Assembly (NCBI RefSeq): GCF_003344965.1
Contig: NZ_CP031194.1
Location: 1,488,001 to 1,552,000, forward strand
Reading direction: 5' to 3'
From: Streptomyces paludis
Lineage (GTDB): Bacteria; Actinomycetota; Actinomycetes; Streptomycetales; Streptomycetaceae
DNA length: 64,000 nucleotides
The position numbers were made by a program, and so were the translations under genes. The notes beneath the pieces are model-generated. The model ran no database searches. It was not told where the DNA came from and worked only from the letters and a program-made list of their open reading frames with translations. Below, in pieces: positions 1-64,000 of the stretch. The stretch's first letter is position 1. Each line of letters begins with the position of its first letter.

Positions 1-26
1 CTGGTCGAAGCGGTGCCGAGGGCCAT
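1..26 (-). CDS. possible N-terminus of methylenetetrahydrofolate reductase, cut by the window edge
   Basis: On the minus strand an ATG at 26 opens a frame reading MALGTAST and then runs off the window. This resembles the first residues I remember for Streptomyces MetF, and metF-like genes precede the Rv2175c/thiE neighbourhood in related genomes. Only eight codons are visible and there is no strong ribosome binding site. The call is inferred from position and a short remembered N-terminus, not from any domain. Confidence 0.3.
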
Positions 27-135
27 ACGGGCAGGTTAGCGAGGGGGTGCGGCTCAACCCAACCGAACAGGGAACATTCGCCGGTATTGCCGGTTAACTG
101 GCCGGCTTCACCGTCCACATTCCGATACGGGGACG

Positions 136-789
136 TCACTCCGCGCGTTCGCGCACCCGCTTCGCCAGGGCGGCGGCGGCCTCGGCCGGGTCGTCCGCCT
201 CGGTGATCGCCCGTACGACGACGATCCGGCGGGCCCCCGCGTCGAGCACCTCGTCGAGGTTGCCGGCGTCGATCCCGCCGATCGCGAACCACGGGCGCGC
301 GGGGGCCAGCGCCGCCGCGTACCGGACCAGACCGAGGCCGGGCGCAGGGCGGCCCGGCTTGGTCGGGGTGGGCCAGCAGGGGCCCGTACAGAAGTAGTCC
401 ACGCCGGGCTGGGTGGCGGCGGCGTCCACCTCGGCCTCGGCGTGGGTGGAGCGGCCGATCAGCGCCGCCGGGCCGAGGATGGCGCGGGCCGCGGGCACGG
501 GCAGGTCGCCCTGGCCCAGATGCAGCACGTCGGAGCCGATGGCGTGCGCGACATCGGCGCGGTCGTTCACCGCGAGCAGCCGGCCGTGGCGCCGGCAGGC
601 GTCGGCGAAGACCCGGAGGTGGTCCAGCTCCTCGGCCGCCTCCAGGCCCTTCTGGCGCAGCTGCACGATGTCCACCCCGGCCGCGAGGACGGCGTCGAGG
701 AACTCGGGCAGATCGCCCTGGCGCCCGCGGGCGTCCGTGCAGAGGTAGAGCCGGGCATCGGCCAGCGGCGACGGATCGGCCGTGGGCAT
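136..789 (-). CDS. thiE: thiamine-phosphate synthase ThiE
   Basis: ThiE joins hydroxymethylpyrimidine diphosphate to the thiazole phosphate to make thiamine phosphate in the cytosol. The product reads as a complete TIM barrel of about 217 residues: ARLYLCTD near the start, [21 protein letters not shown], the LHLGQGDLP strand, IGRSTH and the GGID phosphate loop near the C-terminus. I chose the ATG at 789 because a purine-rich GGGGGGA precedes it. The frame stays open to 837, but that longer form would run into the hairpin at 821-866. The thiazole genes thiOSG lie 2.2 kb away on the other strand behind a TPP riboswitch. No riboswitch precedes thiE itself, so its control probably differs. Confidence 0.93.
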
Positions 790-820
790 GGGAAGTCCCC
801 CCGTTGGGTTCGGTCTGGTC

Positions 821-866
821 GGGCGTGGCGGCGTCACCCCCGTAAGGGAGCGACGCCGCCACGCCC
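821..866 (-). terminator. hairpin terminator after the Rv2175c-like gene
   Basis: A perfect 15-bp stem (821-835 with 852-866) and a 16-nt loop lies directly after the stop of the gene at 877-1242 and before thiE on the same strand. No U-tract is obvious, as is usual in high-GC actinobacteria. If it terminates, thiE needs a promoter in the roughly 30 bp left or depends on read-through. Confidence 0.6.
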
Positions 867-876
867 CACGAAGGCG

Positions 877-1242
877 CTAGACAGCGAGCGCCTGGGCCCG
901 GCGCTTCACCTCCGTGCCGCGGTTCTCACTGAGCGCCTGCGCGGGCGTGCCCGGCAGGCTGGGGTCGGGAGTGAAGAGCCACTCAAGCATCTCTTCGTCG
1001 GTGAAGCCGTCGTCCCTCAGGAGCGTCAGGGTGCCGCTGAGGCCCTTGACCACCTTGTTGCCGTCGATAAAGGCGGCGGGCACCTGAAGCGCCCGGTTCT
1101 CCCCCCGGCGCACGGCGATCAGCTGGCCTTCCTTCACCAGCTGCCGCACGCGCGTCACCTCGATATCGAACATTTCGGCGATATCGGGCAGGTGGAGCCA
1201 GGCGGGGACGAGAGCATCGATCTTTGCGTCAATCTCGGTCAC
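877..1242 (-). CDS. Rv2175c-family DNA-binding protein
   Basis: A 121-residue protein with an N-terminal winged helix-turn-helix-like region (WLHLPDIAEMFDIEVTRVRQ, about 14-34) and a compact C-terminal domain containing DGFTDEEMLEWLF. Length and layout match the Rv2175c family. In M. tuberculosis that protein binds DNA and is phosphorylated by the neighbouring kinase PknL. A PASTA kinase lies 4.4 kb away here, so the same kinase-substrate pair may exist, although other genes now separate them. Translation starts at a GTG (1242). The DNA target and physiological role are not shown by the sequence. Confidence 0.82.
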   Translation of the reverse strand: MTEIDAKIDALVPAWLHLPDIAEMFDIEVTRVRQLVKEGQLIAVRRGENRALQVPAAFIDGNKVVKGLSGTLTLLRDDGFTDEEMLEWLFTPDPSLPGTPAQALSENRGTEVKRRAQALAV

Positions 1243-1321
1243 AGGACAAGCGTGCCATCCCGGACTGACAGCCGGTAGCCAAGGCCCCCTGAACGAGCGC
1301 GGACCGTGCCGTCACCGCCCG

Positions 1322-2527
1322 TCACACCACCGCTCCGCGCAGCGGTACGGACGGATCCGCCACCCGCCCGGGATCCATCCGCGCGCCCGCCTCGATCAGC
1401 TTGCGGCCCTGCGCGAGGTCCCGGGGCCTGCCCACGGCCAGCAGCGCCACCAGCACCCCGTCCCGCAGCCACACCGCCGACCAGGCCACGCCCTCGGGGT
1501 CGCCGCGCCGGATCAGCGCGTCGGCCGCCGCGTGGTGGCCCGCGTACTGCACGAAGCGGCCGAACTGCTCGGACCAGAAGTACGGCACCGGGTCGTAGAC
1601 CCGCTCGGTCTCGCCCAGCACCTGCGCGGCGACCGTACGCGGCCCCTGGAGCGCGTTGTCCCAGTGGTGCACCAGCAGCCGTCCGCCGTAGCGCGCGGAC
1701 GGGAAGGAGGCGCAGTCGCCGACCGCGTACACGTCCGGCAGCGAGGCGCGCAGCCGCTCGTCCGCCGTGACGGAGCCGTCCGGGCCGAGCGCGATGCCCG
1801 AGCCGGCCAGCCAGGCCGTCGCGGGCCGCGCCCCGATGCCCACGACCACGGCCTCCGCGGACAGCGACCGGCCGTCCGCCAGCACCACCGAGCCCGGCTC
1901 GACGGCGGCCACGCGCGCGTGGGTGAGCAGTTCGGCGCCGCTCTCCGCGTACCAGCCGGCCATCGGACCGGTGACCTCGGCGGGCAGCGCGCCCGCCAGC
2001 GGCCGGTCCGCCGCTTCCACGACCGTCACCTCGCAGCCGGCCTCGCGGGCCGCCGTGGCGAACTCCGCGCCGATCCAGCCCGCGCCCACCACCACGATCG
2101 ACTGCCGCCGCGCGAGCACCGGCCGCAGCCGCTCGGCGTCGTCCAGCGTCCGCAGCGCGTGCACCCCGGGCATCCCCTCGGTGCCGGGCAGCGCGACCGG
2201 CTCCGCGCCCGTGGCGAGGACCAGCACGCCGTACGGGACCGGTCCGCCCGCCGTGTCCACCTCGTGGTCCCCGGCGCGCAGCCCGGTCACCTCCAGCCCG
2301 AGCCGCAACTCGACGTCGAGCGCGGCGAAATCGACGTCGAACGCCGAGCTGTCCGCCTTGCCGAGCAGCAGCGCCTTGGAGAGCGGCGGCCGGTCGTACG
2401 GCGGATGCGGCTCGGCCCCGATCAGCGTGATCCCGCCGCCGTACCCCTGCTCCCGCAGCGCGACGGCCGTCTGTACGCCCGCCATTCCCGCGCCGACGAT
2501 GACAACTCGCTTCGCCGGCTCAGACAT
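1322..2527 (-). CDS. FAD-dependent NAD(P)H oxidoreductase, ferredoxin-reductase type
   Basis: A 401-residue pyridine nucleotide-disulfide-type reductase. The first Rossmann fold has VVIVGAGMAGVQTA (about 8-21), the second has IVVVGAGWIGAEFATAA (about 145-161), and the FAD-binding VYAVGDCASF motif is near 270. There is no redox CxxxxC. The RPPLSK motif after the first fold is typical of rubredoxin/ferredoxin reductases of oxygenase systems. It probably transfers electrons from NAD(P)H to a small iron-sulfur protein, but no partner ferredoxin is adjacent. It overlaps the end of the upstream gene by 8 nt, so the two are probably translationally coupled. Confidence 0.85.
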   Translation of the reverse strand: MSEPAKRVVIVGAGMAGVQTAVALREQGYGGGITLIGAEPHPPYDRPPLSKALLLGKADSSAFDVDFAALDVELRLGLEVTGLRAGDHEVDTAGGPVPYGVLVLATGAEPVALPGTEGMPGVHALRTLDDAERLRPVLARRQSIVVVGAGWIGAEFATAAREAGCEVTVVEAADRPLAGALPAEVTGPMAGWYAESGAELLTHARVAAVEPGSVVLADGRSLSAEAVVVGIGARPATAWLAGSGIALGPDGSVTADERLRASLPDVYAVGDCASFPSARYGGRLLVHHWDNALQGPRTVAAQVLGETERVYDPVPYFWSEQFGRFVQYAGHHAAADALIRRGDPEGVAWSAVWLRDGVLVALLAVGRPRDLAQGRKLIEAGARMDPGRVADPSVPLRGAVV

Positions 2528-2885
2528 CCGAGCCCTCCGGGGCGCCCGCGGGCAGCTCTTCCACGACGCTCGTGCCGCTGCCCTCCCGCGACTCCCACTC
2601 CCAGGTCTCCGTCAGACGGACCCGGCCGTCGGGGAGTTCACCGACGGCGGAGACGCAGTGCCCCGACGAGGTCCCGCCGTCCCGCTTCAGCTGTACGTAA
2701 CGGAAGTCCAGCCGGTCGCCCTCGCGGGTCCCCACGAGATGGCCGCGCACGACGTCGCCGCCCGCGTAATCGGCCCAGATCCGGCCGTTCTCCTCGTGAT
2801 ACCGGAAGCGCGTGCGGGTCCCCACCTGGCCCGGGGCCTGGTCGTCGACCGGGGAGAGGACGAGTCCGTCGAGCGAGCGTGCCAC
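2520..2885 (-). CDS. conserved small beta-rich protein of unknown function
   Basis: A 121-residue protein rich in short beta-strand repeats (RFRYHEENGRIWADYAGGD, then RLDFRYVQLKRD and RVRLTETWEW). Proteins of this family are sometimes labelled N-acetylglutamate synthase in databases, but I see no acetyltransferase motif and do not accept that name. The GTG at 2885 is chosen because AAGGGAG lies 8 nt upstream. The frame is open to 2963, but that would run into the riboswitch region of the divergent thiO. It is the first gene of a two-gene operon with the FAD oxidoreductase. Confidence 0.7.
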   Translation of the reverse strand: MARSLDGLVLSPVDDQAPGQVGTRTRFRYHEENGRIWADYAGGDVVRGHLVGTREGDRLDFRYVQLKRDGGTSSGHCVSAVGELPDGRVRLTETWEWESREGSGTSVVEELPAGAPEGSDV

Positions 2886-2945
2886 CGTGAATGCTCCCTT
2901 ACCGCCCGCGGCGCGGGACGTTAGTCTGGCCGTCGACACTACCTC

Positions 2946-3040
2946 GCGGGAGTCCGGACGCACCGGGCTGAGAGGGAGGCTGACACGGCCTCCGACCGTA
3001 CGAACCTGATCCGGGTCATGCCGGCGAAGGGAGGGGCTGG
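2946..3040 (+). promoter_or_regulatory. TPP riboswitch (THI element) ahead of thiOSG
   Basis: The leader has the hallmark TPP aptamer segments: CTGAGAGGGAGGCTGACA (about 2969-2986) for the pyrimidine-binding arm, and ACCTGATCCGGGTCATGCCG (3004-3023) followed by GCGAAGGGA for the pyrophosphate arm. The 3' end of the aptamer (GAAGGGAGGGG) doubles as the ribosome binding region of thiO, whose ATG is at 3047. Control is therefore probably at translation initiation: TPP binding would hide the Shine-Dalgarno sequence. Confidence 0.93.
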
Positions 3041-3046
3041 ACGCCC

Positions 3047-5228
<2,182 letters not shown>

Positions 5229-5234
5229 AGCCCT

Positions 5235-5640
5235 GCACGGACCCACCGGGCCCGGCCCGGGGAGTTCGTGGCCCGGCCGTCCACCGGCGGGAGGGGGCCG
5301 GGGTCGCAGGAGGTGACGTCCCCGGATGTAGAGCGTGATTTGTGCCGCTGAACGAAACCCGCACATGTGCACCGGCCCGCACGCGGCGTAAATCATGCAT
5401 CCGGGGATGCGCCTCCGGAGTGCCCCGGCCCCCGGCACCGAGACAACCAGCCGCGCCACGCCCCCCGGCCCCCCGGCACTGCGTGCACCGGCCGCACGTC
5501 AAAGACCACGGCCCCCGCCGGGAGGCGACCCCGCCCCGGTACCCGGCACGGGCGCACCGGCCCGCACCCCGGTACCACCGCAGACCACGGCCCCCTAGCC
5601 GGGAGGCGTAACCGTCGGGAGGCGCAACCGCCGGGAGGCG
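5235..5640 (+). repeat. copy A of a dispersed structured intergenic element
   Basis: This gene-free stretch between thiG and the kinase gene is homologous to sequence at 25520-25854 (same strand) and, inverted, to 25309-25505. The core at 5320-5406 folds as one long stem: CCCCGGATG (5320-5328) pairs with CATCCGGGG (5398-5406), and TGATTTGTGCCGC (5336-5348) pairs with GCGGCGTAAATCA (5383-5395), using two G-U wobbles. The apical loop carries the perfect palindrome GCACATGTGC (5361-5370). A perfect Shine-Dalgarno-like AGGAGGTGA (5308-5316) precedes an ATG followed directly by TAG (5326-5331). Downstream, GGGAGGCG occurs several times in near-tandem. No protein is supported. Function is unknown. 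Confidence 0.85.
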
Positions 5641-5646
5641 TCACCG

Positions 5647-5652
5647 TAGACT
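5647..5652 (+). promoter_or_regulatory. possible -10 box giving a leaderless kinase transcript
   Basis: TAGACT lies exactly 6 nt before the GTG start of the kinase gene. In Streptomyces such spacing usually means that transcription begins at the start codon itself. A matching -35 box is not clear, and the AGGA just before the GTG is too close for a normal ribosome binding site. Confidence 0.35.
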
Positions 5653-5658
5653 CAGGAC

Positions 5659-7605
5659 GTGGATACGACCCTTCAGGACCCCATCGTCGGGCACCTGCTC
5701 GACGGCCGCTATCGCGTCGACGCGCGCATCGCCGTCGGTGGCATGGCCACGGTCTACCGGGCCGTCGACACCCGGCTCGACCGGGTCCTCGCGCTCAAGG
5801 TGATGCACCCCGCGCTCGCGACGGACGCGACGTTCGTGGAGCGGTTCATCCGGGAGGCCAAGGCCGTCGCCCGGCTCGACCATCCGAATATCGTCGGGGT
5901 GTTCGACCAGGGCGCCGAGGGCGCGTACGTGTATCTGGCGATGGAGTACGTCGCGGGGTGCACGCTGCGCGACGTACTGCGGGAGCGGGGCGCGCTTCAG
6001 CCGCGCGCGGCGCTGGACATCCTGGAGCCGGTGCTGGCCGCGCTGGGGGCCGCGCACCGGGCGGGGTTCGTGCACCGGGACATGAAGCCGGAGAACGTGC
6101 TGATCGGGGACGACGGCCGGGTCAAGGTCGCCGACTTCGGGCTGGTGCGGGCCGTGGGGGACGTGACGAACACCACCGGGTCGGTGCTCGGGACGGTGTC
6201 GTACCTCGCGCCGGAGCAGATCGAGCAGGGGACGTCGGACACCCGGGTCGACGTGTACGCGTGCGGGGTCGTGCTGCACGAGATGCTGACGGGGGCCAAG
6301 CCGCACACCGGGGACTCCCCCGCGCAGGTGCTGTATCTGCATCTCAACGAGGACGTTCCGGCGCCGTCGGCCTCCGTGCCGGGGCTCGCCGCCGAGCTGG
6401 ACGCGCTGGTCGCGGTGGCGACGGCGCGTGACCCGGAGGGGCGGCCGGCGGACGCCGTGGCGCTGCTGGCGCGGACCCGGGCGGCGCGGGCCGCGCTGAC
6501 GGACGCGCAGCTGGACGCCGTACCGCCGAAGGCGAAGGCGGAGCCGGGCCCCGGCGCGAAGAGCGAGAGCCGTACGACGGTGATTCCGCGCGCGCTGCCC
6601 GGCGAGGACCGCCAGGTGAACCGGACGAGCAGGCTGGAGACCGGGCCTCCGCAGGCCGGGCCGCCCGCGCGCGGCGGCACCGGGCGGCGGACACCGGGAA
6701 TGCCGGGACTGCCGGGAATGCCGCGGCGCGGGATCGTCGCCGTGGTGCTGGGGGTGCTGCTGGCGCTCGGGGTCGGTACGGGCGTCTGGTACATCAACTC
6801 GGGGCAGTTCACGCGCGTGCCGTCGGTCCTCGGCAAGAGCGAGGCGGACGCGCGCCAACGGCTCTCGGACGAGGGGCTCGACGCGAAGGTCACGGAGGGC
6901 TTCAGCGACGCGTTCGAGCGCGGCACGGTAATGGCCACGGACCCGGAGCCGCGCGCCCGGGTGCGGGGCAGCGGCCCGGTGACGCTGGTCGTCTCGCGGG
7001 GGCCGAAGACCGTACGGGTGCCGGAGCTGGCGGGCAGACCGCTGGCGGAGGCGCGGAGCCTGCTGAAGAAGGAGGGGCTGGCGGCCGGGGTGGTCACCGA
7101 GGAGTTCAGCGACGATGTCGCGCGCGGCTCGGTGGTGTCCTCGAAGCCGGCGGGCGGCTCCGACGTACGGCCCGATACGGGCGTGGCGCTGGTGGTCAGC
7201 AAGGGGGCCGCGATCGAGGTCCCGGAGGTGACCGGGCAGCCGCTGGCCGATGCCACGGCGGTGCTGGAGGACGCGGGGCTGAAGGTCGAGGTGGCCGCGG
7301 ACCGGGTGAACTCGACGGTGGCGGAGGGATCCGTGACCGAGCAGTCGGCGGCCCGGGGGACCCGGCTGGCCGAGGGCGACACGGTGACGCTGACCGTGTC
7401 CAAGGGGCCGCGGATGGTCTCCGTACCGGATGTGACCGGGCAGAAGACGGCGGACGCCAGGAAGGCGCTGGAGGCGGCGGGCTTCGAGGTCAAGGAGGAG
7501 CGCAGCTTCCCGTTCCTGGGTGACACCATCGGCAAGCAGTCCGTGGCGGGCGGCGAGACCGCGCCCGAGGGCAGCACGATCACCATCACGACCAAGGGAC
7601 TCTGA
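5659..7605 (+). CDS. membrane Ser/Thr protein kinase with PASTA domains (PknL-like)
   Basis: A 648-residue receptor kinase. The kinase domain covers about 15-280: glycine loop VGGMATVYRAV, catalytic Lys47, Glu66, HRDMKPEN (139-146, Asp141), DFG Asp159 and APEQ. A proline/glycine-rich juxtamembrane linker follows, then one transmembrane helix (about 358-378) and four extracellular PASTA repeats (about 380-648) of the kind that bind peptidoglycan fragments. By position next to an Rv2175c homologue and class II DAHP synthase it corresponds to mycobacterial PknL, which as I recall lacks PASTA domains. It probably senses the cell wall and phosphorylates cytosolic targets. The nfo gene follows after 5 nt and is probably co-transcribed. 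Confidence 0.93.
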   Translation: MDTTLQDPIVGHLLDGRYRVDARIAVGGMATVYRAVDTRLDRVLALKVMHPALATDATFVERFIREAKAVARLDHPNIVGVFDQGAEGAYVYLAMEYVAGCTLRDVLRERGALQPRAALDILEPVLAALGAAHRAGFVHRDMKPENVLIGDDGRVKVADFGLVRAVGDVTNTTGSVLGTVSYLAPEQIEQGTSDTRVDVYACGVVLHEMLTGAKPHTGDSPAQVLYLHLNEDVPAPSASVPGLAAELDALVAVATARDPEGRPADAVALLARTRAARAALTDAQLDAVPPKAKAEPGPGAKSESRTTVIPRALPGEDRQVNRTSRLETGPPQAGPPARGGTGRRTPGMPGLPGMPRRGIVAVVLGVLLALGVGTGVWYINSGQFTRVPSVLGKSEADARQRLSDEGLDAKVTEGFSDAFERGTVMATDPEPRARVRGSGPVTLVVSRGPKTVRVPELAGRPLAEARSLLKKEGLAAGVVTEEFSDDVARGSVVSSKPAGGSDVRPDTGVALVVSKGAAIEVPEVTGQPLADATAVLEDAGLKVEVAADRVNSTVAEGSVTEQSAARGTRLAEGDTVTLTVSKGPRMVSVPDVTGQKTADARKALEAAGFEVKEERSFPFLGDTIGKQSVAGGETAPEGSTITITTKGL

Positions 7606-7610
7606 GGCGG

Positions 7611-8462
7611 ATGCGCAACCCTGTCGGCGGCCATGTCCCCGTGGCCGGCGGGCTGGCGACGACCGGTCTGGCCTACGCACGTGAGCTGGGGGCCGAGGTC
7701 GTCCAGGTGTTCGTCGCCAACCCGCGGGGCTGGGCGACACCGGCCGGGAATCCGGCGCAGGACGAGCGGTTCCGCGCGGAGTGCGCGGCGGAGGGCATCG
7801 CGGCGTATGTCCACGCGCCGTATCTGATCAACTTCGGCTCGCACACGGAGGCGACGGCCGAGAAGTCGGTGGAGTCCCTGCGGCACAGTCTGCGCCGGGC
7901 CCGCGAGATCGGCGCGCCGGGCGTGGTGGTGCACACTGGCTCGGCGACGGGCGGGCGGTCGCGCGAGGTGGCGCTGGCGCAGGTGCGGGATCTGGTGCTG
8001 CCGCTGCTGGACGAGCTGGACCACGACGACGACCCGTATCTGCTGCTGGAGTCGACGGCGGGCCAGGGCTCCTCGCTCTGCTCCCGGACCTGGGACTTCG
8101 GGCCGTACTTCGAGGCGCTGGACGCGCATCCGAAGCTGGGGGTCTGTCTGGACACCTGCCACATCTTCGCGGCCGGGCACGATCTGACCGGTCCGCACGG
8201 GATGCGGCAGACGCTGGACCTACTGGTGGAGACGGTCGGCGCGGGAAGGCTGCGGCTGATCCACGCCAATGACTCGAAGGACGTGGTCGGCGCGCACAAG
8301 GACCGCCACGAGAACATCGGCGCGGGCCATATCGGCGAGGAACCGTTCCGGGAGCTGTTCCGGCATCCGGCGACGGAGGGCGTACCGCTGGTGATCGAGA
8401 CGCCCGGCCACGGGGCCGGGCACGCGTCGGACGTGGAGCGGCTGAAGAAGCTGCGCGGCTAA
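7611..8462 (+). CDS. nfo: deoxyribonuclease IV (AP endonuclease)
   Basis: An AP endonuclease family 2 enzyme that cuts 5' of abasic sites during base excision repair. The 283-residue TIM barrel starts VGGHVPVAGGLATTGLAYA and carries the zinc-ligand motifs in order: HAPYLINFGS, VVHTGSATGG, LLLESTAGQGSS, CLDTCHIFAAGHDL, HANDSKDVVGAHKDRHENIG, and VIETPGHG at the end. GAGGCGG just before the ATG serves as ribosome binding site. Pairing with a Ser/Thr kinase gene is unusual functionally, and I infer co-transcription only from the 5-nt gap. Confidence 0.93.
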   Translation: MRNPVGGHVPVAGGLATTGLAYARELGAEVVQVFVANPRGWATPAGNPAQDERFRAECAAEGIAAYVHAPYLINFGSHTEATAEKSVESLRHSLRRAREIGAPGVVVHTGSATGGRSREVALAQVRDLVLPLLDELDHDDDPYLLLESTAGQGSSLCSRTWDFGPYFEALDAHPKLGVCLDTCHIFAAGHDLTGPHGMRQTLDLLVETVGAGRLRLIHANDSKDVVGAHKDRHENIGAGHIGEEPFRELFRHPATEGVPLVIETPGHGAGHASDVERLKKLRG

Positions 8463-8474
8463 GACCTTTCGGAC

Positions 8475-9116
8475 CTAGAGTTCCGGCCCGTCGCCGGGTT
8501 CCTCCTGGTACGAGTAGCGCTGCTCGGCCCAGGGGTCGCCGACGTTGTGGTAGCCGCGCTCCTCCCAGAAGCCGCGCCGGTCGGCGGTCATGTACTCGAC
8601 GCCCCGGACCCACTTGGGGCCCTTCCAGGCGTACAGGTGCGGGACGACGAGCCGGACCGGGAATCCGTGCTCGGCAGTGAGCAGTTCACCGTCCTTGTGG
8701 GTGGCGAAGATCGTACGGTCGCCAACGAAATCGTCGAGCCGGAGATTCGCGCTGAAGCCGTATTCGGCCCAGACCATCACATGGGTCACGTCGGGCGCGG
8801 GCGGTGCGAGTTCGACGACCGTACGGGCGGGGACACCGCCCCATTCGGCTCCGACCATGCTGAACTTCGTCACGCAGTGCAGATCGGCGACGACCGTGGA
8901 GAACGGCAGGGCCGAGAATTCTCCGTGATTCCAGCAGTGTTTGTCGCCGTCGGCGGTCGCTCCGAAGACCCGGAACTCCCAGCGTTCCGGCCGGAACTTC
9001 GGCACCGGCCCGTAATGGGTGACCGGCCAGCCGCGCTGGAGCCGCTGCCCCGGTGGCAGCTCGGGCTGTTCCGGCTCCCGACGTTCCCGGCTCTCCGGCT
9101 GACCCATGTCTTCCAT
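8475..9116 (-). CDS. molybdopterin oxidoreductase, sulfite-oxidase-like
   Basis: A 213-residue protein matching the catalytic molybdopterin domain of the sulfite oxidase superfamily (YuiH/MsrP-like small members). The conserved molybdenum-ligating cysteine is in VADLHCVTKFS. WGGVPARTVVELA, YGFSANLRLDDF, LTAEHGFPVRLVVP and the GPKWVRGVEYM segment are typical. No signal peptide or TAT motif is visible, so it is probably cytosolic, and its substrate is unknown. ATG at 9116 or 9107 could be the start; neither has a strong ribosome binding site. A long upstream extension in the same frame runs antisense through the bfr gene and is not real. Confidence 0.86.
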   Translation of the reverse strand: MEDMGQPESRERREPEQPELPPGQRLQRGWPVTHYGPVPKFRPERWEFRVFGATADGDKHCWNHGEFSALPFSTVVADLHCVTKFSMVGAEWGGVPARTVVELAPPAPDVTHVMVWAEYGFSANLRLDDFVGDRTIFATHKDGELLTAEHGFPVRLVVPHLYAWKGPKWVRGVEYMTADRRGFWEERGYHNVGDPWAEQRYSYQEEPGDGPEL

Positions 9117-9263
9117 GGTGACAGACCGGTGGGGGTGGTCATGACCAGGCACGGGCCGATTCGGGCAACTCCTACTAAGCATGCACTTACTGGACGGCCC
9201 GTCGGAGTCGGTGCAAAGATGCGCGCATTCTGCCCCGTCACCTTGCGCGAAAGGAGTCCTGCG

Positions 9264-9743
9264 ATGCAGGGCGACCCCGAGGTCATTGAATTTCTCAATG
9301 AGCAGCTGACTGCCGAACTCACCGCGATCAACCAGTACTTTCTCCACGCGAAGATGCAGGAGAACTTCGGCTGGACGAAGCTCGCCAAGTACACACGCGC
9401 CGAATCCTTCGACGAGATGAAGCACGCCGAGCTGCTCACCGACCGGATTCTGTTCCTGGACGGGCTGCCCAACTATCAGCGGCTTTTCCATGTACGTGTC
9501 GGCCAGACCGTCACCGAGATGTTCCAGGCCGACCGGCAGGTCGAGGTGGAGGCGATCGACCGGCTGAAGCGCGGGATCGATGTCATGCGGGCCAAGGGCG
9601 ACCACACGTCCAAGGGGATCTTCGAATCGATCCTGGAGGACGAGGAGCACCACATCGACTATCTCGACACCCAGCTGGAGCTGGTCGAGAAGCTCGGTGA
9701 GGCGCTCTACATCGCGCAGCTGATCGAGCAGCCCGACAGCTGA
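9264..9743 (+). CDS. bfr: bacterioferritin
   Basis: A 24-mer iron-storage ferritin with haem. The 159-residue sequence keeps all ferroxidase ligands at the standard positions: Glu18, Glu51, His54, Glu94, Glu127 and His130. It also keeps Met52, the haem ligand shared between two subunits. AAGGAG lies 7 nt before the ATG. It is convergent with the bacterioferritin-associated ferredoxin gene, so storage and release of iron are encoded side by side but on separate transcripts. No iron box is visible upstream of this gene. Confidence 0.97.
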   Translation: MQGDPEVIEFLNEQLTAELTAINQYFLHAKMQENFGWTKLAKYTRAESFDEMKHAELLTDRILFLDGLPNYQRLFHVRVGQTVTEMFQADRQVEVEAIDRLKRGIDVMRAKGDHTSKGIFESILEDEEHHIDYLDTQLELVEKLGEALYIAQLIEQPDS

Positions 9744-9774
9744 CCGGCCGGGCACAGAAGTCGGGCGCCGGGCG

Positions 9775-10032
9775 TCAGGCGGCTTCGGGAAGGTCCTGTA
9801 CGGCCTGCACGGCCTGTACGGCCGTCTCCGAGGCTCCCGCGAGGGTCTCGGACAGCAGCTCGCGGCGCGGGCAGCCACCGCGGCCCAGGAGCGACTGGAT
9901 CCGGCGTACGCAGGAGCCGCAGTCGGTGCCGGCCTTGCTGGCCGAGGCGATCTGCCGGGGGGTGCACGCACCCCCCGCCGCGTGTTCCCTGACCTGTGTT
10001 TCGGTGATGCCGAAGCAGGAGCAGACGTACAC
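9775..10032 (-). CDS. bfd: bacterioferritin-associated ferredoxin (BFD-like [2Fe-2S])
   Basis: A small [2Fe-2S] protein that donates electrons to bacterioferritin so that stored Fe3+ can leave as Fe2+. The four cysteines occur as CxC near the N-terminus (VCSCFGITE) and CxxC in GTDCGSCVRRI, the BFD arrangement. I prefer the GTG at 10032 (MYVCSCFG) because GGGAGG lies 8 nt upstream. A GTG at 10041 in the same frame overlaps that site. The short alanine-rich tail is not conserved in the family. An iron box lies about 60 nt upstream, so it should be induced when iron is low. Confidence 0.93.
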   Translation of the reverse strand: MYVCSCFGITETQVREHAAGGACTPRQIASASKAGTDCGSCVRRIQSLLGRGGCPRRELLSETLAGASETAVQAVQAVQDLPEAA

Positions 10033-10090
10033 GCGGTTCACCTCCCGGTGGGGTCGAGGCCGGAGTCTCCGGAGTGCCGCTCCGGACCCT

Positions 10091-10109
10091 TCCGGTGAGG
10101 CTAACCTAA
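10091..10109 (-). promoter_or_regulatory. iron box (DmdR1/IdeR operator) for bfd
   Basis: Read on the minus strand the 19-mer is TTAGGTTAGCCTCACCGGA, which matches 15 of 19 positions of the actinobacterial IdeR/DmdR consensus TTAGGTTAGGCTAACCTAA. A further TAAGG precedes it and extends the repeated TTAGG pattern. It lies upstream of bfd and not of bfr. Iron-loaded repressor would shut off bfd when iron is plentiful. Confidence 0.82.
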
Positions 10110-10154
10110 CCTTACCCGCGCCGGGCCCGGCGGAAAAGTCCCGGAAACGCCAGT

Positions 10155-10183
10155 GGGGTACGGATCACATCGATCCGTACCCC
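10155..10183 (-). terminator. terminator after the DAHP synthase gene
   Basis: GGGGTACGGATC pairs perfectly with GATCCGTACCCC around a 5-nt loop. It starts 28 nt past the stop of the DAHP synthase gene. Confidence 0.8.
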
Positions 10184-10210
10184 GCCGTCGTACTCCGTCC
10201 GGTTCCGGAC

Positions 10211-11563
10211 CTACTGGTCGCGGTACATCTCGGCGACGAGGAAGGCCAGGTCCAGCGACTGGCTGCGGTTGAGGCGCGGGTCGCAGGCCGTCTCGTAGCG
10301 CTGGTGGAGATCGTCGACGAAGATCTCGTCGCCGCCGCCCACGCACTCGGTGACATCGTCGCCGGTCAGCTCGACATGGATGCCGCCCGGGTGGGTGCCG
10401 AGGCCCTTGTGGACCTCGAAGAAGCCCTTGACCTCGTCGAGCACGTCGTCGAAGCGGCGGGTCTTGTGGCCGGAGGCCGCCTCGAAGGTGTTGCCGTGCA
10501 TCGGGTCGGTCACCCACGCCACCGTGGCGCCGGCGGCCGTGACCTTCTCGACCAGCTGGGGCAGCTTGTCCCGCACCTTGTCGGCGCCCATCCGGACGAT
10601 GAAGGTCAGCCGGCCGGGCTCGCGGTCGGGGTCGAGCCGGTCGATGTAGGTGAGCGCCTCGTCCACCGTGGTCGTCGGGCCGAGCTTGATCCCGATCGGG
10701 TTGCGGACCTTCGAGGCGAACTCGATGTGCGCGCCGTCGAGCTGCCGGGTGCGCTCACCGATCCAGAGCATGTGGCCCGAGACGTCGTACAGCTTGCCGG
10801 TCCGGGAGTCGACGCGGGTCAGCGCCGTCTCGTAGTCCAGCAGCAGCGCCTCGTGCGACGAGTAGAACTCGACGGTGCGGAACTCGGCCGGGTCGGTGCC
10901 CGCGGCCTTCATGAAGTTCAGCGCGTTGTCGATCTCGCGGGCGAGCTGCTCGTAGCGCTGGCCGGACGGGGACGACTTCACGAAGTCCTGGTTCCAGGCG
11001 TGCACCTGGCGCAGGTCGGCGTAGCCGCCGGTGGTGAAGGCGCGGACGAGGTTGAGCGTCGCGGCGGACGCGTGGTACATCCGCTTGAGCCGCTCGGGGT
11101 CCGGGACGCGGTCCTTCTCGTTGAAGGCGAAGCCGTTGACGGAGTCACCGCGGTACGTCGGCAGGGTGACGCCGTCCCGGGTCTCGGTGCCCTTGGAGCG
11201 CGGCTTCGAGTACTGGCCGGCGATCCGGCCGACCTTCACGACGGGCACGGACGCCGCGTAGGTGAGGACGGCGCCCATCTGGAGCAGGGTCTTCAGCTTG
11301 TTCCGGATCTGGTCCGCGGAGACGGCGTCGAACGCCTCGGCGCAGTCGCCGCCCTGGAGCAGGAACGCCTCGCCCTTCGCCACGGCCGCCATCCGGGACC
11401 GCAGCTGGTCGCACTCGCCCGCGAAGACGAGCGGAGGATAGGCCGCCAGTTCGGCCACGACCTCGCGCAGGGCCGCCTGGTCCGGATACTCCGGCTGCTG
11501 GGCAGCGGGCAGATCCTGCCAGGACGGCACGTCGGTGGTGGACTTCTCAGCGTTCACTGTCAC
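10211..11563 (-). CDS. aroH: class II 3-deoxy-7-phosphoheptulonate synthase
   Basis: First enzyme of the shikimate pathway, condensing phosphoenolpyruvate and erythrose 4-phosphate to DAHP. The 450-residue protein has the plant-like class II architecture: FAGECDQLR, FLLQGGDCAEAF, RIAGQYSKPRS, the GFAFNEKDRVPDP insert, SSHEALLLDYE, WIGERTRQLDGAHIEFA, GIKLGPTT, WVTDPMHGNT and the LNRSQSLDLAFLVAEM end. Two GTG codons (11563 and 11557) can start it. The trp leader and trpE fusion diverge from it, so the entry to aromatic synthesis and the tryptophan branch share one intergenic region. Called aroG in mycobacteria. Confidence 0.95.
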   Translation of the reverse strand: MTVNAEKSTTDVPSWQDLPAAQQPEYPDQAALREVVAELAAYPPLVFAGECDQLRSRMAAVAKGEAFLLQGGDCAEAFDAVSADQIRNKLKTLLQMGAVLTYAASVPVVKVGRIAGQYSKPRSKGTETRDGVTLPTYRGDSVNGFAFNEKDRVPDPERLKRMYHASAATLNLVRAFTTGGYADLRQVHAWNQDFVKSSPSGQRYEQLAREIDNALNFMKAAGTDPAEFRTVEFYSSHEALLLDYETALTRVDSRTGKLYDVSGHMLWIGERTRQLDGAHIEFASKVRNPIGIKLGPTTTVDEALTYIDRLDPDREPGRLTFIVRMGADKVRDKLPQLVEKVTAAGATVAWVTDPMHGNTFEAASGHKTRRFDDVLDEVKGFFEVHKGLGTHPGGIHVELTGDDVTECVGGGDEIFVDDLHQRYETACDPRLNRSQSLDLAFLVAEMYRDQ

Positions 11564-11654
11564 GCGCCCCAGATTACGTGGTCGGCGCGGCGTTCATCCG
11601 CACGGACCACAGTGTGGAACGCGCGGCCCGTCCCGATGCGCTAGGGTGCCGCTC

Positions 11655-11711
11655 ATGTTCGCGCTTTCGAACCAGACCTGGTGGTGGCCCGCTCGTCCGG
11701 CGGCCCACTGA
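11655..11711 (+). CDS. trpL: trp leader peptide with three consecutive Trp codons
   Basis: An 18-codon frame reads MFALSNQTWWWPARPAAH, with TGG TGG TGG at 11679-11687, and ends 20 nt before the attenuator hairpin. Ribosome stalling at the Trp codons under tryptophan shortage would favour read-through into trpE. A TAGGGT -10 box ends 7 nt before the ATG and there is no Shine-Dalgarno sequence, so the leader transcript is probably leaderless. A trp attenuator ahead of a trpE-G fusion has been described in Streptomyces venezuelae, and this looks like the same system. Confidence 0.93.
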   Translation: MFALSNQTWWWPARPAAH

Positions 11712-11731
11712 CATCGCGCGCAACGTATCGC

Positions 11732-11768
11732 GAAGGCCGCCCGAGGGGCGGCCTTCAGTGTTTTCCGG
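11732..11768 (+). terminator. trp attenuator hairpin
   Basis: GAAGGCCGCCC (11732-11742) pairs perfectly with GGGCGGCCTTC (11746-11756) over a 3-nt loop, and is followed by a GTTTT run. It sits between trpL and trpE. This is the terminator half of the attenuator. Confidence 0.92.
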
Positions 11769-11832
11769 GGCCGGGACACCGGCCGGGGAAGGCGGGCCGT
11801 TCCTCTCCCCCTCCCGGAAGGAACACCCGCCC

Positions 11833-13770
11833 ATGGCTACCGCCCCGCTCACCCCTCCCCCGCCGCTCGACGCGCTCGTCGCCCGGCTGCTCGCCGACGA
11901 CTGCCCGCCCTTCGCCCTGCTGCGCCGCCGTACCCCCGGCCGCGACCACGGGACCGTGGAGCTGCTGATCGGCCCCGTCCACGAGGCGGGCCGGCTCGCC
12001 GACCTCCCGGACGGGGGCCGGACCGCGCTCGCGCTCGTACCGTTCCGGCAGATCCGGGAGCGGGGCTTCGACGTACGGGACGACGGCACCCCGCTGGCCG
12101 TGCTGGTCGCGGACGAGACGTACGAGCTGCCGCTGGACGAGCTGCTCGGGCTGCTGCCCGCGCGGGACGTACGCGTCGAGGACGGCGCCTTCGACCTGGA
12201 CGACGACCGGTACGCGGATGTCGTACGGCGGGTCGTCGACGACGAGATCGGCCGGGGCGAGGGCGCGAACTTCGTGATCCGGCGGACCTTCGAGGGCCGG
12301 ATCCCCGGCTTCGGCCGGGCGGACGCGCTCGCGCTCTTCCGGCGGCTGCTCGCGGGCGAGCGCGGCGCGTACTGGACGTTCCTGGTGCACACCGGCGCGC
12401 GCACGCTGGTCGGCGCCAGTCCCGAGGTGCACGTACGGATGAGCGGCGGGACGGTCGTGATGAATCCGATCAGCGGCACCTTCCGCTATCCGCCGCAGGG
12501 GCCTGACACGGCGGGGCTGCTGGAGTTCCTCGGCGACCGCAAGGAGACCGACGAGCTGTCCATGGTGGTGGACGAGGAGCTGAAGATGATGTGCGCGGTC
12601 GGTGACCGGGGCGGGGTGGTGATCGGCCCCCGGCTCAAGGAGATGGCCCATCTCGCGCACACCGAGTACGAGTTGCGCGGCCGGTCGTCGCTCGATGTGC
12701 GCGAGGTGCTGCGGGAGACGATGTTCGCGGCGACGGTCACGGGATCGCCGGTGCAGAACGCCTGCCGGGTCATCGAGCGCCACGAGCCGGACGGGCGCGG
12801 CTACTACGGCGGCGCGCTCGCGCTCATCGGACGGGACGCGGGCGGGGCGCAGACGCTCGACTCGCCCATCCTGATCCGTACGGCCGACATCGACGCCGGC
12901 GGCGGGCTGCGGGTGCCGGTCGGCGCGACGCTCGTACGCCACTCGCGCCCGGAGAGCGAGGTGGCCGAGACGCACGCCAAGGCGGCGGGCGTGCTGGCGG
13001 CGCTCGGGGCCGCCCCGGCCCCCGCCCGTACGGAACCGGCGCGGCGGCGGCTCGCGGACGATCCCCGGGTACGGGCGGCGCTGGACGCGCGGCGGGCGGA
13101 TCTCGCGCCGTTCTGGCTGCGGATGCAGGAGGAGCGGCCGGCGCTGACGGGGCACGCCCTGGTGGTGGACGGGGAGGACACCTTCACCACGATGCTCGCC
13201 CATCTGCTGCGCTCCTCCAGGCTGGAGGTGACGGTACGGCGCTACGACGAGCCGGGGCTGCGGGAGACCGCGCTCGGCCATGAGGGGCCCGTGGTGCTCG
13301 GCCCGGGGCCCGGTGACCCGGCGGACGCCGCCGACCCGAAGATGCGGCTGCTGCGCGGGCTCGCGGCCGGGCTGATCGGCGGCGCGGCGGCGCGCCGGGG
13401 CGGTCTGCTGGGCGTCTGCCTCGGCCATGAGCTGATCGCGGCGGAGCTGGGCCTGGGCATCGTCCGCAAGCGGGTGCCGTACCAGGGCCTCCAGGCCCGG
13501 ATCGGTCTCTTCGGCCGGCCGGAGACCGTCGGTTTCTACAACAGCTTCACCGCGCGCTGCGACGACGCGTCGGCGGCGGAGCTGGCGGCGCACGGTGTGG
13601 CGGTGAGCCGGGACCCGGCGAGCGGCGAGGTGCACGCGCTGCGCGGCGCCGGATTCGCCTCGGTCCAGTTCCACCCGGAGTCCGTGCTGACGCTGAACGG
13701 CCCGGCGATCGTCACGGAGCTGCTGACGGGTCTGGGCGCGGGAGCCGGGCGGGTCACCGCGTCGGGCTGA
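11833..13770 (+). CDS. trpE: anthranilate synthase, fused TrpE-TrpG
   Basis: Makes anthranilate from chorismate and glutamine. The 645-residue protein joins a chorismate-binding TrpE domain (about 1-430) to a glutamine amidotransferase domain (about 440-645). TrpE motifs include the NPISGTFRYPPQGPD segment, DRKETDELSMVVDEELKMM, ATVTGSPVQNACRVI and YYGGALALIGRD. The amidotransferase keeps nucleophile Cys529 in GVCLGHE and His614 and Glu in FHPES. Fused enzymes of this sort occur in streptomycetes for primary or antibiotic pathways. Here the trp attenuator points to tryptophan supply. The ATG at 11833 has GGAAGGA upstream. Other trp genes except trpD are not in the window. Confidence 0.95.
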   Translation: MATAPLTPPPPLDALVARLLADDCPPFALLRRRTPGRDHGTVELLIGPVHEAGRLADLPDGGRTALALVPFRQIRERGFDVRDDGTPLAVLVADETYELPLDELLGLLPARDVRVEDGAFDLDDDRYADVVRRVVDDEIGRGEGANFVIRRTFEGRIPGFGRADALALFRRLLAGERGAYWTFLVHTGARTLVGASPEVHVRMSGGTVVMNPISGTFRYPPQGPDTAGLLEFLGDRKETDELSMVVDEELKMMCAVGDRGGVVIGPRLKEMAHLAHTEYELRGRSSLDVREVLRETMFAATVTGSPVQNACRVIERHEPDGRGYYGGALALIGRDAGGAQTLDSPILIRTADIDAGGGLRVPVGATLVRHSRPESEVAETHAKAAGVLAALGAAPAPARTEPARRRLADDPRVRAALDARRADLAPFWLRMQEERPALTGHALVVDGEDTFTTMLAHLLRSSRLEVTVRRYDEPGLRETALGHEGPVVLGPGPGDPADAADPKMRLLRGLAAGLIGGAAARRGGLLGVCLGHELIAAELGLGIVRKRVPYQGLQARIGLFGRPETVGFYNSFTARCDDASAAELAAHGVAVSRDPASGEVHALRGAGFASVQFHPESVLTLNGPAIVTELLTGLGAGAGRVTASG

Positions 13771-13794
13771 GGTCAGGCGCCGAGGTCAGGTGGG

Positions 13795-13816
13795 GACGGG
13801 CCCGCGCGGGCCCGTC
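13795..13816. terminator. bidirectional terminator between trpE and macR
   Basis: GACGGGCCCGCGCGGGCCCGTC is a perfect 22-bp palindrome (arms GACGGGCCCGC) lying between two convergent genes. It can form the same hairpin in either transcript. Confidence 0.75.
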
Positions 13817-13836
13817 GCCCGTCCGTACCCCGCCGC

Positions 13837-14544
13837 TCAGACGTCGTCGAGGCCGCGCTCGATCGCGTACCGCACCAGCTCGACGCGGTTGTGGAGCTGG
13901 AGCTTGCCGAGGGTGTTCTGCACATGGTTCTGCACGGTGCGGTGCGAGATGACCAGCCGTTCGGCGATCTGCTTGTACGACAGCCCCTTGGCGACGAGCC
14001 GCAGCACCTCGGTCTCCCGGTCGGTCAGCTGCGGCGCCTTGGGCTTGTCGGACGCGGTGGGCGCCGGCTCGGAGGCCAGCCTGCGGTACTCGCCGAGGAC
14101 CAGCCCGGCCAGCCCGGGGGTGAAGACCGCCTCACCGGCCGCCGTGCGGCGTACGGCGTCGGTCAGCTCCTCCGTACTGGCCGACTTGAGCAGATAGCCG
14201 GTGGCGCCGGACTTGACCGCTTCGAGGACGTCGGCGTGCTCGCCGCTGGCGGAGAGCACCAGGACGCGCAGCCCCTGGAGCGAGCCGACCAGCTCCTTGC
14301 AGACCTGGACGCCGGGCATGCCCGGGAGATTGAGGTCGAGGACCAGGACGGCCGGGCTGACCGCCCGCGCGCGGCGCACCGCCTGCGGGCCGTCCCCGGC
14401 CGTGGCGACGACCTCGAAACCCGCCGCGTCCAGGTCGCGGGCGACCGCGTCCCGCCACATCGGGTGGTCGTCGACCACCATCACCCGGAGGGGACTGTGC
14501 GTGTCCGCCGCATCGGCCGTCGTCGTCATGTCGCGCTCGCTCAT
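13837..14544 (-). CDS. macR: NarL/LuxR-family response regulator (MacR-like)
   Basis: A 235-residue regulator. The receiver domain (about 19-135) has the acidic pair VVDDH, phosphoacceptor Asp70 in VLDLNLPG, and the LLKSAS lysine. The LuxR-type helix-turn-helix is at about 172-214 (LTDRETEVLRLVAKGLSYKQ then RTVQNHV). Its start ATG overlaps the stop of the sensor kinase gene (ATGA), so the pair is translationally coupled. Position between trpE and the acyltransferase matches the MacRS pair of S. coelicolor, which affects morphology and actinorhodin. The gene name rests on that synteny, remembered and not searched. Confidence 0.88.
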   Translation of the reverse strand: MSERDMTTTADAADTHSPLRVMVVDDHPMWRDAVARDLDAAGFEVVATAGDGPQAVRRARAVSPAVLVLDLNLPGMPGVQVCKELVGSLQGLRVLVLSASGEHADVLEAVKSGATGYLLKSASTEELTDAVRRTAAGEAVFTPGLAGLVLGEYRRLASEPAPTASDKPKAPQLTDRETEVLRLVAKGLSYKQIAERLVISHRTVQNHVQNTLGKLQLHNRVELVRYAIERGLDDV

Positions 14545-15746
14545 CGGTCCTTCTTTCCCCGTCCCCGTGGAACTCTCAGTTCGACCTCGGTGCCCTGACC
14601 CGGCACGGAGATCAGCTCGGCCGTCCCGCCGAGATCCCGCAGCCGGCCCCGGATCGAGAGGGCCACCCCGAGCCGGCCCTCCCCCTCGGCCTGCGCGAGC
14701 CGGCCCTCGGGGATGCCGGGGCCGTCGTCCCGTACGGTCACGATCACCTCGTCCGTCCAGTCCTCGACCAGGATCCAGGCGCGGGCGTCCGTACCCGCGT
14801 GTCTGCCGACATTGTCCAGCGCGGCACCGACGGCGGCGGCCAACTCGTCCGCCGCGGCCCGTTCCAGCATCACCGGGGTGCCCGGTTCCGCGAAGCTGAC
14901 GCGGGGGCCGGCGTACGGCGTGAGCAGGGCGCGCAGATCGCACGGGCCGTCGTCGGCGCCGGGTGCGTCCGCCCGCCCTGCGTCCGCCGGCCCGGCGTCC
15001 CCCCGCACGCGGGGCGCGGGGACCGGGCCGCCGGTGACCAGGCTGCGCAGGGCGATCTCCTGCTCGCCCGCCATCCGGCCCAGCTCGGCGGCCTCGCCGC
15101 CCAGGGCCGTACCGCGCCGCTGCACCATCGCCAGCACCTGGAGGACGCTGTCGTGGATGTCGCGGGCCAGCCGTTCGCGCTCCCGCGTGGCCGCGTCGAT
15201 CTCCAGGGCGCGCGCCAGGGTGGCCTCGATGGCGCGGGCGACCTCGACGACGTATCCGATGGCGATGGAGACGAACCACACCAGCAGCACGTTGTGGGCG
15301 GTGTCCCGGCTGGGGTGGCCGCGCTCGATGAGGTTGGCGACCGCTACGAGGGACGAGGCGAAGGCGGCCCAGCGCCAGCCGCCCTTGAGGGCGAAGGCGA
15401 GGACCGCGCCGGCGGTCCATATGGACGGCAGGGTGGTGCCGTCGACGGTCCGGGCGTCGAAATCGGCCAGCGGGGTCAGCAGAATGCCGGTGAGCGCGAT
15501 GGTGAGGTCGGCGGCCAGGAAGCGGGTGGTGCAGCGGGCCGCGTTCGCCACCTTGGGCAGGGTGGCGATCGTCCAGACGGCCAGGAACGCGAGGAACACG
15601 ATGGCGATCCAAGGGCGTTCGAACTCATCCCGCCCCAGGACGAAGAGCAGGATCGCGTAGACCATCGTCAGCAGCCGGTAGCCGGTCAGCGCCCGCCACA
15701 GCGGCAGCTCCACGGACATCCGTGCGGCAGGCTTGCTCTTCGCCAT
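14541..15746 (-). CDS. macS: membrane sensor histidine kinase (MacS-like)
   Basis: A 401-residue kinase with five or so hydrophobic helices in the first 170 residues and almost no extracytoplasmic domain, then a HisKA_3 dimerisation helix with phosphoacceptor His198 (ERLARDIHDSVLQ), and a C-terminal ATPase domain with the N box (AAVGAALDNVGRHAG) and G box DDGPGIPEGRL. Such intramembrane sensors often respond to envelope signals. It is first in the operon. GGGGGG just upstream of the ATG at 15746 serves as ribosome binding site. An antisense frame across it is a high-GC artefact. Confidence 0.88.
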   Translation of the reverse strand: MAKSKPAARMSVELPLWRALTGYRLLTMVYAILLFVLGRDEFERPWIAIVFLAFLAVWTIATLPKVANAARCTTRFLAADLTIALTGILLTPLADFDARTVDGTTLPSIWTAGAVLAFALKGGWRWAAFASSLVAVANLIERGHPSRDTAHNVLLVWFVSIAIGYVVEVARAIEATLARALEIDAATRERERLARDIHDSVLQVLAMVQRRGTALGGEAAELGRMAGEQEIALRSLVTGGPVPAPRVRGDAGPADAGRADAPGADDGPCDLRALLTPYAGPRVSFAEPGTPVMLERAAADELAAAVGAALDNVGRHAGTDARAWILVEDWTDEVIVTVRDDGPGIPEGRLAQAEGEGRLGVALSIRGRLRDLGGTAELISVPGQGTEVELRVPRGRGKKDR

Positions 15747-15780
15747 GTGCCCCCCTGTCGTTTCCGCCGCCGGCGGCGGT

Positions 15781-16527
15781 TCACTCGCCCTTCGGGTCCG
15801 CCGCCCTCTGGTTCGCGCTCCTGGCGGCGCTCGCCGCCTTCGCCTCCTCGGCGAGCTGGCGCTTCGCCGCGGTCGCGTAGATGTCGACGTACTCCTGCCC
15901 GCCGAGCTTCATGATCTCGTACATGACCTCGTCGGTGATCGACCGCAGGATGAAACGGTCGCCCTCCATGCCGTGGTAGCGGCTGAAGTCCAGCGGCTTG
16001 CCGATCCGGATGCCCGGCCGCATCAGCTTCGGGAGGACCTTGCCGGGCGGCTGGATCTTCTCCGTGTTGATCATCGCGATGGGGATGACCGGCGCCCCGG
16101 AGCCGAGCGCCACGCGCGCGAGGCCGCCGGGCTTGCCCCGGTAGAGACGGCCGTCCGGCGAGCGGGTGCCCTCCGGGTAGATACCGAAGAGTTCGCCGTT
16201 GGCCAGCACCCTGATCCCGCTCTGGATCGCGGCGTCGCCCGCGCCGCGCGCGCCCGAGCGGTCCACCGGCAGCTGGCCGACGCCCTTGAAGAAGGCGGCG
16301 GTGAGCTTGCCCTTCACCCCGGGCGAGGTGAAGTACTCGGACTTGGCGATGAAGGTGACCTTGCGGTCGAGCACGGCCGGCAGGAAGAACGAGTCGGAGA
16401 AGGAGAGATGGTTGCTCGCGAGGATCGCCGGCCCCTCCGCGGGAATGTTCTCAAGGCCCTCCACCCAGGGCCTGAAGGCGAGTTTCAGGGACCCGCCGAT
16501 GGAGAACTTCATTGCGCCGTAGATCAA
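15781..16527 (-). CDS. 1-acylglycerol-3-phosphate acyltransferase family protein
   Basis: A PlsC-like acyltransferase of 248 residues, probably making phosphatidic acid at the inner face of the membrane. Motif I is NHLSFSDSFFLP (NHxxxxD), motif II lies in KSEYFTSPGVKG, motif III is EGTRSPDGRLYRGKPG, and IPIAMINTEKI follows. A TTG at 16527 with GGAGG 8 nt upstream is the best start (MIYGAMKFS). An ATG five codons later lacks a ribosome site. It corresponds by order to Rv2182c. The lysine-rich tail after residue 225 is probably cytosolic. Confidence 0.9.
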   Translation of the reverse strand: MIYGAMKFSIGGSLKLAFRPWVEGLENIPAEGPAILASNHLSFSDSFFLPAVLDRKVTFIAKSEYFTSPGVKGKLTAAFFKGVGQLPVDRSGARGAGDAAIQSGIRVLANGELFGIYPEGTRSPDGRLYRGKPGGLARVALGSGAPVIPIAMINTEKIQPPGKVLPKLMRPGIRIGKPLDFSRYHGMEGDRFILRSITDEVMYEIMKLGGQEYVDIYATAAKRQLAEEAKAASAARSANQRAADPKGE

Positions 16528-16674
16528 CTCGGGTGCCTCCTGTGTGCTGTCGGAGAGACCTTAACCCGTGGCCGCCCCGGGCTCCCCTTCATGGGGGCCC
16601 GACGGACCTGGTCGGTGTCGGTCCGGTCGCGTACGGTGAAGTACATCTTCCGAGACTCACGAACAGGAGACCCC

Positions 16675-17454
16675 GTGCCGGTCCTCCCCGGAGCCGAGCC
16701 GTACCGTCATGAGGGCGGCGAGGTCGGCGTCCTTCTCTGTCACGGATTCACCGGCTCCCCGCAGTCGCTGCGTCCCTGGGCCGAGTATCTGGCCGCGCGG
16801 GGTCTGACGGTCTCTCTGCCGCTGCTTCCCGGCCACGGCACCCGCTGGCGGGACATGCAGCTCACCGGCTGGCAGGACTGGTACGCGGAGGTGGACCGGG
16901 CGCTGCGGGAGCTGCTGGAGCGCTGCTCCCAGGTCTTCGTGGCCGGCCTCTCGATGGGCGGGGCGCTGGCGCTGCGGCTCGCCTCGAAGCACGGGCGGGC
17001 GGTCAGCGGGGTCGTGGTGGTCAACCCCGGGATCAAGGTGCACGGCCTCGCGGCGTACGCGCTGCCGGTCGCCCGCCATCTGGTGCCGTCGACGAAGGGT
17101 CTGGTGAGCGACATCGCCAAGAGCGGTGTCGAGGAAGTCGGTTACGACCGGGTCCCGCTGCACGCGGCCCACTCCCTGCGCGATTTCTTCCGGCTGGTGG
17201 ACACGGGTCTGCCGCAGGTCACCCAGCCGTTGCTGCTGCTGCACAGCACCGTCGACCATGTGGTGCCGCCGGCGGACTCGGCCCGGATCCTCAGCCGGGT
17301 CTCCTCGGTGGATGTCCGGGAGGTGGAGCTGGAACACAGCTACCACGTCGCGACGTTGGACCATGACGCGGAGCAAATTTTCGACGAGAGTCTCGCGTTC
17401 ATCGGCCGGCTCGCTCCGTCTGTCGGCAAGAAGGGGAGCACCACCGGTGGCTGA
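16675..17454 (+). CDS. alpha/beta hydrolase, monoacylglycerol lipase/carboxylesterase type
   Basis: A 259-residue serine hydrolase similar to Est30-type carboxylesterases. The oxyanion segment is VLLCHGFTGSPQSLRPWAEY, the nucleophile is in AGLSMGGALALRLA (GLSMG), the acidic residue is in LLLLHSTVDHVVPP, and the histidine in LEHSYHVATLDHD. It lacks a signal peptide. GTG start with CAGGAGA upstream. It is divergent from the acyltransferase, suggesting a lipid-related context. The following gene overlaps its end by 8 nt. Confidence 0.9.
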   Translation: MPVLPGAEPYRHEGGEVGVLLCHGFTGSPQSLRPWAEYLAARGLTVSLPLLPGHGTRWRDMQLTGWQDWYAEVDRALRELLERCSQVFVAGLSMGGALALRLASKHGRAVSGVVVVNPGIKVHGLAAYALPVARHLVPSTKGLVSDIAKSGVEEVGYDRVPLHAAHSLRDFFRLVDTGLPQVTQPLLLLHSTVDHVVPPADSARILSRVSSVDVREVELEHSYHVATLDHDAEQIFDESLAFIGRLAPSVGKKGSTTGG

Positions 17455-18181
17455 ACATGACGCGGACCGAGAGCCGCAGCCGATCGACGAGGACGCCGCC
17501 TGGGCGGCGATCGTCGCGGGGTACGGGGAGGAGCCGGCGGACCCGCCGGGCGCCAAACCGTTCAAGTCCGTGGAGGACCTGGCGCTGCTGGAAGGCGACC
17601 GGAACCGTACGGGTACGGGGAAGGTCCCGGCCGTAGAGAAGCCGGCGGAGAAGGCGGCCGAGAAGGCACCGGCGAAGCCGCCCGAGAAACCGGCGGAGCA
17701 GCCCGCGGAGAGCGGCCCGGGGAAGACGGCCGAGAAGGCCGCCGGGCCGGTCGGGCCCGCGGACGCCGTGGACGGCGCACCGGACGGCGAGCGGGCGGCG
17801 GACTCCCCCGCCGACGGCGGTGGCAAGCCCGCGCTGGGCGGTTCCGTCGTCTTCGCGCCCGGCGTCGGCGGTGGCGGCCCCCGTGACTACCGGCTGGCCG
17901 AGCCCAGCGAGGAGAACTTCGAGGCGGGCGACGAGGGCCACTTCGTCCCGCCGGAGCCGCCGCCGCTGCCCGAGTCGGATGTGACCAGCCGGTTCGCCTG
18001 GCTCGCGGTGCTCGGCGGTCCCGTCCTGATGCTGGTGTGCGTCCTGCTCCAGTGGGAGATGACGTGGTGGCTGACGACGATCTCCGTCGGCGGCTTCCTG
18101 GGCGGCTTCGCCACCCTGGTGGCCCGGATGAAGGACGACGACGAGGAGAGCGACGACCCGGGCCGCGGCGCGGTCGTCTGA
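17447..18181 (+). CDS. low-complexity protein with two C-terminal membrane helices
   Basis: A 244-residue protein of unknown function. It starts at a GTG inside the end of the lipase gene, with AAGGGGAG 8 nt upstream. Residues 1-60 are acidic, and about 60-110 form a Lys/Ala/Pro/Glu low-complexity stretch built from AEKAPEKP-like units. A conserved-looking segment follows (GGSVVFAPGVGGGGPRDYRL), and two hydrophobic helices lie near the end (FAWLAVLGGPVLMLVCVLL and WWLTTISVGGFLGGFATLVA). The short acidic tail would be cytosolic. Overlap with the lipase gene implies co-translation. Similar small membrane proteins sit in this position in other streptomycetes. Confidence 0.78.
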   Translation: MAEHDADREPQPIDEDAAWAAIVAGYGEEPADPPGAKPFKSVEDLALLEGDRNRTGTGKVPAVEKPAEKAAEKAPAKPPEKPAEQPAESGPGKTAEKAAGPVGPADAVDGAPDGERAADSPADGGGKPALGGSVVFAPGVGGGGPRDYRLAEPSEENFEAGDEGHFVPPEPPPLPESDVTSRFAWLAVLGGPVLMLVCVLLQWEMTWWLTTISVGGFLGGFATLVARMKDDDEESDDPGRGAVV

Positions 18182-18217
18182 ACAACGCCCTTCAGGAGTT
18201 CAGCGCTCTTCCGTGTT

Positions 18218-18976
18218 TCAGGACGCGGGCACACGCAGGGCGGCGAGGACCGGCAGATGGTCCGTCGCCGCCCTCAGATCGTCCTCGGTGACGCCCGGCA
18301 GCCCGCGCGGCACCCCGCAGCCGAGGACCTCGATCCCCTCCGTGACGAAGACGGCGTCGATGCGCTGACGCGGTGCGGCGGGCGTCGACGTGAACTCGCC
18401 GCCCCAGGGGCGGACCGTCCAGCAGTCCCGCAGCTCCCGGGCGAGCAGCCGGAAACTCCGGCCGGTGGGGCCCTCGTTGATATCGCCGGCGGCGAGGGCG
18501 TACGGCACGTCCAGGGCCGCCAGCCGGGCCGTCAGCGCCCGCGCCTGCGCGTACCGCTCGTCGGCCCGCAGGCTCAGATGGCAGCTGAGCAGCCCCAGCC
18601 GGGCGCCGCCGATCCGGACCACCGCCGTCGCGAAGCCGCGCCGGTGCAGGCCCGGGGTGTGGGGCAGCAGGATGTCCTCCGTGCGCTCGACGGTGGCGCG
18701 CAGCGAGCAGAGCAGCAGCGGGCCGGTCGCCGGGGCGCCGCCGCCGAGCACCACGAGACCGCTGTGCGCGGCCAGCCAGGCGGCGTGCTTGCGCCAGCGG
18801 AAGAAGCGGGGCGCCTCCTGGACGAGGACGAGATCGGGCGCGCAGGCGCTGATCACCCGGGCCAGCGCCGCCCGGTCGTCGCGCATCGAGCGGATGTTGT
18901 AGCTGAGCACCCGGATCAGGGCCGAACCGTCCGGTGCGGTGCCGGAGCCGGGCAGCGTGTCCATCGCCATCGCCAT
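18218..18976 (-). CDS. endonuclease/exonuclease/phosphatase family protein
   Basis: A 252-residue member of the DNase I-like superfamily. Recognisable parts are IRVLSYNIRSMRDDRAAL near the start (metal-binding Asn), DLVLVQEAP (catalytic Glu), LGLLSCHLSLRADER, AAGDINEGPTG (the GDxN motif), RIDAVFVTEGI and ATDHLPVLAALRV (terminal His). All metal and catalytic motifs are present. Substrate could be DNA, RNA or a phosphoester and cannot be told from sequence. No signal peptide. ATG codons at 18976, 18970 and 18964 are all possible starts. Confidence 0.85.
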   Translation of the reverse strand: MAMAMDTLPGSGTAPDGSALIRVLSYNIRSMRDDRAALARVISACAPDLVLVQEAPRFFRWRKHAAWLAAHSGLVVLGGGAPATGPLLLCSLRATVERTEDILLPHTPGLHRRGFATAVVRIGGARLGLLSCHLSLRADERYAQARALTARLAALDVPYALAAGDINEGPTGRSFRLLARELRDCWTVRPWGGEFTSTPAAPRQRIDAVFVTEGIEVLGCGVPRGLPGVTEDDLRAATDHLPVLAALRVPAS

Positions 18977-19034
18977 GGGGACAACGTAGCGGGGCGAGCG
19001 CCGAGCGGCACCGCGTCACCGCCGCCGGACACGG

Positions 19035-19073
19035 CCGCGCCCGCCGTATCCCTGACGGATACGGCGGGCGCGG
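19035..19073 (-). terminator. strong terminator after glkA
   Basis: The 17-bp arms (19035-19051 and 19057-19073) pair perfectly around the 5-nt loop CTGAC. It lies between the end of glkA and the next gene on the same strand and should separate the two transcripts. Confidence 0.85.
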
Positions 19074-19084
19074 TACCGCTCGTG

Positions 19085-19175
19085 CGTACGGAGGTGCGAG
19101 GTGTAGCGGTGCTACTTGTACGCGGTGAACGAGGTGTACGGAGGTGCTGGGTGTACGCGGTGAACCAGGTGTACG
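19085..19175 (-). repeat. short imperfect tandem repeat after glkA
   Basis: About three imperfect copies of a 33-35 bp unit. The last two share GTACGCGGTGAAC followed by AGGTGTACG (19118-19140 and 19153-19175). It runs right up to the glkA stop. It looks like replication slippage. No coding or structural role is evident. Confidence 0.6.
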
Positions 19176-20117
19176 TCAGCCCTGCCGGGCCAGGTCCGCG
19201 GCGCCCACCAGCCCGGCCTCGCCGCCCAGTTGGGCCGCGAGCACCTGCGCGTGCGGACGCCACTCGCCGCCGATCAGCCAGCGCCGGAACGACTTGCGGA
19301 TCGGGTCGAGGACCAGCTCGCCCTCGTCCGAGACCCCGCCGCCGACGATGAACGCCGACGGGTCGAAGAGCGAGGCCAGGTCGGCCAGGCCCGCGCCCGC
19401 CCAACGCGCCAGCTCACGGAAGGAGTCGACGGCCACCGGGTCGCCCGCGCGGGCCGCCGCGCTGATGTGCCGGCCCTCGATGGCCTCCGGGGTGCCGTCG
19501 CCGAGACCGAGCAGTATCCCCGCGTTCTCCGGTGTCGCGTTGGCGCGCTGCTTGGCGTAGCGCACGAGGGCGCGCCCCGACGCGTACTGCTCCCAGCAGC
19601 CCTGGCTGCCGCAGCCGCAGAGCAGCCCGTCCGGGACGACCCGGATATGGCCGAACTCGGCGGCCACACCGAAGCGTCCGCGGCGCAGCTTGTTGCCGAT
19701 GATGATGCCGCCGCCGAGGCCGGTGCCGAGGGTGATGCAGATGACGTCCTCGTGGCCCTGGCCGGCGCCGAACCTGTACTCGCCCCAGGCCGCGGCGTTC
19801 GCGTCGTTCTCCACGACGACCGGCAGTCCGATCCGCTGCTCGACCTTGTCCTTGAGCGGTTCGTGCCGCCAGTTGATGTTCGGTGCGAAGAGAACGGTCG
19901 CGCGCTTGTCGTCGACGTAACCGGCCGCGCCGATGCCGACCGCCTCGATCTGGTGCCCCTCGCCGGCGCCGGAGACCGCGGCGCAGATCGCGTCCACGAT
20001 GCCTTCGGCGGTCGGCGGGGTGGGTACCTTGTGCGTCTCCAGGATGGCGCCCTCTTCGTCGACCACGCCGGCCGCGATCTTCGTGCCGCCGATGTCGACG
20101 CCGATGGTGAGTCCCAT
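19176..20117 (-). CDS. glkA: ROK-family glucokinase
   Basis: Phosphorylates glucose with ATP. In Streptomyces this enzyme is also needed for glucose catabolite repression. The 313-residue protein has the ATP phosphate loop DIGGTKIAAGVV near the start, VGIGAAGYVD, the catalytic Asp in VVENDANAAAWGE, TLGTGLGGGII, and the ROK zinc motif CGCGSQGCWEQYASG. GAGGGA precedes the ATG at 20117. The small DUF5304-type gene upstream probably shares its transcript. Length and position agree with S. coelicolor SCO2126 as I remember it. Confidence 0.95.
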   Translation of the reverse strand: MGLTIGVDIGGTKIAAGVVDEEGAILETHKVPTPPTAEGIVDAICAAVSGAGEGHQIEAVGIGAAGYVDDKRATVLFAPNINWRHEPLKDKVEQRIGLPVVVENDANAAAWGEYRFGAGQGHEDVICITLGTGLGGGIIIGNKLRRGRFGVAAEFGHIRVVPDGLLCGCGSQGCWEQYASGRALVRYAKQRANATPENAGILLGLGDGTPEAIEGRHISAAARAGDPVAVDSFRELARWAGAGLADLASLFDPSAFIVGGGVSDEGELVLDPIRKSFRRWLIGGEWRPHAQVLAAQLGGEAGLVGAADLARQG

Positions 20118-20183
20118 GTGTCCCTCAGTTTTCGGTCGAGCCCCGCTGGCGTCAACCGTACCCGAGGGCGGGCGCCCGACCGG

Positions 20184-20669
20184 TCAGTCCAGGTCGATCG
20201 GACCGCCGGAAGCGGGCCCTCCGTCCCTGGGGTCGGTGGGGTCGCCGGAGGTCTTCGTGTCGGGTGCGGGCCCCGGGGCGGCGTCCGGGGTGTCCCCGCG
20301 GGTCCACCGGGTCTCCTGGGACTCGACGGCCGAGCGGTACGCGGCGAGAAGTTCACCACCGGCGGCGGCGAGATGGTCGAAGACATCCGGGTTGCGCTCG
20401 ATGACCGGCTCGACGGCCGCCTTCGCCTGCTGGATGAACTGCTGTACGGCGCCCTGCGCGGCCATCCCGAACAGCGGGTTCTGGAGGGCGGAGACCTTGT
20501 CCGCCACCGCGTCGACCAGCTTGCGCAGCTCCTCGGCGGCCGATCCGGGCGGCGGCCCGTAGGCGGCGCGGCGGCGCGCCTTCTCCGCCTCCAGATCCTC
20601 GGCGCAGGCCGAGGCCCAGGCGTCCGAGTCGGCGGCGGGGCGCTCGGTGGGATCGCTGGGATCGCTCAT
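20184..20669 (-). CDS. DUF5304-type protein upstream of glkA
   Basis: A 161-residue acidic protein of unknown function. The central part is helical (about 20-115, including AEELRKLVDAVADKVSALQN and FIQQAKAAVEPVIERNPDVF). Both ends are disordered and rich in Asp, Pro and Ser. No catalytic motif or membrane segment. In S. coelicolor the gene in this position (SCO2127) has been discussed for an influence on glucose use and repression together with glkA. Here it lies 66 nt upstream of glkA on the same strand. Start is the ATG at 20669. Confidence 0.78.
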   Translation of the reverse strand: MSDPSDPTERPAADSDAWASACAEDLEAEKARRRAAYGPPPGSAAEELRKLVDAVADKVSALQNPLFGMAAQGAVQQFIQQAKAAVEPVIERNPDVFDHLAAAGGELLAAYRSAVESQETRWTRGDTPDAAPGPAPDTKTSGDPTDPRDGGPASGGPIDLD

Positions 20670-20749
20670 GGGGTGCTCCCGCGGTATCGGGCCGGTGCTG
20701 CTCACCATTGCCGCTCACCTTCGACGGTACCCGAACGGCCGGGCGCCGT

Positions 20750-21934
20750 TCAGGGGGTACGCGGCCAGAGCGCCGGATCGGGCGCGAAGCGCACGCGCAG
20801 CACGCCGTCCGTGAGACCGGCGCCGGTGACCGTGCAGCGGCGCAGCGCGGAGGGCAGCGGGACGATACGGCGGAACGCGCCCACGGTGAGCAGGAGTTCG
20901 TCGTCGCGGCGGACCAGTCCGAGATCGCTCTTGACCGCGCCGGGCAGCGGTACGTGCCAGACCAGCAGCTTCTCCTCGCTGAGCCGGTCCTCGACGGTCC
21001 ACTCCGCGGCCCCGGGGAGCGCACCGGGCGCCGGCTCGGCGGGGGGCGCGACTCCGAGCCGGGCGAGGTCGTCCGGGCCGCGCGGGTCCCGGCCCAGGTG
21101 GGCGGCCTCGCGGACGGCTCCGTCGGCCCCGTACTCCTCGTACCACTCCTCCAGGCACTTGCGCTGCTGCGCGACGAGGGTCGCGAGCCAGGGGCCCGTG
21201 TCGTCGCCGGGCAGCACCCGGTTGGGGACGAGGGTGTCGGCGCGCAGTCCGAAGAGGCCGAGGCCGGTACGGGCGGAGCGCAGCGCCTCGGCGGCGGCGG
21301 GCCCCGGCTCGGCGACCAGCCGTACGGTCGTCCCGGGGGCCTCGATCAGGGTCTGTACGGCGGCGAGCCCCTCGTCCCAGCGGGCGGCGGCCTCGTAGAG
21401 CCAGTGCGCGGGCATCGGTATCCCCGCGAGCTGGGCCATCAACGGGCGCAGCGCGCGGGCGGCCTGGCGTTCCTTGGGCACCAGCCGGCGCAGATAGCGG
21501 CGCAGTTGTTCGGGCAGGGCGAGTACGGCGAGCGCCTCGCGCAGCGGCGGCAGGTCGACGACGACGACGTCCCAGTCGCCCTCGGCGGCCCGGCGCAGGG
21601 CGTGCAGCAGGGCGAACTGGCCGCTGCCGGGGAGTTCGGTGATCTCCTCGTCGGCCAGCGGGCGGGCGCCGAGCAGGTCGAGCCCGGTGGCCAGGCGCTC
21701 CTGGAGGCCGAGCAGTTCCGTACGGAAGTGCTCCCCGGAGTCGATGCCGGCCGCCCAGAACCCGTCGGCGATCGCGGTGGGCGCGGGTCCGACCGGGCGG
21801 CCCAGCAGGGCGTCGAGCGGATCGGCGGAGAGCAGCAGGGCGCGCGCGCCGCCCCGGGCGGCGGCCTGCGCGGTCGCGGCGGCGACGGTGGTACGGCCCG
21901 CGCCGCCGGGGCCGGTGACCAGGACCGTACGCAT
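20750..21934 (-). CDS. ArsA-like ATPase with altered P-loop
   Basis: A 394-residue protein of the ArsA/GET3 fold. The P-loop reads GPGGAGRTT (8-16), where active family members have GKGGVGKTT. Both the signature lysine and the Walker A lysine are missing, replaced by Pro9 and Arg14. The switch region ALLLSADPLDALLG and the Walker-B-like DVVVVDLPPL are still recognisable. A C-terminal small beta domain (LLVWHVPLPGAVKSDLGLVR onwards) resembles the ArsA HSP20-like extension. It corresponds by order to Rv2184c. With arsenic genes absent, a role in handling proteins or metabolites at the envelope is more likely than arsenite export. The SRPBCC gene lies 5 nt upstream in the same operon. Confidence 0.8.
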   Translation of the reverse strand: MRTVLVTGPGGAGRTTVAAATAQAAARGGARALLLSADPLDALLGRPVGPAPTAIADGFWAAGIDSGEHFRTELLGLQERLATGLDLLGARPLADEEITELPGSGQFALLHALRRAAEGDWDVVVVDLPPLREALAVLALPEQLRRYLRRLVPKERQAARALRPLMAQLAGIPMPAHWLYEAAARWDEGLAAVQTLIEAPGTTVRLVAEPGPAAAEALRSARTGLGLFGLRADTLVPNRVLPGDDTGPWLATLVAQQRKCLEEWYEEYGADGAVREAAHLGRDPRGPDDLARLGVAPPAEPAPGALPGAAEWTVEDRLSEEKLLVWHVPLPGAVKSDLGLVRRDDELLLTVGAFRRIVPLPSALRRCTVTGAGLTDGVLRVRFAPDPALWPRTP

Positions 21935-21939
21935 CGGGG

Positions 21940-22383
21940 TCAGGCCCCCGGACCGGATTCGACGCGCTTCTTGAGGCCGGCCAGGGCCCGGTCAATGATG
22001 ACCTTCTCGGCCTTGCGCTTGATCATGCCGAGCATCGGGATCTTGACGTCGACGGTCAGCCGGTAGGTGACCTCCGTGCCGCCGGGGACGGGCGCGAGGG
22101 CGTAGGAGCCGTCCAGCTGGCGCAGCATCTGGGACTTGACCAGGGTCCAGCTGACCTGGTCGTCGCCGGTCCAGGTGTAGGCGAGGGTGTGGTCGTCCTT
22201 GATGGCGCCGGCGTCCAGCACCAGCCGGACCTTCTCGGCGCGGCCGTCCGCGTCGGTGGCGAGCACCTCGGCCTCCTTCACCTCGCCGGTCCAGTCCGGG
22301 TAGCGGGCGAAGTCGGCGATCACGCCCATGACGTCGGCCGGTGCCGCCTCGATCGTGATGCTCGAACTGGTGTGTTCCGCCAT
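21940..22383 (-). CDS. SRPBCC (START-like) lipid/ligand-binding protein
   Basis: A 147-residue protein of the polyketide cyclase/dehydrase SRPBCC superfamily. It starts SSITIEAAPADVMGVIADFARYPDW, the hallmark first strand and helices of the fold, and ends with a long helix over the cavity (MIKRKAEKVIIDRALAGLKKRVE). Such proteins bind hydrophobic ligands. No catalytic residue can be named. It is first in an operon with the ArsA-like gene, the same pairing as Rv2185c-Rv2184c. The two proteins may therefore act together, which is inference. Confidence 0.87.
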   Translation of the reverse strand: MAEHTSSSITIEAAPADVMGVIADFARYPDWTGEVKEAEVLATDADGRAEKVRLVLDAGAIKDDHTLAYTWTGDDQVSWTLVKSQMLRQLDGSYALAPVPGGTEVTYRLTVDVKIPMLGMIKRKAEKVIIDRALAGLKKRVESGPGA

Positions 22384-22481
22384 CGCCGTGCCTTTCCGGT
22401 GCCTGGGTGCGCGGTGTGCAGGCTATCGCGCCGACGCGGACCCGCCGCGCCCGGTCCGGGGCGGCCCGGCCTCCGTCCGGC

Positions 22482-23267
22482 TCACCACTCCATGGTCCAG
22501 GGCCGCCCGGTCGACGCGAAGTGCCCGACGTTCACGCACTCGGTGGCCCCGATCCGCATCCGGCGGGCCAGCGGCTGGTGGACATGGCCGAAGAGCGCGT
22601 ACCGCGGCCGGGTGCGGCGGATGGCGTCCAGCAGGGCGCCGCTGCCGCGCTCGAAGCGGCGGGCGACGGTGTCGTACGTCAGCTCCGGCACGTCCGGCGG
22701 GATGTGCGAGCAGAGCACGTCGACCTCGCCGAGCGCCTCGATCTTGGCCGCGTACTCCTCGTCGGAGATCTCGTACGGGGTGCGCATCGGCGTCCGCAGA
22801 CCGCCTCCGACGAAGCCGAAGACCCGGCCGCCCAGCTCGACGCGCTCGCCGTCGAGCACGGTGGTGCCGGGCCGCGCGTACTCGGGCCAGAGCGCCGGCA
22901 TATCGACATTGCCGTAGGTCGCGTACGTCGGTGTGGGAAAGGCGGCGAAGAGTTCGGCGTACTGGCGCCGTACGGCCTTCTCGATGGCGGTCGCCTGGTC
23001 GATCCCGAGCCCGGCCCACAGCTCCCGGCCGAACTCCCGGGCCTCCTCGAAGCGGCGGGCGGTGCGCAGTTCGACGATCCGGTCGGCGTTCGCGGTGCCG
23101 AAGAGGTCCGGGAAGATACCCCGCGAGTGGTCCGCGTAGTCCAGGAAGAGCACGAGATCCCCGAGGCAGATCAGGGCGTCGGCGCCGTCCCCCGCGCGCG
23201 CGAGATCCCGCGCGTTGCCGTGCACGTCACTGACCACATTGACTCGCATACCTCGCACGCCTCGCAT
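22482..23267 (-). CDS. calcineurin-like metallophosphoesterase
   Basis: A 261-residue phosphoesterase. The metal-binding motifs appear in order: SDVHGNARDL (D-x-H), ICLGDLVLFLD (GD), YGNVD (GN-D), LCSHIPPD, and LFGHVHQPLARRM (GHxH). No signal peptide. Substrate is unknown; relatives hydrolyse nucleotides or phosphodiesters. I prefer the ATG at 23267 because AGGGTGATC, a good match to the anti-Shine-Dalgarno, lies just upstream. An ATG six codons later lacks one. The same TAGGGT could also be a -10 box 7 nt from the ATG, which would make the message leaderless. Confidence 0.86.
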   Translation of the reverse strand: MRGVRGMRVNVVSDVHGNARDLARAGDGADALICLGDLVLFLDYADHSRGIFPDLFGTANADRIVELRTARRFEEAREFGRELWAGLGIDQATAIEKAVRRQYAELFAAFPTPTYATYGNVDMPALWPEYARPGTTVLDGERVELGGRVFGFVGGGLRTPMRTPYEISDEEYAAKIEALGEVDVLCSHIPPDVPELTYDTVARRFERGSGALLDAIRRTRPRYALFGHVHQPLARRMRIGATECVNVGHFASTGRPWTMEW

Positions 23268-23511
23268 GCCGATCACCCTAGAACTCCGCCGGGCCGCCCG
23301 GTAGAGGGGGCCGGACCTGCGCTTCCGCCGCGGCCCGGCACGCCACGGATCACGGCGCGCGAGGTACCGTCGTAAACGTGTGACGCGGGAAACATCGGCC
23401 AAGACCCCCTATCGAGAAGCGAGTACCGATGGGTAACGTCCGGGCAGTCCAGTGGCCCGCAGCCGCGCGCACAGAGCCGTGTCGCCCGGCGCCCGATGAG
23501 GAGCAGCAGAT

Positions 23512-25308
23512 TTGCGCGAGTTCAGCCTTCCGGCCCTGTACGAGGTCCCCTCGGACGGCAATCTGACCGATCTCATCCGGCGCAACGCCGTACAGCATCC
23601 CGAGGTGGCGGTCCTGGGCCGCAAGGTGGACGGCGTCTGGACCGACGTCACCGCCACCCAGTTCCTCGCCGAGGTGCGCGCGGCCGCCAAGGGCCTGATC
23701 GCGGCGGGCGTCCAGCCCGGCGACCGGGTCGCGCTGATGTCCCGTACCCGCTTCGAGTGGGTGCAGCTCGACTTCGCCATCTGGAGCGCGGGCGCGGTCA
23801 CCGTACCGGTGTACGAGACCAGCTCCGCCGAGCAGGTCCAGTGGATCCTCGGTGACTCCGGCGCGGTCGCCGCGATCGTCGAGAGCGACGACCACGCGGC
23901 GACGCTGGAGTCCGTGCGGGACGCCCTGCCCGGTCTCCGCGACGTCTGGCAGATCGACCGGGGCGGGGTGGACCGGCTCGTCGAGGCGGGCGCCGAGGTC
24001 AGCGACGAGACGGCCGACGCCCGCGCCACCAGCGCCAAGGCCGACGACCCGGCGACCATCGTCTACACCTCGGGCACCACCGGCCGCCCCAAGGGATGTG
24101 TGCTGACCCACCGCAGCTTCTTCGCGGAGTGCGGCAACGCCGTCGAGCGCCTCAAGCCCCTCTTCCGCACCGGCGAGTGCTCCGTCCTGCTCTTCCTGCC
24201 CGCCGCGCATGTCTTCGGACGGCTGGTCGAGGTGGCCGCCGTGATGGCCCCCATCAAGCTCGGCTGCGTACCCGACATCAAGAACCTCACCGAGGAACTG
24301 GCCACCTTCAGGCCGACCCTGATCCTCGGCGTCCCCCGCGTCTTCGAGAAGGTCTACAACGCGGCCCGCGCCAAGGCCCACGCCGACGGCAAGGGCGCGA
24401 TCTTCGACCGCGCCGCGCAGACCGCCATCGACTACAGCCGCGCCCTGTCCACCCCGCGCGGCCCCTCCCTCGGCCTGCGGATCCGCCACGCCGTCTTCGA
24501 CCGGCTCGTCTACACCAAGATCCGCGCCGTCCTCGGGGGCCGCGGCGAGTACGCCATCTCCGGCGGCGCGCCGCTGGGCGAACGCCTCGGCCACTTCTTC
24601 CGCGGCATCGGCTTCACCGTCCTGGAGGGGTACGGCCTCACCGAGTCCTGCGCCGCGACCACGTTCAACCCCTGGGACCGCCAGAAGATCGGCACGGTCG
24701 GCCAGCCGATGCCGGGCAGCGTCGTACGCATCGCGGACGACGGCGAGGTCCTCCTCCACGGCGACCACCTCTTCGCCGGCTACTGGAACAACGGGGCGGC
24801 GACCGCCGAGGCCCTCACCGACGGCTGGTTCCACACCGGCGACATCGGCACCCTCGACGAGGACGGCTATCTCTCCATCACCGGCCGCAAGAAGGAGATC
24901 CTCGTCACCGCCGGCGGCAAGAACGTCGCCCCCGCCGTCATCGAGGACCGCATCCGCGCGCACGCCCTCGTCGCCGAATGCATGGTCGTCGGCGACGGCC
25001 GCCCGTTCGTCGGCGCGCTGATCACCCTCGACGAGGAGTTCCTCACCCGCTGGGCCACCGACCACGGCAAACCCACCGACGCCACGGCGACGACGCTCCG
25101 GCAGGACCCGGAGCTGCTGGCGGAGATCCAACGGGCGGTGGACGAGGGCAACGCGGCGGTCTCGAAGGCCGAGTCCGTCCGCAAGTTCCGCGTCCTGACG
25201 GGCCAGTTCACGGAGGAGGCGGGCCACATCACGCCGTCGCTGAAGCTGAAGCGGAATGTGGTGGCGAGGGATTACGCGGACGAGATCGAGTCCTTGTACA
25301 CACGCTAG
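23512..25308 (+). CDS. fadD: long-chain acyl-CoA synthetase (AMP-forming)
   Basis: Activates fatty acids as acyl-adenylates and transfers them to CoA. The 598-residue protein carries the AMP-binding signature IVYTSGTTGRPKGCVLTH (about 183-200), EGYGLTESCAAT, the WFHTGDIG motif and the hinge/lysine region ITGRKKEILVTAGGKNVAP. This layout matches FadD15/FACL-type enzymes. It starts at a TTG with GAGGAGCAG upstream. By order it equals Rv2187, next to the glycosyltransferase of the PimB group. That fits a shared lipid-glycolipid neighbourhood. Confidence 0.93.
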   Translation: MREFSLPALYEVPSDGNLTDLIRRNAVQHPEVAVLGRKVDGVWTDVTATQFLAEVRAAAKGLIAAGVQPGDRVALMSRTRFEWVQLDFAIWSAGAVTVPVYETSSAEQVQWILGDSGAVAAIVESDDHAATLESVRDALPGLRDVWQIDRGGVDRLVEAGAEVSDETADARATSAKADDPATIVYTSGTTGRPKGCVLTHRSFFAECGNAVERLKPLFRTGECSVLLFLPAAHVFGRLVEVAAVMAPIKLGCVPDIKNLTEELATFRPTLILGVPRVFEKVYNAARAKAHADGKGAIFDRAAQTAIDYSRALSTPRGPSLGLRIRHAVFDRLVYTKIRAVLGGRGEYAISGGAPLGERLGHFFRGIGFTVLEGYGLTESCAATTFNPWDRQKIGTVGQPMPGSVVRIADDGEVLLHGDHLFAGYWNNGAATAEALTDGWFHTGDIGTLDEDGYLSITGRKKEILVTAGGKNVAPAVIEDRIRAHALVAECMVVGDGRPFVGALITLDEEFLTRWATDHGKPTDATATTLRQDPELLAEIQRAVDEGNAAVSKAESVRKFRVLTGQFTEEAGHITPSLKLKRNVVARDYADEIESLYTR

Positions 25309-25505
25309 CCGCCTCCCGGCGGGGGGCCGTGGTCTTGTCTCGGGCTGAGCCCGGTACGTACGTGCGGGTTGTCGCCGGGGTCCCCTCCGGTGGCACGCGC
25401 CCGGACTGCACGATTTACGCCGCGTGCGGGCCGGTGGCCACCCGCGGGTTTCGCTCAGCGGCACAAATCGCGCTTTACGTCCGGACACGCACCCCCTGCG
25501 GTGCC
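25309..25505 (-). repeat. copy B of the dispersed structured element, inverted
   Basis: The element starts on the base after the fadD stop and runs on the minus strand. Its core (25401-25484) keeps the stem of copies A and C but with compensatory changes: the inner arm pair is CGATTT/AAATCG where A and C have TGATTT/AAATCA, and the outer pair is CCGGAC/GTCCGG where they have CCGGAT/ATCCGG. The loop holds the different perfect palindrome GGTGGCCACC (25433-25442). The start-stop ATGTAG of A and C is ACGTAA here. The outer end next to fadD (CCGCC-TCCC-GGCGG) can also form a small terminator hairpin. Confidence 0.83.
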
Positions 25506-25519
25506 CCCTTCACGACCCG

Positions 25520-25854
25520 CACAGACCCACCGGGCCGAGCCCGGGACGCTTGGGCGCGGGCCGTCCACCGGGCGGAGGGGGCCGGGGTCGCAGGAGGTGA
25601 CGTCCCCGGATGTAGAGCGTGATTTGTGCCGCTGTACGGTCCGCAGTCGGCCGACGAAGCCGCACGCGGCGTAAATCATGCATCCGGGGATGCGCCTCCG
25701 GAGTGCCCCGGCCCCCGGCACAAACGAACCAGCCGCACCTCGAACCGGCCCGCACCATGCCCCGCCGGTAGGCGACCCCGCCCCGGCCCCCGCCACGGGC
25801 GCACCGACCGCACCGGCCGCACCGCCAAAGACCACGGCCCCCCGCCGGGAGGCG
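25520..25854 (+). repeat. copy C of the dispersed structured element
   Basis: Nearly identical to copy A at 5235-5640 over two blocks of about 60 bp on each side of the variable loop. Core at 25604-25689. The loop palindrome here is GTCGGCCGAC (25646-25655). AGGAGGTGA (25592-25600) and ATGTAG (25610-25615) are kept. It points away from copy B, so the two form one large inverted arrangement filling the 556 bp between the convergent fadD and glycosyltransferase genes. Its end GCCGGGAGGCG lies about 10 bp from the stop of the glycosyltransferase gene. No gene is supported in this interval. Confidence 0.85.
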
Positions 25855-25864
25855 AGGCGCCCGG

Positions 25865-27019
25865 CTACAGGAGCGACCGCAGCCGCTCCGCCAGGGTGTC
25901 CCAGCGCCACTTCTCCTCGACCCAGGCGCGGCCCCGCGCGCCCATCCGCCGTCGCAGCTCCGCGTCCTGGAGGAGGGTGACGATGCGGTCGGCGGACTCG
26001 CGGGCGGCCAGGGGTGGTGGGGCGCCGTGGACGACCCAGCCCGTTTCGCCGGTGAGGACCGCGTCGGGCGCGCCGCCCGAGTCGCCGGCGACGACCGGGA
26101 GGCCCGTCGCGGAGGCTTCGAGGTAGACGATGCCGAGGCCCTCGACGTCGAGGCCGCCGCGCCGGGTGCGGCAGGGCATGGCGAAGACATCGCCGGCGCC
26201 GAAGTGGGCGGGGAGGTCGGCCCAGGGGACGGCGCCGGTGAAGCGGACGGAGGGGGCGACGCCGAGGGAGTCGGCCAGGCGGCGCAGGTCGCGTTCGTAG
26301 GGGCCGCCGCCGACGACGAGGAGCACGGTTTCCGGGACGCGGGCCAGAATCGCGGGGAGGGCGCGGATCAGGGTGTCCTGGCCCTTGCGGGGGACGAGCC
26401 GGGAGACGCAGACGACGACGGGCCGGTCCGTGAGGCCGAGCGCCGCGCGGACGGCCGGGCCGCCGGAGTCGGGGTGGAAGGTCTTCTCGTCGACGCCGGG
26501 AGGGAGTTGGACCATGCGCGCCGCCGCCGCGGGGGTGACCGCCGAGGCGATGCGGGAGCGCGTGTACTCGCCGAGGTAGGTGATCGTGTCCGTGGACTCA
26601 CCGATGCGCCGCAGGAGGGCGCGGGAGCCCGGCAGTTGCGCCCAGGCGGCCTCGTGGCCGTGGGTGGTGGCGACGAGCCGCTCCGCGCCCGCGCGCCGCA
26701 GCGCGGGCCCCATCAGCCCGAGCGGGGCCGCCGCGCCGAACCAGACGGACCGGCAGCCGTGCTCCCGGAGCAGCCCGGCGGCGCGCCGGGTCACGCGCGG
26801 GGTGGGCAGGAGCATGGTCGTACGGTCGCGGACGACGGTGAAGGGCTGTTCGGCGTCGAACGCCGCCGTCGCCTCCGCGCCCTCGCGTCCGCGCTTCCAG
26901 GTGGAGGCGTAGACGACGACCCGTTCGGGGTCCAGCCGCAGCGCCATGTTGTGCAGGAACGCCTGGATGCCCCCGGGCCGCGGCGGGAAGTCGTTGGTCA
27001 CGATCAGTGTCTTGCGCAT
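25865..27019 (-). CDS. GT4-family glycosyltransferase (PimB-like)
   Basis: A 384-residue GT-B retaining glycosyltransferase. The N-terminal domain begins LIVTNDFPPRPGGIQAFLHN, the glycine-rich motif typical of PimB/PimA. The C-terminal half has CVSRLVPRKGQDTLIRALP and VGGGPYERDLRRLA, plus the EGLGIVYLEASATGLPVVAG motif containing the conserved nucleotide-binding glutamates. By order it matches Rv2188c (PimB), which transfers mannose from GDP-mannose to phosphatidylinositol mannosides. In Streptomyces a mannosyltransferase for phosphatidylinositol is plausible but not proven. It is divergent from a GT87 membrane mannosyltransferase gene 73 bp away. Confidence 0.9.
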   Translation of the reverse strand: MRKTLIVTNDFPPRPGGIQAFLHNMALRLDPERVVVYASTWKRGREGAEATAAFDAEQPFTVVRDRTTMLLPTPRVTRRAAGLLREHGCRSVWFGAAAPLGLMGPALRRAGAERLVATTHGHEAAWAQLPGSRALLRRIGESTDTITYLGEYTRSRIASAVTPAAAARMVQLPPGVDEKTFHPDSGGPAVRAALGLTDRPVVVCVSRLVPRKGQDTLIRALPAILARVPETVLLVVGGGPYERDLRRLADSLGVAPSVRFTGAVPWADLPAHFGAGDVFAMPCRTRRGGLDVEGLGIVYLEASATGLPVVAGDSGGAPDAVLTGETGWVVHGAPPPLAARESADRIVTLLQDAELRRRMGARGRAWVEEKWRWDTLAERLRSLL

Positions 27020-27092
27020 CCCGGCCGACAGTACCGGGCGCGCCCCGCGCGGCGCCCGCCCGGCGTCGTGTGCCGGGCGGCATCATGACGGG

Positions 27093-28352
27093 ATGAGCAG
27101 GGCGGGTGCGCGCGGTCCGTGGATCGCGGTCGCGGTGTGGGCGCTGACCAGGGCGGCGCTGCTGCTGTGTGTCTTCAAGGTCGTCACGGTCCCGGGGCCG
27201 GATGTGACGAGCGATGTGTCGGAGATCTACCGGGGCTGGTACGAGGTGCTGCGCACCGGTACGTATCCGGTGGGCGATGTGACGTGGCAGTATCCGCCGG
27301 CCGCCGCGCTCGCGGTGGTGTCGCCGGCGGCGCTGCCGTTCCTGGGCTACGCGCCGGCGTTCTTTGTGCTGGTGTGTCTGTGCGACGCGGTGGTGCTGGG
27401 GCTGCTGCTCGCGGCGGGCCGGGCCGGTGCGGGGCCGGAGCGGTCGGCGCGCGGGGCGTGGGTGTGGATCGCGGGGGTGCCGCTGCTGGGCGCGACGGCG
27501 TACGCGCGCTACGACCTGATGGTGACGGCGGTCGCGGTGGGCGCGCTGCTCGCGGGGGCGGCGCGGCCCCGGCTGCTGGGGGTGCTCGCCGGGTTCGGGG
27601 CGGTGCTGAAGGTGTGGCCGGCGCTGCTGCTGGTGGGGACCGCGCGCGGCCGGGTGACCCGGCGGGCGTGGACGGCGGCGGCGGTCACGGCGGGCGCGGT
27701 GACGGCGCTGTGCTGGGTGGCGATGCCGGGCGCGCTGGCGTTCCTCACGTACCAGCGCGACCGGGGTACGGAGGTCGAGTCGCTGGGGGCGCTGGTCTTC
27801 CAGGTGGCGCGGCACTTCGGCTGGGAGGGGAGCGTGCTGTTCAGCTACGGCTCGGTGGAGTTCGCGGGGCCGTACGTTCCGCTGATGAGCCGGCTGGCGC
27901 TGGCGCTCGCCGTGGTGGCGTTCGGCTGGCTGCTGGTGTGGCGGCTGCGGGCGCGCGGGCTGACGGCGGCGGTGCTGCCCGACGCGGCGTTCGCGGCGGT
28001 GCTGCTGTTCACGACGGTGAGCCGGGTGATCAGCCCGCAGTACATGCTGTGGCTGGTGGGGCTGGCGGCGGTGTGTCTGACGCGGCGGCCGGGCCGGATG
28101 GCGCTGCCCGCGGTTCTGGTGCTGGCCGCGACGGCGGTGACGCAGCTGGAGTTCCCGCTCTGGTTCGACCAGGTGGTGGCGGGGCGTCCGCTGGGGGTGG
28201 CGCTGCTGTTCGTCCGTAACGGTCTGCTGGTGGCGGCCTCGGTGGCCGCCTGCCGGGCGCTGTGGCGCGCGACGATGCCCGCGCGGGAGCGCCCGTCCTC
28301 GGACGGGGTCAGCCCAGCCGCTGCCGTACGGAGTCGCGCCAGCGCGCCGTGA
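27093..28352 (+). CDS. GT87-family membrane mannosyltransferase
   Basis: A 419-residue integral membrane glycosyltransferase with about ten hydrophobic helices. The first helix is WIAVAVWALTRAALLLCVFK. The first outer loop holds the acidic segment VSEIYRGWYEVLRTG and the WQYPP motif typical of GT87 (DUF2029) enzymes, which use polyprenyl-phosphate-linked mannose outside the membrane. It corresponds by family to Rv2181-type mannosyltransferases. The partner GT4 gene is divergent. Its last 44 bases overlap the 3' end of the convergent downstream gene. Start is the ATG at 27093. Confidence 0.87.
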   Translation: MSRAGARGPWIAVAVWALTRAALLLCVFKVVTVPGPDVTSDVSEIYRGWYEVLRTGTYPVGDVTWQYPPAAALAVVSPAALPFLGYAPAFFVLVCLCDAVVLGLLLAAGRAGAGPERSARGAWVWIAGVPLLGATAYARYDLMVTAVAVGALLAGAARPRLLGVLAGFGAVLKVWPALLLVGTARGRVTRRAWTAAAVTAGAVTALCWVAMPGALAFLTYQRDRGTEVESLGALVFQVARHFGWEGSVLFSYGSVEFAGPYVPLMSRLALALAVVAFGWLLVWRLRARGLTAAVLPDAAFAAVLLFTTVSRVISPQYMLWLVGLAAVCLTRRPGRMALPAVLVLAATAVTQLEFPLWFDQVVAGRPLGVALLFVRNGLLVAASVAACRALWRATMPARERPSSDGVSPAAAVRSRASAP

Positions 28353-29577
28353 GGTCCGCTTCGGTGGTGCCGAGGATGTCGCGGGCGGCCCGCGCCACCG
28401 CGCCCGCGCGTCCGGTGTGGCCGCCGACGGCCCGGTAGAAGTCGGTCAGGCTCCGCTCGCCCCAGCGGTCGGCGATCAGCTCGCAGGCGAGCCAGCCGCT
28501 CTCGTACGCCCTGGCGAGCCGGTCGGCGTCGCCGGTGAAGGCGAAGTCGGTGTCGGGCGGCAGGGCGGTGGGGGCCTTGTCACGGCGGACGGCGCGCCGG
28601 AGTTCGGGGGCGATCCGCGCGGCGGTGAGGCCGGTGCCTCGGTAGGCGATGTGGTCGGCGTAGCCCTCGGAGAGCCAGGTGGGGGTGGCGGGTGAGGTGG
28701 CGGCGCGGGTCGCGACATGGGTGGTCTCGTGGGTGAGGACGACGCGCCGGCCGAGGTCGCTGAGTTCGCCGTACGCCTCGGGGTTGACGATGATCCGGTC
28801 GGCGGGCGTGGGGCCCGTACCGCCCGTCTCGCCGGTGGTGACGGCGGCGATGGAGCGGTAGCCGTCCCCGGCCGCCCCCAGCAGCGCGGCCATGGCCTGC
28901 CGTGAGGCCGGTACGAGCAGGAGCACCCGGCGGGCCCAGGGGTCCGGCCAGGCGCGGTCGACGGCGGGGACGGCCAGGTCGGCGGTGTCCGCGATCCGGC
29001 GCAGCGTCCGCTCGTCCTGCCCGACGCCGAGGACGAGGCTCCGGGCGCCGCGTACGGCCCGTACCCTGCCCTGCTGCCAGAGCTGTTCGGTGCCGCCCGC
29101 GCCGGGCCGGTCGGCGCTCACGTACCAGCGGCCGTCGTGTTCGGCGAGGGTGAGCGCGCGGGGGGTGGCGACGGGGGCGGTGTCGTAGCCGGTGATCCGG
29201 TAGCGCAGTTCGGCGTGGACGGTGGCGCGGGCGCCGGTGCGCCGTACGCCGGTGAGGTGGTAGTCCCAGGAGCGCAGGGGCAGTTCGGCGAGGTGCGCGA
29301 ACTCGGCGCGCGCGGTGGCGCGCAGGGTGTCCGCGCGCGGGTCGAGGACGGCGAGGTAGGCGGCCTCGTCGCGGTCGAGGACGGCGGCGGCCCGGCGGGC
29401 GAGGAGCAGCCGGACCGCGTCCGTGGCGGTACCGGCGGTGGTCGCCGGGGTACGCGCCGGGGCGGGGGCCGTGCAGGCGGCGGACGGCAGCAGGAGCGCG
29501 GCGAGCGCCGGCAGGACGGCCCGCCGGCGGAGCCCGCCGTACCGCTCCGGCCCGTGACCTGCCCGCTCGCCCGCCAT
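28309..29577 (-). CDS. secreted zinc metalloprotease-like protein (gluzincin type)
   Basis: A 422-residue protein with an Arg-rich N-terminus and a hydrophobic signal segment (AVLPALAALLLPSAAC). The Cys suggests a lipoprotein, although SAAC is a weak lipobox. Residues 40-215 look like an NTF2/SnoaL-like part followed by a beta-rich domain. The C-terminal half has VVLTHETTHVATRA, an HExxH zinc motif, with a second glutamate 17 residues on in WLSEGYADHIAY. This is the peptidase MA-like arrangement. It probably acts outside the membrane. Substrate unknown. Confidence 0.78.
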   Translation of the reverse strand: MAGERAGHGPERYGGLRRRAVLPALAALLLPSAACTAPAPARTPATTAGTATDAVRLLLARRAAAVLDRDEAAYLAVLDPRADTLRATARAEFAHLAELPLRSWDYHLTGVRRTGARATVHAELRYRITGYDTAPVATPRALTLAEHDGRWYVSADRPGAGGTEQLWQQGRVRAVRGARSLVLGVGQDERTLRRIADTADLAVPAVDRAWPDPWARRVLLLVPASRQAMAALLGAAGDGYRSIAAVTTGETGGTGPTPADRIIVNPEAYGELSDLGRRVVLTHETTHVATRAATSPATPTWLSEGYADHIAYRGTGLTAARIAPELRRAVRRDKAPTALPPDTDFAFTGDADRLARAYESGWLACELIADRWGERSLTDFYRAVGGHTGRAGAVARAARDILGTTEADLTARWRDSVRQRLG

Positions 29578-29662
29578 CCGGCCGATCGTACAGACGCGGC
29601 GGACGCCCCGGCTCCGTGGCCGAATCGGATCCGGGTGACCGAATCGGATCCCGGTGACCGGC

Positions 29663-30706
29663 TCAGACCCGGGTGACCGACGAGACGGGCATCATGCCGA
29701 CCGGGTCGTAGCGCACCGGAGCGCCCGGGTACGGCGCGTGGATGACCTGGCCGTTGCCCACGTACATCGCGATGTGGCTGGCGTCCGCGCGGTACGCGAC
29801 GAGGTCGCCGGGGAGCGCCTGCGAGAGCGGCACCCGCCGGCCCGCGTACCGCTGGGCCTGGGAGGTGCGCGGCAGACCGACGCCCGCCTGTCCGTACGCC
29901 CACTGGGTGAGCCCGGAACAGTCGAAGCCGGAGGGGCCGTTGGCGCCCCACACATAGGGCCGGCCGACCGCGCCCGCCGCCGCGCGCACGGCGGCCGTGG
30001 CGCGGGCCGAGGAGCCCGCGGTGGAGGCGTCGCCGACGGGCGCGCCGGCCAGGTCGCCGCGGTCCGAGCGGGAGGAGCGGTCGTAGGCGCCGCGGTCGGC
30101 GGTGGGCAGGGCCGCCAGCACGCGCCGTGCCTCGGCGAGCTTCCCCTCGACGGTGCGTTTGTGGCGGGCGACCGCGGCCCGGCTGCGCTCCAGTTCGGTG
30201 AGGTCGCGGGTGGCCTCCTTCCGTACCTGCCCCAGTTTCCGCTGGGCCTGCCGGAGTTCCCGCAGGGCTCCCGACTGGCGCTGGCCGACCCGTTCGAGTA
30301 CGGCTGCCTTGTCGAGATAGCTGTCGGGGTCCGAGGAGAGCAGCAGGGCCAGCGACGGATCGACGCCGCCCGAGCGGTACTGGGCGACGGCCAGCGAACC
30401 GAGCGCGCCCCGCATCGTGTTGACCTGCTCCTGGCCGCGCGCCGCCCGGTCCTGTGCCTCGTCCACGCGCGTACGGAGCCGGCGCGTCCGCTCGTCCGCC
30501 GCGTTGAACTGCTCGGTGGCGCGCTCCGCGTCGGCGAGGAGCCGGTCGACCGTGGAGCGGGCGGCCTCCGGCCGGTGCTGCGGGTCGGCGCCCGCCGGGG
30601 CCGCGCCGAGCGCCGCCGCCGTGGCCGCCGCGGCGGAGACGGCGGAGATGGCGCTGACCCGGGCCCCGAGAGAGGGTCCTGACTGGGTGGGACGGCGATG
30701 GGACAC
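29663..30706 (-). CDS. secreted NlpC/P60 peptidoglycan hydrolase (proximal copy)
   Basis: A cell-wall D,L-endopeptidase of about 347 residues. A signal peptide (GARVSAISAVSAAAATAAALG, ending near AGA) is followed by a long coiled coil (about 40-215) and a C-terminal NlpC/P60 domain. Catalytic Cys lies in SGFDCSGLTQWAYGQAG and His in ASHIAMYVGNGQVIHAP. Start is GTG at 30706 (or 30709) on the basis of SHRRPTQ similarity to the neighbouring paralogue. The further upstream frame is not supported. It is a tandem paralogue of the gene at 30990-32060 but lies beyond a terminator, so it probably has its own promoter. Equivalent to the Rv2190c position in mycobacteria. Confidence 0.9.
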   Translation of the reverse strand: MSHRRPTQSGPSLGARVSAISAVSAAAATAAALGAAPAGADPQHRPEAARSTVDRLLADAERATEQFNAADERTRRLRTRVDEAQDRAARGQEQVNTMRGALGSLAVAQYRSGGVDPSLALLLSSDPDSYLDKAAVLERVGQRQSGALRELRQAQRKLGQVRKEATRDLTELERSRAAVARHKRTVEGKLAEARRVLAALPTADRGAYDRSSRSDRGDLAGAPVGDASTAGSSARATAAVRAAAGAVGRPYVWGANGPSGFDCSGLTQWAYGQAGVGLPRTSQAQRYAGRRVPLSQALPGDLVAYRADASHIAMYVGNGQVIHAPYPGAPVRYDPVGMMPVSSVTRV

Positions 30707-30851
30707 CACAGGAAGCCGAACTCCCTTCCGCTGTACGCACTGACGCGGCCCGTGCCGCCCGACGGGCGGACCGCTCACCGGGGCCGCGCGCAGCAGACAG
30801 TAGCCGGGCGACCACGGAGCGGCCAACGACCGGCTCGCGCACACAAAGTGA

Positions 30852-30887
30852 CGCCCCGTCGAAGACCACAAGGTCATCGACGGGGCG
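30852..30887 (-). terminator. terminator between the two NlpC/P60 genes
   Basis: CGCCCCGTCGA pairs with TCGACGGGGCG, and an inner GACC-ACAA-GGTC stem continues it past one A-A mismatch. It lies downstream of the distal hydrolase gene on the minus strand. Confidence 0.75.
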
Positions 30888-30989
30888 CGGCGTCAGCGGA
30901 AGACGCGGGATTTCCCCCGAATGGGCGGTGTCGCCGGCGGATTGACGGCCGGATCGGCGCCCGGGAGGGGACGGCGGCGGGGCGGCGGG

Positions 30990-32060
30990 TCAGCCGATCC
31001 GGACGCCGAACTGGAACGGCATGTTGTTGATCGACTCGTAGCGCACGACGGTGCCGGTGCGCGGGGCGTGCAGGATCTGGCCGTTGCCCGCGTAGAAGCC
31101 GACGTGGTGCTGGTCGGCGTAGAAGATGACGAGGTCGCCGACCTGGAGCTGGCTCATCGACAGGCGGGTGCCGGAGGCGCCCTGGGCCTGGGAGGTACGG
31201 GGTATGGAGACGCCGGCCTGGGCGAACGCCCACGAGGTGAGCCCGGAGCAGTCGAAGGTGCTGGGACCGCTCGCGCCGTAGACGTACGGCGAGCCGATCT
31301 TGCTCTGCGCGGCGGCGAACGCGGCGGCGGCGCGTCCCGAGGCGGGCGCGGAGTTGCCGAGGTCGGGGGTGCTCGCGCCGGTCGAGGCGGTGGAGCGGGT
31401 GCTGTCGCGGCTGGCGCGGTCGGCGGCGGCGCGCTCCTCGTCGGCCTTGGCGAGCGCGGCGCGCTCGGCGGCGGTGAGGGAGTTGAGCAGCCGCTGCGCC
31501 TCGGCGAGCTTGGCCTTGACCTCGTCCTTCTTCTTGCCCAGTTCCTTGCGGGTCTCCGCGAGGTCGTTGACCTTGGACTGGGCCTCCTTGCGCTGCTGCG
31601 CGAGGGTCCGCTGCTTCGACTGGACCTGCTGGAGGGCCTCGGCCTGCTTGGCGCTGACCTGGTCGAGCGCGGAGGCGTTCTCCAGGTACGAGTCGGGGTC
31701 CGAGGAGAGGAAGAGCTGGAGGGCGGGGTCGATGCCGCCGGTGCGGTACTGGGAGCTGGCGATCGCGCCGAGACCGTCGCGCAGTTCGTTCAGTTCGTCC
31801 TGGCCGCGGGCGACCTTGTCCTGAACGGCCTTGACTTCCTTCTGGAGCTTGTCCTGCGAGTCCTCGGCGGCCTTGTACTTCTCGGTGGCGACCTCCGCCT
31901 CGTCGTAGAGCTTGTCGACCTTCTCCTTGACGTCTGCCTTGCTCGGCTTCGGGTCGGCCTGGGCGGCCTGGGACGTAAGAGCGACAGCGGCAGCGGCGAC
32001 CGTGGTGAGCACGGTCACCCGTGCGCGGCTCGGCTGCTTGGGACGACGGTGGGACCCCAC
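30990..32060 (-). CDS. secreted NlpC/P60 peptidoglycan hydrolase (distal copy)
   Basis: A 356-residue cell-wall endopeptidase with the same plan as its neighbour: signal peptide (RARVTVLTTVAAAAVALTSQ, cleavage near AQA), a long Lys/Glu/Ala coiled coil (about 35-230, starting KADVKEKVDKLYDEAEVATE), then the NlpC/P60 domain with Cys in TFDCSGLTSWAFAQAG and His in QHHVGFYAGNGQILHAP. GTG at 32060 is chosen because AAGGAG lies 9 nt upstream. The frame extends 13 codons further but without a ribosome site. A clear sigma-70-type promoter lies about 100 bp upstream. The coiled coil probably keeps the enzyme inactive until a partner binds it, as in related Rip/PcsB proteins. Confidence 0.91.
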   Translation of the reverse strand: MGSHRRPKQPSRARVTVLTTVAAAAVALTSQAAQADPKPSKADVKEKVDKLYDEAEVATEKYKAAEDSQDKLQKEVKAVQDKVARGQDELNELRDGLGAIASSQYRTGGIDPALQLFLSSDPDSYLENASALDQVSAKQAEALQQVQSKQRTLAQQRKEAQSKVNDLAETRKELGKKKDEVKAKLAEAQRLLNSLTAAERAALAKADEERAAADRASRDSTRSTASTGASTPDLGNSAPASGRAAAAFAAAQSKIGSPYVYGASGPSTFDCSGLTSWAFAQAGVSIPRTSQAQGASGTRLSMSQLQVGDLVIFYADQHHVGFYAGNGQILHAPRTGTVVRYESINNMPFQFGVRIG

Positions 32061-32162
32061 GGAGGCGAGCTCCTTCTCCTCAGCCGTCCACCGGGCCACG
32101 GTCGACGGTTACTTCGCCGCCACCCCGAATGGGTGATCAACCGCGCGAAGGTTCGAGGCATG

Positions 32163-32192
32163 ACCCTAGTGACCTTCTTGTGATCAGTTCAA
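32163..32192 (-). promoter_or_regulatory. vegetative-type promoter for the distal NlpC/P60 gene
   Basis: On the minus strand TTGAAC (32187-32192) and TAGGGT (32163-32168) are separated by 18 bp, a good match to the HrdB consensus. The leader to the GTG at 32060 is about 95 nt. I checked this leader for the c-di-AMP riboswitch known before some Streptomyces wall hydrolases and did not recognise one. The rest of 32061-32348 holds no gene. Confidence 0.65.
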
Positions 32193-32348
32193 ATCCTCAC
32201 CAGAAAAAAGTCGGTCACGACGCATATTGTTTACAGCCACCACACAGGCAGTAGTGGACATTTGACGCTGCGCTCTGTCATTGCGCGACCAATTCGGTCA
32301 TTGCGTGCAGGAGTTGACCAAAGCCCACATGATCCCGCCAATGCCCCG

Positions 32349-33713
32349 CTATACGCGCGAAAGCCGCTTCAGCAGCAGAGCGGACGCCACCGGCCGGGCC
32401 CCCGCCTTCGCCACCCCGTCCGCGACCTCCCGGTCGGTGGAGACGACCACCACGGGCCGGCCCGGCGGCTCCGCCCGGACGAGCTGGCGGATCAGCTCGT
32501 CCGCCGTCACCCCCGGCTTGGAGAACAGCACCCGCACCCCGCGCGGCGGCGCGAGCAGCACCGGCGCCGCCAGCTCCGCGCCGTCGAACACACAGGTCAT
32601 CTCGGCACCCGTCTGCGCCGCCAGCATCGCCAGCCCGCCCAGCAGCCGCAGCCGCTGCTTCTCCAACGGCATCGTCGGATAACCGGTCTTGGTGACGTTG
32701 TAGCCGTCGACGATCAGATGCGCCTGCGGCAGCGCGAGCAACTGGTCCAGCAGCGCCGGATCCGTCTCGGAGAGCGCGCGGGCCGCCACGTCCTTCGGGG
32801 ACATCCGGCCCGGCTCGACCGCGTCGACCGTATCGGCCGGGCGGCTGGCGGCCGGCGGCAGCGCCAGCTCCCGGCGCAGCCCCTGCGCCGACTCCAGCAC
32901 CGTGTCCAGCAGCAGCCGCAGCCGCATGTCCTCCACCGACCGGCCCTCGCGCACGGCCCGGCGGCTCGCCTCCGCCGACGCCTCCGCCTCCGCCAGCCGC
33001 GCGCGGACCCGGCGCGTCTCGCTCTCGGCCGCCGACACCTGGGCGGCGTTCTCGGCCCGCAGCGCCTCGGTCTCCGCCGTCACCCGGCGCAGCGCCGCCT
33101 CGCCCCGCTTCACATCGCTCTGCGCGCTGCGCAGCTTGCGGTGGAGCGACTCGGTCTCCTTGCGGGCCGCCTCCAGCTCCGTACGCAGCCGCTCCGTGTC
33201 GGTCTTCGTCAGCGTCCTGGCGACCGCCAGCTCCTCGCGGAGCCGGTCCAGCTCGCGGCGGGTCTCCTCGTCGGCCCGCTCGGCGTCGGCGCGCTGCGCC
33301 TCCTCGCCCGCCGCGGCCACCAGCTTCACCCATCCGGGTGGTCTCAGCACATACGCGGCGGCGGCCACGTCGACCGGATCCGCGGCGGCCGGCGGTGACC
33401 CCGCCTCCAGGGCCGCGGCCAGCTCCGGCTGGGACTGGGCGATGCGCTCCCCGATCCGGCCCCGGAACACCGGGTCGCCCTCCAGGGCGGCGGCCATCGC
33501 GTTGCCCGCGAACTTCGTCCGCCGGTTCGGGGTGAAGCGGGCGTACTGGCGCAGCTGCGCCGGCAGCTCCGGGACGGTCAGACCGCCGAACGCCTCCGAG
33601 ACCAGCGCCACCACCCGGCGCCGTACCCCGTCCGGGAGCGGACGGTCGAGTGCCTCCGCGGCGTCACCGCCGGCCGCGCCGGCCGGCTCAGCACCGCCCG
33701 TGGGCTGCTCCAC
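32349..33713 (-). CDS. NYN-domain (YacP-like) RNA-binding/nuclease protein with coiled coil
   Basis: A 454-residue cytosolic protein. Residues 1-150 form a helical domain of unknown function (PELPAQLRQYARFTPNRRTK). About 155-300 is a heptad-rich coiled coil (ELDRLREELAVARTLTKTDT onward). The C-terminal 170 residues are an NYN/PIN-like nuclease domain: HLIVDGYNVTKTGYPTM with the conserved Asp, CVFDGAEL, VLFSKPGVTADELI and VVVVSTDREVADGVA. The acidic residues expected for metal binding are present. The family is thought to act on RNA, but the target is unknown. GTG start with GGGTGA upstream. Confidence 0.86.
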   Translation of the reverse strand: MEQPTGGAEPAGAAGGDAAEALDRPLPDGVRRRVVALVSEAFGGLTVPELPAQLRQYARFTPNRRTKFAGNAMAAALEGDPVFRGRIGERIAQSQPELAAALEAGSPPAAADPVDVAAAAYVLRPPGWVKLVAAAGEEAQRADAERADEETRRELDRLREELAVARTLTKTDTERLRTELEAARKETESLHRKLRSAQSDVKRGEAALRRVTAETEALRAENAAQVSAAESETRRVRARLAEAEASAEASRRAVREGRSVEDMRLRLLLDTVLESAQGLRRELALPPAASRPADTVDAVEPGRMSPKDVAARALSETDPALLDQLLALPQAHLIVDGYNVTKTGYPTMPLEKQRLRLLGGLAMLAAQTGAEMTCVFDGAELAAPVLLAPPRGVRVLFSKPGVTADELIRQLVRAEPPGRPVVVVSTDREVADGVAKAGARPVASALLLKRLSRV

Positions 33714-33749
33714 GATCCGTCACCCCACTACCCCTTTCGGGCGGCTCCC

Positions 33750-34016
33750 TCAGGAACCGGCGCCCGGCCTGTCCACCAGTTCGATCTGATCCACCGCGTT
33801 GCACCAGCGGCAGCGCACGGACTCGATGGTCTCACTGACCACCTCGCGCTCCTCGACCTTAGGCTCCCCGGCCAGGTCCAGATGGACGTACTCGACGGAC
33901 TTCGAGGACCGGGTCACATCGAACCGGGTCAGATTGCCGCACAAGGTGCAGCGCCAACGGGTGGTGGCCGTCGGCTGCGGAACCGTCGTCATCGTGATCG
34001 TGCCGTCCTTTTCCAT
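33750..34016 (-). CDS. small zinc-ribbon protein
   Basis: An 88-residue protein with two cysteine pairs: RWRCTLCGNLTRFD and VRCRWCNAVDQIE. Together they form a four-Cys zinc ribbon. The middle (EYVHLDLAGEPKVEEREVV) is acidic. Function unknown; it could contact nucleic acid or protein. Start is uncertain between the ATG at 34016 and one eight codons later, as neither has an ideally spaced ribosome site. It lies 37 bp upstream of the NYN-domain gene on the same strand and may be co-transcribed, which would fit an RNA-related role. Confidence 0.75.
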   Translation of the reverse strand: MEKDGTITMTTVPQPTATTRWRCTLCGNLTRFDVTRSSKSVEYVHLDLAGEPKVEEREVVSETIESVRCRWCNAVDQIELVDRPGAGS

Positions 34017-34151
34017 CGTCCTTGGTGCGGGTGCCCCCGCGACGCGCCGTCGAACCGCGGATGACATCCGGCAACCCTACGGCCTCAGGAGCGCCCCGGG
34101 GGGCGGCGAGGCGCTCTGTACCGAAGGGTCCCGGTACGCCATGCTCTGTCC

Positions 34152-34865
34152 GTGATCTCATGGCGGAGGCTCGCACAGGGACCCGTGGTGACCTACGGGC
34201 TGATCGGCCTCTGTGTGCTGGCCTTCCTGCTCAGCCCGCTCTCCGGGCTCCGTCCGGGCCACGGCGACGGCGACGCCCTCCGCGCCGCCCAGAGCGCCTA
34301 CTTCGAACGGTGGGGCGTCATCCCGGTCGAGCTGATGCGCGGCGCCTCCCCGCGCACCCTCCTCACCCCGTTCACCGCGCTCTTCGTCCACGGCGGCTGG
34401 CTGCATCTGCTCGGCAACATGCTCTTCCTGCATGTCTTCGGGGCGATGACCGAGCGGCGTATGGGCCGGGCGCACTTCCTGCTCTTCTATCTCGGCATCG
34501 GCTATCTCGCGCTCTTCGCGTACGCGGCGGCCAACGCCGGCTCCGCGCAAACCCTGGTGGGCGCCTCCGGCGCGATCTCGGGGGTGCTCGGCGTCTTCCT
34601 CTACCTCTTCCCCCGGGCCCGGGTCACCAGCCTCTTCCCGTTCCTGCTCTTCCTGCCGCTGCGCTTCCCCGCCTGGATCGTGCTGATCTTCTGGTTCGCG
34701 CTCCAGTGGCTGGCCCTGCGCGGCGCGGACGAGGGTCCTGGCGTCGCCTATCTGGCGCATCTGGTGGGGTTCGGCGCCGGGTTCCTCTACGCCTGGGTGC
34801 GCTACTGGCGTACCGATAGAGTGCACGGACAGACCGGGGCCACCGAGGGAGAACGCCAACCGTGA
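34152..34865 (+). CDS. rhomboid-family intramembrane serine protease
   Basis: A 237-residue six-helix membrane protease. The catalytic dyad is Ser139 in VGASGAISGVLG and His203 in VAYLAHLVGFGAG. The conserved HGGWLHLLGNMLFLHVFG segment (oxyanion residues His and Asn) is at 80-97, and AMTERRMGR follows. It would cleave transmembrane substrates, which are unknown here. GTG start at 34152. The following gene starts inside its stop codon (GTGA), so the two are translationally coupled. Confidence 0.93.
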   Translation: MISWRRLAQGPVVTYGLIGLCVLAFLLSPLSGLRPGHGDGDALRAAQSAYFERWGVIPVELMRGASPRTLLTPFTALFVHGGWLHLLGNMLFLHVFGAMTERRMGRAHFLLFYLGIGYLALFAYAAANAGSAQTLVGASGAISGVLGVFLYLFPRARVTSLFPFLLFLPLRFPAWIVLIFWFALQWLALRGADEGPGVAYLAHLVGFGAGFLYAWVRYWRTDRVHGQTGATEGERQP

Positions 34866-35143
34866 TCACCGCGATCGTGCTCATCAAGACCAGCGTCGAC
34901 CGGATCCCCGAGATCGCCGAGTCCATCGCCTCGCTCGACAGCGTCAGCGAGGTCTTCTCGGTGACGGGTACGTACGACCTGATCGCCATGGTGCGCGTGC
35001 CGAAGCACGACGATCTCGCCGATGCCATCCCCGGCCGGATCAGCAAGATCCCGGGCGTCGAGGCCACCGACACCCATGTCGCGTTCCGTACGTACTCCCA
35101 GCACGACTTGGAGGCGGCCTTCGCGATCGGACTCGACGCGTAG
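34862..35143 (+). CDS. stand-alone Lrp/AsnC ligand-binding (RAM) domain protein
   Basis: A 93-residue protein containing only the effector-binding domain of the Lrp/AsnC family (AIVLIKTSVDRIPEIAESIA, VTGTYDLIAMVRV, HVAFRTYSQHDLEAAFAIG), without a DNA-binding helix-turn-helix. Such proteins form ring-like oligomers and bind amino acids. Some modulate full-length Lrp regulators by mixing with them. It overlaps the rhomboid stop by 4 nt. A regulatory link between the two is inferred from coupling only. Confidence 0.88.
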   Translation: MITAIVLIKTSVDRIPEIAESIASLDSVSEVFSVTGTYDLIAMVRVPKHDDLADAIPGRISKIPGVEATDTHVAFRTYSQHDLEAAFAIGLDA

Positions 35144-35190
35144 GACCGCCTCCGGCGGTGACGTACATCCGGCGGTGACGTACGGACGGG

Positions 35191-36609
35191 TTACGCGGCG
35201 ACCGCTCCCCGGTCCGGGACGCAGCGGCCGTCCTCCGTGCGGTAGTTCCACCGGGCACCGTCGCTGACCAGCTCGCGCACGGCCCGGACGAACCGCTCCA
35301 CGTGCTCGTCCGGTGTCCCGGCGCCGAAGCTCACCCGGATCGCGTTGAGCGAGCGCTCGCCCGGCTCCGCCTCCGGGGCGCCGCACTCCCCCGGGTCCTG
35401 CGGGTCGCTGCCCAGCAGGGTCCGCACCAGCGGGTGCGCGCAGAACAGCCCGTCGCGTACCCCGATGCCGTACTCCGCCGAGAGCGCGGCGGCGAAGTGC
35501 GAGCTGTTCCACCCCTCGACGACGAACGACAGCACCCCCACGCGCGGCGCGTCGTCCCCGAAGAGCGAGAGCACCTTCACCTCGGGCACCTCCGCGAGCC
35601 CCGCCCGCACCCGCGCCACCAGCGCCTGCTCGCGCGCCGACAGCGCGTCGAAGCCGGCCTCCGTCAGCGCCTTGCAGGCCGAGGCGATCGCGTACACCCC
35701 GATGACGTTCGGCGAACCGGCCTCGTGGCGGGCGGCCGTGGTGTGCCAGTCGACCTCGACACCGCCGTCGGCCCGGCGCGCCACCTTGCGGCTGGCGCCG
35801 CCGCCCGCGAGATACGGCTCGGCGTCCCGCAGCCAGTCGGCGCGGCCCGCGAGGACCCCGGAGCCGAACGGCGCGTACAGCTTGTGCCCGGAGAAGGCGA
35901 TCCAGTCGACGTCCAGCTCCGCGATGTCCACCACGTGGTGCGGTACCAGCTGCGCGGCGTCCAGCACGATCCGGGCGCCGTGCGTGTGCGCGGCGGCGGC
36001 TAGCTCCCGGACGGGCCACAGCTCGCCCGTCACATTGGACGCGCCCGTCACACAGACCAGCGCCGGCCCCTTCGGGTCGCGCGAGGCGAGCGCGCGCTCC
36101 AGGGTGGCGACGGCCTCGGCCGGGGTGCGGGGGGCGTTGAGATACGTGACCGCCGCGTCGCGCCACGGCAGCAGCGAGGCGTGGTGCTCCGTCTCGAAGA
36201 CGAACACCTGGCAGCCGTCGGGAATCACGGCCGCCAGCAGGTTCAGTGAGTCGGTGGTCGAGCGGGTGAAGACGACCTGGTCGTCCGGGCGGCAGCCGAG
36301 AAACTCCGCGACCGTGCGGCGGCTGTTCTCGAAGAGGTCCGTGGAGAGCTGCGAGAGATAGCCGGCGCCCCGGTGGACGCTGCCGTAGTAGGGGGCGTAC
36401 GCGGCGACGTCGTCCCACACACGCTGGAGGGCCGGGGCGCTGGCCGCGTAGTCCAGGGCCGCGTAGCCGACCTCGCCGCCGGTGACGAGCGGCACGGTCA
36501 CATCCCGCCCCAGCACCGGGAGCGGCGCGCCACAGGCGGGGTCGTCGGAGGACGGGGCGGTGGCGGCGGAAGCGGTGGCGGTGGCGGTGGCGTTCGGGTA
36601 TGCGGACAT
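35191..36609 (-). CDS. PLP-dependent class V aminotransferase, SufS/CsdA-like cysteine desulfurase
   Basis: A 472-residue PLP enzyme. Visible active-site residues are His143 in FETEHHASLLPW, Asp218 in VLDAAQLVPHH, the PLP lysine Lys243 in FSGHKLYAPFGSG, and Cys390 in RDGLFCAHPL, the position of the catalytic cysteine of SufS-type desulfurases. The first 35 residues are Ala/Thr-rich and not conserved. GGGAGAT lies 9 nt before the ATG. It is preceded by a SAM-IV riboswitch, which ties it to sulfur amino acid or SAM metabolism more than to general cluster assembly. No suf scaffold genes are adjacent. Confidence 0.88.
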   Translation of the reverse strand: MSAYPNATATATASAATAPSSDDPACGAPLPVLGRDVTVPLVTGGEVGYAALDYAASAPALQRVWDDVAAYAPYYGSVHRGAGYLSQLSTDLFENSRRTVAEFLGCRPDDQVVFTRSTTDSLNLLAAVIPDGCQVFVFETEHHASLLPWRDAAVTYLNAPRTPAEAVATLERALASRDPKGPALVCVTGASNVTGELWPVRELAAAAHTHGARIVLDAAQLVPHHVVDIAELDVDWIAFSGHKLYAPFGSGVLAGRADWLRDAEPYLAGGGASRKVARRADGGVEVDWHTTAARHEAGSPNVIGVYAIASACKALTEAGFDALSAREQALVARVRAGLAEVPEVKVLSLFGDDAPRVGVLSFVVEGWNSSHFAAALSAEYGIGVRDGLFCAHPLVRTLLGSDPQDPGECGAPEAEPGERSLNAIRVSFGAGTPDEHVERFVRAVRELVSDGARWNYRTEDGRCVPDRGAVAA

Positions 36610-36776
36610 GGCGGTATCTCCCGGCAGGACGGAACGGCGGAATGGCTTCAGAGACCCGCGGCAGGGCATGGCGGAGCCACGACAATCGCGCGGGGAATGC
36701 CTCGACACACGGAGATCACCGTGCGGAGGTGTGATGAAGAGGGGGCTCGGGAGCCGGTGTCCGGCTCCCCAGGGCC

Positions 36777-36797
36777 CTAACGCATTCGCTTGCTCAC
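36777..36797 (-). CDS. candidate six-codon leader peptide
   Basis: Between the SAM-IV aptamer and the SufS-like gene, AAGGGAG (36805-36811) is followed 7 nt later by GTG AGC AAG CGA ATG CGT TAG, which encodes MSKRMR. The spacing is ideal for translation, and the frame sits just after the hairpin at 36820-36843. It could influence that hairpin or simply be chance. No protein function is implied. Confidence 0.3.
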   Translation of the reverse strand: MSKRMR

Positions 36798-36819
36798 GAG
36801 ACTGCTCCCTTGAGGACCA

Positions 36820-36843
36820 GGACCCCAAAGGCACAAGGGGTCC
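36820..36843 (-). promoter_or_regulatory. expression-platform hairpin after the SAM-IV aptamer
   Basis: GGACCCC pairs with GGGGTCC around a 10-nt loop, immediately 3' of the aptamer on the minus strand and partly shared with its last helix. It is a candidate switch hairpin, either terminator or anti-terminator partner. No U-tract follows. Confidence 0.5.
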
Positions 36844-36957
36844 GCGCTTGCCGTAGACCTCGCTGCCTACGGCCTGGTCTTCACCCGGGGCACCCCGCCA
36901 CGGACGGAGGGTTGCCGGACAGCGAGCCGGGGCCTAAATCGCTGTCACTCATGACCT
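36841..36957 (-). promoter_or_regulatory. SAM-IV riboswitch
   Basis: The minus strand carries the hallmark order of the actinobacterial SAM-IV aptamer: GGTCATGAGTGACAGCG, GGCCCCGGC, CTGTCCGGCAACCCTCC, GGCGGGGTGCCCCGGGTGA, AGACCAGG and the closing GGCAAGCGCGG. This class binds S-adenosylmethionine and controls sulfur metabolism genes in Streptomyces and relatives. It lies about 230 nt upstream of the SufS-like gene, an unusually long leader. The remainder of 36610-36840 holds the hairpin and tiny frame listed separately and nothing else I can support. Confidence 0.9.
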
Positions 36958-37004
36958 TGGGCGAAAGTATGGCACAGCGTGCCGGACCGCCCAACAGCTG
37001 TCCG

Positions 37005-37041
37005 CGATACGGGACGGAGGCGCGGCCCCCGTCCCGTATCG
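37005..37041 (-). terminator. terminator after trpD
   Basis: CGATACGGGACGG pairs perfectly with CCGTCCCGTATCG (13 bp, 11-nt loop) 20 nt after the trpD stop. Confidence 0.82.
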
Positions 37042-37060
37042 TCTTCGCTTCGCCCCGCCG

Positions 37061-38125
37061 TCAGGCGTTGCTCGCGCTCACCCAGCGGGCCAGCGACCGC
37101 GCCGCCGCGCCCGAGTCGATGGACTCGGCCGCCCGCGCGATGCCCGCCGCCAGCTGGAGTTCCAGCGCGTCGTCGGTCGGGTCGAGGGCCACCAGCGCCG
37201 CCGCCGCGTTGAGCAGGACCGCGTCCCGTACGGGCCCGGTCTCGCCGGCCAGCAGCCGGCGGGCGACATCCGCGTTGTACGACGCGTCCGCGCCGCGCAG
37301 CGCCTCCACCGGTACGAGGGACAGCCCGACGTCGCGCGGGTCGAAGGGGCGCTCGGTGACCTTGCCGTCCCGGACGACCCAGACCCGGGAGGTGGCCGTG
37401 GTGGTCAGCTCGTCGAGCCCGTCGTCGCCCCGGAAGACCAGCGCGGACGAGCCCCGCTCGGCCAGCACCCCGGCGACGATCGGCGCCATCCGGGCATCGG
37501 CGACCCCGGTCGCCTGGGACCGTACCCGGGCGGGATTGGTCAGTGGACCAAGGAAGTTGAAGACCGTACGGATACCCAGCTCGCCGCGCGCGGCCCCGAC
37601 ATGGCGCAGGGCCGGGTGGAACTTCACCGCGAAGCAGAACGTGATGCCCGCCTCCTCGGCGACCTCGGCCACCCGCTCCGGGGTCAGCTCCAGATTGACG
37701 CCGAGCTTGGCCAGGACATCGGAGGCGCCGCTCGCCGAGGACGCGGCACGGCTGCCGTGCTTGACGACCTTCGCTCCCGTGCCCGCGACGACGATCGACG
37801 ACATGGTGGAGATATTGACGGTCTTGGCGCCGTCGCCGCCGGTGCCGACGACATCGACGGTCCGGCCGGGCACCTCGATCAGCCGGGCGTGCGCGTACAT
37901 CGTCCGGACCAGACCGCTGATCTCCTCGACGGTCTCGCCCTTGGCCCGCAGTGCCACCGCGAACCCGGCGATCTGCGCGTCGGTGGCCTCACCGCTCATC
38001 ATCCGGTCCATGGCCCAGGCGGTCGCGGCGGCGCTCAGATCGGCGCCGTCCAGCAGGGCGTTCAGCACACCCGGCCAGGTGAGGTCCGCCACGGTGTCGC
38101 CTCCGACGGGGGTAACAGCGCTCAT
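37061..38125 (-). CDS. trpD: anthranilate phosphoribosyltransferase
   Basis: Second step of the tryptophan branch, joining anthranilate to PRPP. The 354-residue protein shows the PRPP-binding motif [18 protein letters not shown] (about 93-110), [21 protein letters not shown], the anthranilate-site [15 protein letters not shown] and the [13 protein letters not shown] segment. AGGAGCG lies before the ATG at 38125. It is separated from trpE by 23 kb and sits beside the qcr genes, as Rv2192c does. No attenuator is visible ahead of it. Confidence 0.95.
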
Positions 38126-38265
38126 CGCTCGCTCCTGGTCTCCGGGACACGGGTACACGGGCCCGCGGGGACCCGGTGGCGCCAGCCTATCGGCGTACGC
38201 CCATGCCGTAAGACGCCTGCCCGCACTCCGGACGGGGACCGCCCCGGACGGGCCGGAAACGCCGG

Positions 38266-38307
38266 GGGCCCCGGCCGGTTCCCTCGCGGGAGACCGGGCC
38301 GGGGCCC
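38266..38307 (-). terminator. terminator after the ctaE-qcrCAB operon
   Basis: GGGCCCCGGCC-GGT pairs with ACC-G-GGCCGGGGCCC, with one bulge, and continues into TCCC-TCGC-GGGA. It lies about 35 nt past the qcrB stop. Confidence 0.75.
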
Positions 38308-38341
38308 TCGGTGGTGGCGACCTCGCTGAGGCCGGGTGGGA

Positions 38342-39976
38342 TCAGTGGTGGCCGTGGCCGCTCTGGATCTCCTGGTACTCCTCGGCGGTAGGCTTGGGCA
38401 GCTGGTTCCCCTCGCCGTAGAAGCCCTTGCTGAGCTTGACGCGGACCTTCTCGACGGGCGAGACCTTGCGCTCGACACCGTTCTCGTCGACCGTGGGGCC
38501 CAGCTCGGCGGGCTTGTACTGCTCGTGCGCGGTGAGCGTGTGCAGCGCGCCCTGCTCCAGCGGGGTGTGGACCTCGATGAACTCACCGTGCGGCAGCCGC
38601 TTGATGATTCCGGACTCGCGGCCGTGCAGCACCTTCTCCGCGTCGCGCCGCTGGAGGCCGATGCAGATCCGCTTGGTGATGATGAAGGTGACGACCGGTG
38701 CGACGAAGAACCCGATCCGGACGACCCAGGTGATCGTGTTGATCGACAGATGGAAGTGGGTCGCCCAGAGGTCGTTCCCACCGCCCACCAGCAGGAGGAA
38801 GTACCAGACCAGCCACGCCACGCCGAACGCCGTACGGGTCGGCGCGTTGCGCGGGCGGTCCAGGATGTGGTGCTCGCGCTTGTCGCCGGTGACCCAGGAC
38901 TCGACGAACGGATAGACCGCGATCGCGCCGAGGACCACACCGAGCAGCAGCAGCGGGATGAAGACGCCGAGCACAAGCGTGTGCCCCGCGAAGTTGATCT
39001 CCCAGCCGGGCATCACCCGGATGAGCCCCTCGGCCGCGCCCATGTACCAGTCGGGCTGTGCGCCGGTGGAGACCTGGTCGGGACGGTACGGGCCGAGCGC
39101 CCAGATCGGGTTGATCGTGGCGATCGCGGCGACGATCGAGATGACACCGAAGACCAGGAAGAAGAAGCCTCCGGCCTTCGCCATGTAGACCGGCAGCAGT
39201 GGCATGCCCACGACGTTGTTGTTCGTGCGGCCGGGGCCCGCGAACTGCGTGTGCTTGTGGTAGAAGACCAGGATCAGGTGGGCCACGACCAGCCCGAGCA
39301 TGATGCCGGGCAGCAGCAGGATGTGGACCGAGTAGAACCGGGCCACGAAGTCCCCGCCGGGGAACTCCCCGCCGAACAGGAACATCGAGATGTACGTACC
39401 GACGATCGGCACGGACAGGATCGCGCCTTGTGTGAACCGCACACCGGTGCCGGACAGCAGGTCGTCGGGGAGCGAGTAACCGGTGAACCCGGTGAACATG
39501 CCCAGGACGAACAGCAGGAAGCCGAACAGCCAGTTGACCTCGCGCGGCTTGCGGAACGCGCCCGTGAAGAAGACGCGCATCATGTGGACCATCATGGCGG
39601 CGAGGAAGATCAGCGCCGCCCAGTGGTGGATCTGCCGGATCAGCAGACCACCGCGGATGTCGAAGCTGATGTTCAGCGTGGAGGCGTACGCCTCCGACAT
39701 CAGCACACCCTGCATCGGGATGTAACTGCCGTGGTACTCCACCTCGTTCATCGACGGGTGGAAGAACAGCGTCAGATACACACCCGTGAGGATGATGATG
39801 ATGAAGCTGTAGAGGCAGATCTCCCCGAGCATGAAGGACCAGTGGTCCGGGAAGATCTTGCGCATGTTGGCCTTGGCGAGGGAGTAGATCCCCAGCCGGC
39901 CGTCCGCCCAGTCGGCGACCCGCTCACCGGCGGGCGCCTTGCGGCTCTTCTCGTCTGTGGCCGTCGTGGTACTCAT
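38342..39976 (-). CDS. qcrB: cytochrome bc1 complex cytochrome b subunit
   Basis: Membrane subunit of the menaquinol:cytochrome c reductase. The 544-residue protein has about nine helices, the four haem-ligand histidines in helices II and IV (RQIHHWAALIFLAAMMVHMM and FYSVHILLLPGIMLGLVVAH) and the PEWY-like Q-site region, which here reads QPDWYM. The C-terminal cytosolic extension of about 130 residues is typical of actinobacteria. Start overlaps the qcrA stop by 4 nt. Last gene of the ctaE-qcrCAB operon. In actinobacteria this complex forms a supercomplex with the aa3 oxidase encoded next door. Confidence 0.96.
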   Translation of the reverse strand: MSTTTATDEKSRKAPAGERVADWADGRLGIYSLAKANMRKIFPDHWSFMLGEICLYSFIIIILTGVYLTLFFHPSMNEVEYHGSYIPMQGVLMSEAYASTLNISFDIRGGLLIRQIHHWAALIFLAAMMVHMMRVFFTGAFRKPREVNWLFGFLLFVLGMFTGFTGYSLPDDLLSGTGVRFTQGAILSVPIVGTYISMFLFGGEFPGGDFVARFYSVHILLLPGIMLGLVVAHLILVFYHKHTQFAGPGRTNNNVVGMPLLPVYMAKAGGFFFLVFGVISIVAAIATINPIWALGPYRPDQVSTGAQPDWYMGAAEGLIRVMPGWEINFAGHTLVLGVFIPLLLLGVVLGAIAVYPFVESWVTGDKREHHILDRPRNAPTRTAFGVAWLVWYFLLLVGGGNDLWATHFHLSINTITWVVRIGFFVAPVVTFIITKRICIGLQRRDAEKVLHGRESGIIKRLPHGEFIEVHTPLEQGALHTLTAHEQYKPAELGPTVDENGVERKVSPVEKVRVKLSKGFYGEGNQLPKPTAEEYQEIQSGHGHH

Positions 39977-41028
39977 CCGCGCTCCCAGAAGGAAGGACCG
40001 ACGGGCTCGTCGAAGTCGCCGAGCGCCTCAAGGTTTCCGTCCGCGTTCACACCGATCCGCAGCTGCGGGAGGGCGTGTCCGGCCGGTCCGAAGATGACGC
40101 GGGCGCCGTCGGTGAGATCGAAGGTGGACTGGTGGCACGGGCAGAGTACGTGGTGCGTCTGCTGCTCGTACAGGCTGATCGGGCAGCCGACATGGGTGCA
40201 GATCTTCGAGAAGGCGACGATCCCCTGGTGGGACCACTCCAGCTCGCGCTTGTCCTTGATCTCGTCCGGCTGGATCCGGACGATCATCAGGGCGGCCTTG
40301 GCGATCTCGGTCTGGAAGTGCTCGTCGTGCTCGGAGAGACCCTCGGGCATCGCGAACGTCAGCGAGCCGATGACCACGTCCTCGGGACGCAGCGGCTCAT
40401 GGGTGTTCATGTTGATGAGCTGCTTGCCCTTGGCCCACAGCGTGGACCGGAGCTTCTTCTCCGGCATCGGCCCCAGGTCGCGCAGGAGCACCACACCGGA
40501 GAGCGGCACCAGCGCGAGCGCGCCGAACATCGTGTTGCGGATCAGCTTGCGCCGGCCGAAGCCGGACTCGGCCGCACCCGCCGCGAAGTCCTCCAGGACC
40601 TTCTGCTTGACCTCGGGCGACGCCTCGATCGGGTGGCGCTCGTCGGCCACCTCGACGTCCGACATCAGCGTACGGGCCCAGTGGACCGCGCCCGCGCCGA
40701 TGCAGAACAGCGCCACGCCCAGCGTCAGACCCAGCGCGAAGTGCAGGATGCTGACATGGCCGAACGGGAAGATATAGACGTTCTTGTCGACCGGGAACGC
40801 CACGAACGAGGCGATGAACGCCACCGTCGCGGCCATCGACAGCAGGAACATGAAGGCGACCGCGCGCTCGGACCGCTTGGCCGCCCGCTCGTCGATGTCC
40901 TGGATACGTGGCTTGTGGGCCGGCAGTCCGGGATCCGCGAACGGATCGTCCTTGACCACCACCGCGCCGTGCGCGGCGTCCTGCTCTCTCGGCAGGTTTT
41001 TCTCTGAGATCTCTTCTTGGCTACTCAT
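39973..41028 (-). CDS. qcrA: cytochrome bc1 complex Rieske iron-sulfur subunit
   Basis: A 351-residue Rieske protein. After a charged N-terminus, three hydrophobic helices (about 55-75, 95-120, 165-185) mark the actinobacterial type, in contrast to the single helix of most bacteria. The cluster motifs are CTHVGCPIS and CPCHQSTFDL, giving two Cys and two His ligands plus the disulfide cysteines. It transfers electrons from menaquinol to the dihaem cytochrome QcrC. Start and stop codons overlap those of qcrC and qcrB. Confidence 0.96.
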   Translation of the reverse strand: MSSQEEISEKNLPREQDAAHGAVVVKDDPFADPGLPAHKPRIQDIDERAAKRSERAVAFMFLLSMAATVAFIASFVAFPVDKNVYIFPFGHVSILHFALGLTLGVALFCIGAGAVHWARTLMSDVEVADERHPIEASPEVKQKVLEDFAAGAAESGFGRRKLIRNTMFGALALVPLSGVVLLRDLGPMPEKKLRSTLWAKGKQLINMNTHEPLRPEDVVIGSLTFAMPEGLSEHDEHFQTEIAKAALMIVRIQPDEIKDKRELEWSHQGIVAFSKICTHVGCPISLYEQQTHHVLCPCHQSTFDLTDGARVIFGPAGHALPQLRIGVNADGNLEALGDFDEPVGPSFWERG

Positions 41029-41834
41029 GACTTCTTGGCCTTAGCGGTGTGGGCCGCGACCCAGACGGCAACTGCGATCAATGCGCCCAGACCGAAGATC
41101 CAGGCGAACAGCCCTTCGCTGACCGGGCCGAGGCCGCCCAGCGACAGACCGCCGGGGCTGGGGGAATCGTCCCCGTTCACCGCCTTGATGTAGGCGATGA
41201 TGTCCTTCTTCTGCTGCTCCGGCATCGTGGAGTCGGGGAAGGAGGGCATGTTCTGCGGGCCGGTCTGCATGGCCTCGTAGATGTGCTTCGGATCCACGCC
41301 CTCCAGGCTGGGGGCGTACTTGCCGTGTGTGAGCGCGCCGCCCTCACCGGTGAAGTTGTGGCACTGGGCGCAGTTCGTACGGAACAGCTCACCACCGGCG
41401 GCGACGTTCGCGTCGGTGCTGTTGTACTGCTCCTTGGTCGGCGTGATCGGACCGGCGCCGAGGGAAGCGACGTACGCGGCGAGCTGGTCGATCTGCGCCT
41501 GGGTGTAGATGACCTTCTTCTTCGGTACCTGCGCGCCCTGCTGCTGCGCCGGCATACGGCCGGTACCGACCTGGAAGTCCACGGAGGCCGAGCCGACGCC
41601 GACCAGGCTCGGACCGTCAGAGGTACCCTGACCGCCGGTGCCGTGGCAGCTGGCGCAGCCGACCGAGTAGAGCTTCTTGCCCTCCTCGATGGCGAGGGAC
41701 TGGGAGGTTTCGTCAGCCTGCGCCTTGCCCGCGGGCGCGAACGCGGTGTACAGCCCCCCGGTGGCCGCCAGCGCGAGGAGTAGGACGACGAACGCCGCCA
41801 GCGGATGGCGTCGTCGTGCGGAGAGCTTTTTCAC
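41025..41834 (-). CDS. qcrC: dihaem cytochrome c subunit of the bc1 complex
   Basis: A 269-residue membrane-anchored cytochrome with an N-terminal signal anchor (HPLAAFVVLLLALAATGG), two haem c domains with CASCH and CAQCH, and a C-terminal transmembrane helix (LFAWIFGLGALIAVAVWVA). It passes electrons directly to the CuA site of CtaC, replacing soluble cytochrome c in actinobacteria. Axial methionines are likely in TGRMPAQ and QNMPSFP. GTG start. Overlaps qcrA by 4 nt (ATGA). Confidence 0.96.
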   Translation of the reverse strand: MKKLSARRRHPLAAFVVLLLALAATGGLYTAFAPAGKAQADETSQSLAIEEGKKLYSVGCASCHGTGGQGTSDGPSLVGVGSASVDFQVGTGRMPAQQQGAQVPKKKVIYTQAQIDQLAAYVASLGAGPITPTKEQYNSTDANVAAGGELFRTNCAQCHNFTGEGGALTHGKYAPSLEGVDPKHIYEAMQTGPQNMPSFPDSTMPEQQKKDIIAYIKAVNGDDSPSPGGLSLGGLGPVSEGLFAWIFGLGALIAVAVWVAAHTAKAKKS

Positions 41835-41906
41835 GGATTACCCCGGTGTCAGGATCTTCAGCGTCGGTGCTTCTGGACTGTGTGCGCGCCGGGCGCGTTG
41901 CCCGGG

Positions 41907-42527
41907 CTACTTGATCAAGTAGATCGTGGCGAAAAGGCCGATCCAGACAACATCGACGAAGTGCCAGTAATAGGACACGACGATGGCCGCGGTCGCCTGT
42001 TCATGGGTGAACCTCTTCGCCGCGTAGGTCCTGCCCAGCACGAACAGGAACGCGATCAGACCCCCCGTCACGTGCAGACCGTGGAAGCCGGTGGTCAGGT
42101 AGAACACCGAGCCGTACGGGTCGGAGGAGAGCGAGATGCCGTCCACCTTGACCAGTTCGGTGTACTCGTAGACCTGCCCGCCGATGAAGATCGCCCCCAT
42201 CACGAACGTGACCACGAACCAGGTTCGCAGCTTCTTCACGTCCCCACGCTCGGCGGCGAAGACGCCGAGCTGGCAGGTGAGCGAGGAGAGCACCAGGATC
42301 GTGGTGTTCGTCGCCGAGAACGGGACGTTCAGGGCATGAGCCATTTCCTCCCAGTACGCTGCGCCCATCACCGACCGCAGGGTGAAGTACATCGCGAAGA
42401 GGGCCGCGAAGAACATCAGCTCGGAACTCAGCCAAATGATGGTTCCGACGCTGGTGAGGTTCGGCCGATTGACCGACGGGTGCGCGTGCCCGGTTTCTAC
42501 TGTCGTTGCTGTCGCCACGACCGACAT
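41907..42527 (-). CDS. ctaE: cytochrome c oxidase subunit III
   Basis: A 206-residue five-helix subunit of the aa3 oxidase, with [20 protein letters not shown], the [14 protein letters not shown] loop, [19 protein letters not shown] and the [19 protein letters not shown] end typical of the family. It stabilises subunit I. It is the first gene of the ctaE-qcrCAB operon, 72 nt upstream of qcrC. Its ATG lies inside a perfect palindrome (42518-42538), and no standard Shine-Dalgarno sequence is visible. Confidence 0.95.
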
Positions 42528-42538
42528 TATGTCGGTCG
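42518..42538. promoter_or_regulatory. perfect palindrome over the ctaE start codon
   Basis: CGACCGACA and TGTCGGTCG are separated by TTA. The ATG of ctaE (42525-42527 on the minus strand) is inside it. In RNA it would form a 9-bp hairpin hiding the start codon; in DNA it could be an operator. Either would couple bc1/oxidase synthesis to a signal. Confidence 0.5.
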
Positions 42539-42724
42539 CTTATCCCGCGCTGACTCCCGGGGTGCCGTTCGGTGTGTCCATGGGGCGTGTGCAGCTCGAA
42601 CGGCCCAGCGAAGAGGTGTTCTTACCCGTGCTGACACGGTGTCCGACGGAGTACGATCCGCGCATCGGTTCAGGGCCTGTGGAGCCCTGGAGCCCTCGCA
42701 GACACTGATGTCACGGAGGAACCA

Positions 42725-43126
42725 ATGCAGCCGACCGCCACGGTGCTGGTCTACAGCGACAACGCGAACACCCGCGAGCAGGTCCGGCTGGCGGCGGGCC
42801 GTCGCCCGGCCGCCGATGTACCGCCGGTCGAGTTCCTCGAATGCGCCACCCTGCCCGCCGTGCTGGAGCGGCTGGACCGGGGCGGTGTCGATGTCTGTGT
42901 CCTGGACGGCGAGACGGCCCCGGCGGGCGGTATGGGCGTCTGCCGGCAGATCAAGGACGAGATCTTCGACTGCCCGCCCGTGCTGCTGCTGATGGGCCGC
43001 CCCCAGGACGCCTGGCTGGCCACCTGGAGCCGCGCGGACACCGCGGTGACCCTGCCGGTCGAGCCGGCCGGCTTCGCGGACGCCCTGGCGGCCCTGCTCC
43101 GTACCCGGCTCTCCGTGGGCGCCTGA
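42725..43126 (+). CDS. degenerate receiver-domain protein
   Basis: A 133-residue protein with the length and pattern of a CheY-like receiver domain and nothing else. The first strand is TVLVYSDNANTREQV, where receivers have two acidic residues and this has SDN. The phosphoacceptor-like Asp is in VCVLDGETAPAGG. The conserved Lys before the cis-proline is replaced (VTLPVEPAGFADAL). Phosphorylation is therefore doubtful, and it may act by protein contact. It is divergent from ctaE, a fixed position I also recall in other Streptomyces. GGAGGAACC precedes the ATG at 42725. Confidence 0.7.
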   Translation: MQPTATVLVYSDNANTREQVRLAAGRRPAADVPPVEFLECATLPAVLERLDRGGVDVCVLDGETAPAGGMGVCRQIKDEIFDCPPVLLLMGRPQDAWLATWSRADTAVTLPVEPAGFADALAALLRTRLSVGA

Positions 43127-43168
43127 GAGCCTCTCGCCCTCGCCCCGGACCCACCCCCGGAATCCCGC

Positions 43169-43195
43169 CGCCGGGCCGCGAGAAGCGGCCCGGCG
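43169..43195. terminator. bidirectional terminator between convergent genes
   Basis: CGCCGGGCCGC pairs perfectly with GCGGCCCGGCG around GAGAA. It sits between the receiver-like gene and the L,D-transpeptidase gene. Confidence 0.78.
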
Positions 43196-43212
43196 CCGCC
43201 GTACCGGAGCCG

Positions 43213-44463
43213 TCAGACCTGGGGGCGCAGCCGCGCGGAGTCGGAGGGGCTGCTGCCGTCGCGCACCCCGGCCTGGACGACGCTGCCCTTGCGCCAGTCC
43301 TCCCAGTCCAGATTCCAGTCACCGAAGCCGTTGCCGAACTCCTCCATGTCATCGCCGATGCTGTTGATGACCTGGACGATGTCGCCCTCTTCGACGATCT
43401 CGAAGAACCACGCCGCGTTGGCGGTGGACATCCCGGTGCAGCCGTGGCTGACGTTCGCGGATCCCTGCTGGCCCACGGACCACGGCGCGGCGTGTACGTA
43501 CTCCCCGCTCCAGGTCACCCGGGTGGCCCAGTAGACCGGCAGGTCGTACCCCTCGCTGCCGCCGATGCCGACGCTCGTGCCGCGCATCCGGACGAAACTC
43601 TCCTTGCCCAGCACGACCTTGATGCCGTTGCGGGTGGAGAAGCCGGGCTTGCCGGTGGTCACCGGGATGGTGTTGATCCACTCGTCGTTGCGGTACACGG
43701 TCATCGTGTGCGCCGAGGCGTCGACGATGGCCTCCAGCTTGTTGCCGATCTTCAGCGTCAGCGGCTGTACGGCGTCCCCGTAGAGCTTGTCGCTGACTTT
43801 CACTCCTTCGAGGCTGCTGGAGACGGTGACGGTGGAGTTGGCGGGCCAGTACTCCTTGGGCCGGTAGTGCAGTTCCGTGTCGTCCACCCAGTGCCAGGTG
43901 CCGTCCTCGGCGCCCGGCGCGCGGATCTTGAGGGAGCGTTCGACCACGTCCCGGGCCGCCTTGGACTTGATGGGCTCGCTGAGGGTCGCGGTGATGGGCT
44001 GTCCCACCCCGTACGAGCCCTCCTCCGGGCCGAACTCGACCGTCAGCTTCTTCTTGGCGGGGGCCGTGTCGAAGGTGAGGATCCGGTTGCCGGGTGCCCC
44101 CTCCTTGTTCTCGGTGGCGACCTTGACCGTGTAGCGGGCGCCGGCCGCCAGCGGGGCCGTGGAGTGCCAGCGCATACCGTCGGCGGTCAGCTCGCCCGCC
44201 AGGTAGTGACCGCCCGCGTCGACCGCGGTGACATCCGTGATCCGGCTGTCGCGGTTCTTGGCGGTGATCTCCAGGGGCTTGTCCGGGTTGGCCTTGACGG
44301 CGCCCTCGGGCGCGCTGAAGGCGATCTGCGAGGTGGCGTTGTACGGCTTGGTGGAGAGCGGGTGGGGGGCGTTGCCGCTGCCGCACGCGGTCGCGCTCGC
44401 CCCGAGGGACACGACCAGCAGGGTGCAGCTCAGGACGGTGCGCAAACGTGGCGAGTGGGTCAT
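43213..44463 (-). CDS. L,D-transpeptidase lipoprotein
   Basis: A 416-residue cell-wall enzyme that makes 3-3 peptidoglycan cross-links. An N-terminal lipoprotein signal ends at VSLGASATAC. Two Ig-like domains follow (about 45-150 and 150-255), then the YkuD catalytic domain (TVYRNDEWINTIPVTTGKPG, then the catalytic HGCTGMSTANAAWFF with Cys). The layout equals mycobacterial LdtMt2-type enzymes, the targets of carbapenems. It lies between the ctaE-qcr and ctaCDF transcripts and is insulated by a strong terminator upstream and a bidirectional one downstream, so it is probably an independent unit. Confidence 0.93.
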   Translation of the reverse strand: MTHSPRLRTVLSCTLLVVSLGASATACGSGNAPHPLSTKPYNATSQIAFSAPEGAVKANPDKPLEITAKNRDSRITDVTAVDAGGHYLAGELTADGMRWHSTAPLAAGARYTVKVATENKEGAPGNRILTFDTAPAKKKLTVEFGPEEGSYGVGQPITATLSEPIKSKAARDVVERSLKIRAPGAEDGTWHWVDDTELHYRPKEYWPANSTVTVSSSLEGVKVSDKLYGDAVQPLTLKIGNKLEAIVDASAHTMTVYRNDEWINTIPVTTGKPGFSTRNGIKVVLGKESFVRMRGTSVGIGGSEGYDLPVYWATRVTWSGEYVHAAPWSVGQQGSANVSHGCTGMSTANAAWFFEIVEEGDIVQVINSIGDDMEEFGNGFGDWNLDWEDWRKGSVVQAGVRDGSSPSDSARLRPQV

Positions 44464-44515
44464 GGATCACACCGTATGAAGATTCCTCGGCGTGGGCGCG
44501 ACGAGTGACGCAAAC

Positions 44516-44556
44516 GGGGGGCCCGGACACTCCGCGGTGGAGTGTCCGGGCCCCCC
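44516..44556 (-). terminator. very strong terminator after ctaCDF
   Basis: The 18-bp arms (44516-44533 and 44539-44556) pair perfectly around GCGGT. The hairpin starts 44 nt past the ctaF stop and separates the oxidase operon from the L,D-transpeptidase gene. Confidence 0.88.
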
Positions 44557-44599
44557 GGACGGGCCTGCCGACGGATCGGCGGGACCGGACGCGTACGCC

Positions 44600-44998
44600 C
44601 TACTGGGTGCGGTTCTCACCGCGGTAGTACTCGAAGATCCAGCCCCAGAGGCCGATCAGCAGCATCGGCGCCGAGAAGTACGCCAGCCACCAGCCGACCG
44701 CCACGCTCAGGAAGAGCAGCGCGCCACCGATCGCGAGCGAGAGCGGCTGCCAGCTGTGCGGGGAGAAGAACCCGACCTCGCCGGACTCGTCCGCGACATC
44801 GGCTTCCTTGTTGTCCTGGGCGAGCGAGTCCATCCGGCGGGCCGTGAAGGCCAGATAGAACCCGATCATGATGCTCAGGCCGAAGGCCAGGAAGAGCCCC
44901 GTGGTGCCGACCGGCTCCTTCGCCCAGACGCCGTACACGATGGCGACGGCCAGGATGAAGACGCTCAGCCAGATGAACATCCTGCCTTGGATCTTCAC
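44600..44998 (-). CDS. ctaF: cytochrome c oxidase subunit IV (actinobacterial type)
   Basis: A 132-residue small subunit specific to actinobacterial aa3 oxidases. It has four hydrophobic helices arranged in two pairs ([56 protein letters not shown] and the last helix ending [12 protein letters not shown]). The GTG start overlaps the ctaD stop (GTGA). Last gene of ctaC-ctaD-ctaF. Confidence 0.93.
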
Positions 44999-46734
44999 TT
45001 ACCGGCCTCCTTGCCATCGGTGAGGGCACCGGCTCCGTGACCCGCGTTCTCCAGCTGGTCGAGGGCGGCGATCTCCGGGTGGTGCAGATCGAACGCCGGC
45101 GATTCCGAACGAATACGCGGCAGGGTGACGAAGTTGTGCCGCGGCGGCGGGCAGGCAGTCGCCCATTCGAGGGAACGGCCGTAGCCCCACGGGTCGTCGA
45201 CCTCGATCTTCTTGCCGTACTTGGCGGTCTTCCAGACGTTGTAGAAGAACGGCAGGATCGACAGACCGAGCACGAAAGAGCTGATCGTGGAGATGGTGTT
45301 CAGCGCGGTGAATCCGTCGGCGGCGAGATAGTCCGCGTAACGGCGCGGCATACCCTCGGCGCCCAGCCAGTGCTGCACCAGGAATGTGCCGTGGAAGCCG
45401 ATGAACAGCGTCCAGAACGTAATCTTCCCGAGCCGCTCGTCCAGCATCTTGCCGGTGAACTTCGGCCACCAGAAGTGGAATCCGGCGAACATCGCGAACA
45501 CCACGGTGCCGAACACCACGTAGTGGAAGTGCGCGACCACGAAGTACGAGTCCGAGACATGGAAGTCCATCGGCGGCGACGCCAGGATGACCCCGGTCAG
45601 ACCACCGAAGAGGAACGTCACCAGGAAGCCGACGGTCCAGAGCATCGGCGTCTCGAAGGAGAGCGAGCCCTTCCACATCGTGCCGATCCAGTTGAAGAAC
45701 TTCACCCCGGTCGGTACGGCGATCAGGAACGTCATGAACGAGAAGAACGGCAGCAGCACACCGCCGGTCACATACATGTGGTGCGCCCACACCGTCACCG
45801 AGAGACCGGCGATGGAGATCGTCGCGGCGATCAGACCGATGTAGCCGAACATCGGCTTGCGGCTGAAGACCGGGATGATCTCGGAGACGATCCCGAAGAA
45901 CGGCAAGGCGATGATGTACACCTCTGGATGCCCGAAGAACCAGAAGAGATGCTGCCAGAGCAGCGCCCCGCCGTTGGCCGCGTCGAAGACATGGGCACCG
46001 AACTTACGGTCCGCCTCCAGGGCGAACAGAGCGGCGGCCAGCACCGGGAAGGCCAGCAGGACCAGCACACCGGTCAGCAGGACGTTCCAGGTGAAGATCG
46101 GCATCCGGAACATCGTCATGCCGGGCGCGCGCATGCAGATGATCGTGGTGATGAAGTTGACCGAACCGAGGATCGTACCGAAACCGGAGAAGGCCAGACC
46201 CATGATCCACAGGTCCGCGCCGATACCCGGCGAGCGGACCGCGTCGGAGAGCGGCGAGTACGCGAACCAGCCGAAGTCGGCCGCGCCCTGCGGGGTGATG
46301 AACCCGCTCACCGCGATCAGCGAGCCGAAGAGGTACAGCCAGTAGGCGAACATGTTCAGCCGCGGGAACGCCACGTCGGGCGCGCCGATCTGGAGCGGCA
46401 TGATCCAGTTCGCGAAGCCGGCGAAGAGCGGAGTGGCGAACATCAGCAGCATGACCGTGCCATGCATCGTGAACGCCTGGTTGAACTGCTCGTTCGACAT
46501 GATCTGCGTGCCGGGGCGGGCCAGCTCGGCGCGCATCAGCAGCGCCATCACCCCGCCGATGCAGAAGAACGCGAACGACGTGACCAGGTACATCGTGCCG
46601 ATCGTCTTGTGGTCCGTGGTGGTCAGCCACTTGATGACGACATTGCCCGGCTGCTTGCGCCGTACCGGCAGCTCGTTCTCGTAAGAGTCCTCAGCTGCTG
46701 CGGCGACACCCTGAGGTTCGTTGAGGATGCTCAC
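44995..46734 (-). CDS. ctaD: cytochrome c oxidase subunit I
   Basis: Catalytic subunit of the aa3-type oxidase that reduces O2 to water and pumps protons. The 579-residue protein has twelve helices. The haem a and a3/CuB histidines are visible in [14 protein letters not shown], the [19 protein letters not shown] segment (with the His-Tyr cross-link residue) and VWAHHMY, and in [13 protein letters not shown]- and D-channel residues lie in the usual segments. GTG start overlaps the ctaC stop. The 40-residue C-terminal extension is typical of actinobacteria. Confidence 0.97.
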
Positions 46735-47693
46735 AGTTTGTTCGTCTCCGCGTTCTTGGCCGGATCCGTCTGAGCGATGCCCGCCGGAATGTAGCCGCTC
46801 TGGCCCTTCTCGGCCAGCTCCTCAAGGTGCTTCTGGTAGCGCTCCGGGGAGACCACCTTGACGTTGAAGAGCATCCGCGAGTGGTCGGCGCCGCACAGCT
46901 CGGCGCACTTGCCCATGAAGGTGCCCTCCTGGTTGGGGGTCACCTCGAAGGCGTTGGTGTGGCCCGGGATGACGTCCTGCTTCATCAGGAACGGCACCAC
47001 CCAGAAGGAGTGGATGACGTCACGCGAGGTGAGGATGAACCGGACCTTCTCGCCCTTGGGGAGCCAGAGGGTCGGACCCGGGTTGTTGTTCTGCGGATTA
47101 CGGGTGCCGGGCACGCCGTAGTCGTAGACGCCCTCGGCGTGCTGGGGGAAAGCCTTCACGAAACGGTCCGGGATGGCGTCGAGTTCTTTGGGGATCTCGT
47201 TGCCGGTGGTGCTCTTCCCGTCCACGTTCTCGATGTAGTTGAAGCCCCAGCTCCACTGGTAGCCGACCACGTTGATCGTGTGGGCCGGCTTGTCGGAGAG
47301 GGTGAGGAGCTTCGTCTCGTCGCGCGCGGTGAAGTAGAAGAGCACCGACACGATGATGAGCGGGACCACGGTGTACAGCGCCTCGATGGGCATGTTGTAC
47401 CGGGTCTGTGGGGGTACCTCCACCTTGGTGCGGCTGCGCCGGTGGAAGATGACACTCCACAGGATCAGCGCCCATACCAGTACGCCCGTGATGAGCGCTG
47501 CCGCCCACGAGCCCTGCCAGAGCGAGAGGATCCGTGGAGCCTCCTCCGTCACCGGGGTGGGCATTCCGAGGCGGGGGAAGTCCTTGTATGTGCAACCGGT
47601 GGCGGTCGCGAGGATCAGGCCCGCAGTCAGCACCTGCGGCAGCTTCCGCCGCATCGGGCGCCGCGACGAGCGGTCGGAGCCGTTGGGACTCAC
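46731..47693 (-). CDS. ctaC: cytochrome c oxidase subunit II
   Basis: A 320-residue lipoprotein subunit with the CuA electron-entry site. The signal segment [13 protein letters not shown] ends in a cysteine suited for lipidation. Two transmembrane helices follow ([18 protein letters not shown] and [17 protein letters not shown]), then the cupredoxin domain with [32 protein letters not shown] and the CuA motif [15 protein letters not shown] at 47693 is chosen because GGAAGG lies 6 nt upstream. First gene of ctaCDF. It is divergent from the NifS-TusA fusion across 269 bp. Confidence 0.95.
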
Positions 47694-47962
47694 GTAGCGC
47701 CTTCCCGAGAGTCTCGCCCGCGCGGCCGGCTGCGGCCGTCTCCTGGTCGGTCGCCGACCCTGACGCGGGCAGGGGTTTGGATGTTTATGCGGACCAAACC
47801 CTACTGGACGCGATTTCAGGTCGTGCGGGGAGGGTGCCCAACGCGCCGCCCGACCCCCGAAGGGGTGGACGAGCCTGTTCCACCGCTGGTCCGGCCTCAC
47901 CTACCGGCCGCGCGGGGCACGCTCCTGACGCTCCCTCCGGGGCCGCGCGTTAGCGTGACGGC

Positions 47963-49375
47963 GTGCCCTACTTCGACGCCGCCTCCTCGGCCCCGCTGCA
48001 TCCCGTCGCCCGTCAGGCCCTTCAGGCGTCCCTGGACGAGGGGTGGGCGGATCCCGCCCGGCTCTACCGGGAGGGCAGGCGCGCCGGGCTGCTGCTGGAC
48101 GCGGCCCGGGAGGCCGCCGCCGAGGCCGTGGGCTGCCGTCCCGACGAGCTGGTTTTCACTCCTTCGGGGACGTACGCGGTGCACTCGGGAGTGGCGGGAG
48201 CCCTTTCCGGGCGTCGGCGTGTCGGGCTCCATGTGGCCGTATCGGCGGTGGAGCACTCGTCGGTGCTGCACGCGGCGGAGGCGCACGCGCGGGCGACCGG
48301 CGGCGCGGTGAGCGAGGTGCCGGTGGACCGGTACGGGGCGGTGGCGCCGGCGGCGTACGCGCAGGCGCTGCGCGCGGACACCGCCCTGGCGTGTCTCCAG
48401 TCCGCCAACCACGAGGTGGGGACGGAACAGCCGGTGGCCGAGGTCGCCGAGCTGTGCCGCAGCCGGGGCGTTCCGCTGCTGGTGGACGCGGCGCAGTCGC
48501 TGGGCTGGGGTCCGGTGGAGGGCGCCTGGTCGCTGCTGGCCGCGAGCGCGCACAAGTGGGGCGGCCCGGCGGGCGTCGGGCTGCTGGCCGTCCGCAAGGG
48601 CGTGCGCTTCGCCCCGCCGGGACCGGCGGACGAGCGGGAGTCGGGCCGTACCCCCGGCTTCGAGAACATCCCGGCGATCGTGGCCGCCGCCGCGTCGCTG
48701 CGGGCCGTACGGGCGGAGGCGGCGGCCGAGGCGGTACGGCTGCGGGCGCTGGTCGACCGGATCCGGGCCCGGGTGCCGGAGCTGGTGCCGGAGGTCGAGG
48801 TGGTGGGCGATCCGGTGCGCCGGCTCCCCCATCTGGTCACGTTCTCCTGTCTCTACGTGGACGGGGAGGCGCTGCTGCACGAGCTGGACCGGGCGGACTT
48901 CTCGGTCTCCTCGGGCTCGTCCTGCACGAGCAGCACCCTGACGCCCAGTCATGTGCTGCGGGCGATGGGGGTGCTCTCGGAGGGCAATGTCCGGGTCTCG
49001 CTCCCGCCGGGCACGCCGGAGGCGGACGTGGACCGCTTTCTGGAGGTGCTCCCGGGGGTGGTCGCGGGGGTACGGGAGCGGCTGGGCGCGACGGCGGTGG
49101 CGTCCGGGCCGGTGGCGGTGGAGGTGCCGGGCGCGGCGGAGGGGCTGGTGGTGGACGCGCTGGGGCGGCGCTGTCCGATCCCGGTGATCGAGCTGGCGAA
49201 GATCTTCGGCGAGGTGCCGGTGGGCGGCACGGTGACGGTCCTCTCGGACGACGCCGCCGCCCGGCTGGACATCCCCGCCTGGTGCGGGATGCGCGGCCAG
49301 GAGTACGTGGGCGAGCGGCCGGCGGACCACGGCGACGCGGGCGCGGTCGCGTACGTGGTCCGCCGGTTGTCGTAG
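47963..49375 (+). CDS. cysteine desulfurase fused to a TusA-type sulfur carrier
   Basis: A 470-residue fusion. Residues 1-380 are a NifS/IscS-like PLP enzyme: MPYFDAASSAPLHP, His98 in SAVEHSSVLHAA, Asp175 in LLVDAAQSLGW, PLP Lys198 in ASAHKWGGPAG, and catalytic Cys321 in SSGSSCTSSTLTPSHV. Residues 390-470 are a TusA domain (GLVVDALGRRCPIPVIELAK) with the CPxP sulfur-accepting Cys404. The fusion would pass persulfide sulfur directly from Cys321 to Cys404. It probably feeds a sulfur relay for cofactors or tRNA more than bulk cluster assembly. GTG start. Nearby erpA and nadA are both iron-sulfur genes. Confidence 0.92.
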   Translation: MPYFDAASSAPLHPVARQALQASLDEGWADPARLYREGRRAGLLLDAAREAAAEAVGCRPDELVFTPSGTYAVHSGVAGALSGRRRVGLHVAVSAVEHSSVLHAAEAHARATGGAVSEVPVDRYGAVAPAAYAQALRADTALACLQSANHEVGTEQPVAEVAELCRSRGVPLLVDAAQSLGWGPVEGAWSLLAASAHKWGGPAGVGLLAVRKGVRFAPPGPADERESGRTPGFENIPAIVAAAASLRAVRAEAAAEAVRLRALVDRIRARVPELVPEVEVVGDPVRRLPHLVTFSCLYVDGEALLHELDRADFSVSSGSSCTSSTLTPSHVLRAMGVLSEGNVRVSLPPGTPEADVDRFLEVLPGVVAGVRERLGATAVASGPVAVEVPGAAEGLVVDALGRRCPIPVIELAKIFGEVPVGGTVTVLSDDAAARLDIPAWCGMRGQEYVGERPADHGDAGAVAYVVRRLS

Positions 49376-49397
49376 TCCGGGGAGGCCGGGGCCGGGG

Positions 49398-50384
49398 TCA
49401 GGCGGCCGTCTCGGGCAGGTGGCCCTGGACCTCGGCCGCCGCGTCGTGCCCGTACTGCTTGGTGAAGCGCTCCATGAAGTGGGTGCGGCGCAGGGTGTAC
49501 TCCTGGGTGCCGACCGTCTCGATGACGAGGGTCGCCAGCATGCAGCCGACCTGGGCGGCGCGCTCCAGGCCGACGCCCCAGACGAGTCCGGAGAGGAAGC
49601 CCGCGCGGAACGCGTCGCCGACGCCGGTCGGGTCGGCCTTGGCGTTCTCCTCCGGGCAGCCGACGACGATCGGCTCCTCGCCGGCCCGCTCGACGCGGAC
49701 GCCGTTCTTGCCGAGGGTGGTGACGCGGTGGCCGACCCGGGAGAGGATCTCGGCGTCGGTCCAGCCGGTCTTGGACTCGATGAGCCCCTTCTCGTACTCG
49801 TTGGAGAAGAGATACGTCGCGCCGTCGAGCAGGGTGCGGATCTCCTCGCCGTCCATGCGCGCGATCTGCTGGGAGAAGTCGGCGGCGAAGGGGATGTCCC
49901 GGCTGCGGCACTCCTCCGTGTGGCGGAGCATGCCCTCGGGGTCGTCCGCGCCGATCAGTACGAGGTCGAGCCCGCCGACGCGGTCCGCGACCTTCTTCAG
50001 CTCGATCTGGCGGGCCTCGCTCATGGCGCCCGCGTAGAAGGAGCCGATCTGGTTGTGGTCGGCGTCCGTCGTACAGACGAAGCGGGCCGTGTGCAGCACC
50101 TCGGAGATCCGGACGGACTGGGTGTCGACGCCGTGCCGGTCCAGCCAGGCGCGGTACTCGTCGAAGTCCTGACCGGCCGCGCCGACCAGCAGCGGCCGGG
50201 TGCCCAGCTGGCCCATGCCGAAGCAGATGTTGGCGCCGACACCGCCCCGGCGTACCTCTAGGTTGTCGACCAGGAAGGAGAGGGAGACCGTGTGCAGCTG
50301 ATCGGCGACCAGCTGGTCGGCGAAACGGCCGGGAAAGGTCATCAGATGGTCGGTGGCGATGGAGCCGGTGACTGCGATTCGCAC
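49398..50384 (-). CDS. PfkB-family carbohydrate kinase, adenosine-kinase-like
   Basis: A 328-residue ribokinase-fold enzyme. It starts RIAVTGSIATDHLMTFPG and carries the GGVGANICFGMGQLG substrate loop, DADHNQIGSFYAGAM, FSNEYEKGLIE, LGKNGVRV, and the anion-hole/catalytic motif DPTGVGDAFRAGFLSGL with the base Asp. This pattern and position (between ctaC and erpA) match M. tuberculosis Rv2202c (AdoK), which phosphorylates adenosine. I therefore favour adenosine or a related nucleoside as substrate, without proof. It is convergent with the NifS-TusA gene. Confidence 0.88.
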   Translation of the reverse strand: MRIAVTGSIATDHLMTFPGRFADQLVADQLHTVSLSFLVDNLEVRRGGVGANICFGMGQLGTRPLLVGAAGQDFDEYRAWLDRHGVDTQSVRISEVLHTARFVCTTDADHNQIGSFYAGAMSEARQIELKKVADRVGGLDLVLIGADDPEGMLRHTEECRSRDIPFAADFSQQIARMDGEEIRTLLDGATYLFSNEYEKGLIESKTGWTDAEILSRVGHRVTTLGKNGVRVERAGEEPIVVGCPEENAKADPTGVGDAFRAGFLSGLVWGVGLERAAQVGCMLATLVIETVGTQEYTLRRTHFMERFTKQYGHDAAAEVQGHLPETAA

Positions 50385-50606
50385 GGCGTGAACGCTCCTG
50401 GTGAGGAGAACGGTTGACAGTTCACGCTACCCGTTCGGGAACCGGGTCCCGTCTCCTTCCGTCAAACGGTTGTTCCCCCATAGGGGGGATACGGGAAACC
50501 GCGAGAACACGCAGGGTGCCGGATCGGTTACGCTCCGCGTTACCCATGGGGGCATACACGCCCCGGACACTCAATTGAGCATTGACACGCAGCCGAAGGA
50601 GCAGCG

Positions 50607-52250
50607 GTGACCAGCACCGAGCGGCCGAACGAGAGCCCAGCAGACGCCACGGGCGAGAGCGTGAGCGCCGCCGGCCGTTGGCGGCCCCGGCGGCCCCGGG
50701 TCGCGGTCGCCACGGTGGCGGCGGCCGTGCTGCTCGCCGGCGGCGGGGGCGCGTACTTCGCGACGAACGCCTTCGGCGGCGGCAGCAGTACGGACGGCGC
50801 CAAGGGCAGCGGGCCGGACAGCGGTACGGGTACGGACACGGAGGCAGGCCGTTCGGGCGGCAGCGGCAAGGGCGGGGACGGCGGACCGCCCCTGCTGACG
50901 CTCGACGACACGGTCGCCGCGTCGAAGGGCGCGCCCGGTGCGCCGGGCGCTCCGGCGTCGTCGGCCGGTTCGTCGGATCCCTCGGCGCCGAAGGGCATCG
51001 CGGTCGGCGAGCCGGACCCGGGCGGGGTCACGTACCGCGCCAAGGGCAAGCTGCCCGAGGGCCCGGACTCGGCGCGTGTCTACCGTACGAGCGGCGACAT
51101 CACCTCGGCCGAGGTGGCGCGGCTGGCGAAGGCGCTGGGGCTGACGGGGACGCCGAAGGCGTCCGGGACGGTCTGGAAGGTCGGCCCGGACAAGGACGGT
51201 TCCGGCCCGGTGCTGAGCGTCGCGAAGCAGGCGCCGGGGACATGGACGTACGCGCAGACCGCGCGGTCGGGCAGCGACAACTGCCTGAAGGGCAAGGCGT
51301 GCCCGGAGGGCGGTGCGGGCGACAGCTCGGTCAGCAACGGGGGCGGGGGCGGCAGCGCGGGCTCCGCGGTGAGTGAGGCGGCGGCGAAGAAGGCGGCGGC
51401 GCCGGTGCTCAAGGCGCTCGGCCAGGCCGACGCGGACCTGGACGCCCGGCAGTTGATGGGCTCGACCCGGGTGGTGAACGCGGACCCGGTGATCGGCGGG
51501 CTGCCCACGTACGGCTGGTCGACGGGGCTCCAGGTCGGTACGGACGGCCAGGTCATCGGCGGCAGCGGGCAGTTGGCGGAGCCGGAGCAGAGCGACGCGT
51601 ATCCGGTGATCGGCGCGGACGCGGCCCTCAAGGCGCTGAACAGGGCCGCCGAGGGCGCCGGTTCGGGCGGCCGGACGGGCGGCTGCGCGACGGCCGTACC
51701 GCTGGAGGGCTCCGAGTCCGCCCCGTCGACCGGTCGCGCGGATGCCCCCGCCGCGCTGTGCGGGCCCGCGAAGCCGCGGACGGCGCGGGCGGTGGAGATC
51801 GACAAGGCGGTCTTCGGGCTCGCGGTGCGGTCGGTGGAGGGCCGGGGCACGCTCGTACCGTCCTGGCTGTTCGAGGTGGCCCCGGGCGGCGACGCGCCCT
51901 CGTACACGGTCACGCACCCGGCGGTGGCGCCGGAGTTCCTGGCGCAGCCGGTGCCCGAACCGGTCACCTCCTCGGGCGCCTTCCGGTCGTACACCGTGAA
52001 CAGCGCGGACGGGGACGGCCGGAAGCTGACGCTCCACTTCATGGGCGGGGTGTGCGCGCTCTACACGCCGCAGGCGGACGAGAGCGGTACGGCGGCGGTG
52101 AAGGTGAAGCTGATCGTGTCGCACCCGGACCCGGACCGGGTGTGCATCGCGATCGCGAAGGAGCAGTCCGTGACGGTCACGCTGGACAAGCCGCTGGGCA
52201 AGCGGCTGGTGGTGGACGCGGAGACGGGCGGGACGATCGCGCGCGGCTGA
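50607..52250 (+). CDS. membrane-anchored extracytoplasmic protein of unknown function
   Basis: A 547-residue protein. A charged 30-residue N-terminus (RWRPRRPRVAV) is followed by one transmembrane helix (about 32-52, AVATVAAAVLLAGGGGAY) and a low-complexity Gly/Ser/Thr linker to about 100, and the remainder is probably outside the membrane. The outer part has paired cysteines (NCLKGKAC and, later, GGCATAVP with LCGPAK), suggesting disulfides, and a region like peptidase propeptide/YPEB-type repeats (KALGQADADLDARQLMGS). GTG start with AAGGAG 6 nt upstream. It occupies the place of Rv2203, also a single-pass membrane protein. I do not recognise a function. Confidence 0.78.
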   Translation: MTSTERPNESPADATGESVSAAGRWRPRRPRVAVATVAAAVLLAGGGGAYFATNAFGGGSSTDGAKGSGPDSGTGTDTEAGRSGGSGKGGDGGPPLLTLDDTVAASKGAPGAPGAPASSAGSSDPSAPKGIAVGEPDPGGVTYRAKGKLPEGPDSARVYRTSGDITSAEVARLAKALGLTGTPKASGTVWKVGPDKDGSGPVLSVAKQAPGTWTYAQTARSGSDNCLKGKACPEGGAGDSSVSNGGGGGSAGSAVSEAAAKKAAAPVLKALGQADADLDARQLMGSTRVVNADPVIGGLPTYGWSTGLQVGTDGQVIGGSGQLAEPEQSDAYPVIGADAALKALNRAAEGAGSGGRTGGCATAVPLEGSESAPSTGRADAPAALCGPAKPRTARAVEIDKAVFGLAVRSVEGRGTLVPSWLFEVAPGGDAPSYTVTHPAVAPEFLAQPVPEPVTSSGAFRSYTVNSADGDGRKLTLHFMGGVCALYTPQADESGTAAVKVKLIVSHPDPDRVCIAIAKEQSVTVTLDKPLGKRLVVDAETGGTIARG

Positions 52251-52286
52251 GTCGGGCCGGACTCCGAATCGAAGCGAGCCGAGCAT

Positions 52287-52326
52287 GCGGAAGGCGGCGG
52301 TCCCGGGTGGGGCCGCCGCCTTCCGC
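52287..52326. terminator. bidirectional terminator
   Basis: GCGGAAGGCGGCGG pairs perfectly with CCGCCGCCTTCCGC (14 bp) between the convergent membrane-protein gene and erpA. Confidence 0.82.
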
Positions 52327-52342
52327 GTGCTCAGCGTGTGAT

Positions 52343-52699
52343 TTAGCTGAAGGAGTCGCCGCAGGCGCAGGAGCCCGACGCGTTCGGGTTGTCGATCGTG
52401 AAGCCCTGCTTCTCGATCGTGTCGACGAAGTCGATGGAGGCGCCGCCCAGGTACGGGGCGCTCATCCGGTCGGTGACGACCTTGACGCCGCCGAAGTCCT
52501 TCACGACATCGCCGTCGAGCGAGCGCTCGTCGAAGAAGAGCTGGTAGCGCAGGCCGGAGCAGCCGCCGGGCTGAACCGCGACCCGCAGCGCGAGGTCGTC
52601 CCGCCCTTCCTGGTCGAGCAGGGCCTTGACCTTGCCGGCGGCAGCGTCGGACAGGAGGATGCCGTCGCTCACGGTGGTGGTCTCGTCCGATACGGACAT
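52343..52699 (-). CDS. erpA: iron-sulfur cluster insertion protein (HesB/IscA/ErpA)
   Basis: A 118-residue A-type carrier that delivers Fe-S clusters to apoproteins. The three ligand cysteines are in VQPGGCSGLRY and SGSCACGDSFS. ATG at 52699 with GGGAGAC upstream; the frame extends further but without a ribosome site. It is divergent from nadA, whose product needs a [4Fe-4S] cluster, so the two may serve one another. Same relation as Rv2204c to its neighbours. Confidence 0.93.
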   Translation of the reverse strand: MSVSDETTTVSDGILLSDAAAGKVKALLDQEGRDDLALRVAVQPGGCSGLRYQLFFDERSLDGDVVKDFGGVKVVTDRMSAPYLGGASIDFVDTIEKQGFTIDNPNASGSCACGDSFS

Positions 52700-52873
52700 C
52701 TGCTTGTCTCCCGGGTTGTACGGACAGCTTGCGAACTGCTTACGGACACCTTGCCGACAGTGCAACCGGCGCGGGCGCGGTTTCATTCCGCGGCACCGGC
52801 ACGTGTCATTTCCCTTTTCATGCTCGCACACCGGCTCGGCCTTCGGAATGCGTCACATCGACGCTATCGGCAT

Positions 52874-52920
52874 CGTCAAAGTGACGTGAACCGGCTATGA
52901 TAGATAGCGTCATTTAGACG
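52874..52920 (+). promoter_or_regulatory. nadA promoter with two small palindromes
   Basis: A good -10 box TATGAT (52896-52901) is flanked by CGTCA-AAG-TGACG (52874-52886), which overlaps the likely -35 area, and CGTC-ATTTA-GACG (52908-52920), at the likely transcription start. The shared CGTC/GACG half-sites placed across the promoter look like repressor sites. The regulator is unknown. Confidence 0.5.
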
Positions 52921-52964
52921 AAAAGGCTGCGTCCTTCGTCCGTAGAGAAGAAAAGGTGCGTGCC

Positions 52965-54149
52965 GTGACCACCACCCAGACCGTGGACCTCGATGTCCAG
53001 CCGACCCCTCTCGCCCTGCTGCTCCTCGGCCGCGGGGCCGACCCGCGCAGCGAGCGCGGCGTGGAGTGCCCCGGCGACCTGCCCTCCCCGTCGGACCCGG
53101 ATCTGGTGGCGCGCGCCCGCGCGGCGAAGGAGAAGCTCGGGGAGAAGGTCTTCGTCCTCGGCCACCACTACCAGCGCGACGAGGTCATCCAGTTCGCGGA
53201 TGTCACGGGCGACTCCTTCAAGCTGGCGAAGGACGCGGCGGCCCGGCCGGCCGCCGAGTACATCGTGTTCTGCGGTGTCCACTTCATGGCCGAGTCGGCC
53301 GACATCCTGACCACCGATGACCAGAAGGTCGTCCTGCCGGATCTGGCCGCCGGCTGCTCCATGGCCGACATGGCCACGGCCGAGCAGGTCGCGGAGTGCT
53401 GGGACGTGCTGACCGAGGCCGGCATAGCCGACCGGGTGGTGCCCGTCTCGTACATGAACTCGTCCGCCGACATCAAGGCGTTCACCGGCAAGCACGGCGG
53501 CACGATCTGTACCTCCTCGAACGCCGAGCGCGCGCTGACCTGGGCCTTCGAGCAGGGCGAGCAGGTGCTCTTCCTGCCCGACCAGCACCTGGGGCGCAAC
53601 ACCGCGGTCCGTGACCTGGGGATGTCGCTCGACGACTGCGTCCTCTACAACCCGCACAAGCCGAACGGCGGTCTGACCGCGCAGCAGCTGCGCGACGCCA
53701 AGATGATCCTGTGGCGCGGCCACTGCTCGGTGCACGGCCGCTTCTCGGTGGAGTCGGTGCGTGAGGTACGGGAGCGGATCCCGGGCGTGAATGTACTGGT
53801 GCACCCGGAGTGCAAGCACGAGGTCGTGGCGGCGGCGGACTACGTCGGCTCGACGGAGTACATCATCAAGGCCCTGGAGGCGGCCCCGGCCGGCTCGAAG
53901 TGGGCGATCGGCACGGAGCTGAACCTCGTACAGCGCCTGGCAAATCGTTTCGCCCCGGAGGGCAAGGAGATCGTCTTCCTCGACCGGACGGTCTGCTTCT
54001 GCTCCACGATGAACCGCATCGACCTGCCGCACCTGGTGTGGACGCTGGAGTCGCTGGCGGAGGGGAACGAGATCAACGTCATCGAGGTCGACAAGGAGAC
54101 GGCGGACTTCGCGCAGCTGGCGCTGGAGCGGATGCTGGCGCTGCCGTAG
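52965..54149 (+). CDS. nadA: quinolinate synthase
   Basis: NadA condenses iminoaspartate with dihydroxyacetone phosphate to quinolinate for NAD synthesis, using an oxygen-sensitive [4Fe-4S] cluster. The three cluster cysteines are in YIVFCGVHFMAESADI, VHPECKHEVV and VCFCSTMNRIDLPHL. LGHHYQRDEV and SYMNSSADIKAF are active-site segments. I prefer the GTG at 52965 (MTTTQTV), which has AAAGGTG at normal spacing, over the GTG three codons upstream. nadB and nadC are not adjacent, unlike in many bacteria. Confidence 0.95.
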   Translation: MTTTQTVDLDVQPTPLALLLLGRGADPRSERGVECPGDLPSPSDPDLVARARAAKEKLGEKVFVLGHHYQRDEVIQFADVTGDSFKLAKDAAARPAAEYIVFCGVHFMAESADILTTDDQKVVLPDLAAGCSMADMATAEQVAECWDVLTEAGIADRVVPVSYMNSSADIKAFTGKHGGTICTSSNAERALTWAFEQGEQVLFLPDQHLGRNTAVRDLGMSLDDCVLYNPHKPNGGLTAQQLRDAKMILWRGHCSVHGRFSVESVREVRERIPGVNVLVHPECKHEVVAAADYVGSTEYIIKALEAAPAGSKWAIGTELNLVQRLANRFAPEGKEIVFLDRTVCFCSTMNRIDLPHLVWTLESLAEGNEINVIEVDKETADFAQLALERMLALP

Positions 54150-54167
54150 CGGTGACGCGGTGATGTG

Positions 54168-54218
54168 GGGTACGCCCCCGGAGTCCGGGCCAGTGGCCGG
54201 TGGCTCCGGGTGCGTACC
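54168..54218. terminator. imperfect bidirectional terminator
   Basis: GGGTACGC...CGGAG pairs with CTCCG...GCGTACCC around a GGCCAGTGGCC inner hairpin. It lies between the convergent nadA and subtilase genes. Confidence 0.65.
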
Positions 54219-54232
54219 CGTTCACGGTGTCT

Positions 54233-57200
54233 CTACTTCAGCAGGTACGCGTCCGTGATGGTCACCTCGTAGCCGTTGCCCTCGGTGTCCGTCAGCGCGC
54301 CCTTGAGCGAGACCGACGTGGCCGACGCCGGGTGCTTCAGCGTGACCGTACGCTCGCCGTCCTTGGTGGTGACCGGGGCCTTCACCCAGGTCTTGCCACC
54401 GTCGTAGGACGCCTCGACCTCAAGGGATGCGACGCCCACGCCGGCCGCGTAGCCGTCGACGGCCAGCGGAACCGTCAGCTTCGCGCCCGCGGCGGCCTCG
54501 CTGGCCAGGTTCAGCTTCGGCGCGAAGGTCAGGGTGGAGAGCGGCAGATCCACCTGCTTGTCCCCGGGCGACGCGGACCGGAATGTCCAGGCGGCCTGGA
54601 CCCGGGTGCTGACCCCGGCGATGTCGGTGCCGCGCGACGACTCGGTGCGCAGCGTGTACGCGGCGGACGCGGCGGGCAGACCCGTGGCGAAGGCGCACTC
54701 GGGGTTGTCCCCCTCGTACACCGTCTTGTCGTCCGCCGTCATCACGGTGCTGTTCTCGGCCCCCCGGGTGTATCCGGGACGGCCCTCGTGGTCGGAGTAG
54801 ACCGGAGCGCAGATCAGCGCGAGGTCCGCGACCCGTGCCGCGACTCCCTCCCGCATGGTCGGGCTGAAGACCCCCACGTTGAGCGTGATCCCGTACGACT
54901 TCCCCGCCTTGTACGTCCGCTGTGCCGCGGGATCGAAGAGCACCTCGTTCGAACCGATGTACTCCTCGTCGGCGGGGACCTGTCCGGCGCCGAAGCTCCA
55001 CCGGTAGCCGGGCGGGGTGGTGACGTACTGCTTCGAGCTGACGGGAAGCGGGAACAGGGCGACGGTCAGGGAGCCGATGCCCATGACGTGGTTGGACCAC
55101 ATCGGGTGGACCGCGCCGACCTTGTTCTTCGCCGAGACCCCCATGTCCGCGGTGATCACGGCGAGTTCGCTCCGCTTGGCCTGGTGCGTGAGGCCGTCGA
55201 ACATACGGCCGTCACGGGTGTAGAGCAGGGTGTACTGATCCGTGCCCGCCCGCCGGGTGGCGCTGACCTGCGCCTGGAACTCCTTGTTCACGCTGTCGCC
55301 GACCGAGGCCGCCGAGAGCCCGGCCAGCGAGTCCGTCATGATCCGGCCGAACTCGCCGCCGCCGCTCTCCCGTTCGCGGTACCAGGCGACCGTACCGCCG
55401 CCTTCCTCGGTGGCCTTCGGGGCGGTGATGGCGAACGGCTTGGCGTCCCGCGCGTCGAAGACGACCCGGGTGTCACCGGTGACGGCGAGGCGCTGCTGCA
55501 CGAGCTGCGCGGCCCGCATCCCGCCGCTGTTCCCCGGGGTGAAGACCGGGGCGTCCACCAGATACTCGCCCTTGGGGACCCGGACCTCGATCCGGCCGGT
55601 CTCGGTCCACTGCTGGTAGTGGCCCGGGGTGCCGAGGCTGATGAACGTGGGCATCGCCTGGGCCGGCGCGCCGTTCTCGTCGATCAGGTCCATCGTGACG
55701 TCGTAGGACTCCTCTTCGCGGATGACGCCGAAGGCGGTCCGCACGCTCTGGCCGCTCGTGGCGGCCTTCGCGCCCGAGGTGGCCTCCGCGCCTTCGGTGG
55801 CCGTCGCGCCCGAGGTGGCCTCCGCGCCTTCGGTGGCCGTCGCGCCCGAGGTGGCCGTCGCCACCACCGCGCCGGAGAAGTCGCCGTACCCGTCGGCGGC
55901 CCGGGTGTTCGCGGTCAGCGCGACGCGCGCGGTGGCGCCGGGCTGGACGGTGATCCGCTCGGCGCCGACCGTGAACATCCCGTCCGGCGCGGGCTTGCCG
56001 TCCGGCCCGAGCGCCTCCGGCCGCAGATCGAGGGTGACCGCCTCGGTGCCGTCGTTGCGGTAGGTGATGCTCTTCGTCACCGGGTCGGAACCGGCCGGCG
56101 ACCAGCGCTGCAACCCGAAGTCGACCGACGTCTGTTCGGTCACGACCGTCTGCGCGAGGGCCTTCGCCACATCCGCCCGGCCGTTGCCCTGCTGGTAGGC
56201 CCGCAGCCCGGGGTTGCCGACGGCGGAGGAGGTGAGCGCCTGCTTGATCCGCTCACCGCTCCAGTCCGGGTGCCGCTGCGCGACGATGGCCGCCGCGCCC
56301 GCGACATGCGGCGCCGCCATTGACGTACCGCTCATGGAGAGATAGCCGTCCGATGCCGGGGTGCCGATGGCCGCGTGGGCGGCCCTGGCCGCGACGATGT
56401 CCACGCCGGGCGCGGTGATGTCCGGCTTCAGGGCGTTGACGGCGGTCGGGCCGGTGCTGGAGAAACCGGCGATGCTGTCGTCACGGTCCACCGCGCCGAC
56501 CGTGAGCGCGGCGGGCGCGCTGCCGGGCGACCCGATGGTCCTGGCGCCGGGCCCGTCGTTGCCCGCCGAGACGACGAACAGGATGCCGCTGCTCGCGGAG
56601 AGCGACTCGACCGCCTCTTCCAGCGGGTCGGTCTCCGGGGTGTCGTACGAGCCCAGGCTCATGTTCGCCACCTTGGCGCCCCGGTCGGCCGCCCACTGCA
56701 TGGCGGCGAGGATGCCCGAGTCGCTGGCGTACCCGTCGGAGTCGAAGACCTTGGCGTCGAGGATCTTCGCCCCTGGCGCGACGCCCTTGTAGACGCCGCT
56801 GGCCTTGGCGCCACTGGCCCTGGCGCCGCTGCCCGCGATGGTGGAGGCGACGTGGGTGCCGTGCCCGATGTAGTCGACGACGTCGCCCTCGTCGGAGAAG
56901 TCCTTCTCCTCGATCTCGGCGCCCGCCAGGTCCGGGTGGGTCTCGTCCACCCCGGTGTCGATGACCGCGACCTTCACACCGTCGCCGTCGTAACCGGCCT
57001 CCCAGGCCGCGGGCGCGCCGATCTGGGCCGTACTCCTGTCCAGGTTCACCTGGCGGCGGCCGTCCAGCCATACGCGGCTGATGCCGGGGGCGGCGGCGCG
57101 GAACTGCGCGGTGTCGGGCTGTGTCGTCTCTGCGGTGAGCGCGTCCCACACCTCCGAGGCGTCGTCCTTCGGTACGGAGACGGCTTCGCCGTTCAGCGCG

Positions 57201-57736
57201 GGGAGGTTGCGCTCCACCGTCGCCCCGGCCTCCACGACGTCCGACTTCGCCGCGGCCTTCAACTTCGCCCGCGCGGCGCCCTTGGGGTGGGCGACGATCA
57301 GCGGCAGCTTCTCGCGGGCGGCGTCGTCGAGGCCGTCCTCGATCAGCCGGGTCACATCGAACAGGCGCCGGTCGACCGTGCCGTTGCCGACCAGCCGCAC
57401 GGCGTCGGCGGGGATCACGTACGTACGGTCGCCAAGGCTCCGCACCGACACGGGGATGTGCTCACGGCCCGCGCCGGGCCGTACGGAGGTCACCCGCCCC
57501 TTCGCGTCCACGTCGACGCGGTCACCGGTGATCAGGGTGACGGTGGCCTTGCGCGAGCCGGACATCTGACCGGCCTCGCCCGCCTTTCCCGCACCGGCCC
57601 CCTGCTGCCCTAAGCCGCGGACACCATCGGGCGGCGCGGCAACGGCTCCGGTCACCGTTCCAGCGGCGAGCGCCACCGCGACGGCGATAACACTCGCGCG
57701 GTATCCGCCCGCGCGGTATCCAGTGGGTCTGCGCAT
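54233..57736 (-). CDS. large secreted subtilisin-like serine protease (S8)
   Basis: A protein of about 1167 residues. Signal peptide (ASVIAVAVALAAGTVTGAVAA), an N-terminal propeptide-like region (to about 220), then the S8 catalytic domain with Asp260 (VAVIDTGVDETHPD), His292 (IGHGTHVAST), the oxyanion Asn in SAGNDGPG and Ser472 (SGTSMAAPHVAGAAA). A long C-terminal beta-rich part follows. A 12-residue Ala/Thr/Gly/Glu repeat lies near residues 625-655, coded by the tandem DNA repeat at 55770-55859. ATG at 57736 follows a TTG codon that could also start. Probable extracellular protein degradation; not part of the conserved core neighbourhood. Confidence 0.92.
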   Translation of the reverse strand: MRRPTGYRAGGYRASVIAVAVALAAGTVTGAVAAPPDGVRGLGQQGAGAGKAGEAGQMSGSRKATVTLITGDRVDVDAKGRVTSVRPGAGREHIPVSVRSLGDRTYVIPADAVRLVGNGTVDRRLFDVTRLIEDGLDDAAREKLPLIVAHPKGAARAKLKAAAKSDVVEAGATVERNLPALNGEAVSVPKDDASEVWDALTAETTQPDTAQFRAAAPGISRVWLDGRRQVNLDRSTAQIGAPAAWEAGYDGDGVKVAVIDTGVDETHPDLAGAEIEEKDFSDEGDVVDYIGHGTHVASTIAGSGARASGAKASGVYKGVAPGAKILDAKVFDSDGYASDSGILAAMQWAADRGAKVANMSLGSYDTPETDPLEEAVESLSASSGILFVVSAGNDGPGARTIGSPGSAPAALTVGAVDRDDSIAGFSSTGPTAVNALKPDITAPGVDIVAARAAHAAIGTPASDGYLSMSGTSMAAPHVAGAAAIVAQRHPDWSGERIKQALTSSAVGNPGLRAYQQGNGRADVAKALAQTVVTEQTSVDFGLQRWSPAGSDPVTKSITYRNDGTEAVTLDLRPEALGPDGKPAPDGMFTVGAERITVQPGATARVALTANTRAADGYGDFSGAVVATATSGATATEGAEATSGATATEGAEATSGAKAATSGQSVRTAFGVIREEESYDVTMDLIDENGAPAQAMPTFISLGTPGHYQQWTETGRIEVRVPKGEYLVDAPVFTPGNSGGMRAAQLVQQRLAVTGDTRVVFDARDAKPFAITAPKATEEGGGTVAWYRERESGGGEFGRIMTDSLAGLSAASVGDSVNKEFQAQVSATRRAGTDQYTLLYTRDGRMFDGLTHQAKRSELAVITADMGVSAKNKVGAVHPMWSNHVMGIGSLTVALFPLPVSSKQYVTTPPGYRWSFGAGQVPADEEYIGSNEVLFDPAAQRTYKAGKSYGITLNVGVFSPTMREGVAARVADLALICAPVYSDHEGRPGYTRGAENSTVMTADDKTVYEGDNPECAFATGLPAASAAYTLRTESSRGTDIAGVSTRVQAAWTFRSASPGDKQVDLPLSTLTFAPKLNLASEAAAGAKLTVPLAVDGYAAGVGVASLEVEASYDGGKTWVKAPVTTKDGERTVTLKHPASATSVSLKGALTDTEGNGYEVTITDAYLLK
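55770..55859 (-). repeat. in-frame 36-bp tandem repeat in the subtilase gene
   Basis: Two exact copies (55770-55805, 55806-55841) and half a third (55842-55859). The 36-bp unit keeps frame and encodes TATEGAEATSGA. It forms a flexible linker-like insert between the protease domain and the C-terminal region. Copy number probably varies between strains. Confidence 0.9.
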
Positions 57737-57853
57737 CAAAGCTGCACCAGCCTTCTCGTTGGGTGTGGGACGAAGGCTGATGCGGGAATGTGATCATCAC
57801 TGGCCCAGCCGGTCACGGTTGGATAACGCGGCGGTGGCGGGCGTTGTGCGGAG

Positions 57854-58274
57854 TGGGGCCGCCCCTCCTGGTGTGAGTGTCGCGTCTCCAGGTCAGGAGT
57901 AAAGGGCGCTCCTTCGTCGCGTCGGCTGCGCCGATTCCGCTTCGCTGCACCCTTGACACCTGCCCCGGAGTCGCAAGTGCGGCTTATCGGGAGGGGCGGC
58001 CGGGTGGGAGGGGGTTGCCCGGGGGGTGCGCCGCTCTTCTGGCCGGTTCAGGGTCCGGCGGGCCGGTGGGCCCTGCGGGGCGACGCGGCAGAGGAGTGGG
58101 GGCGACTCGGCCCCGGCTCAGCGGCAGACCGTCCGTCGCTGGTTGCGACTCATGACCCGCTGGGCGCCGTGGGGTGGGAGGAGGGGCTGGTGGGACTCGT
58201 GTGGCGGCAAGTGGGGCGCTGAAGGCCGCCCATGCGTCCGGGAGTGCCGCTAACGCACCTGAGGACACATGTGC
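57854..58274 (+). repeat. left inverted repeat (about 0.42 kb) flanking the phosphotransferase gene
   Basis: Homologous, in inverse orientation, to 59039-59451. Shared blocks in order: GGGGCCGCCCCTCCTGGTGT, GAGTGTCGCGTCTCC, AAAGGGCGCTCCTTCGTCGC, GAGGGGCGGCCGGGTGGGAG, GTGGGACTCGTGTGGCGGCA, and the inner end CACCTGAGGACACATGTG. Arms at 57886-57906 and 57950-57970 form an internal stem that is decayed here (16 of 21 pairs). A frame starting MSRLQVRSKGRSFVAS is open over part of it, but it is also seen in the right copy with a different tail, and no protein family is recognised. No transposase and no clear target duplication. Confidence 0.85.
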
Positions 58275-58291
58275 CTTAACAGGCAACCCTG

Positions 58292-58320
58292 TTGGCAGGT
58301 AACGGGCGCCAAGACAGACT
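58292..58320 (+). promoter_or_regulatory. promoter of the phosphotransferase gene, leaderless type
   Basis: TTGGCA (58292-58297) and CAGACT (58315-58320) are separated by 17 bp, and the -10 box ends 7 nt before the ATG at 58328. There is no ribosome binding site, so the message is probably leaderless. AACAGG-CAAC-CCTGTT (58278-58293) overlaps the -35 box and could be an operator. Confidence 0.6.
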
Positions 58321-58327
58321 GCTCGGC

Positions 58328-59008
58328 ATGGAGTTGATCGCACGGGGGCGGGACGCTGATGTGTTTGCTCTGGATGCGTCCAGGGTGCTGCGACGGTATC
58401 GGCACGAGGGGCGGCCAACGCATCTGGAATCGCGCTTGATGACTCACCTGACTGCGTGCGGGTATCCGGTGCCGAAGGTGTACGAGGTCACCGATACCGA
58501 CATGGTTCTTGAGCGGCTGACCGGACCGACGCTGCTGGAACTGCTGGCCCAGCGCCCGTGGCGGGTGCGTGACCTCGGTCGCGTGCTGGGTGGCCTCCAC
58601 GATCGACTTCATGAGGTGCCGGCACCGGCGTGGCTGCCCAAGCGGTTCGGCACCGCAGATGATGACCGGGTGCTGCACTTGGACTTGCATCCGGGCAACA
58701 TCATTCTGACCGGGCGCGGCCCGGTGGTGATCGACTGGAGCAATGCGGGCGCCGGTGATCCCGCTGCCGATGTGGCGATGACCATGGTGACCGTCGGCAG
58801 CGCAGATGTCCCCGGGCTCGCCGCGCGTCTGGGGCGGGGCCTGCTGCTACGAGCCATCCGGGGCGGCTGCGGGACGGATCCCACCCCACGGGTTCAGGAG
58901 GCGATCGACGTCAAGCTGGCCGACCCGTATCTCACCACCACAGAGGCGGCATGGCTGCGGAACCGTGCCGCCGACACGGACACGGACGGTCGCCGAGTCC
59001 GGCGCTGA
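58328..59008 (+). CDS. aminoglycoside-phosphotransferase-fold kinase
   Basis: A 226-residue small-molecule kinase of the APH/choline kinase fold. The catalytic loop is LHLDLHPGNIIL (Asp119) and the metal site VVIDWSNAGAGDPAADVAM (Asp136). The N-lobe is short and the usual nucleotide-binding Lys position looks like VLRRYR, so Arg may take its place. ATG at 58328 is supported by the promoter spacing. Codon use is looser at third positions than in neighbouring genes (for example GATGTGTTTGCTCTGGATGC near the start), suggesting transfer. It lies alone between two long inverted repeats. Substrate could be an antibiotic, a sugar or a lipid head group; resistance is not established. Confidence 0.87.
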   Translation: MELIARGRDADVFALDASRVLRRYRHEGRPTHLESRLMTHLTACGYPVPKVYEVTDTDMVLERLTGPTLLELLAQRPWRVRDLGRVLGGLHDRLHEVPAPAWLPKRFGTADDDRVLHLDLHPGNIILTGRGPVVIDWSNAGAGDPAADVAMTMVTVGSADVPGLAARLGRGLLLRAIRGGCGTDPTPRVQEAIDVKLADPYLTTTEAAWLRNRAADTDTDGRRVRR

Positions 59009-59038
59009 CGCGATGGCTTGCCCCGGAGGCTTGGCGGC

Positions 59039-59451
59039 AGCACATGTGTCCTGAGGTGCATAAGACGCCCTCCTCAACGCAAAGCCTCCCTTCGGGAGCC
59101 CACTTGCCGCCACACGAGTCCCACCAGTCCCTCCCCCACCCCACGGCGACCAGCGGGGCATGAGTCGCGACCAACAGCAGACGGTCGGCCGCTGAGCCGG
59201 TGTCGGGCCGCCCCACTCCTCTGCCGCGTGCCCCGCAGGGCCCACCGGGCCGCCGGCCCCTGAGCCGAGTGGCAGGACAGCGGGCCCCCCGGGCAACCCC
59301 CTCCCACCCGGCCGCCCCTCCCGCACCTGCACTTGCGGCTCCGTGTCAGGTGTCAAGGGTGGGCGCAGCCCATCGCGCAGCGACGCGACGAAGGAGCGCC
59401 CTTTACACCTGACACGGAGACGCGACACTCACACCAGGAGGGGCGGCCCCA
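59039..59451 (-). repeat. right inverted repeat flanking the phosphotransferase gene
   Basis: Inverse copy of 57854-58274. The inner end is GCACATGTGTCCTGAGGTGCA (positions 59039-59059) and the outer end touches the stop codon of the methyltransferase gene at 59452. Its internal stem is nearly perfect: the arms at 59339-59359 and 59399-59419 match at 20 of 21 positions, with a loop of about 39 nt. This copy looks less decayed than the left one. An open frame reading MSRLRVRCKGRSFVASLRDG on the minus strand runs into the phosphotransferase gene antisense and is not accepted as a gene. Confidence 0.85.
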
Positions 59452-60672
59452 TCACCCCGCAATCCCCGCCACCGACCCACCCCACTCGGCTTCGCACTGA
59501 CCCGAGGCGGCTGTCCAGCGGGGGCCGGTGTCCTTGTCGCCGGTCCAGATGAACTGCTGGTCAGGGGTGCGGGTCATGCCGAAGTCGTAGAGGCTCGGCT
59601 CCCCGGCGGTCAGCCATTTCTCCATCGTCCGGCTGGTCTCATCGGCCAGGCGACGGGGGCCGCCCTGGCACGCCACGGCCGGGTCTCCCGCCCGCGCGTC
59701 GAGGGTGGCCCACGACGCACGGCCGTCGTGCAGCCAGGCGCTCACACCGTCGTCGTACGCCCGCGTGGTGATCCGGACGTCAGGGAGCACGACGCGCAGG
59801 GCGAACAGCAGGCTCACCTCGTCGTGCAGGCGTCGCAGGGGTTGCTGGAAAGGGCCCGCCGTCCCGGCCGGGACGGTGCCACGAATCCGGTCCCAGGGCA
59901 GGCCCTGGCCGGTGCCGCGACTCGGCATGAACGTCGCCAGTCCCTGCATCCAGCCGCTGGCCGAACGGCCATCGTCCGCCACCGTGAGCGCCACATGCCC
60001 GAGCCGGCCCCAGGGAGTGACGATCCGGCCGCCGGGCCGGGTCTGCTCCACCCATGCCCACGGCACCTCGTCGACCGCGTACGTCGCGATAAGGCGGTCG
60101 AACGGCGCGCTCTCGGCCCAGCCGTGGGCGCCGTCGCCGGTGACCACGTTCACCTCTGCCCCTGCCGCGCCAAGACGCGCTCGCGCCGCCTCCGCGAGCC
60201 CGGGGTCGACCTCCACGCTGGTGACCCGCCCGGGACCGGCCCGGGCCGCCAGCAGAGCGGCGTTCCAGCCGGCCCCGGTGCCCAGTTCCAGTACGCGGTG
60301 GCCCGGCTCGGGCATCAGCGAGTCGAGCATGTCCACCACGACGGCCTGACAGGACAGGCTGGAGGTGGCCAGCCCGTCCGTGACCTGTGTGACCGTGGCC
60401 TCGTCCGGCTGCGGATAGACGAGTTCGGCCCAGCGTCCGGGATCCGCCGTACGGTCCACCGGAACATAGGTGGAGCCGTCCCAGACCCATACCCGGTCCG
60501 GGGCGAAGAGGTGCCTCGGCAGATCCTCAACTGCCCTGCGAACCCATGGCGAGTCGGCCGGCCAACCGCGCTCAGCTTCCAGGGCGCGATCGAGCCGGTG
60601 CCGGAGTTCGGGGTTTCCGGGCGGCGGCTTCGCCTCGCCCACATCCGGTTCCGGCTTGCGATGATCACCCAT
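59452..60672 (-). CDS. PCMT-type SAM-dependent methyltransferase
   Basis: A 406-residue protein. Residues 35-260 resemble protein-L-isoaspartate O-methyltransferase: PRHLFAPDRVWVWDG, VTQVTDGLATSSLSCQAVVV, the SAM motif VLELGTGAGWNAALLAAR, VTSVEVDPGLAEAARARLG, NVVTGDGAHGW and RIVTPWG. The C-terminal 150 residues are an extra domain (LLFALRVVLPDVRITTRAYD). Such long PCMT relatives occur in actinobacterial accessory regions, some modifying ribosomally made peptides, but I found no precursor peptide next to it. GGGA lies about 9 nt before the ATG. The right inverted repeat begins at its stop codon. Confidence 0.82.
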   Translation of the reverse strand: MGDHRKPEPDVGEAKPPPGNPELRHRLDRALEAERGWPADSPWVRRAVEDLPRHLFAPDRVWVWDGSTYVPVDRTADPGRWAELVYPQPDEATVTQVTDGLATSSLSCQAVVVDMLDSLMPEPGHRVLELGTGAGWNAALLAARAGPGRVTSVEVDPGLAEAARARLGAAGAEVNVVTGDGAHGWAESAPFDRLIATYAVDEVPWAWVEQTRPGGRIVTPWGRLGHVALTVADDGRSASGWMQGLATFMPSRGTGQGLPWDRIRGTVPAGTAGPFQQPLRRLHDEVSLLFALRVVLPDVRITTRAYDDGVSAWLHDGRASWATLDARAGDPAVACQGGPRRLADETSRTMEKWLTAGEPSLYDFGMTRTPDQQFIWTGDKDTGPRWTAASGQCEAEWGGSVAGIAG

Positions 60673-60781
60673 GGGGAAATCCCTTCCCTCAACCGACAGA
60701 TCGGACAGAGCGGTTCAAGAGTGCCGCATCGCCGTCCGGCGTGTGAGCCGCCTCCGCCCCAACAGAATCTGCGAGCATCCC

Positions 60782-61963
60782 GTGACCCACCGGACCTACG
60801 CGGCGCCCGCCGCGTCATCCCCGCCCCTGATCGCCGTCAGCGACGCCGAGCTGAGCGAGCTGCGCTCCCGGCTGCTCGCCACCCGGTGGCCGGCGCCCTG
60901 GCCCTCCGGCGGACGGGGCGCCGGGGAGTGGGACGCCGGCACCGACCCCGGTGAGCTGCGTCGTCTCGTAGACCGCTGGGCCTCCGGCTACGACTGGCGC
61001 GCCCAGGAGGCCGCCATCAACGCGCTCCCGTCCCGCTTCGCGGACATCGACGGAACGCCCGTCCACTACCTGCGTTTCGACGGGGAACACCCCGGCGCCC
61101 TGCCCATCGTCCTGACCAACGGGTGGCCCAGCTCCTTCCTCGAACTGACGGCCCTCGCCGACCGGTTGGCCACACCGTCGCGGTACGGGGGTGACGCCGT
61201 CGACGCGTTCACCGTCATCGTCCCCTCGCTGCCCGGGTTCGCCTTCTCGCCTCAGCGGCCCTCGCTCTCGGAGCCGCCCCAGACCCACGAGATCTGGCAC
61301 CGGCTCATGCGCGACGAACTCGGTTTCGCGCGCTACGCGGCCCACGGCGGCGACCTCGGCGCCGGGATCACCTCGCGGCTGGCCGAGGCCCACCCCGAGG
61401 CCCTGGTGGGCATCCACCTGATGGCGGTCGCCCAGCCGGTCGCGTACGACGCCGCCGGTGTGACGCCCGAGGAGCGGGCGTACCTCGATTCCGTGGCGGC
61501 GTGGTCGGCCGAGGAGGGCGGATACATGCACGAACAGAGCACCCGTCCGCTGACGTTGAGCTACGGGCTGGCCGACTCACCGACCGGGCTGCTCGCCTGG
61601 ATCGTCGAGAAGTACCGGGCGTGGAGCGACTGCGGGGGCGATCTGTCGTCGCGCTTCAGCGACGACTTCCTTCTGACGCAGGCGTCGCTCTACTGGTTCA
61701 CCGGGACCATCTCGACCTCGTTCCGGCCGTACTACGAGTACGGCCGGGGGCTGACCCGGCGGGTGGAGCGCGTGACCGTGCCCACGGCCGTGGCCCTGTT
61801 CCCGGCCGATCTCACGCAGCCGCCCCGCAGTTGGGCCGAGCGTACGTACAACGTCACGCGGTACACGCGGATGGCGCGCGGCGGGCACTTCGCCGCGCAC
61901 GAGGAGCCCGCGCTGCTGGCCGGCGACCTCACCGCGTTCTTCCGTACCCTGCGCGAGCGATGA
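60782..61963 (+). CDS. epoxide hydrolase family protein
   Basis: A 393-residue alpha/beta hydrolase with the N-terminal EHN domain (SDAELSELRSRLLATRWP). The nucleophile is Asp191 in AAHGGDLGAGITSRL, the general-base His lies in ARGGHFAAHEEP near the end, and ring-opening tyrosines are likely in FRPYYEYGR. The oxyanion motif, usually HGWPGS, is TNGWPSS here (Asn113 in place of His). It probably converts an epoxide to a diol in secondary or xenobiotic metabolism. GTG start with a weak ribosome site. It is convergent with the TetR gene, separated by 5 bp. Confidence 0.88.
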   Translation: MTHRTYAAPAASSPPLIAVSDAELSELRSRLLATRWPAPWPSGGRGAGEWDAGTDPGELRRLVDRWASGYDWRAQEAAINALPSRFADIDGTPVHYLRFDGEHPGALPIVLTNGWPSSFLELTALADRLATPSRYGGDAVDAFTVIVPSLPGFAFSPQRPSLSEPPQTHEIWHRLMRDELGFARYAAHGGDLGAGITSRLAEAHPEALVGIHLMAVAQPVAYDAAGVTPEERAYLDSVAAWSAEEGGYMHEQSTRPLTLSYGLADSPTGLLAWIVEKYRAWSDCGGDLSSRFSDDFLLTQASLYWFTGTISTSFRPYYEYGRGLTRRVERVTVPTAVALFPADLTQPPRSWAERTYNVTRYTRMARGGHFAAHEEPALLAGDLTAFFRTLRER

Positions 61964-61968
61964 GCCGA

Positions 61969-62619
61969 TCAGGGCTGGGACGGGGGCGGGGGCTGGGGCG
62001 GCAGTAGCGCGTTCACGATGTCCTGGAGTGGGGCGAGCAGGTCGTCGGGGGTCGCGTCGCGCAGGGGCTGGAGGCCGACGGAGGAGCGTACGACGGCGAC
62101 GCCGACGCCCAGCGCGACCAGGAGCTGAGCCCTCAGCAGGCGTTCGGTGTCCTCCTCCCCCGCCGGGCCGGCCGGAGACGAGGACGCCTCCCGTACGCGA
62201 CGGCTGAAGTCCTCCAGCGCCCGTCTGCGCAGGGCGTCGGTCTGCTCGTCGCCGGAGGGGCGCAGCAGCATCAGGACCGGGTGCTCGCCGAACTCGGGCC
62301 AGGCGTCGGCCGACAGCTGGCGGCTGAGCGCGCCCGCGAGGGCCTCGCGGCCCTCGGGGAAGTCGCCCTCCCGCCCCAGGAACCGGGGCGTGGAGGTCAG
62401 CGCCGCCTTGAACAGGCCCTCTTTCGAGTCGAAGTACCGCTTGATGAGCGCCAGGTTGACCCCGACGTCGCCCGCGACGTCCCGGAGTGTCGTGCGCTCG
62501 TACCCGAGGCGGATGAAGCGGCTGTGCGCGGCTTCCAGGAGCGCCTGGCGGGTCGCCGCCGCGTCCCGTCGCCGGGGTGCCCCGGTCTCGTCCCCCTCGC
62601 GGGTCTCTCCCGTTGCCAC
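61969..62619 (-). CDS. TetR-family transcriptional regulator
   Basis: A 216-residue repressor-type protein. The N-terminal helix-turn-helix covers about 17-70 (ALLEAAHSRFIRLGYERTTL, RDVAGDVGVNLALIKRYFDSKEG). The ligand domain is not assignable to a known drug class. The C-terminus is proline-rich. It is divergent from the isochorismatase-like gene, and two matching 22-bp palindromes lie between them, so it probably represses both. GTG start at 62619. Confidence 0.9.
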   Translation of the reverse strand: MATGETREGDETGAPRRRDAAATRQALLEAAHSRFIRLGYERTTLRDVAGDVGVNLALIKRYFDSKEGLFKAALTSTPRFLGREGDFPEGREALAGALSRQLSADAWPEFGEHPVLMLLRPSGDEQTDALRRRALEDFSRRVREASSSPAGPAGEEDTERLLRAQLLVALGVGVAVVRSSVGLQPLRDATPDDLLAPLQDIVNALLPPQPPPPSQP

Positions 62620-62628
62620 GCCGACCCC

Positions 62629-62650
62629 TAAGTAATCACTCGTTGACTTA
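62629..62650. promoter_or_regulatory. putative TetR operator, site 1
   Basis: TAAGTAATCACTC followed by GTTGACTTA. It is a partial palindrome with AAGT ends inverted as ACTT and matches site 2 at most positions. It lies just upstream of the tetR start codon. Confidence 0.7.
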
Positions 62651-62680
62651 GCTCTGAAGCACGGTTACGTTACCAAGCAA

Positions 62681-62702
62681 CAAGTAATCAACTGTTGACT
62701 TG
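62681..62702. promoter_or_regulatory. putative TetR operator, site 2
   Basis: CAAGTAATCAACT followed by GTTGACTTG. 16 of 22 positions are symmetric. It is spaced 52 bp from site 1 and lies 39 bp before the isochorismatase-like start. The AT-rich stretch stands out from the local base composition. Confidence 0.72.
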
Positions 62703-62740
62703 TTCTTCTCGCGGTACGGCCGTACCGCCGTACGGAAGGA

Positions 62741-63325
62741 ATGACCGTGGCCCAGCACGCTCTCCTCGTCATGGATGTCCAGCGCGCCGTCGTCGACCGC
62801 TACCCCGATCCCGCCTACCTCCCGCGCCTGCGCGAGGCCGTCGACGCCGCGCGGGCGGGCGGTGTTCCCGTGATCCACGCCGTCGTCGGGTTCCGCCCCG
62901 GGTATCCGGAGGTCAGCGCCCGCAACCGGATGTTCGGCGGCCTCCTGCGCGCCGGGGCCCCGGCCGGTGCCGACGCCACCGCCACCGCCGCCGCCGAACG
63001 GGCCACCGCGATCCATCCCGACATCGCGCCCGAACCCGGCGAGACCGTCGTCACCAAGCGCCGCGTCAGCGCCTTCGCCGGGAGCGATCTGGACATGGTG
63101 CTGCGGGCGGGCGGGATCGACCACCTCGTCCTCACCGGTATCGCCACGAGCGGTGTTGTGCTGTCGACCCTGCGCCAGGCGGCGGACCTCGACTTCGGTC
63201 TCACCGTCCTGTCCGACGGCTGCCTCGACGCCGACCCGGAGGTGCACCGGGTGCTGACGGAGAAGGTGTTCCCGCAGCAGGCGGAGGTCACCACCGTGGC
63301 CGACTGGGCGGCGAAGATACGCTGA
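62741..63325 (+). CDS. isochorismatase-like hydrolase lacking the catalytic cysteine
   Basis: A 194-residue protein of the isochorismatase/cysteine hydrolase fold. Catalytic Asp12 (LVMDVQRAVVD) and Lys106 (VVTKRRVSAF) are present. The strand that normally holds the nucleophile (TDVCVLST in amidases) reads ATSGVVLST, with Val139 at the cysteine position. Amidase activity is therefore unlikely. True isochorismatases such as PhzD also do without this cysteine, and so could this one. No siderophore or phenazine genes are nearby. Probably repressed by the divergent TetR regulator. Confidence 0.83.
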   Translation: MTVAQHALLVMDVQRAVVDRYPDPAYLPRLREAVDAARAGGVPVIHAVVGFRPGYPEVSARNRMFGGLLRAGAPAGADATATAAAERATAIHPDIAPEPGETVVTKRRVSAFAGSDLDMVLRAGGIDHLVLTGIATSGVVLSTLRQAADLDFGLTVLSDGCLDADPEVHRVLTEKVFPQQAEVTTVADWAAKIR

Positions 63326-63440
63326 CGGGCCGTCCTGCCCCGCCGCCGTACGCACCCGCACGCGGTCTCGTACCCGCTCACTCAATGGCATGGTGTGTCG
63401 GCACAAACGATCACGCGTGAGCGAGCGAGCGAGGCAGGAA

Positions 63441-64000
63441 ATGAGCACGTCCAGCACACCCGGCGCAGCCGGCACGGCCAGCACGGCCAGCACGGCCCAC
63501 GATCAGAACAGCGCGCAACCGGGCGGGGCCTTACGCTCCGACAGCGCCGGCAAAGGATCCTCCAGCCTCCTGAAGTCCAGCGCCCTCATGGCCGCCGGCA
63601 CGATCGTCTCCCGTATCACCGGGTTCCTGCGCACCCTCGTGATGGCCACCGCCATCGGTGTCGGCGCGCTCAACGACTCGTACCAGGTCGCCAATGTCCT
63701 GCCCACCATGATCTACGTGCTGGTCGGCGGCGGCGCGCTCAACGCCGTGTTCGTGCCGCAGCTCGTACGGGCCATGAAGCGGGACGACGACGGGGGCGAG
63801 GCGTACGCCAACCGGCTCTTCACGCTGGTCATCACCGGGCTGGCGGTGGTCACGGCGCTCGGGGTGCTGGCGGCCCCGCTGCTCGTGCGGATGATGTCGC
63901 CGGACATCGCCTCCGATCCGGAGCGCATGGCCATCACGGTGACCTTCGCGCGGTACTGCCTGCCCACCATGTTCTTCATGGGCGCGCATGTGGTGCTCGG
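63441..64000 (+). CDS. murJ: MurJ/MviN-family lipid II flippase, truncated by the window edge
   Basis: The frame from the ATG at 63441 stays open to the end of the window (186 codons visible of an expected 500-plus). After a 45-residue Ser/Thr/Ala-rich N-terminus the sequence reads LMAAGTIVSRITGFLRTLVM, ALNDSYQVANVLPTMIYVLV and GGALNAVFVPQLVRAM, the classic MurJ N-terminal signature. It moves lipid II across the membrane for peptidoglycan synthesis. Streptomyces usually has another murJ near oriC, so this may be a second copy; that cannot be checked here. An AGGAA lies close to the start. Confidence 0.9.
   Translation, partial: MSTSSTPGAAGTASTASTAHDQNSAQPGGALRSDSAGKGSSSLLKSSALMAAGTIVSRITGFLRTLVMATAIGVGALNDSYQVANVLPTMIYVLVGGGALNAVFVPQLVRAMKRDDDGGEAYANRLFTLVITGLAVVTALGVLAAPLLVRMMSPDIASDPERMAITVTFARYCLPTMFFMGAHVVL

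Follow-up and report, generated by a model that had tools for sequence, protein, structure and literature searches.

What is the hairpin-forming element that stands between genes three times in a 64-kb stretch of Streptomyces paludis DNA (the window: 64,000 nucleotides, numbered from its first letter), and what keeps its arms complementary as their sequence changes? Copies at 5235-5640 (+), 25309-25505 (-) and 25520-25854 (+), picked out by a sequence-only reading, are verified in the sequence, as are the two paired changes that it had reported, TGATTT/AAATCA to CGATTT/AAATCG and CCGGAT/ATCCGG to CCGGAC/GTCCGG. The ends of the repeat units agree with these boundaries: the inverted modules of the composite that the second and third copies form begin at 25310 and finish at 25854. 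Folded as single strands, the three cores are more stable than dinucleotide shuffles (z = -4.9, -2.9 and -6.3). The features are as follows:

4446-5228, +: thiG, left of the single A-type element (Pfam)
5235..5640, +: single A-type element, with spacer remnant, hairpin and tail modules in order (sequence; repeats D3, D4, D8)
5293..5438, +: full hairpin of the thiG copy, comprising outer stem, tag, inner stem and variable loop (folds, family structure)
5328..5332, +: unpaired tag GTAGA of the thiG copy (folds; tag counts in 125 copies)
5333..5348, +: 5' arm of its inner stem, GCGTGATTTGTGCCGC (coordinates, conserved columns)
5349..5382, +: its variable apical loop, containing GCACATGTGC (loop comparison)
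5383..5398, +: 3' arm of its inner stem, GCGGCGTAAATCATGC (coordinates)
5505..5640, +: its tail modules ACCACGGCCCC..GCCGGGAGGCG, repeated (pattern matches)
5659-7605, +: PASTA-domain serine/threonine kinase gene, right of the single element (Pfam)
23512-25308, +: AMP-binding enzyme gene, left of the composite, convergent (Pfam)
25310..25854: composite unit of two opposite hairpins (B on -, A on +), tags facing
25310..25333, -: left terminal inverted module of the composite, CGCCTCCCGGC..GGGGCCGTGGT
25408..25478, -: B-type core (tag GTAAA 25478-25474, inner 5' arm 25473-25458, loop 25457-25424, inner 3' arm 25423-25408)
25612..25681, +: A-type core (tag GTAGA 25612-25616, inner 5' arm 25617-25632, loop 25633-25665, inner 3' arm 25666-25681)
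25831..25854, +: right terminal inverted module of the composite, ACCACGGCCCC..GCCGGGAGGCG
25865-27019, -: glycosyltransferase gene, right of the composite, convergent (Pfam)

Hairpin architecture and the folded strand

A copy consists of one long, imperfect hairpin, ~140 nt in all, in which an unpaired 5-nt tag, internal to the hairpin and not terminal, separates a sequence-conserved inner stem of 15-16 bp from an outer stem that varies and is compensated; the loop is variable. The tags of 125 copies are GTAGA (59), GTAAA (59), CTAAA (3), GTGAA (3) and GTGGA (1), counts that lean to GTARA because the copies come from sequence searches, nearly all by a GTARA-based pattern; subtypes found with a covariance model bear other tags, e.g., GCTTA. 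The claim that the loop always contains a perfect 10-bp palindrome does not hold as a rule, and the palindrome is rejected as a general feature of the family: it is present in 12 of 125 distinct copies, 10 of them among the 30 distinct copies of S. paludis (a set that excludes copies carrying an arm insert), and absent from the other 20 of these and from 93 of the 95 copies of other genomes. Shuffled loops reach a palindrome of at least 10 bp in ~4% of cases, and in S. paludis, where the loops have common ancestry, it is above chance.

Of the 26 stem pairs, 16 show two-sided compensatory change across 36 diverse copies. The covariation score is 0.358, against 0.126 for shuffled alignments (0 of 500 reach 0.358) and at most 0.082 for a slid control, so that the covariation check proposed on the strength of three copies comes out well above both controls. 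Paired bases change together, which means that one strand's fold is being maintained.

Stem pairs that depart from Watson-Crick rules indicate that the molecule that folds is one particular strand. Counted on the tag strand, per genome label over the 125 copies, the outer stem has 43 G.T pairs, 2 A.C pairs and 54 other mismatches (part of the last coming from the AcH 505 copies, whose outer-stem mismatches are uncompensated), and the inner stem has 99, 4 and 11, respectively. Three mostly-G.T positions of the inner stem account for 89 of its 99 G.T pairs; the remainder is 10 G.T vs 4 A.C. Two G.U pairs are conserved, at columns 40-108 (36 of 36 copies) and 47-101 (34 of 36), and alignment A1 stripped of these columns still gives 38 G.T vs 2 A.C, gap cells being counted as "other." The tag strand is also the more stable fold in 113 of the 117 copies tested, 8 of the 125 having been omitted for short or unread flanks. 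Covariation, G.T bias and tag-strand stability together strongly support the original proposal of selection on structure, in RNA or in single-stranded DNA.

Copies in Streptomyces and their surroundings

The S. paludis genome holds not three but 37 copies of the family, at 28 loci, 9 of which are A/B pairs set tag-to-tag and the remainder singles. The search of Streptomyces genomes with a covariance model, also proposed at the outset, shows a patchy distribution, with 54 positives among 295 genomes at rough E-values, so that some of the weakest positives may be chance matches; a class-wide draw of 103 genera yielded no other positive genus. Copy number and stem sequence differ between lineages, and several copies occupy orthologous loci in more than one species, which fits vertical inheritance. 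Phages gave no match for two queries and plasmids none for three; a G074-type query found one copy, on a linear plasmid. Inverted dimers occur elsewhere: F-5135 and L-9-10 have one each, and five more genomes have them among 20 loci examined; all dimers have their tags facing, as do 11 of 11 close pairs from an anchor search. Several elements lie at contig ends of draft genomes, as if the elements had broken the assemblies.

At 113 fetched loci, with genes called through codon-position composition, 49 settings are convergent, 53 tandem, 7 divergent and 4 at an edge; none lies inside a called gene, and the copies are mostly at gene 3' ends. Polarity does not follow gene direction: of the single copies at tandem loci (n = 49), 28 point with the genes and 21 against them (p = 0.39), a result that speaks against selection acting on read-through mRNA. 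Replication-strand preference was likewise tried and set aside for want of a consistent bias: singles pointing to dnaA number 15 of 18 in genome G074 and 10 of 14 in G165, and 3 of 9 in G098 and 9 of 18 in G000, so that the preference seen in G074 is not seen in G098 or G000 (the counts omit G055, whose contig begins at dnaA, and L006, an own single of mixed type).

For both window sites the element is not found in the relatives' examined slots; at the thiG/kinase site the listed relative matches span both genes without it. One slot comparison took in 29 non-own loci, 15 of them with both flanks, and measured 11, four minus-strand loci being left out and the slot possibly falling outside the fetched DNA at 14 one-flank loci; the comparison for the thiG site measured 16 of 29, with 11 minus-strand loci skipped and 2 one-flank. 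In some relatives unrelated GC-rich hairpins occupy the same slots.

The family is apparently undescribed. No Rfam family (release 15) matches the element at its gathering score, the window's matches being TPP and SAM-IV riboswitches located elsewhere; when six family loci were scanned permissively, a single locus gave four matches, to microRNA-precursor families and at scores far short of the cut-offs. The literature searched, which included few subscription papers, contains no paper on these Streptomyces hairpins; the initial failure to recognise a described family thus stands for Rfam and for that literature. GTAG-tagged REPs and their REPIN- or BIME-type dimers, as characterised in PMC3733652 (the words Streptomyces and Actinobacteria are absent from its main text), are among the closest known systems. 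They resemble the element in having an unpaired tag (GTAG at one end of the stem in the REPs, GTAG-like here), many intergenic copies in lineage-specific sets, A/B heterodimers, singles resembling dimer remnants, stems with G.T pairs, and a position at gene 3' ends, between convergent or same-direction genes; the element's tags-facing dimers are TT in the terms of that paper. It differs from them in that its tag is internal, with the conserved inner stem on one side and the compensated outer stem on the other; in size (~140 nt with an inner stem of 15-16 bp, vs stems of 5-13 bp); in having GTAAA as frequently as GTAGA, within a pattern-collected set; and in showing no link to RAYTs, the Y1 transposases that move GTAG REPs. 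CGTC-tagged REPs, too, are hairpin repeats for which no dedicated transposase is known, although with another tag and 8-9-bp stems (PMC3733652).

A proposed REP-like element and the search for a mobiliser

We put at about one half the probability that the copies are a non-autonomous, REP-like hairpin element, restricted to Streptomyces as far as sampled, that is recognised and moved as a single strand and survives at gene 3' ends. A trans-acting protein would recognise the tag and inner stem on the single tag strand, the recognised molecule most likely being single-stranded DNA exposed in replication or transfer, and would copy or move the unit. Amplification would have been separate in different lineages, and the stems would remain paired since copies that had lost their pairing would fail to spread. 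Copies would survive chiefly downstream of genes, sparing promoters, where they would be tolerated or may act as two-way transcription terminators. A further and distinctly tentative step is to posit in Streptomyces a hairpin-specific mobilisation system other than RAYT/Y1, whose protein reads tag and inner stem on one strand and whose repeated amplification gave rise to lineage-specific compensated stems.

The presumed mobilising protein is probably not a RAYT/Y1 transposase. Y1_Tnp is absent from the S. paludis genome and unassociated with the element across genomes (16 of 54 carriers vs 83 of 241 non-carriers, Fisher p 0.53), so that a RAYT/IS200-type mobiliser finds no support. A match to a described IS end, which would have spoken against a new family, was likewise not identified, a statement whose genome-wide scope is the Y1 transposase family. 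Clusters of blastp matches from 1.5-kb flanks or 8-kb stretches contain no recurring transposase-like neighbour; ten members of the 8-kb clusters are, by Pfam, transporters, regulators, kinases and enzymes, with one lacking a match, and the only common neighbours are orthologous loci and widespread families. Hairpin pairs separated by ~2-2.5 kb (in G165, G055 and G096) were considered as ends of an autonomous copy and enclose ordinary genes where these can be named: the 303-aa ORF in G165 has no Pfam match and is identified through named relatives as a DNA-3-methyladenine glycosylase, and in G096 a GNAT protein lies inside the pair, with SIS and NnrD-like genes outside. Other ORFs tried at such pairs (two frames only in G055) have no Pfam match.

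These results add to Streptomyces a large family of REP-like repeats under structural constraint, of which the literature searched has no description in this genus, and provide a covariance model for it that can be applied to any genome. The G.T vs A.C test indicates one working strand and the copies ignore gene direction; what moves or uses such hairpins without a RAYT can thereby be put to the test. Many Streptomyces genes may also owe their transcript ends to the elements.

RNA, termination and transposition as alternatives

The tag strand might instead be transcribed and the hairpin selected as RNA, be it a 3'-end stabiliser, an RNase III substrate, a protein-binding RNA or a small RNA, a possibility that we take seriously while thinking it rather unlikely. 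The conserved G.U pairs and the position at gene 3' ends suit an RNA element, as does the CCGGA found on the 3' side of 86 of the 125 copies, where by eye it faces a purine loop; short transcripts that map to palindromes, many in 3' UTRs, are reported for S. coelicolor and E. coli in PMC4681348, whose authors regard them mostly as decay intermediates. Yet with 21 of the 49 tandem-locus singles opposite to the genes, the read-through RNA would there be the weaker-folding strand, and a scan for promoters of the sigma-70-like type detects none in either window element.

Less probable still is that the copies are ordinary bidirectional terminators, kept vertically or spread via recombination between copies, their pairing maintained by termination and by template-switch repair of quasi-palindromes. 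Intrinsic bidirectional terminators of high-GC bacteria are also strong GC-rich hairpins between convergent genes, and the convergent bias (49 vs 7 divergent), the unrelated GC-rich hairpins in the same slots of some relatives and the orthologous positions common to several species are what such terminators would give; S. clavuligerus has 55 bidirectional transcript ends, according to PMC8269248. The end modules of S. paludis copies, moreover, look terminator-like toward both genes: the tail of the thiG copy has one such match (5526-5511, - strand; 0.2 in shuffles), and the right module of the composite, read from the right-hand gene, has one with a T-rich tail (again vs 0.2). Termination, however, leaves a conserved tag and inner stem unexplained; a two-way terminator would be expected neither to have a conserved sequence core nor to favour either strand, yet one strand is favoured, and template-switch repair should also erase the conserved bulge and the G.U pairs.

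A third and very improbable alternative is a MITE moved by a DDE transposase through the ~25-bp inverted end modules, with the hairpins as passengers: like MITEs the element is small, non-coding and dispersed and in S. paludis composites has inverted ends, but no transposase is noticed near copies, no target-site duplication is seen by eye at six S. paludis composites, singles are without one of the two ends, and the two end motifs are both present on the 3' side of the hairpin in 19 of the 30 distinct S. paludis copies vs 1 of 95 others, where the conserved hairpin core persists.

A hairpin family and its structure

The element, a hairpin with an unpaired 5-nt tag between a conserved inner and a varying outer stem and with a variable loop, occupies two intergenic sites among the following features.

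Features of the window
2936-3049, + strand: TPP riboswitch (65.2 bits), directly upstream of the DAO-family oxidoreductase gene preceding thiG
5235-5640, + strand: single copy of the element, between thiG and a kinase gene
25310-25854: composite copy, subtype B on the - strand and subtype A on the + strand
36839-36956, - strand: SAM-IV riboswitch (112.9 bits)
55760-55867: 18-nt repeats in tandem
57854-59451: nested inverted repeats around a centre near 58.65 kb, with arm lengths of 33-103 nt and 76-96% complementarity between arms

The three stretches that the sequence-only reading had named as copies of an element are borne out as real in the window, and its claim of selection on structure is strongly supported: in A1, an alignment of 36 diverse copies, compensatory changes exceed those of shuffled and slid controls. 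At least one two-sided compensatory change is found in 16 of the 26 pairs, and the covariation score is 0.358 versus 0.126 shuffled (0 of 500 shuffles reach 0.358) and at most 0.082 with partners slid. The proportion of A1 cells that pair, 93.2% versus 80.5% shuffled, is inflated by derivation of the structure from the same sequences; two-sided changes in separate lineages are the stronger evidence. Where the inner stem does change, which is rare, the partner base often changes with it (A-T to T-A at fetched locus L136, T-A to C-G in B of Streptomyces paludis, T-A to G-C at L068 and also in a separate L150 copy); exceptions are G opposite A at L054 and L071 and C opposite A at L202. The AcH 505 copies have mismatches in the outer stem.

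The S. paludis genome (8.45 Mb) has 37 matches to a 90-nt core query, and an anchor search over its fetched loci gives 37 positions at 28 loci. Copies divide by tag into subtype A, with GTAGA, and subtype B, with GTAAA. Of the 28 loci, 9 hold one copy of each subtype, inverted relative to each other with facing tags and spaced by 133-135 nt; the remaining loci are singles, all A by tag. Several singles look, as judged from their sequence, like pairs with B lost; leftovers of B's outer part are readable by eye at L002, L013 and L026. The single L006, near 5015782, is A by tag and mixed A/B otherwise, and by eye adjoins apparent CRISPR repeat remnants. Five A loci (L032, L033, L034, L035, L027/L036) carry a GC-rich insert of ~35 nt within the inner 3' arm, with a similar one at the same position in L145 of Streptomyces sp. 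NRRL F-5135; the insert is a second hairpin and possibly another small element.

A 21-nt pattern of tag plus inner 5' arm matches 22 of 392 same-genus genomes with at most 1 mismatch, and its reversed control none of the same 392. Exact matches in the named collection number 71, of which 70 are from Streptomyces; the other, from Candidatus Endobugula, lacks the matching 3' arm and is judged to be chance. A covariance model built from 36 copies is positive (E <= 0.001) in 54 of 295 same-genus genomes and in 4 of a class-wide draw of 246, all four being of this genus, the one positive among the 103 genera drawn; it also recovered new subtypes with differing tags and stems. Over the 125 distinct copies used for counts, the inner core is near-constant and the outer stem varies by lineage, its types including CCCCGGAT/ATCCGGGG, TTCGGGAC/GTCCCGAA, CCTGGAC/GTCCAGG and GGGGC/GCCCC; certain types are common to several species, and certain genomes have more than one. 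Family and structure are both very likely real. At L263 (genome G191) two short, internally deleted matches form a tag-facing pair, 1298-1369 (-) and 1512-1585 (+), the + strand match keeping its outer stem and lacking most of the inner.

The selected strand and its gene context

Cruciform or quasi-palindrome repair that keeps the arms alike would be expected to leave G.T on one strand no commoner than A.C. The outer 16 pairs, counted as cells per genome label, comprise 529 Watson-Crick, 43 G.T, 2 A.C and 54 other; the inner stem has 439, 99, 4 and 11, with 89 of its 99 G.T from three mostly-G.T positions and 10 G.T versus 4 A.C in the remainder. Without its two conserved G.U columns, A1 retains 38 G.T versus 2 A.C (64 other cells, gaps included). 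Folding predictions with RNA parameters make the tag strand stabler than the complementary one for 113 of 117 copies (mean -97.0 versus -85.0 kcal/mol). Since copies share ancestry, cells are not independent, and all these figures give strong tendencies and no exact probabilities. Thus, the excess of G.T over A.C and the greater predicted stability of the tag strand point to one strand, as RNA or single-stranded DNA, as the selected object.

Genes called by codon-position composition place the 113 de-duplicated fetched loci in 49 convergent, 7 divergent, 53 tandem and 4 edge settings, with copies inside called genes at none of the 113. The convergent-divergent disparity has a binomial p of 7e-9, for loci partly orthologous between species and so not fully independent. 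Tandem singles (n=49) lie 28 along the gene direction and 21 opposite (p 0.39), so the selected strand differs from that of the neighbouring messenger. Mainly for this reason, recognition during movement is preferred over a function of the hairpin in read-through RNA; to a REP-like, putatively mobile hairpin recognised as one strand we assign a probability of about 0.5, and an RNA function is a less likely but serious rival. A plain terminator, which the convergent loci might also suggest, is improbable. The composite has inverted end modules (CGCCTCCCGGC..GGGGCCGTGGT at left, the complement at right), starts one base past the left gene's stop codon and ends ten bases before the right gene; that such ends make the element a MITE is very hard to credit.

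Relation to REPs, gain and loss, and candidate movers

GTAG-tagged REPs, as described in PMC3733652, have an unpaired tag, dimers, heterodimers, dimer-remnant singles and G.T stem pairs, and lie between convergent or same-direction genes. The element is like them in all these respects, its tag-facing pairs being TT dimers in the terms of that paper, and unlike them in stem length, nested outer stem, host phylum and transposase link. Because of these differences it is kept apart and is not classed as a GTAG REP, although by analogy it may work like one. The word Streptomyces is absent from the main texts of the RepRanger survey (PMC12306157) and of a stem-loop family survey (PMC2267715), and searches of open-access literature listed no description of this family, an absence that is no proof of novelty.

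The composite's convergent slot was sought in 40 relatives. Among the 29 loci fetched, blastn finds the element in none; the gap, measured in 11, is 68-641 nt except for one of 2203 nt, and several gaps hold strong hairpins unrelated to the element. Between thiG and the kinase gene, the relatives' matches listed cover the two genes and not the element, and the gap is 34-573 nt in 16 measured relatives (13 at 58-260) versus 430 in the window. A CGTAGACTC-like stretch directly upstream of the kinase gene, kept in the window, L277, L279, L286 and other relatives, is perhaps its promoter. Insertion in S. paludis and loss elsewhere are both possible; the many relatives without the element favour insertion. 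Rapid movement is disfavoured, because elements sit in homologous flanks across several species: an MFS/ABC-transporter slot at L055 (by Pfam), L061, L062, L064 and L082, and a DBI_PRT-adjoining locus common to S. paludis L004 (by Pfam) and L054, L063, L068 and L077.

The profile of Y1_Tnp, the RAYT-type transposase family that moves REPs, has no match in the S. paludis genome, its E. coli control being positive. Y1_Tnp occurs in 3 of the 11 carriers first tested, and in 16 of 54 carriers versus 83 of 241 non-carriers (Fisher p 0.53); it is not associated with carriage, and any mobilisation would probably be by a different factor. No transposase recurs among neighbouring genes in blastp clusters, ten members of which are by Pfam ABC and MFS transporters, histidine kinases, a GntR regulator, an amino-acid permease and enzymes, with one short protein lacking a Pfam match. 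An ORF between two hairpins in genome G165 was rejected as mover: judged from named relatives, it encodes a DNA glycosylase. Orientation toward dnaA is biased in genome G074 (15/18), stands at 10/14 in G165, and is unbiased in G098 (3/9) and among S. paludis singles (9/18). A linear Streptomyces plasmid (NZ_CP108416.1, 161 kb) bears one copy (L302, 91053-91214; 83.7% to the G074 type) and could carry the element from strain to strain.
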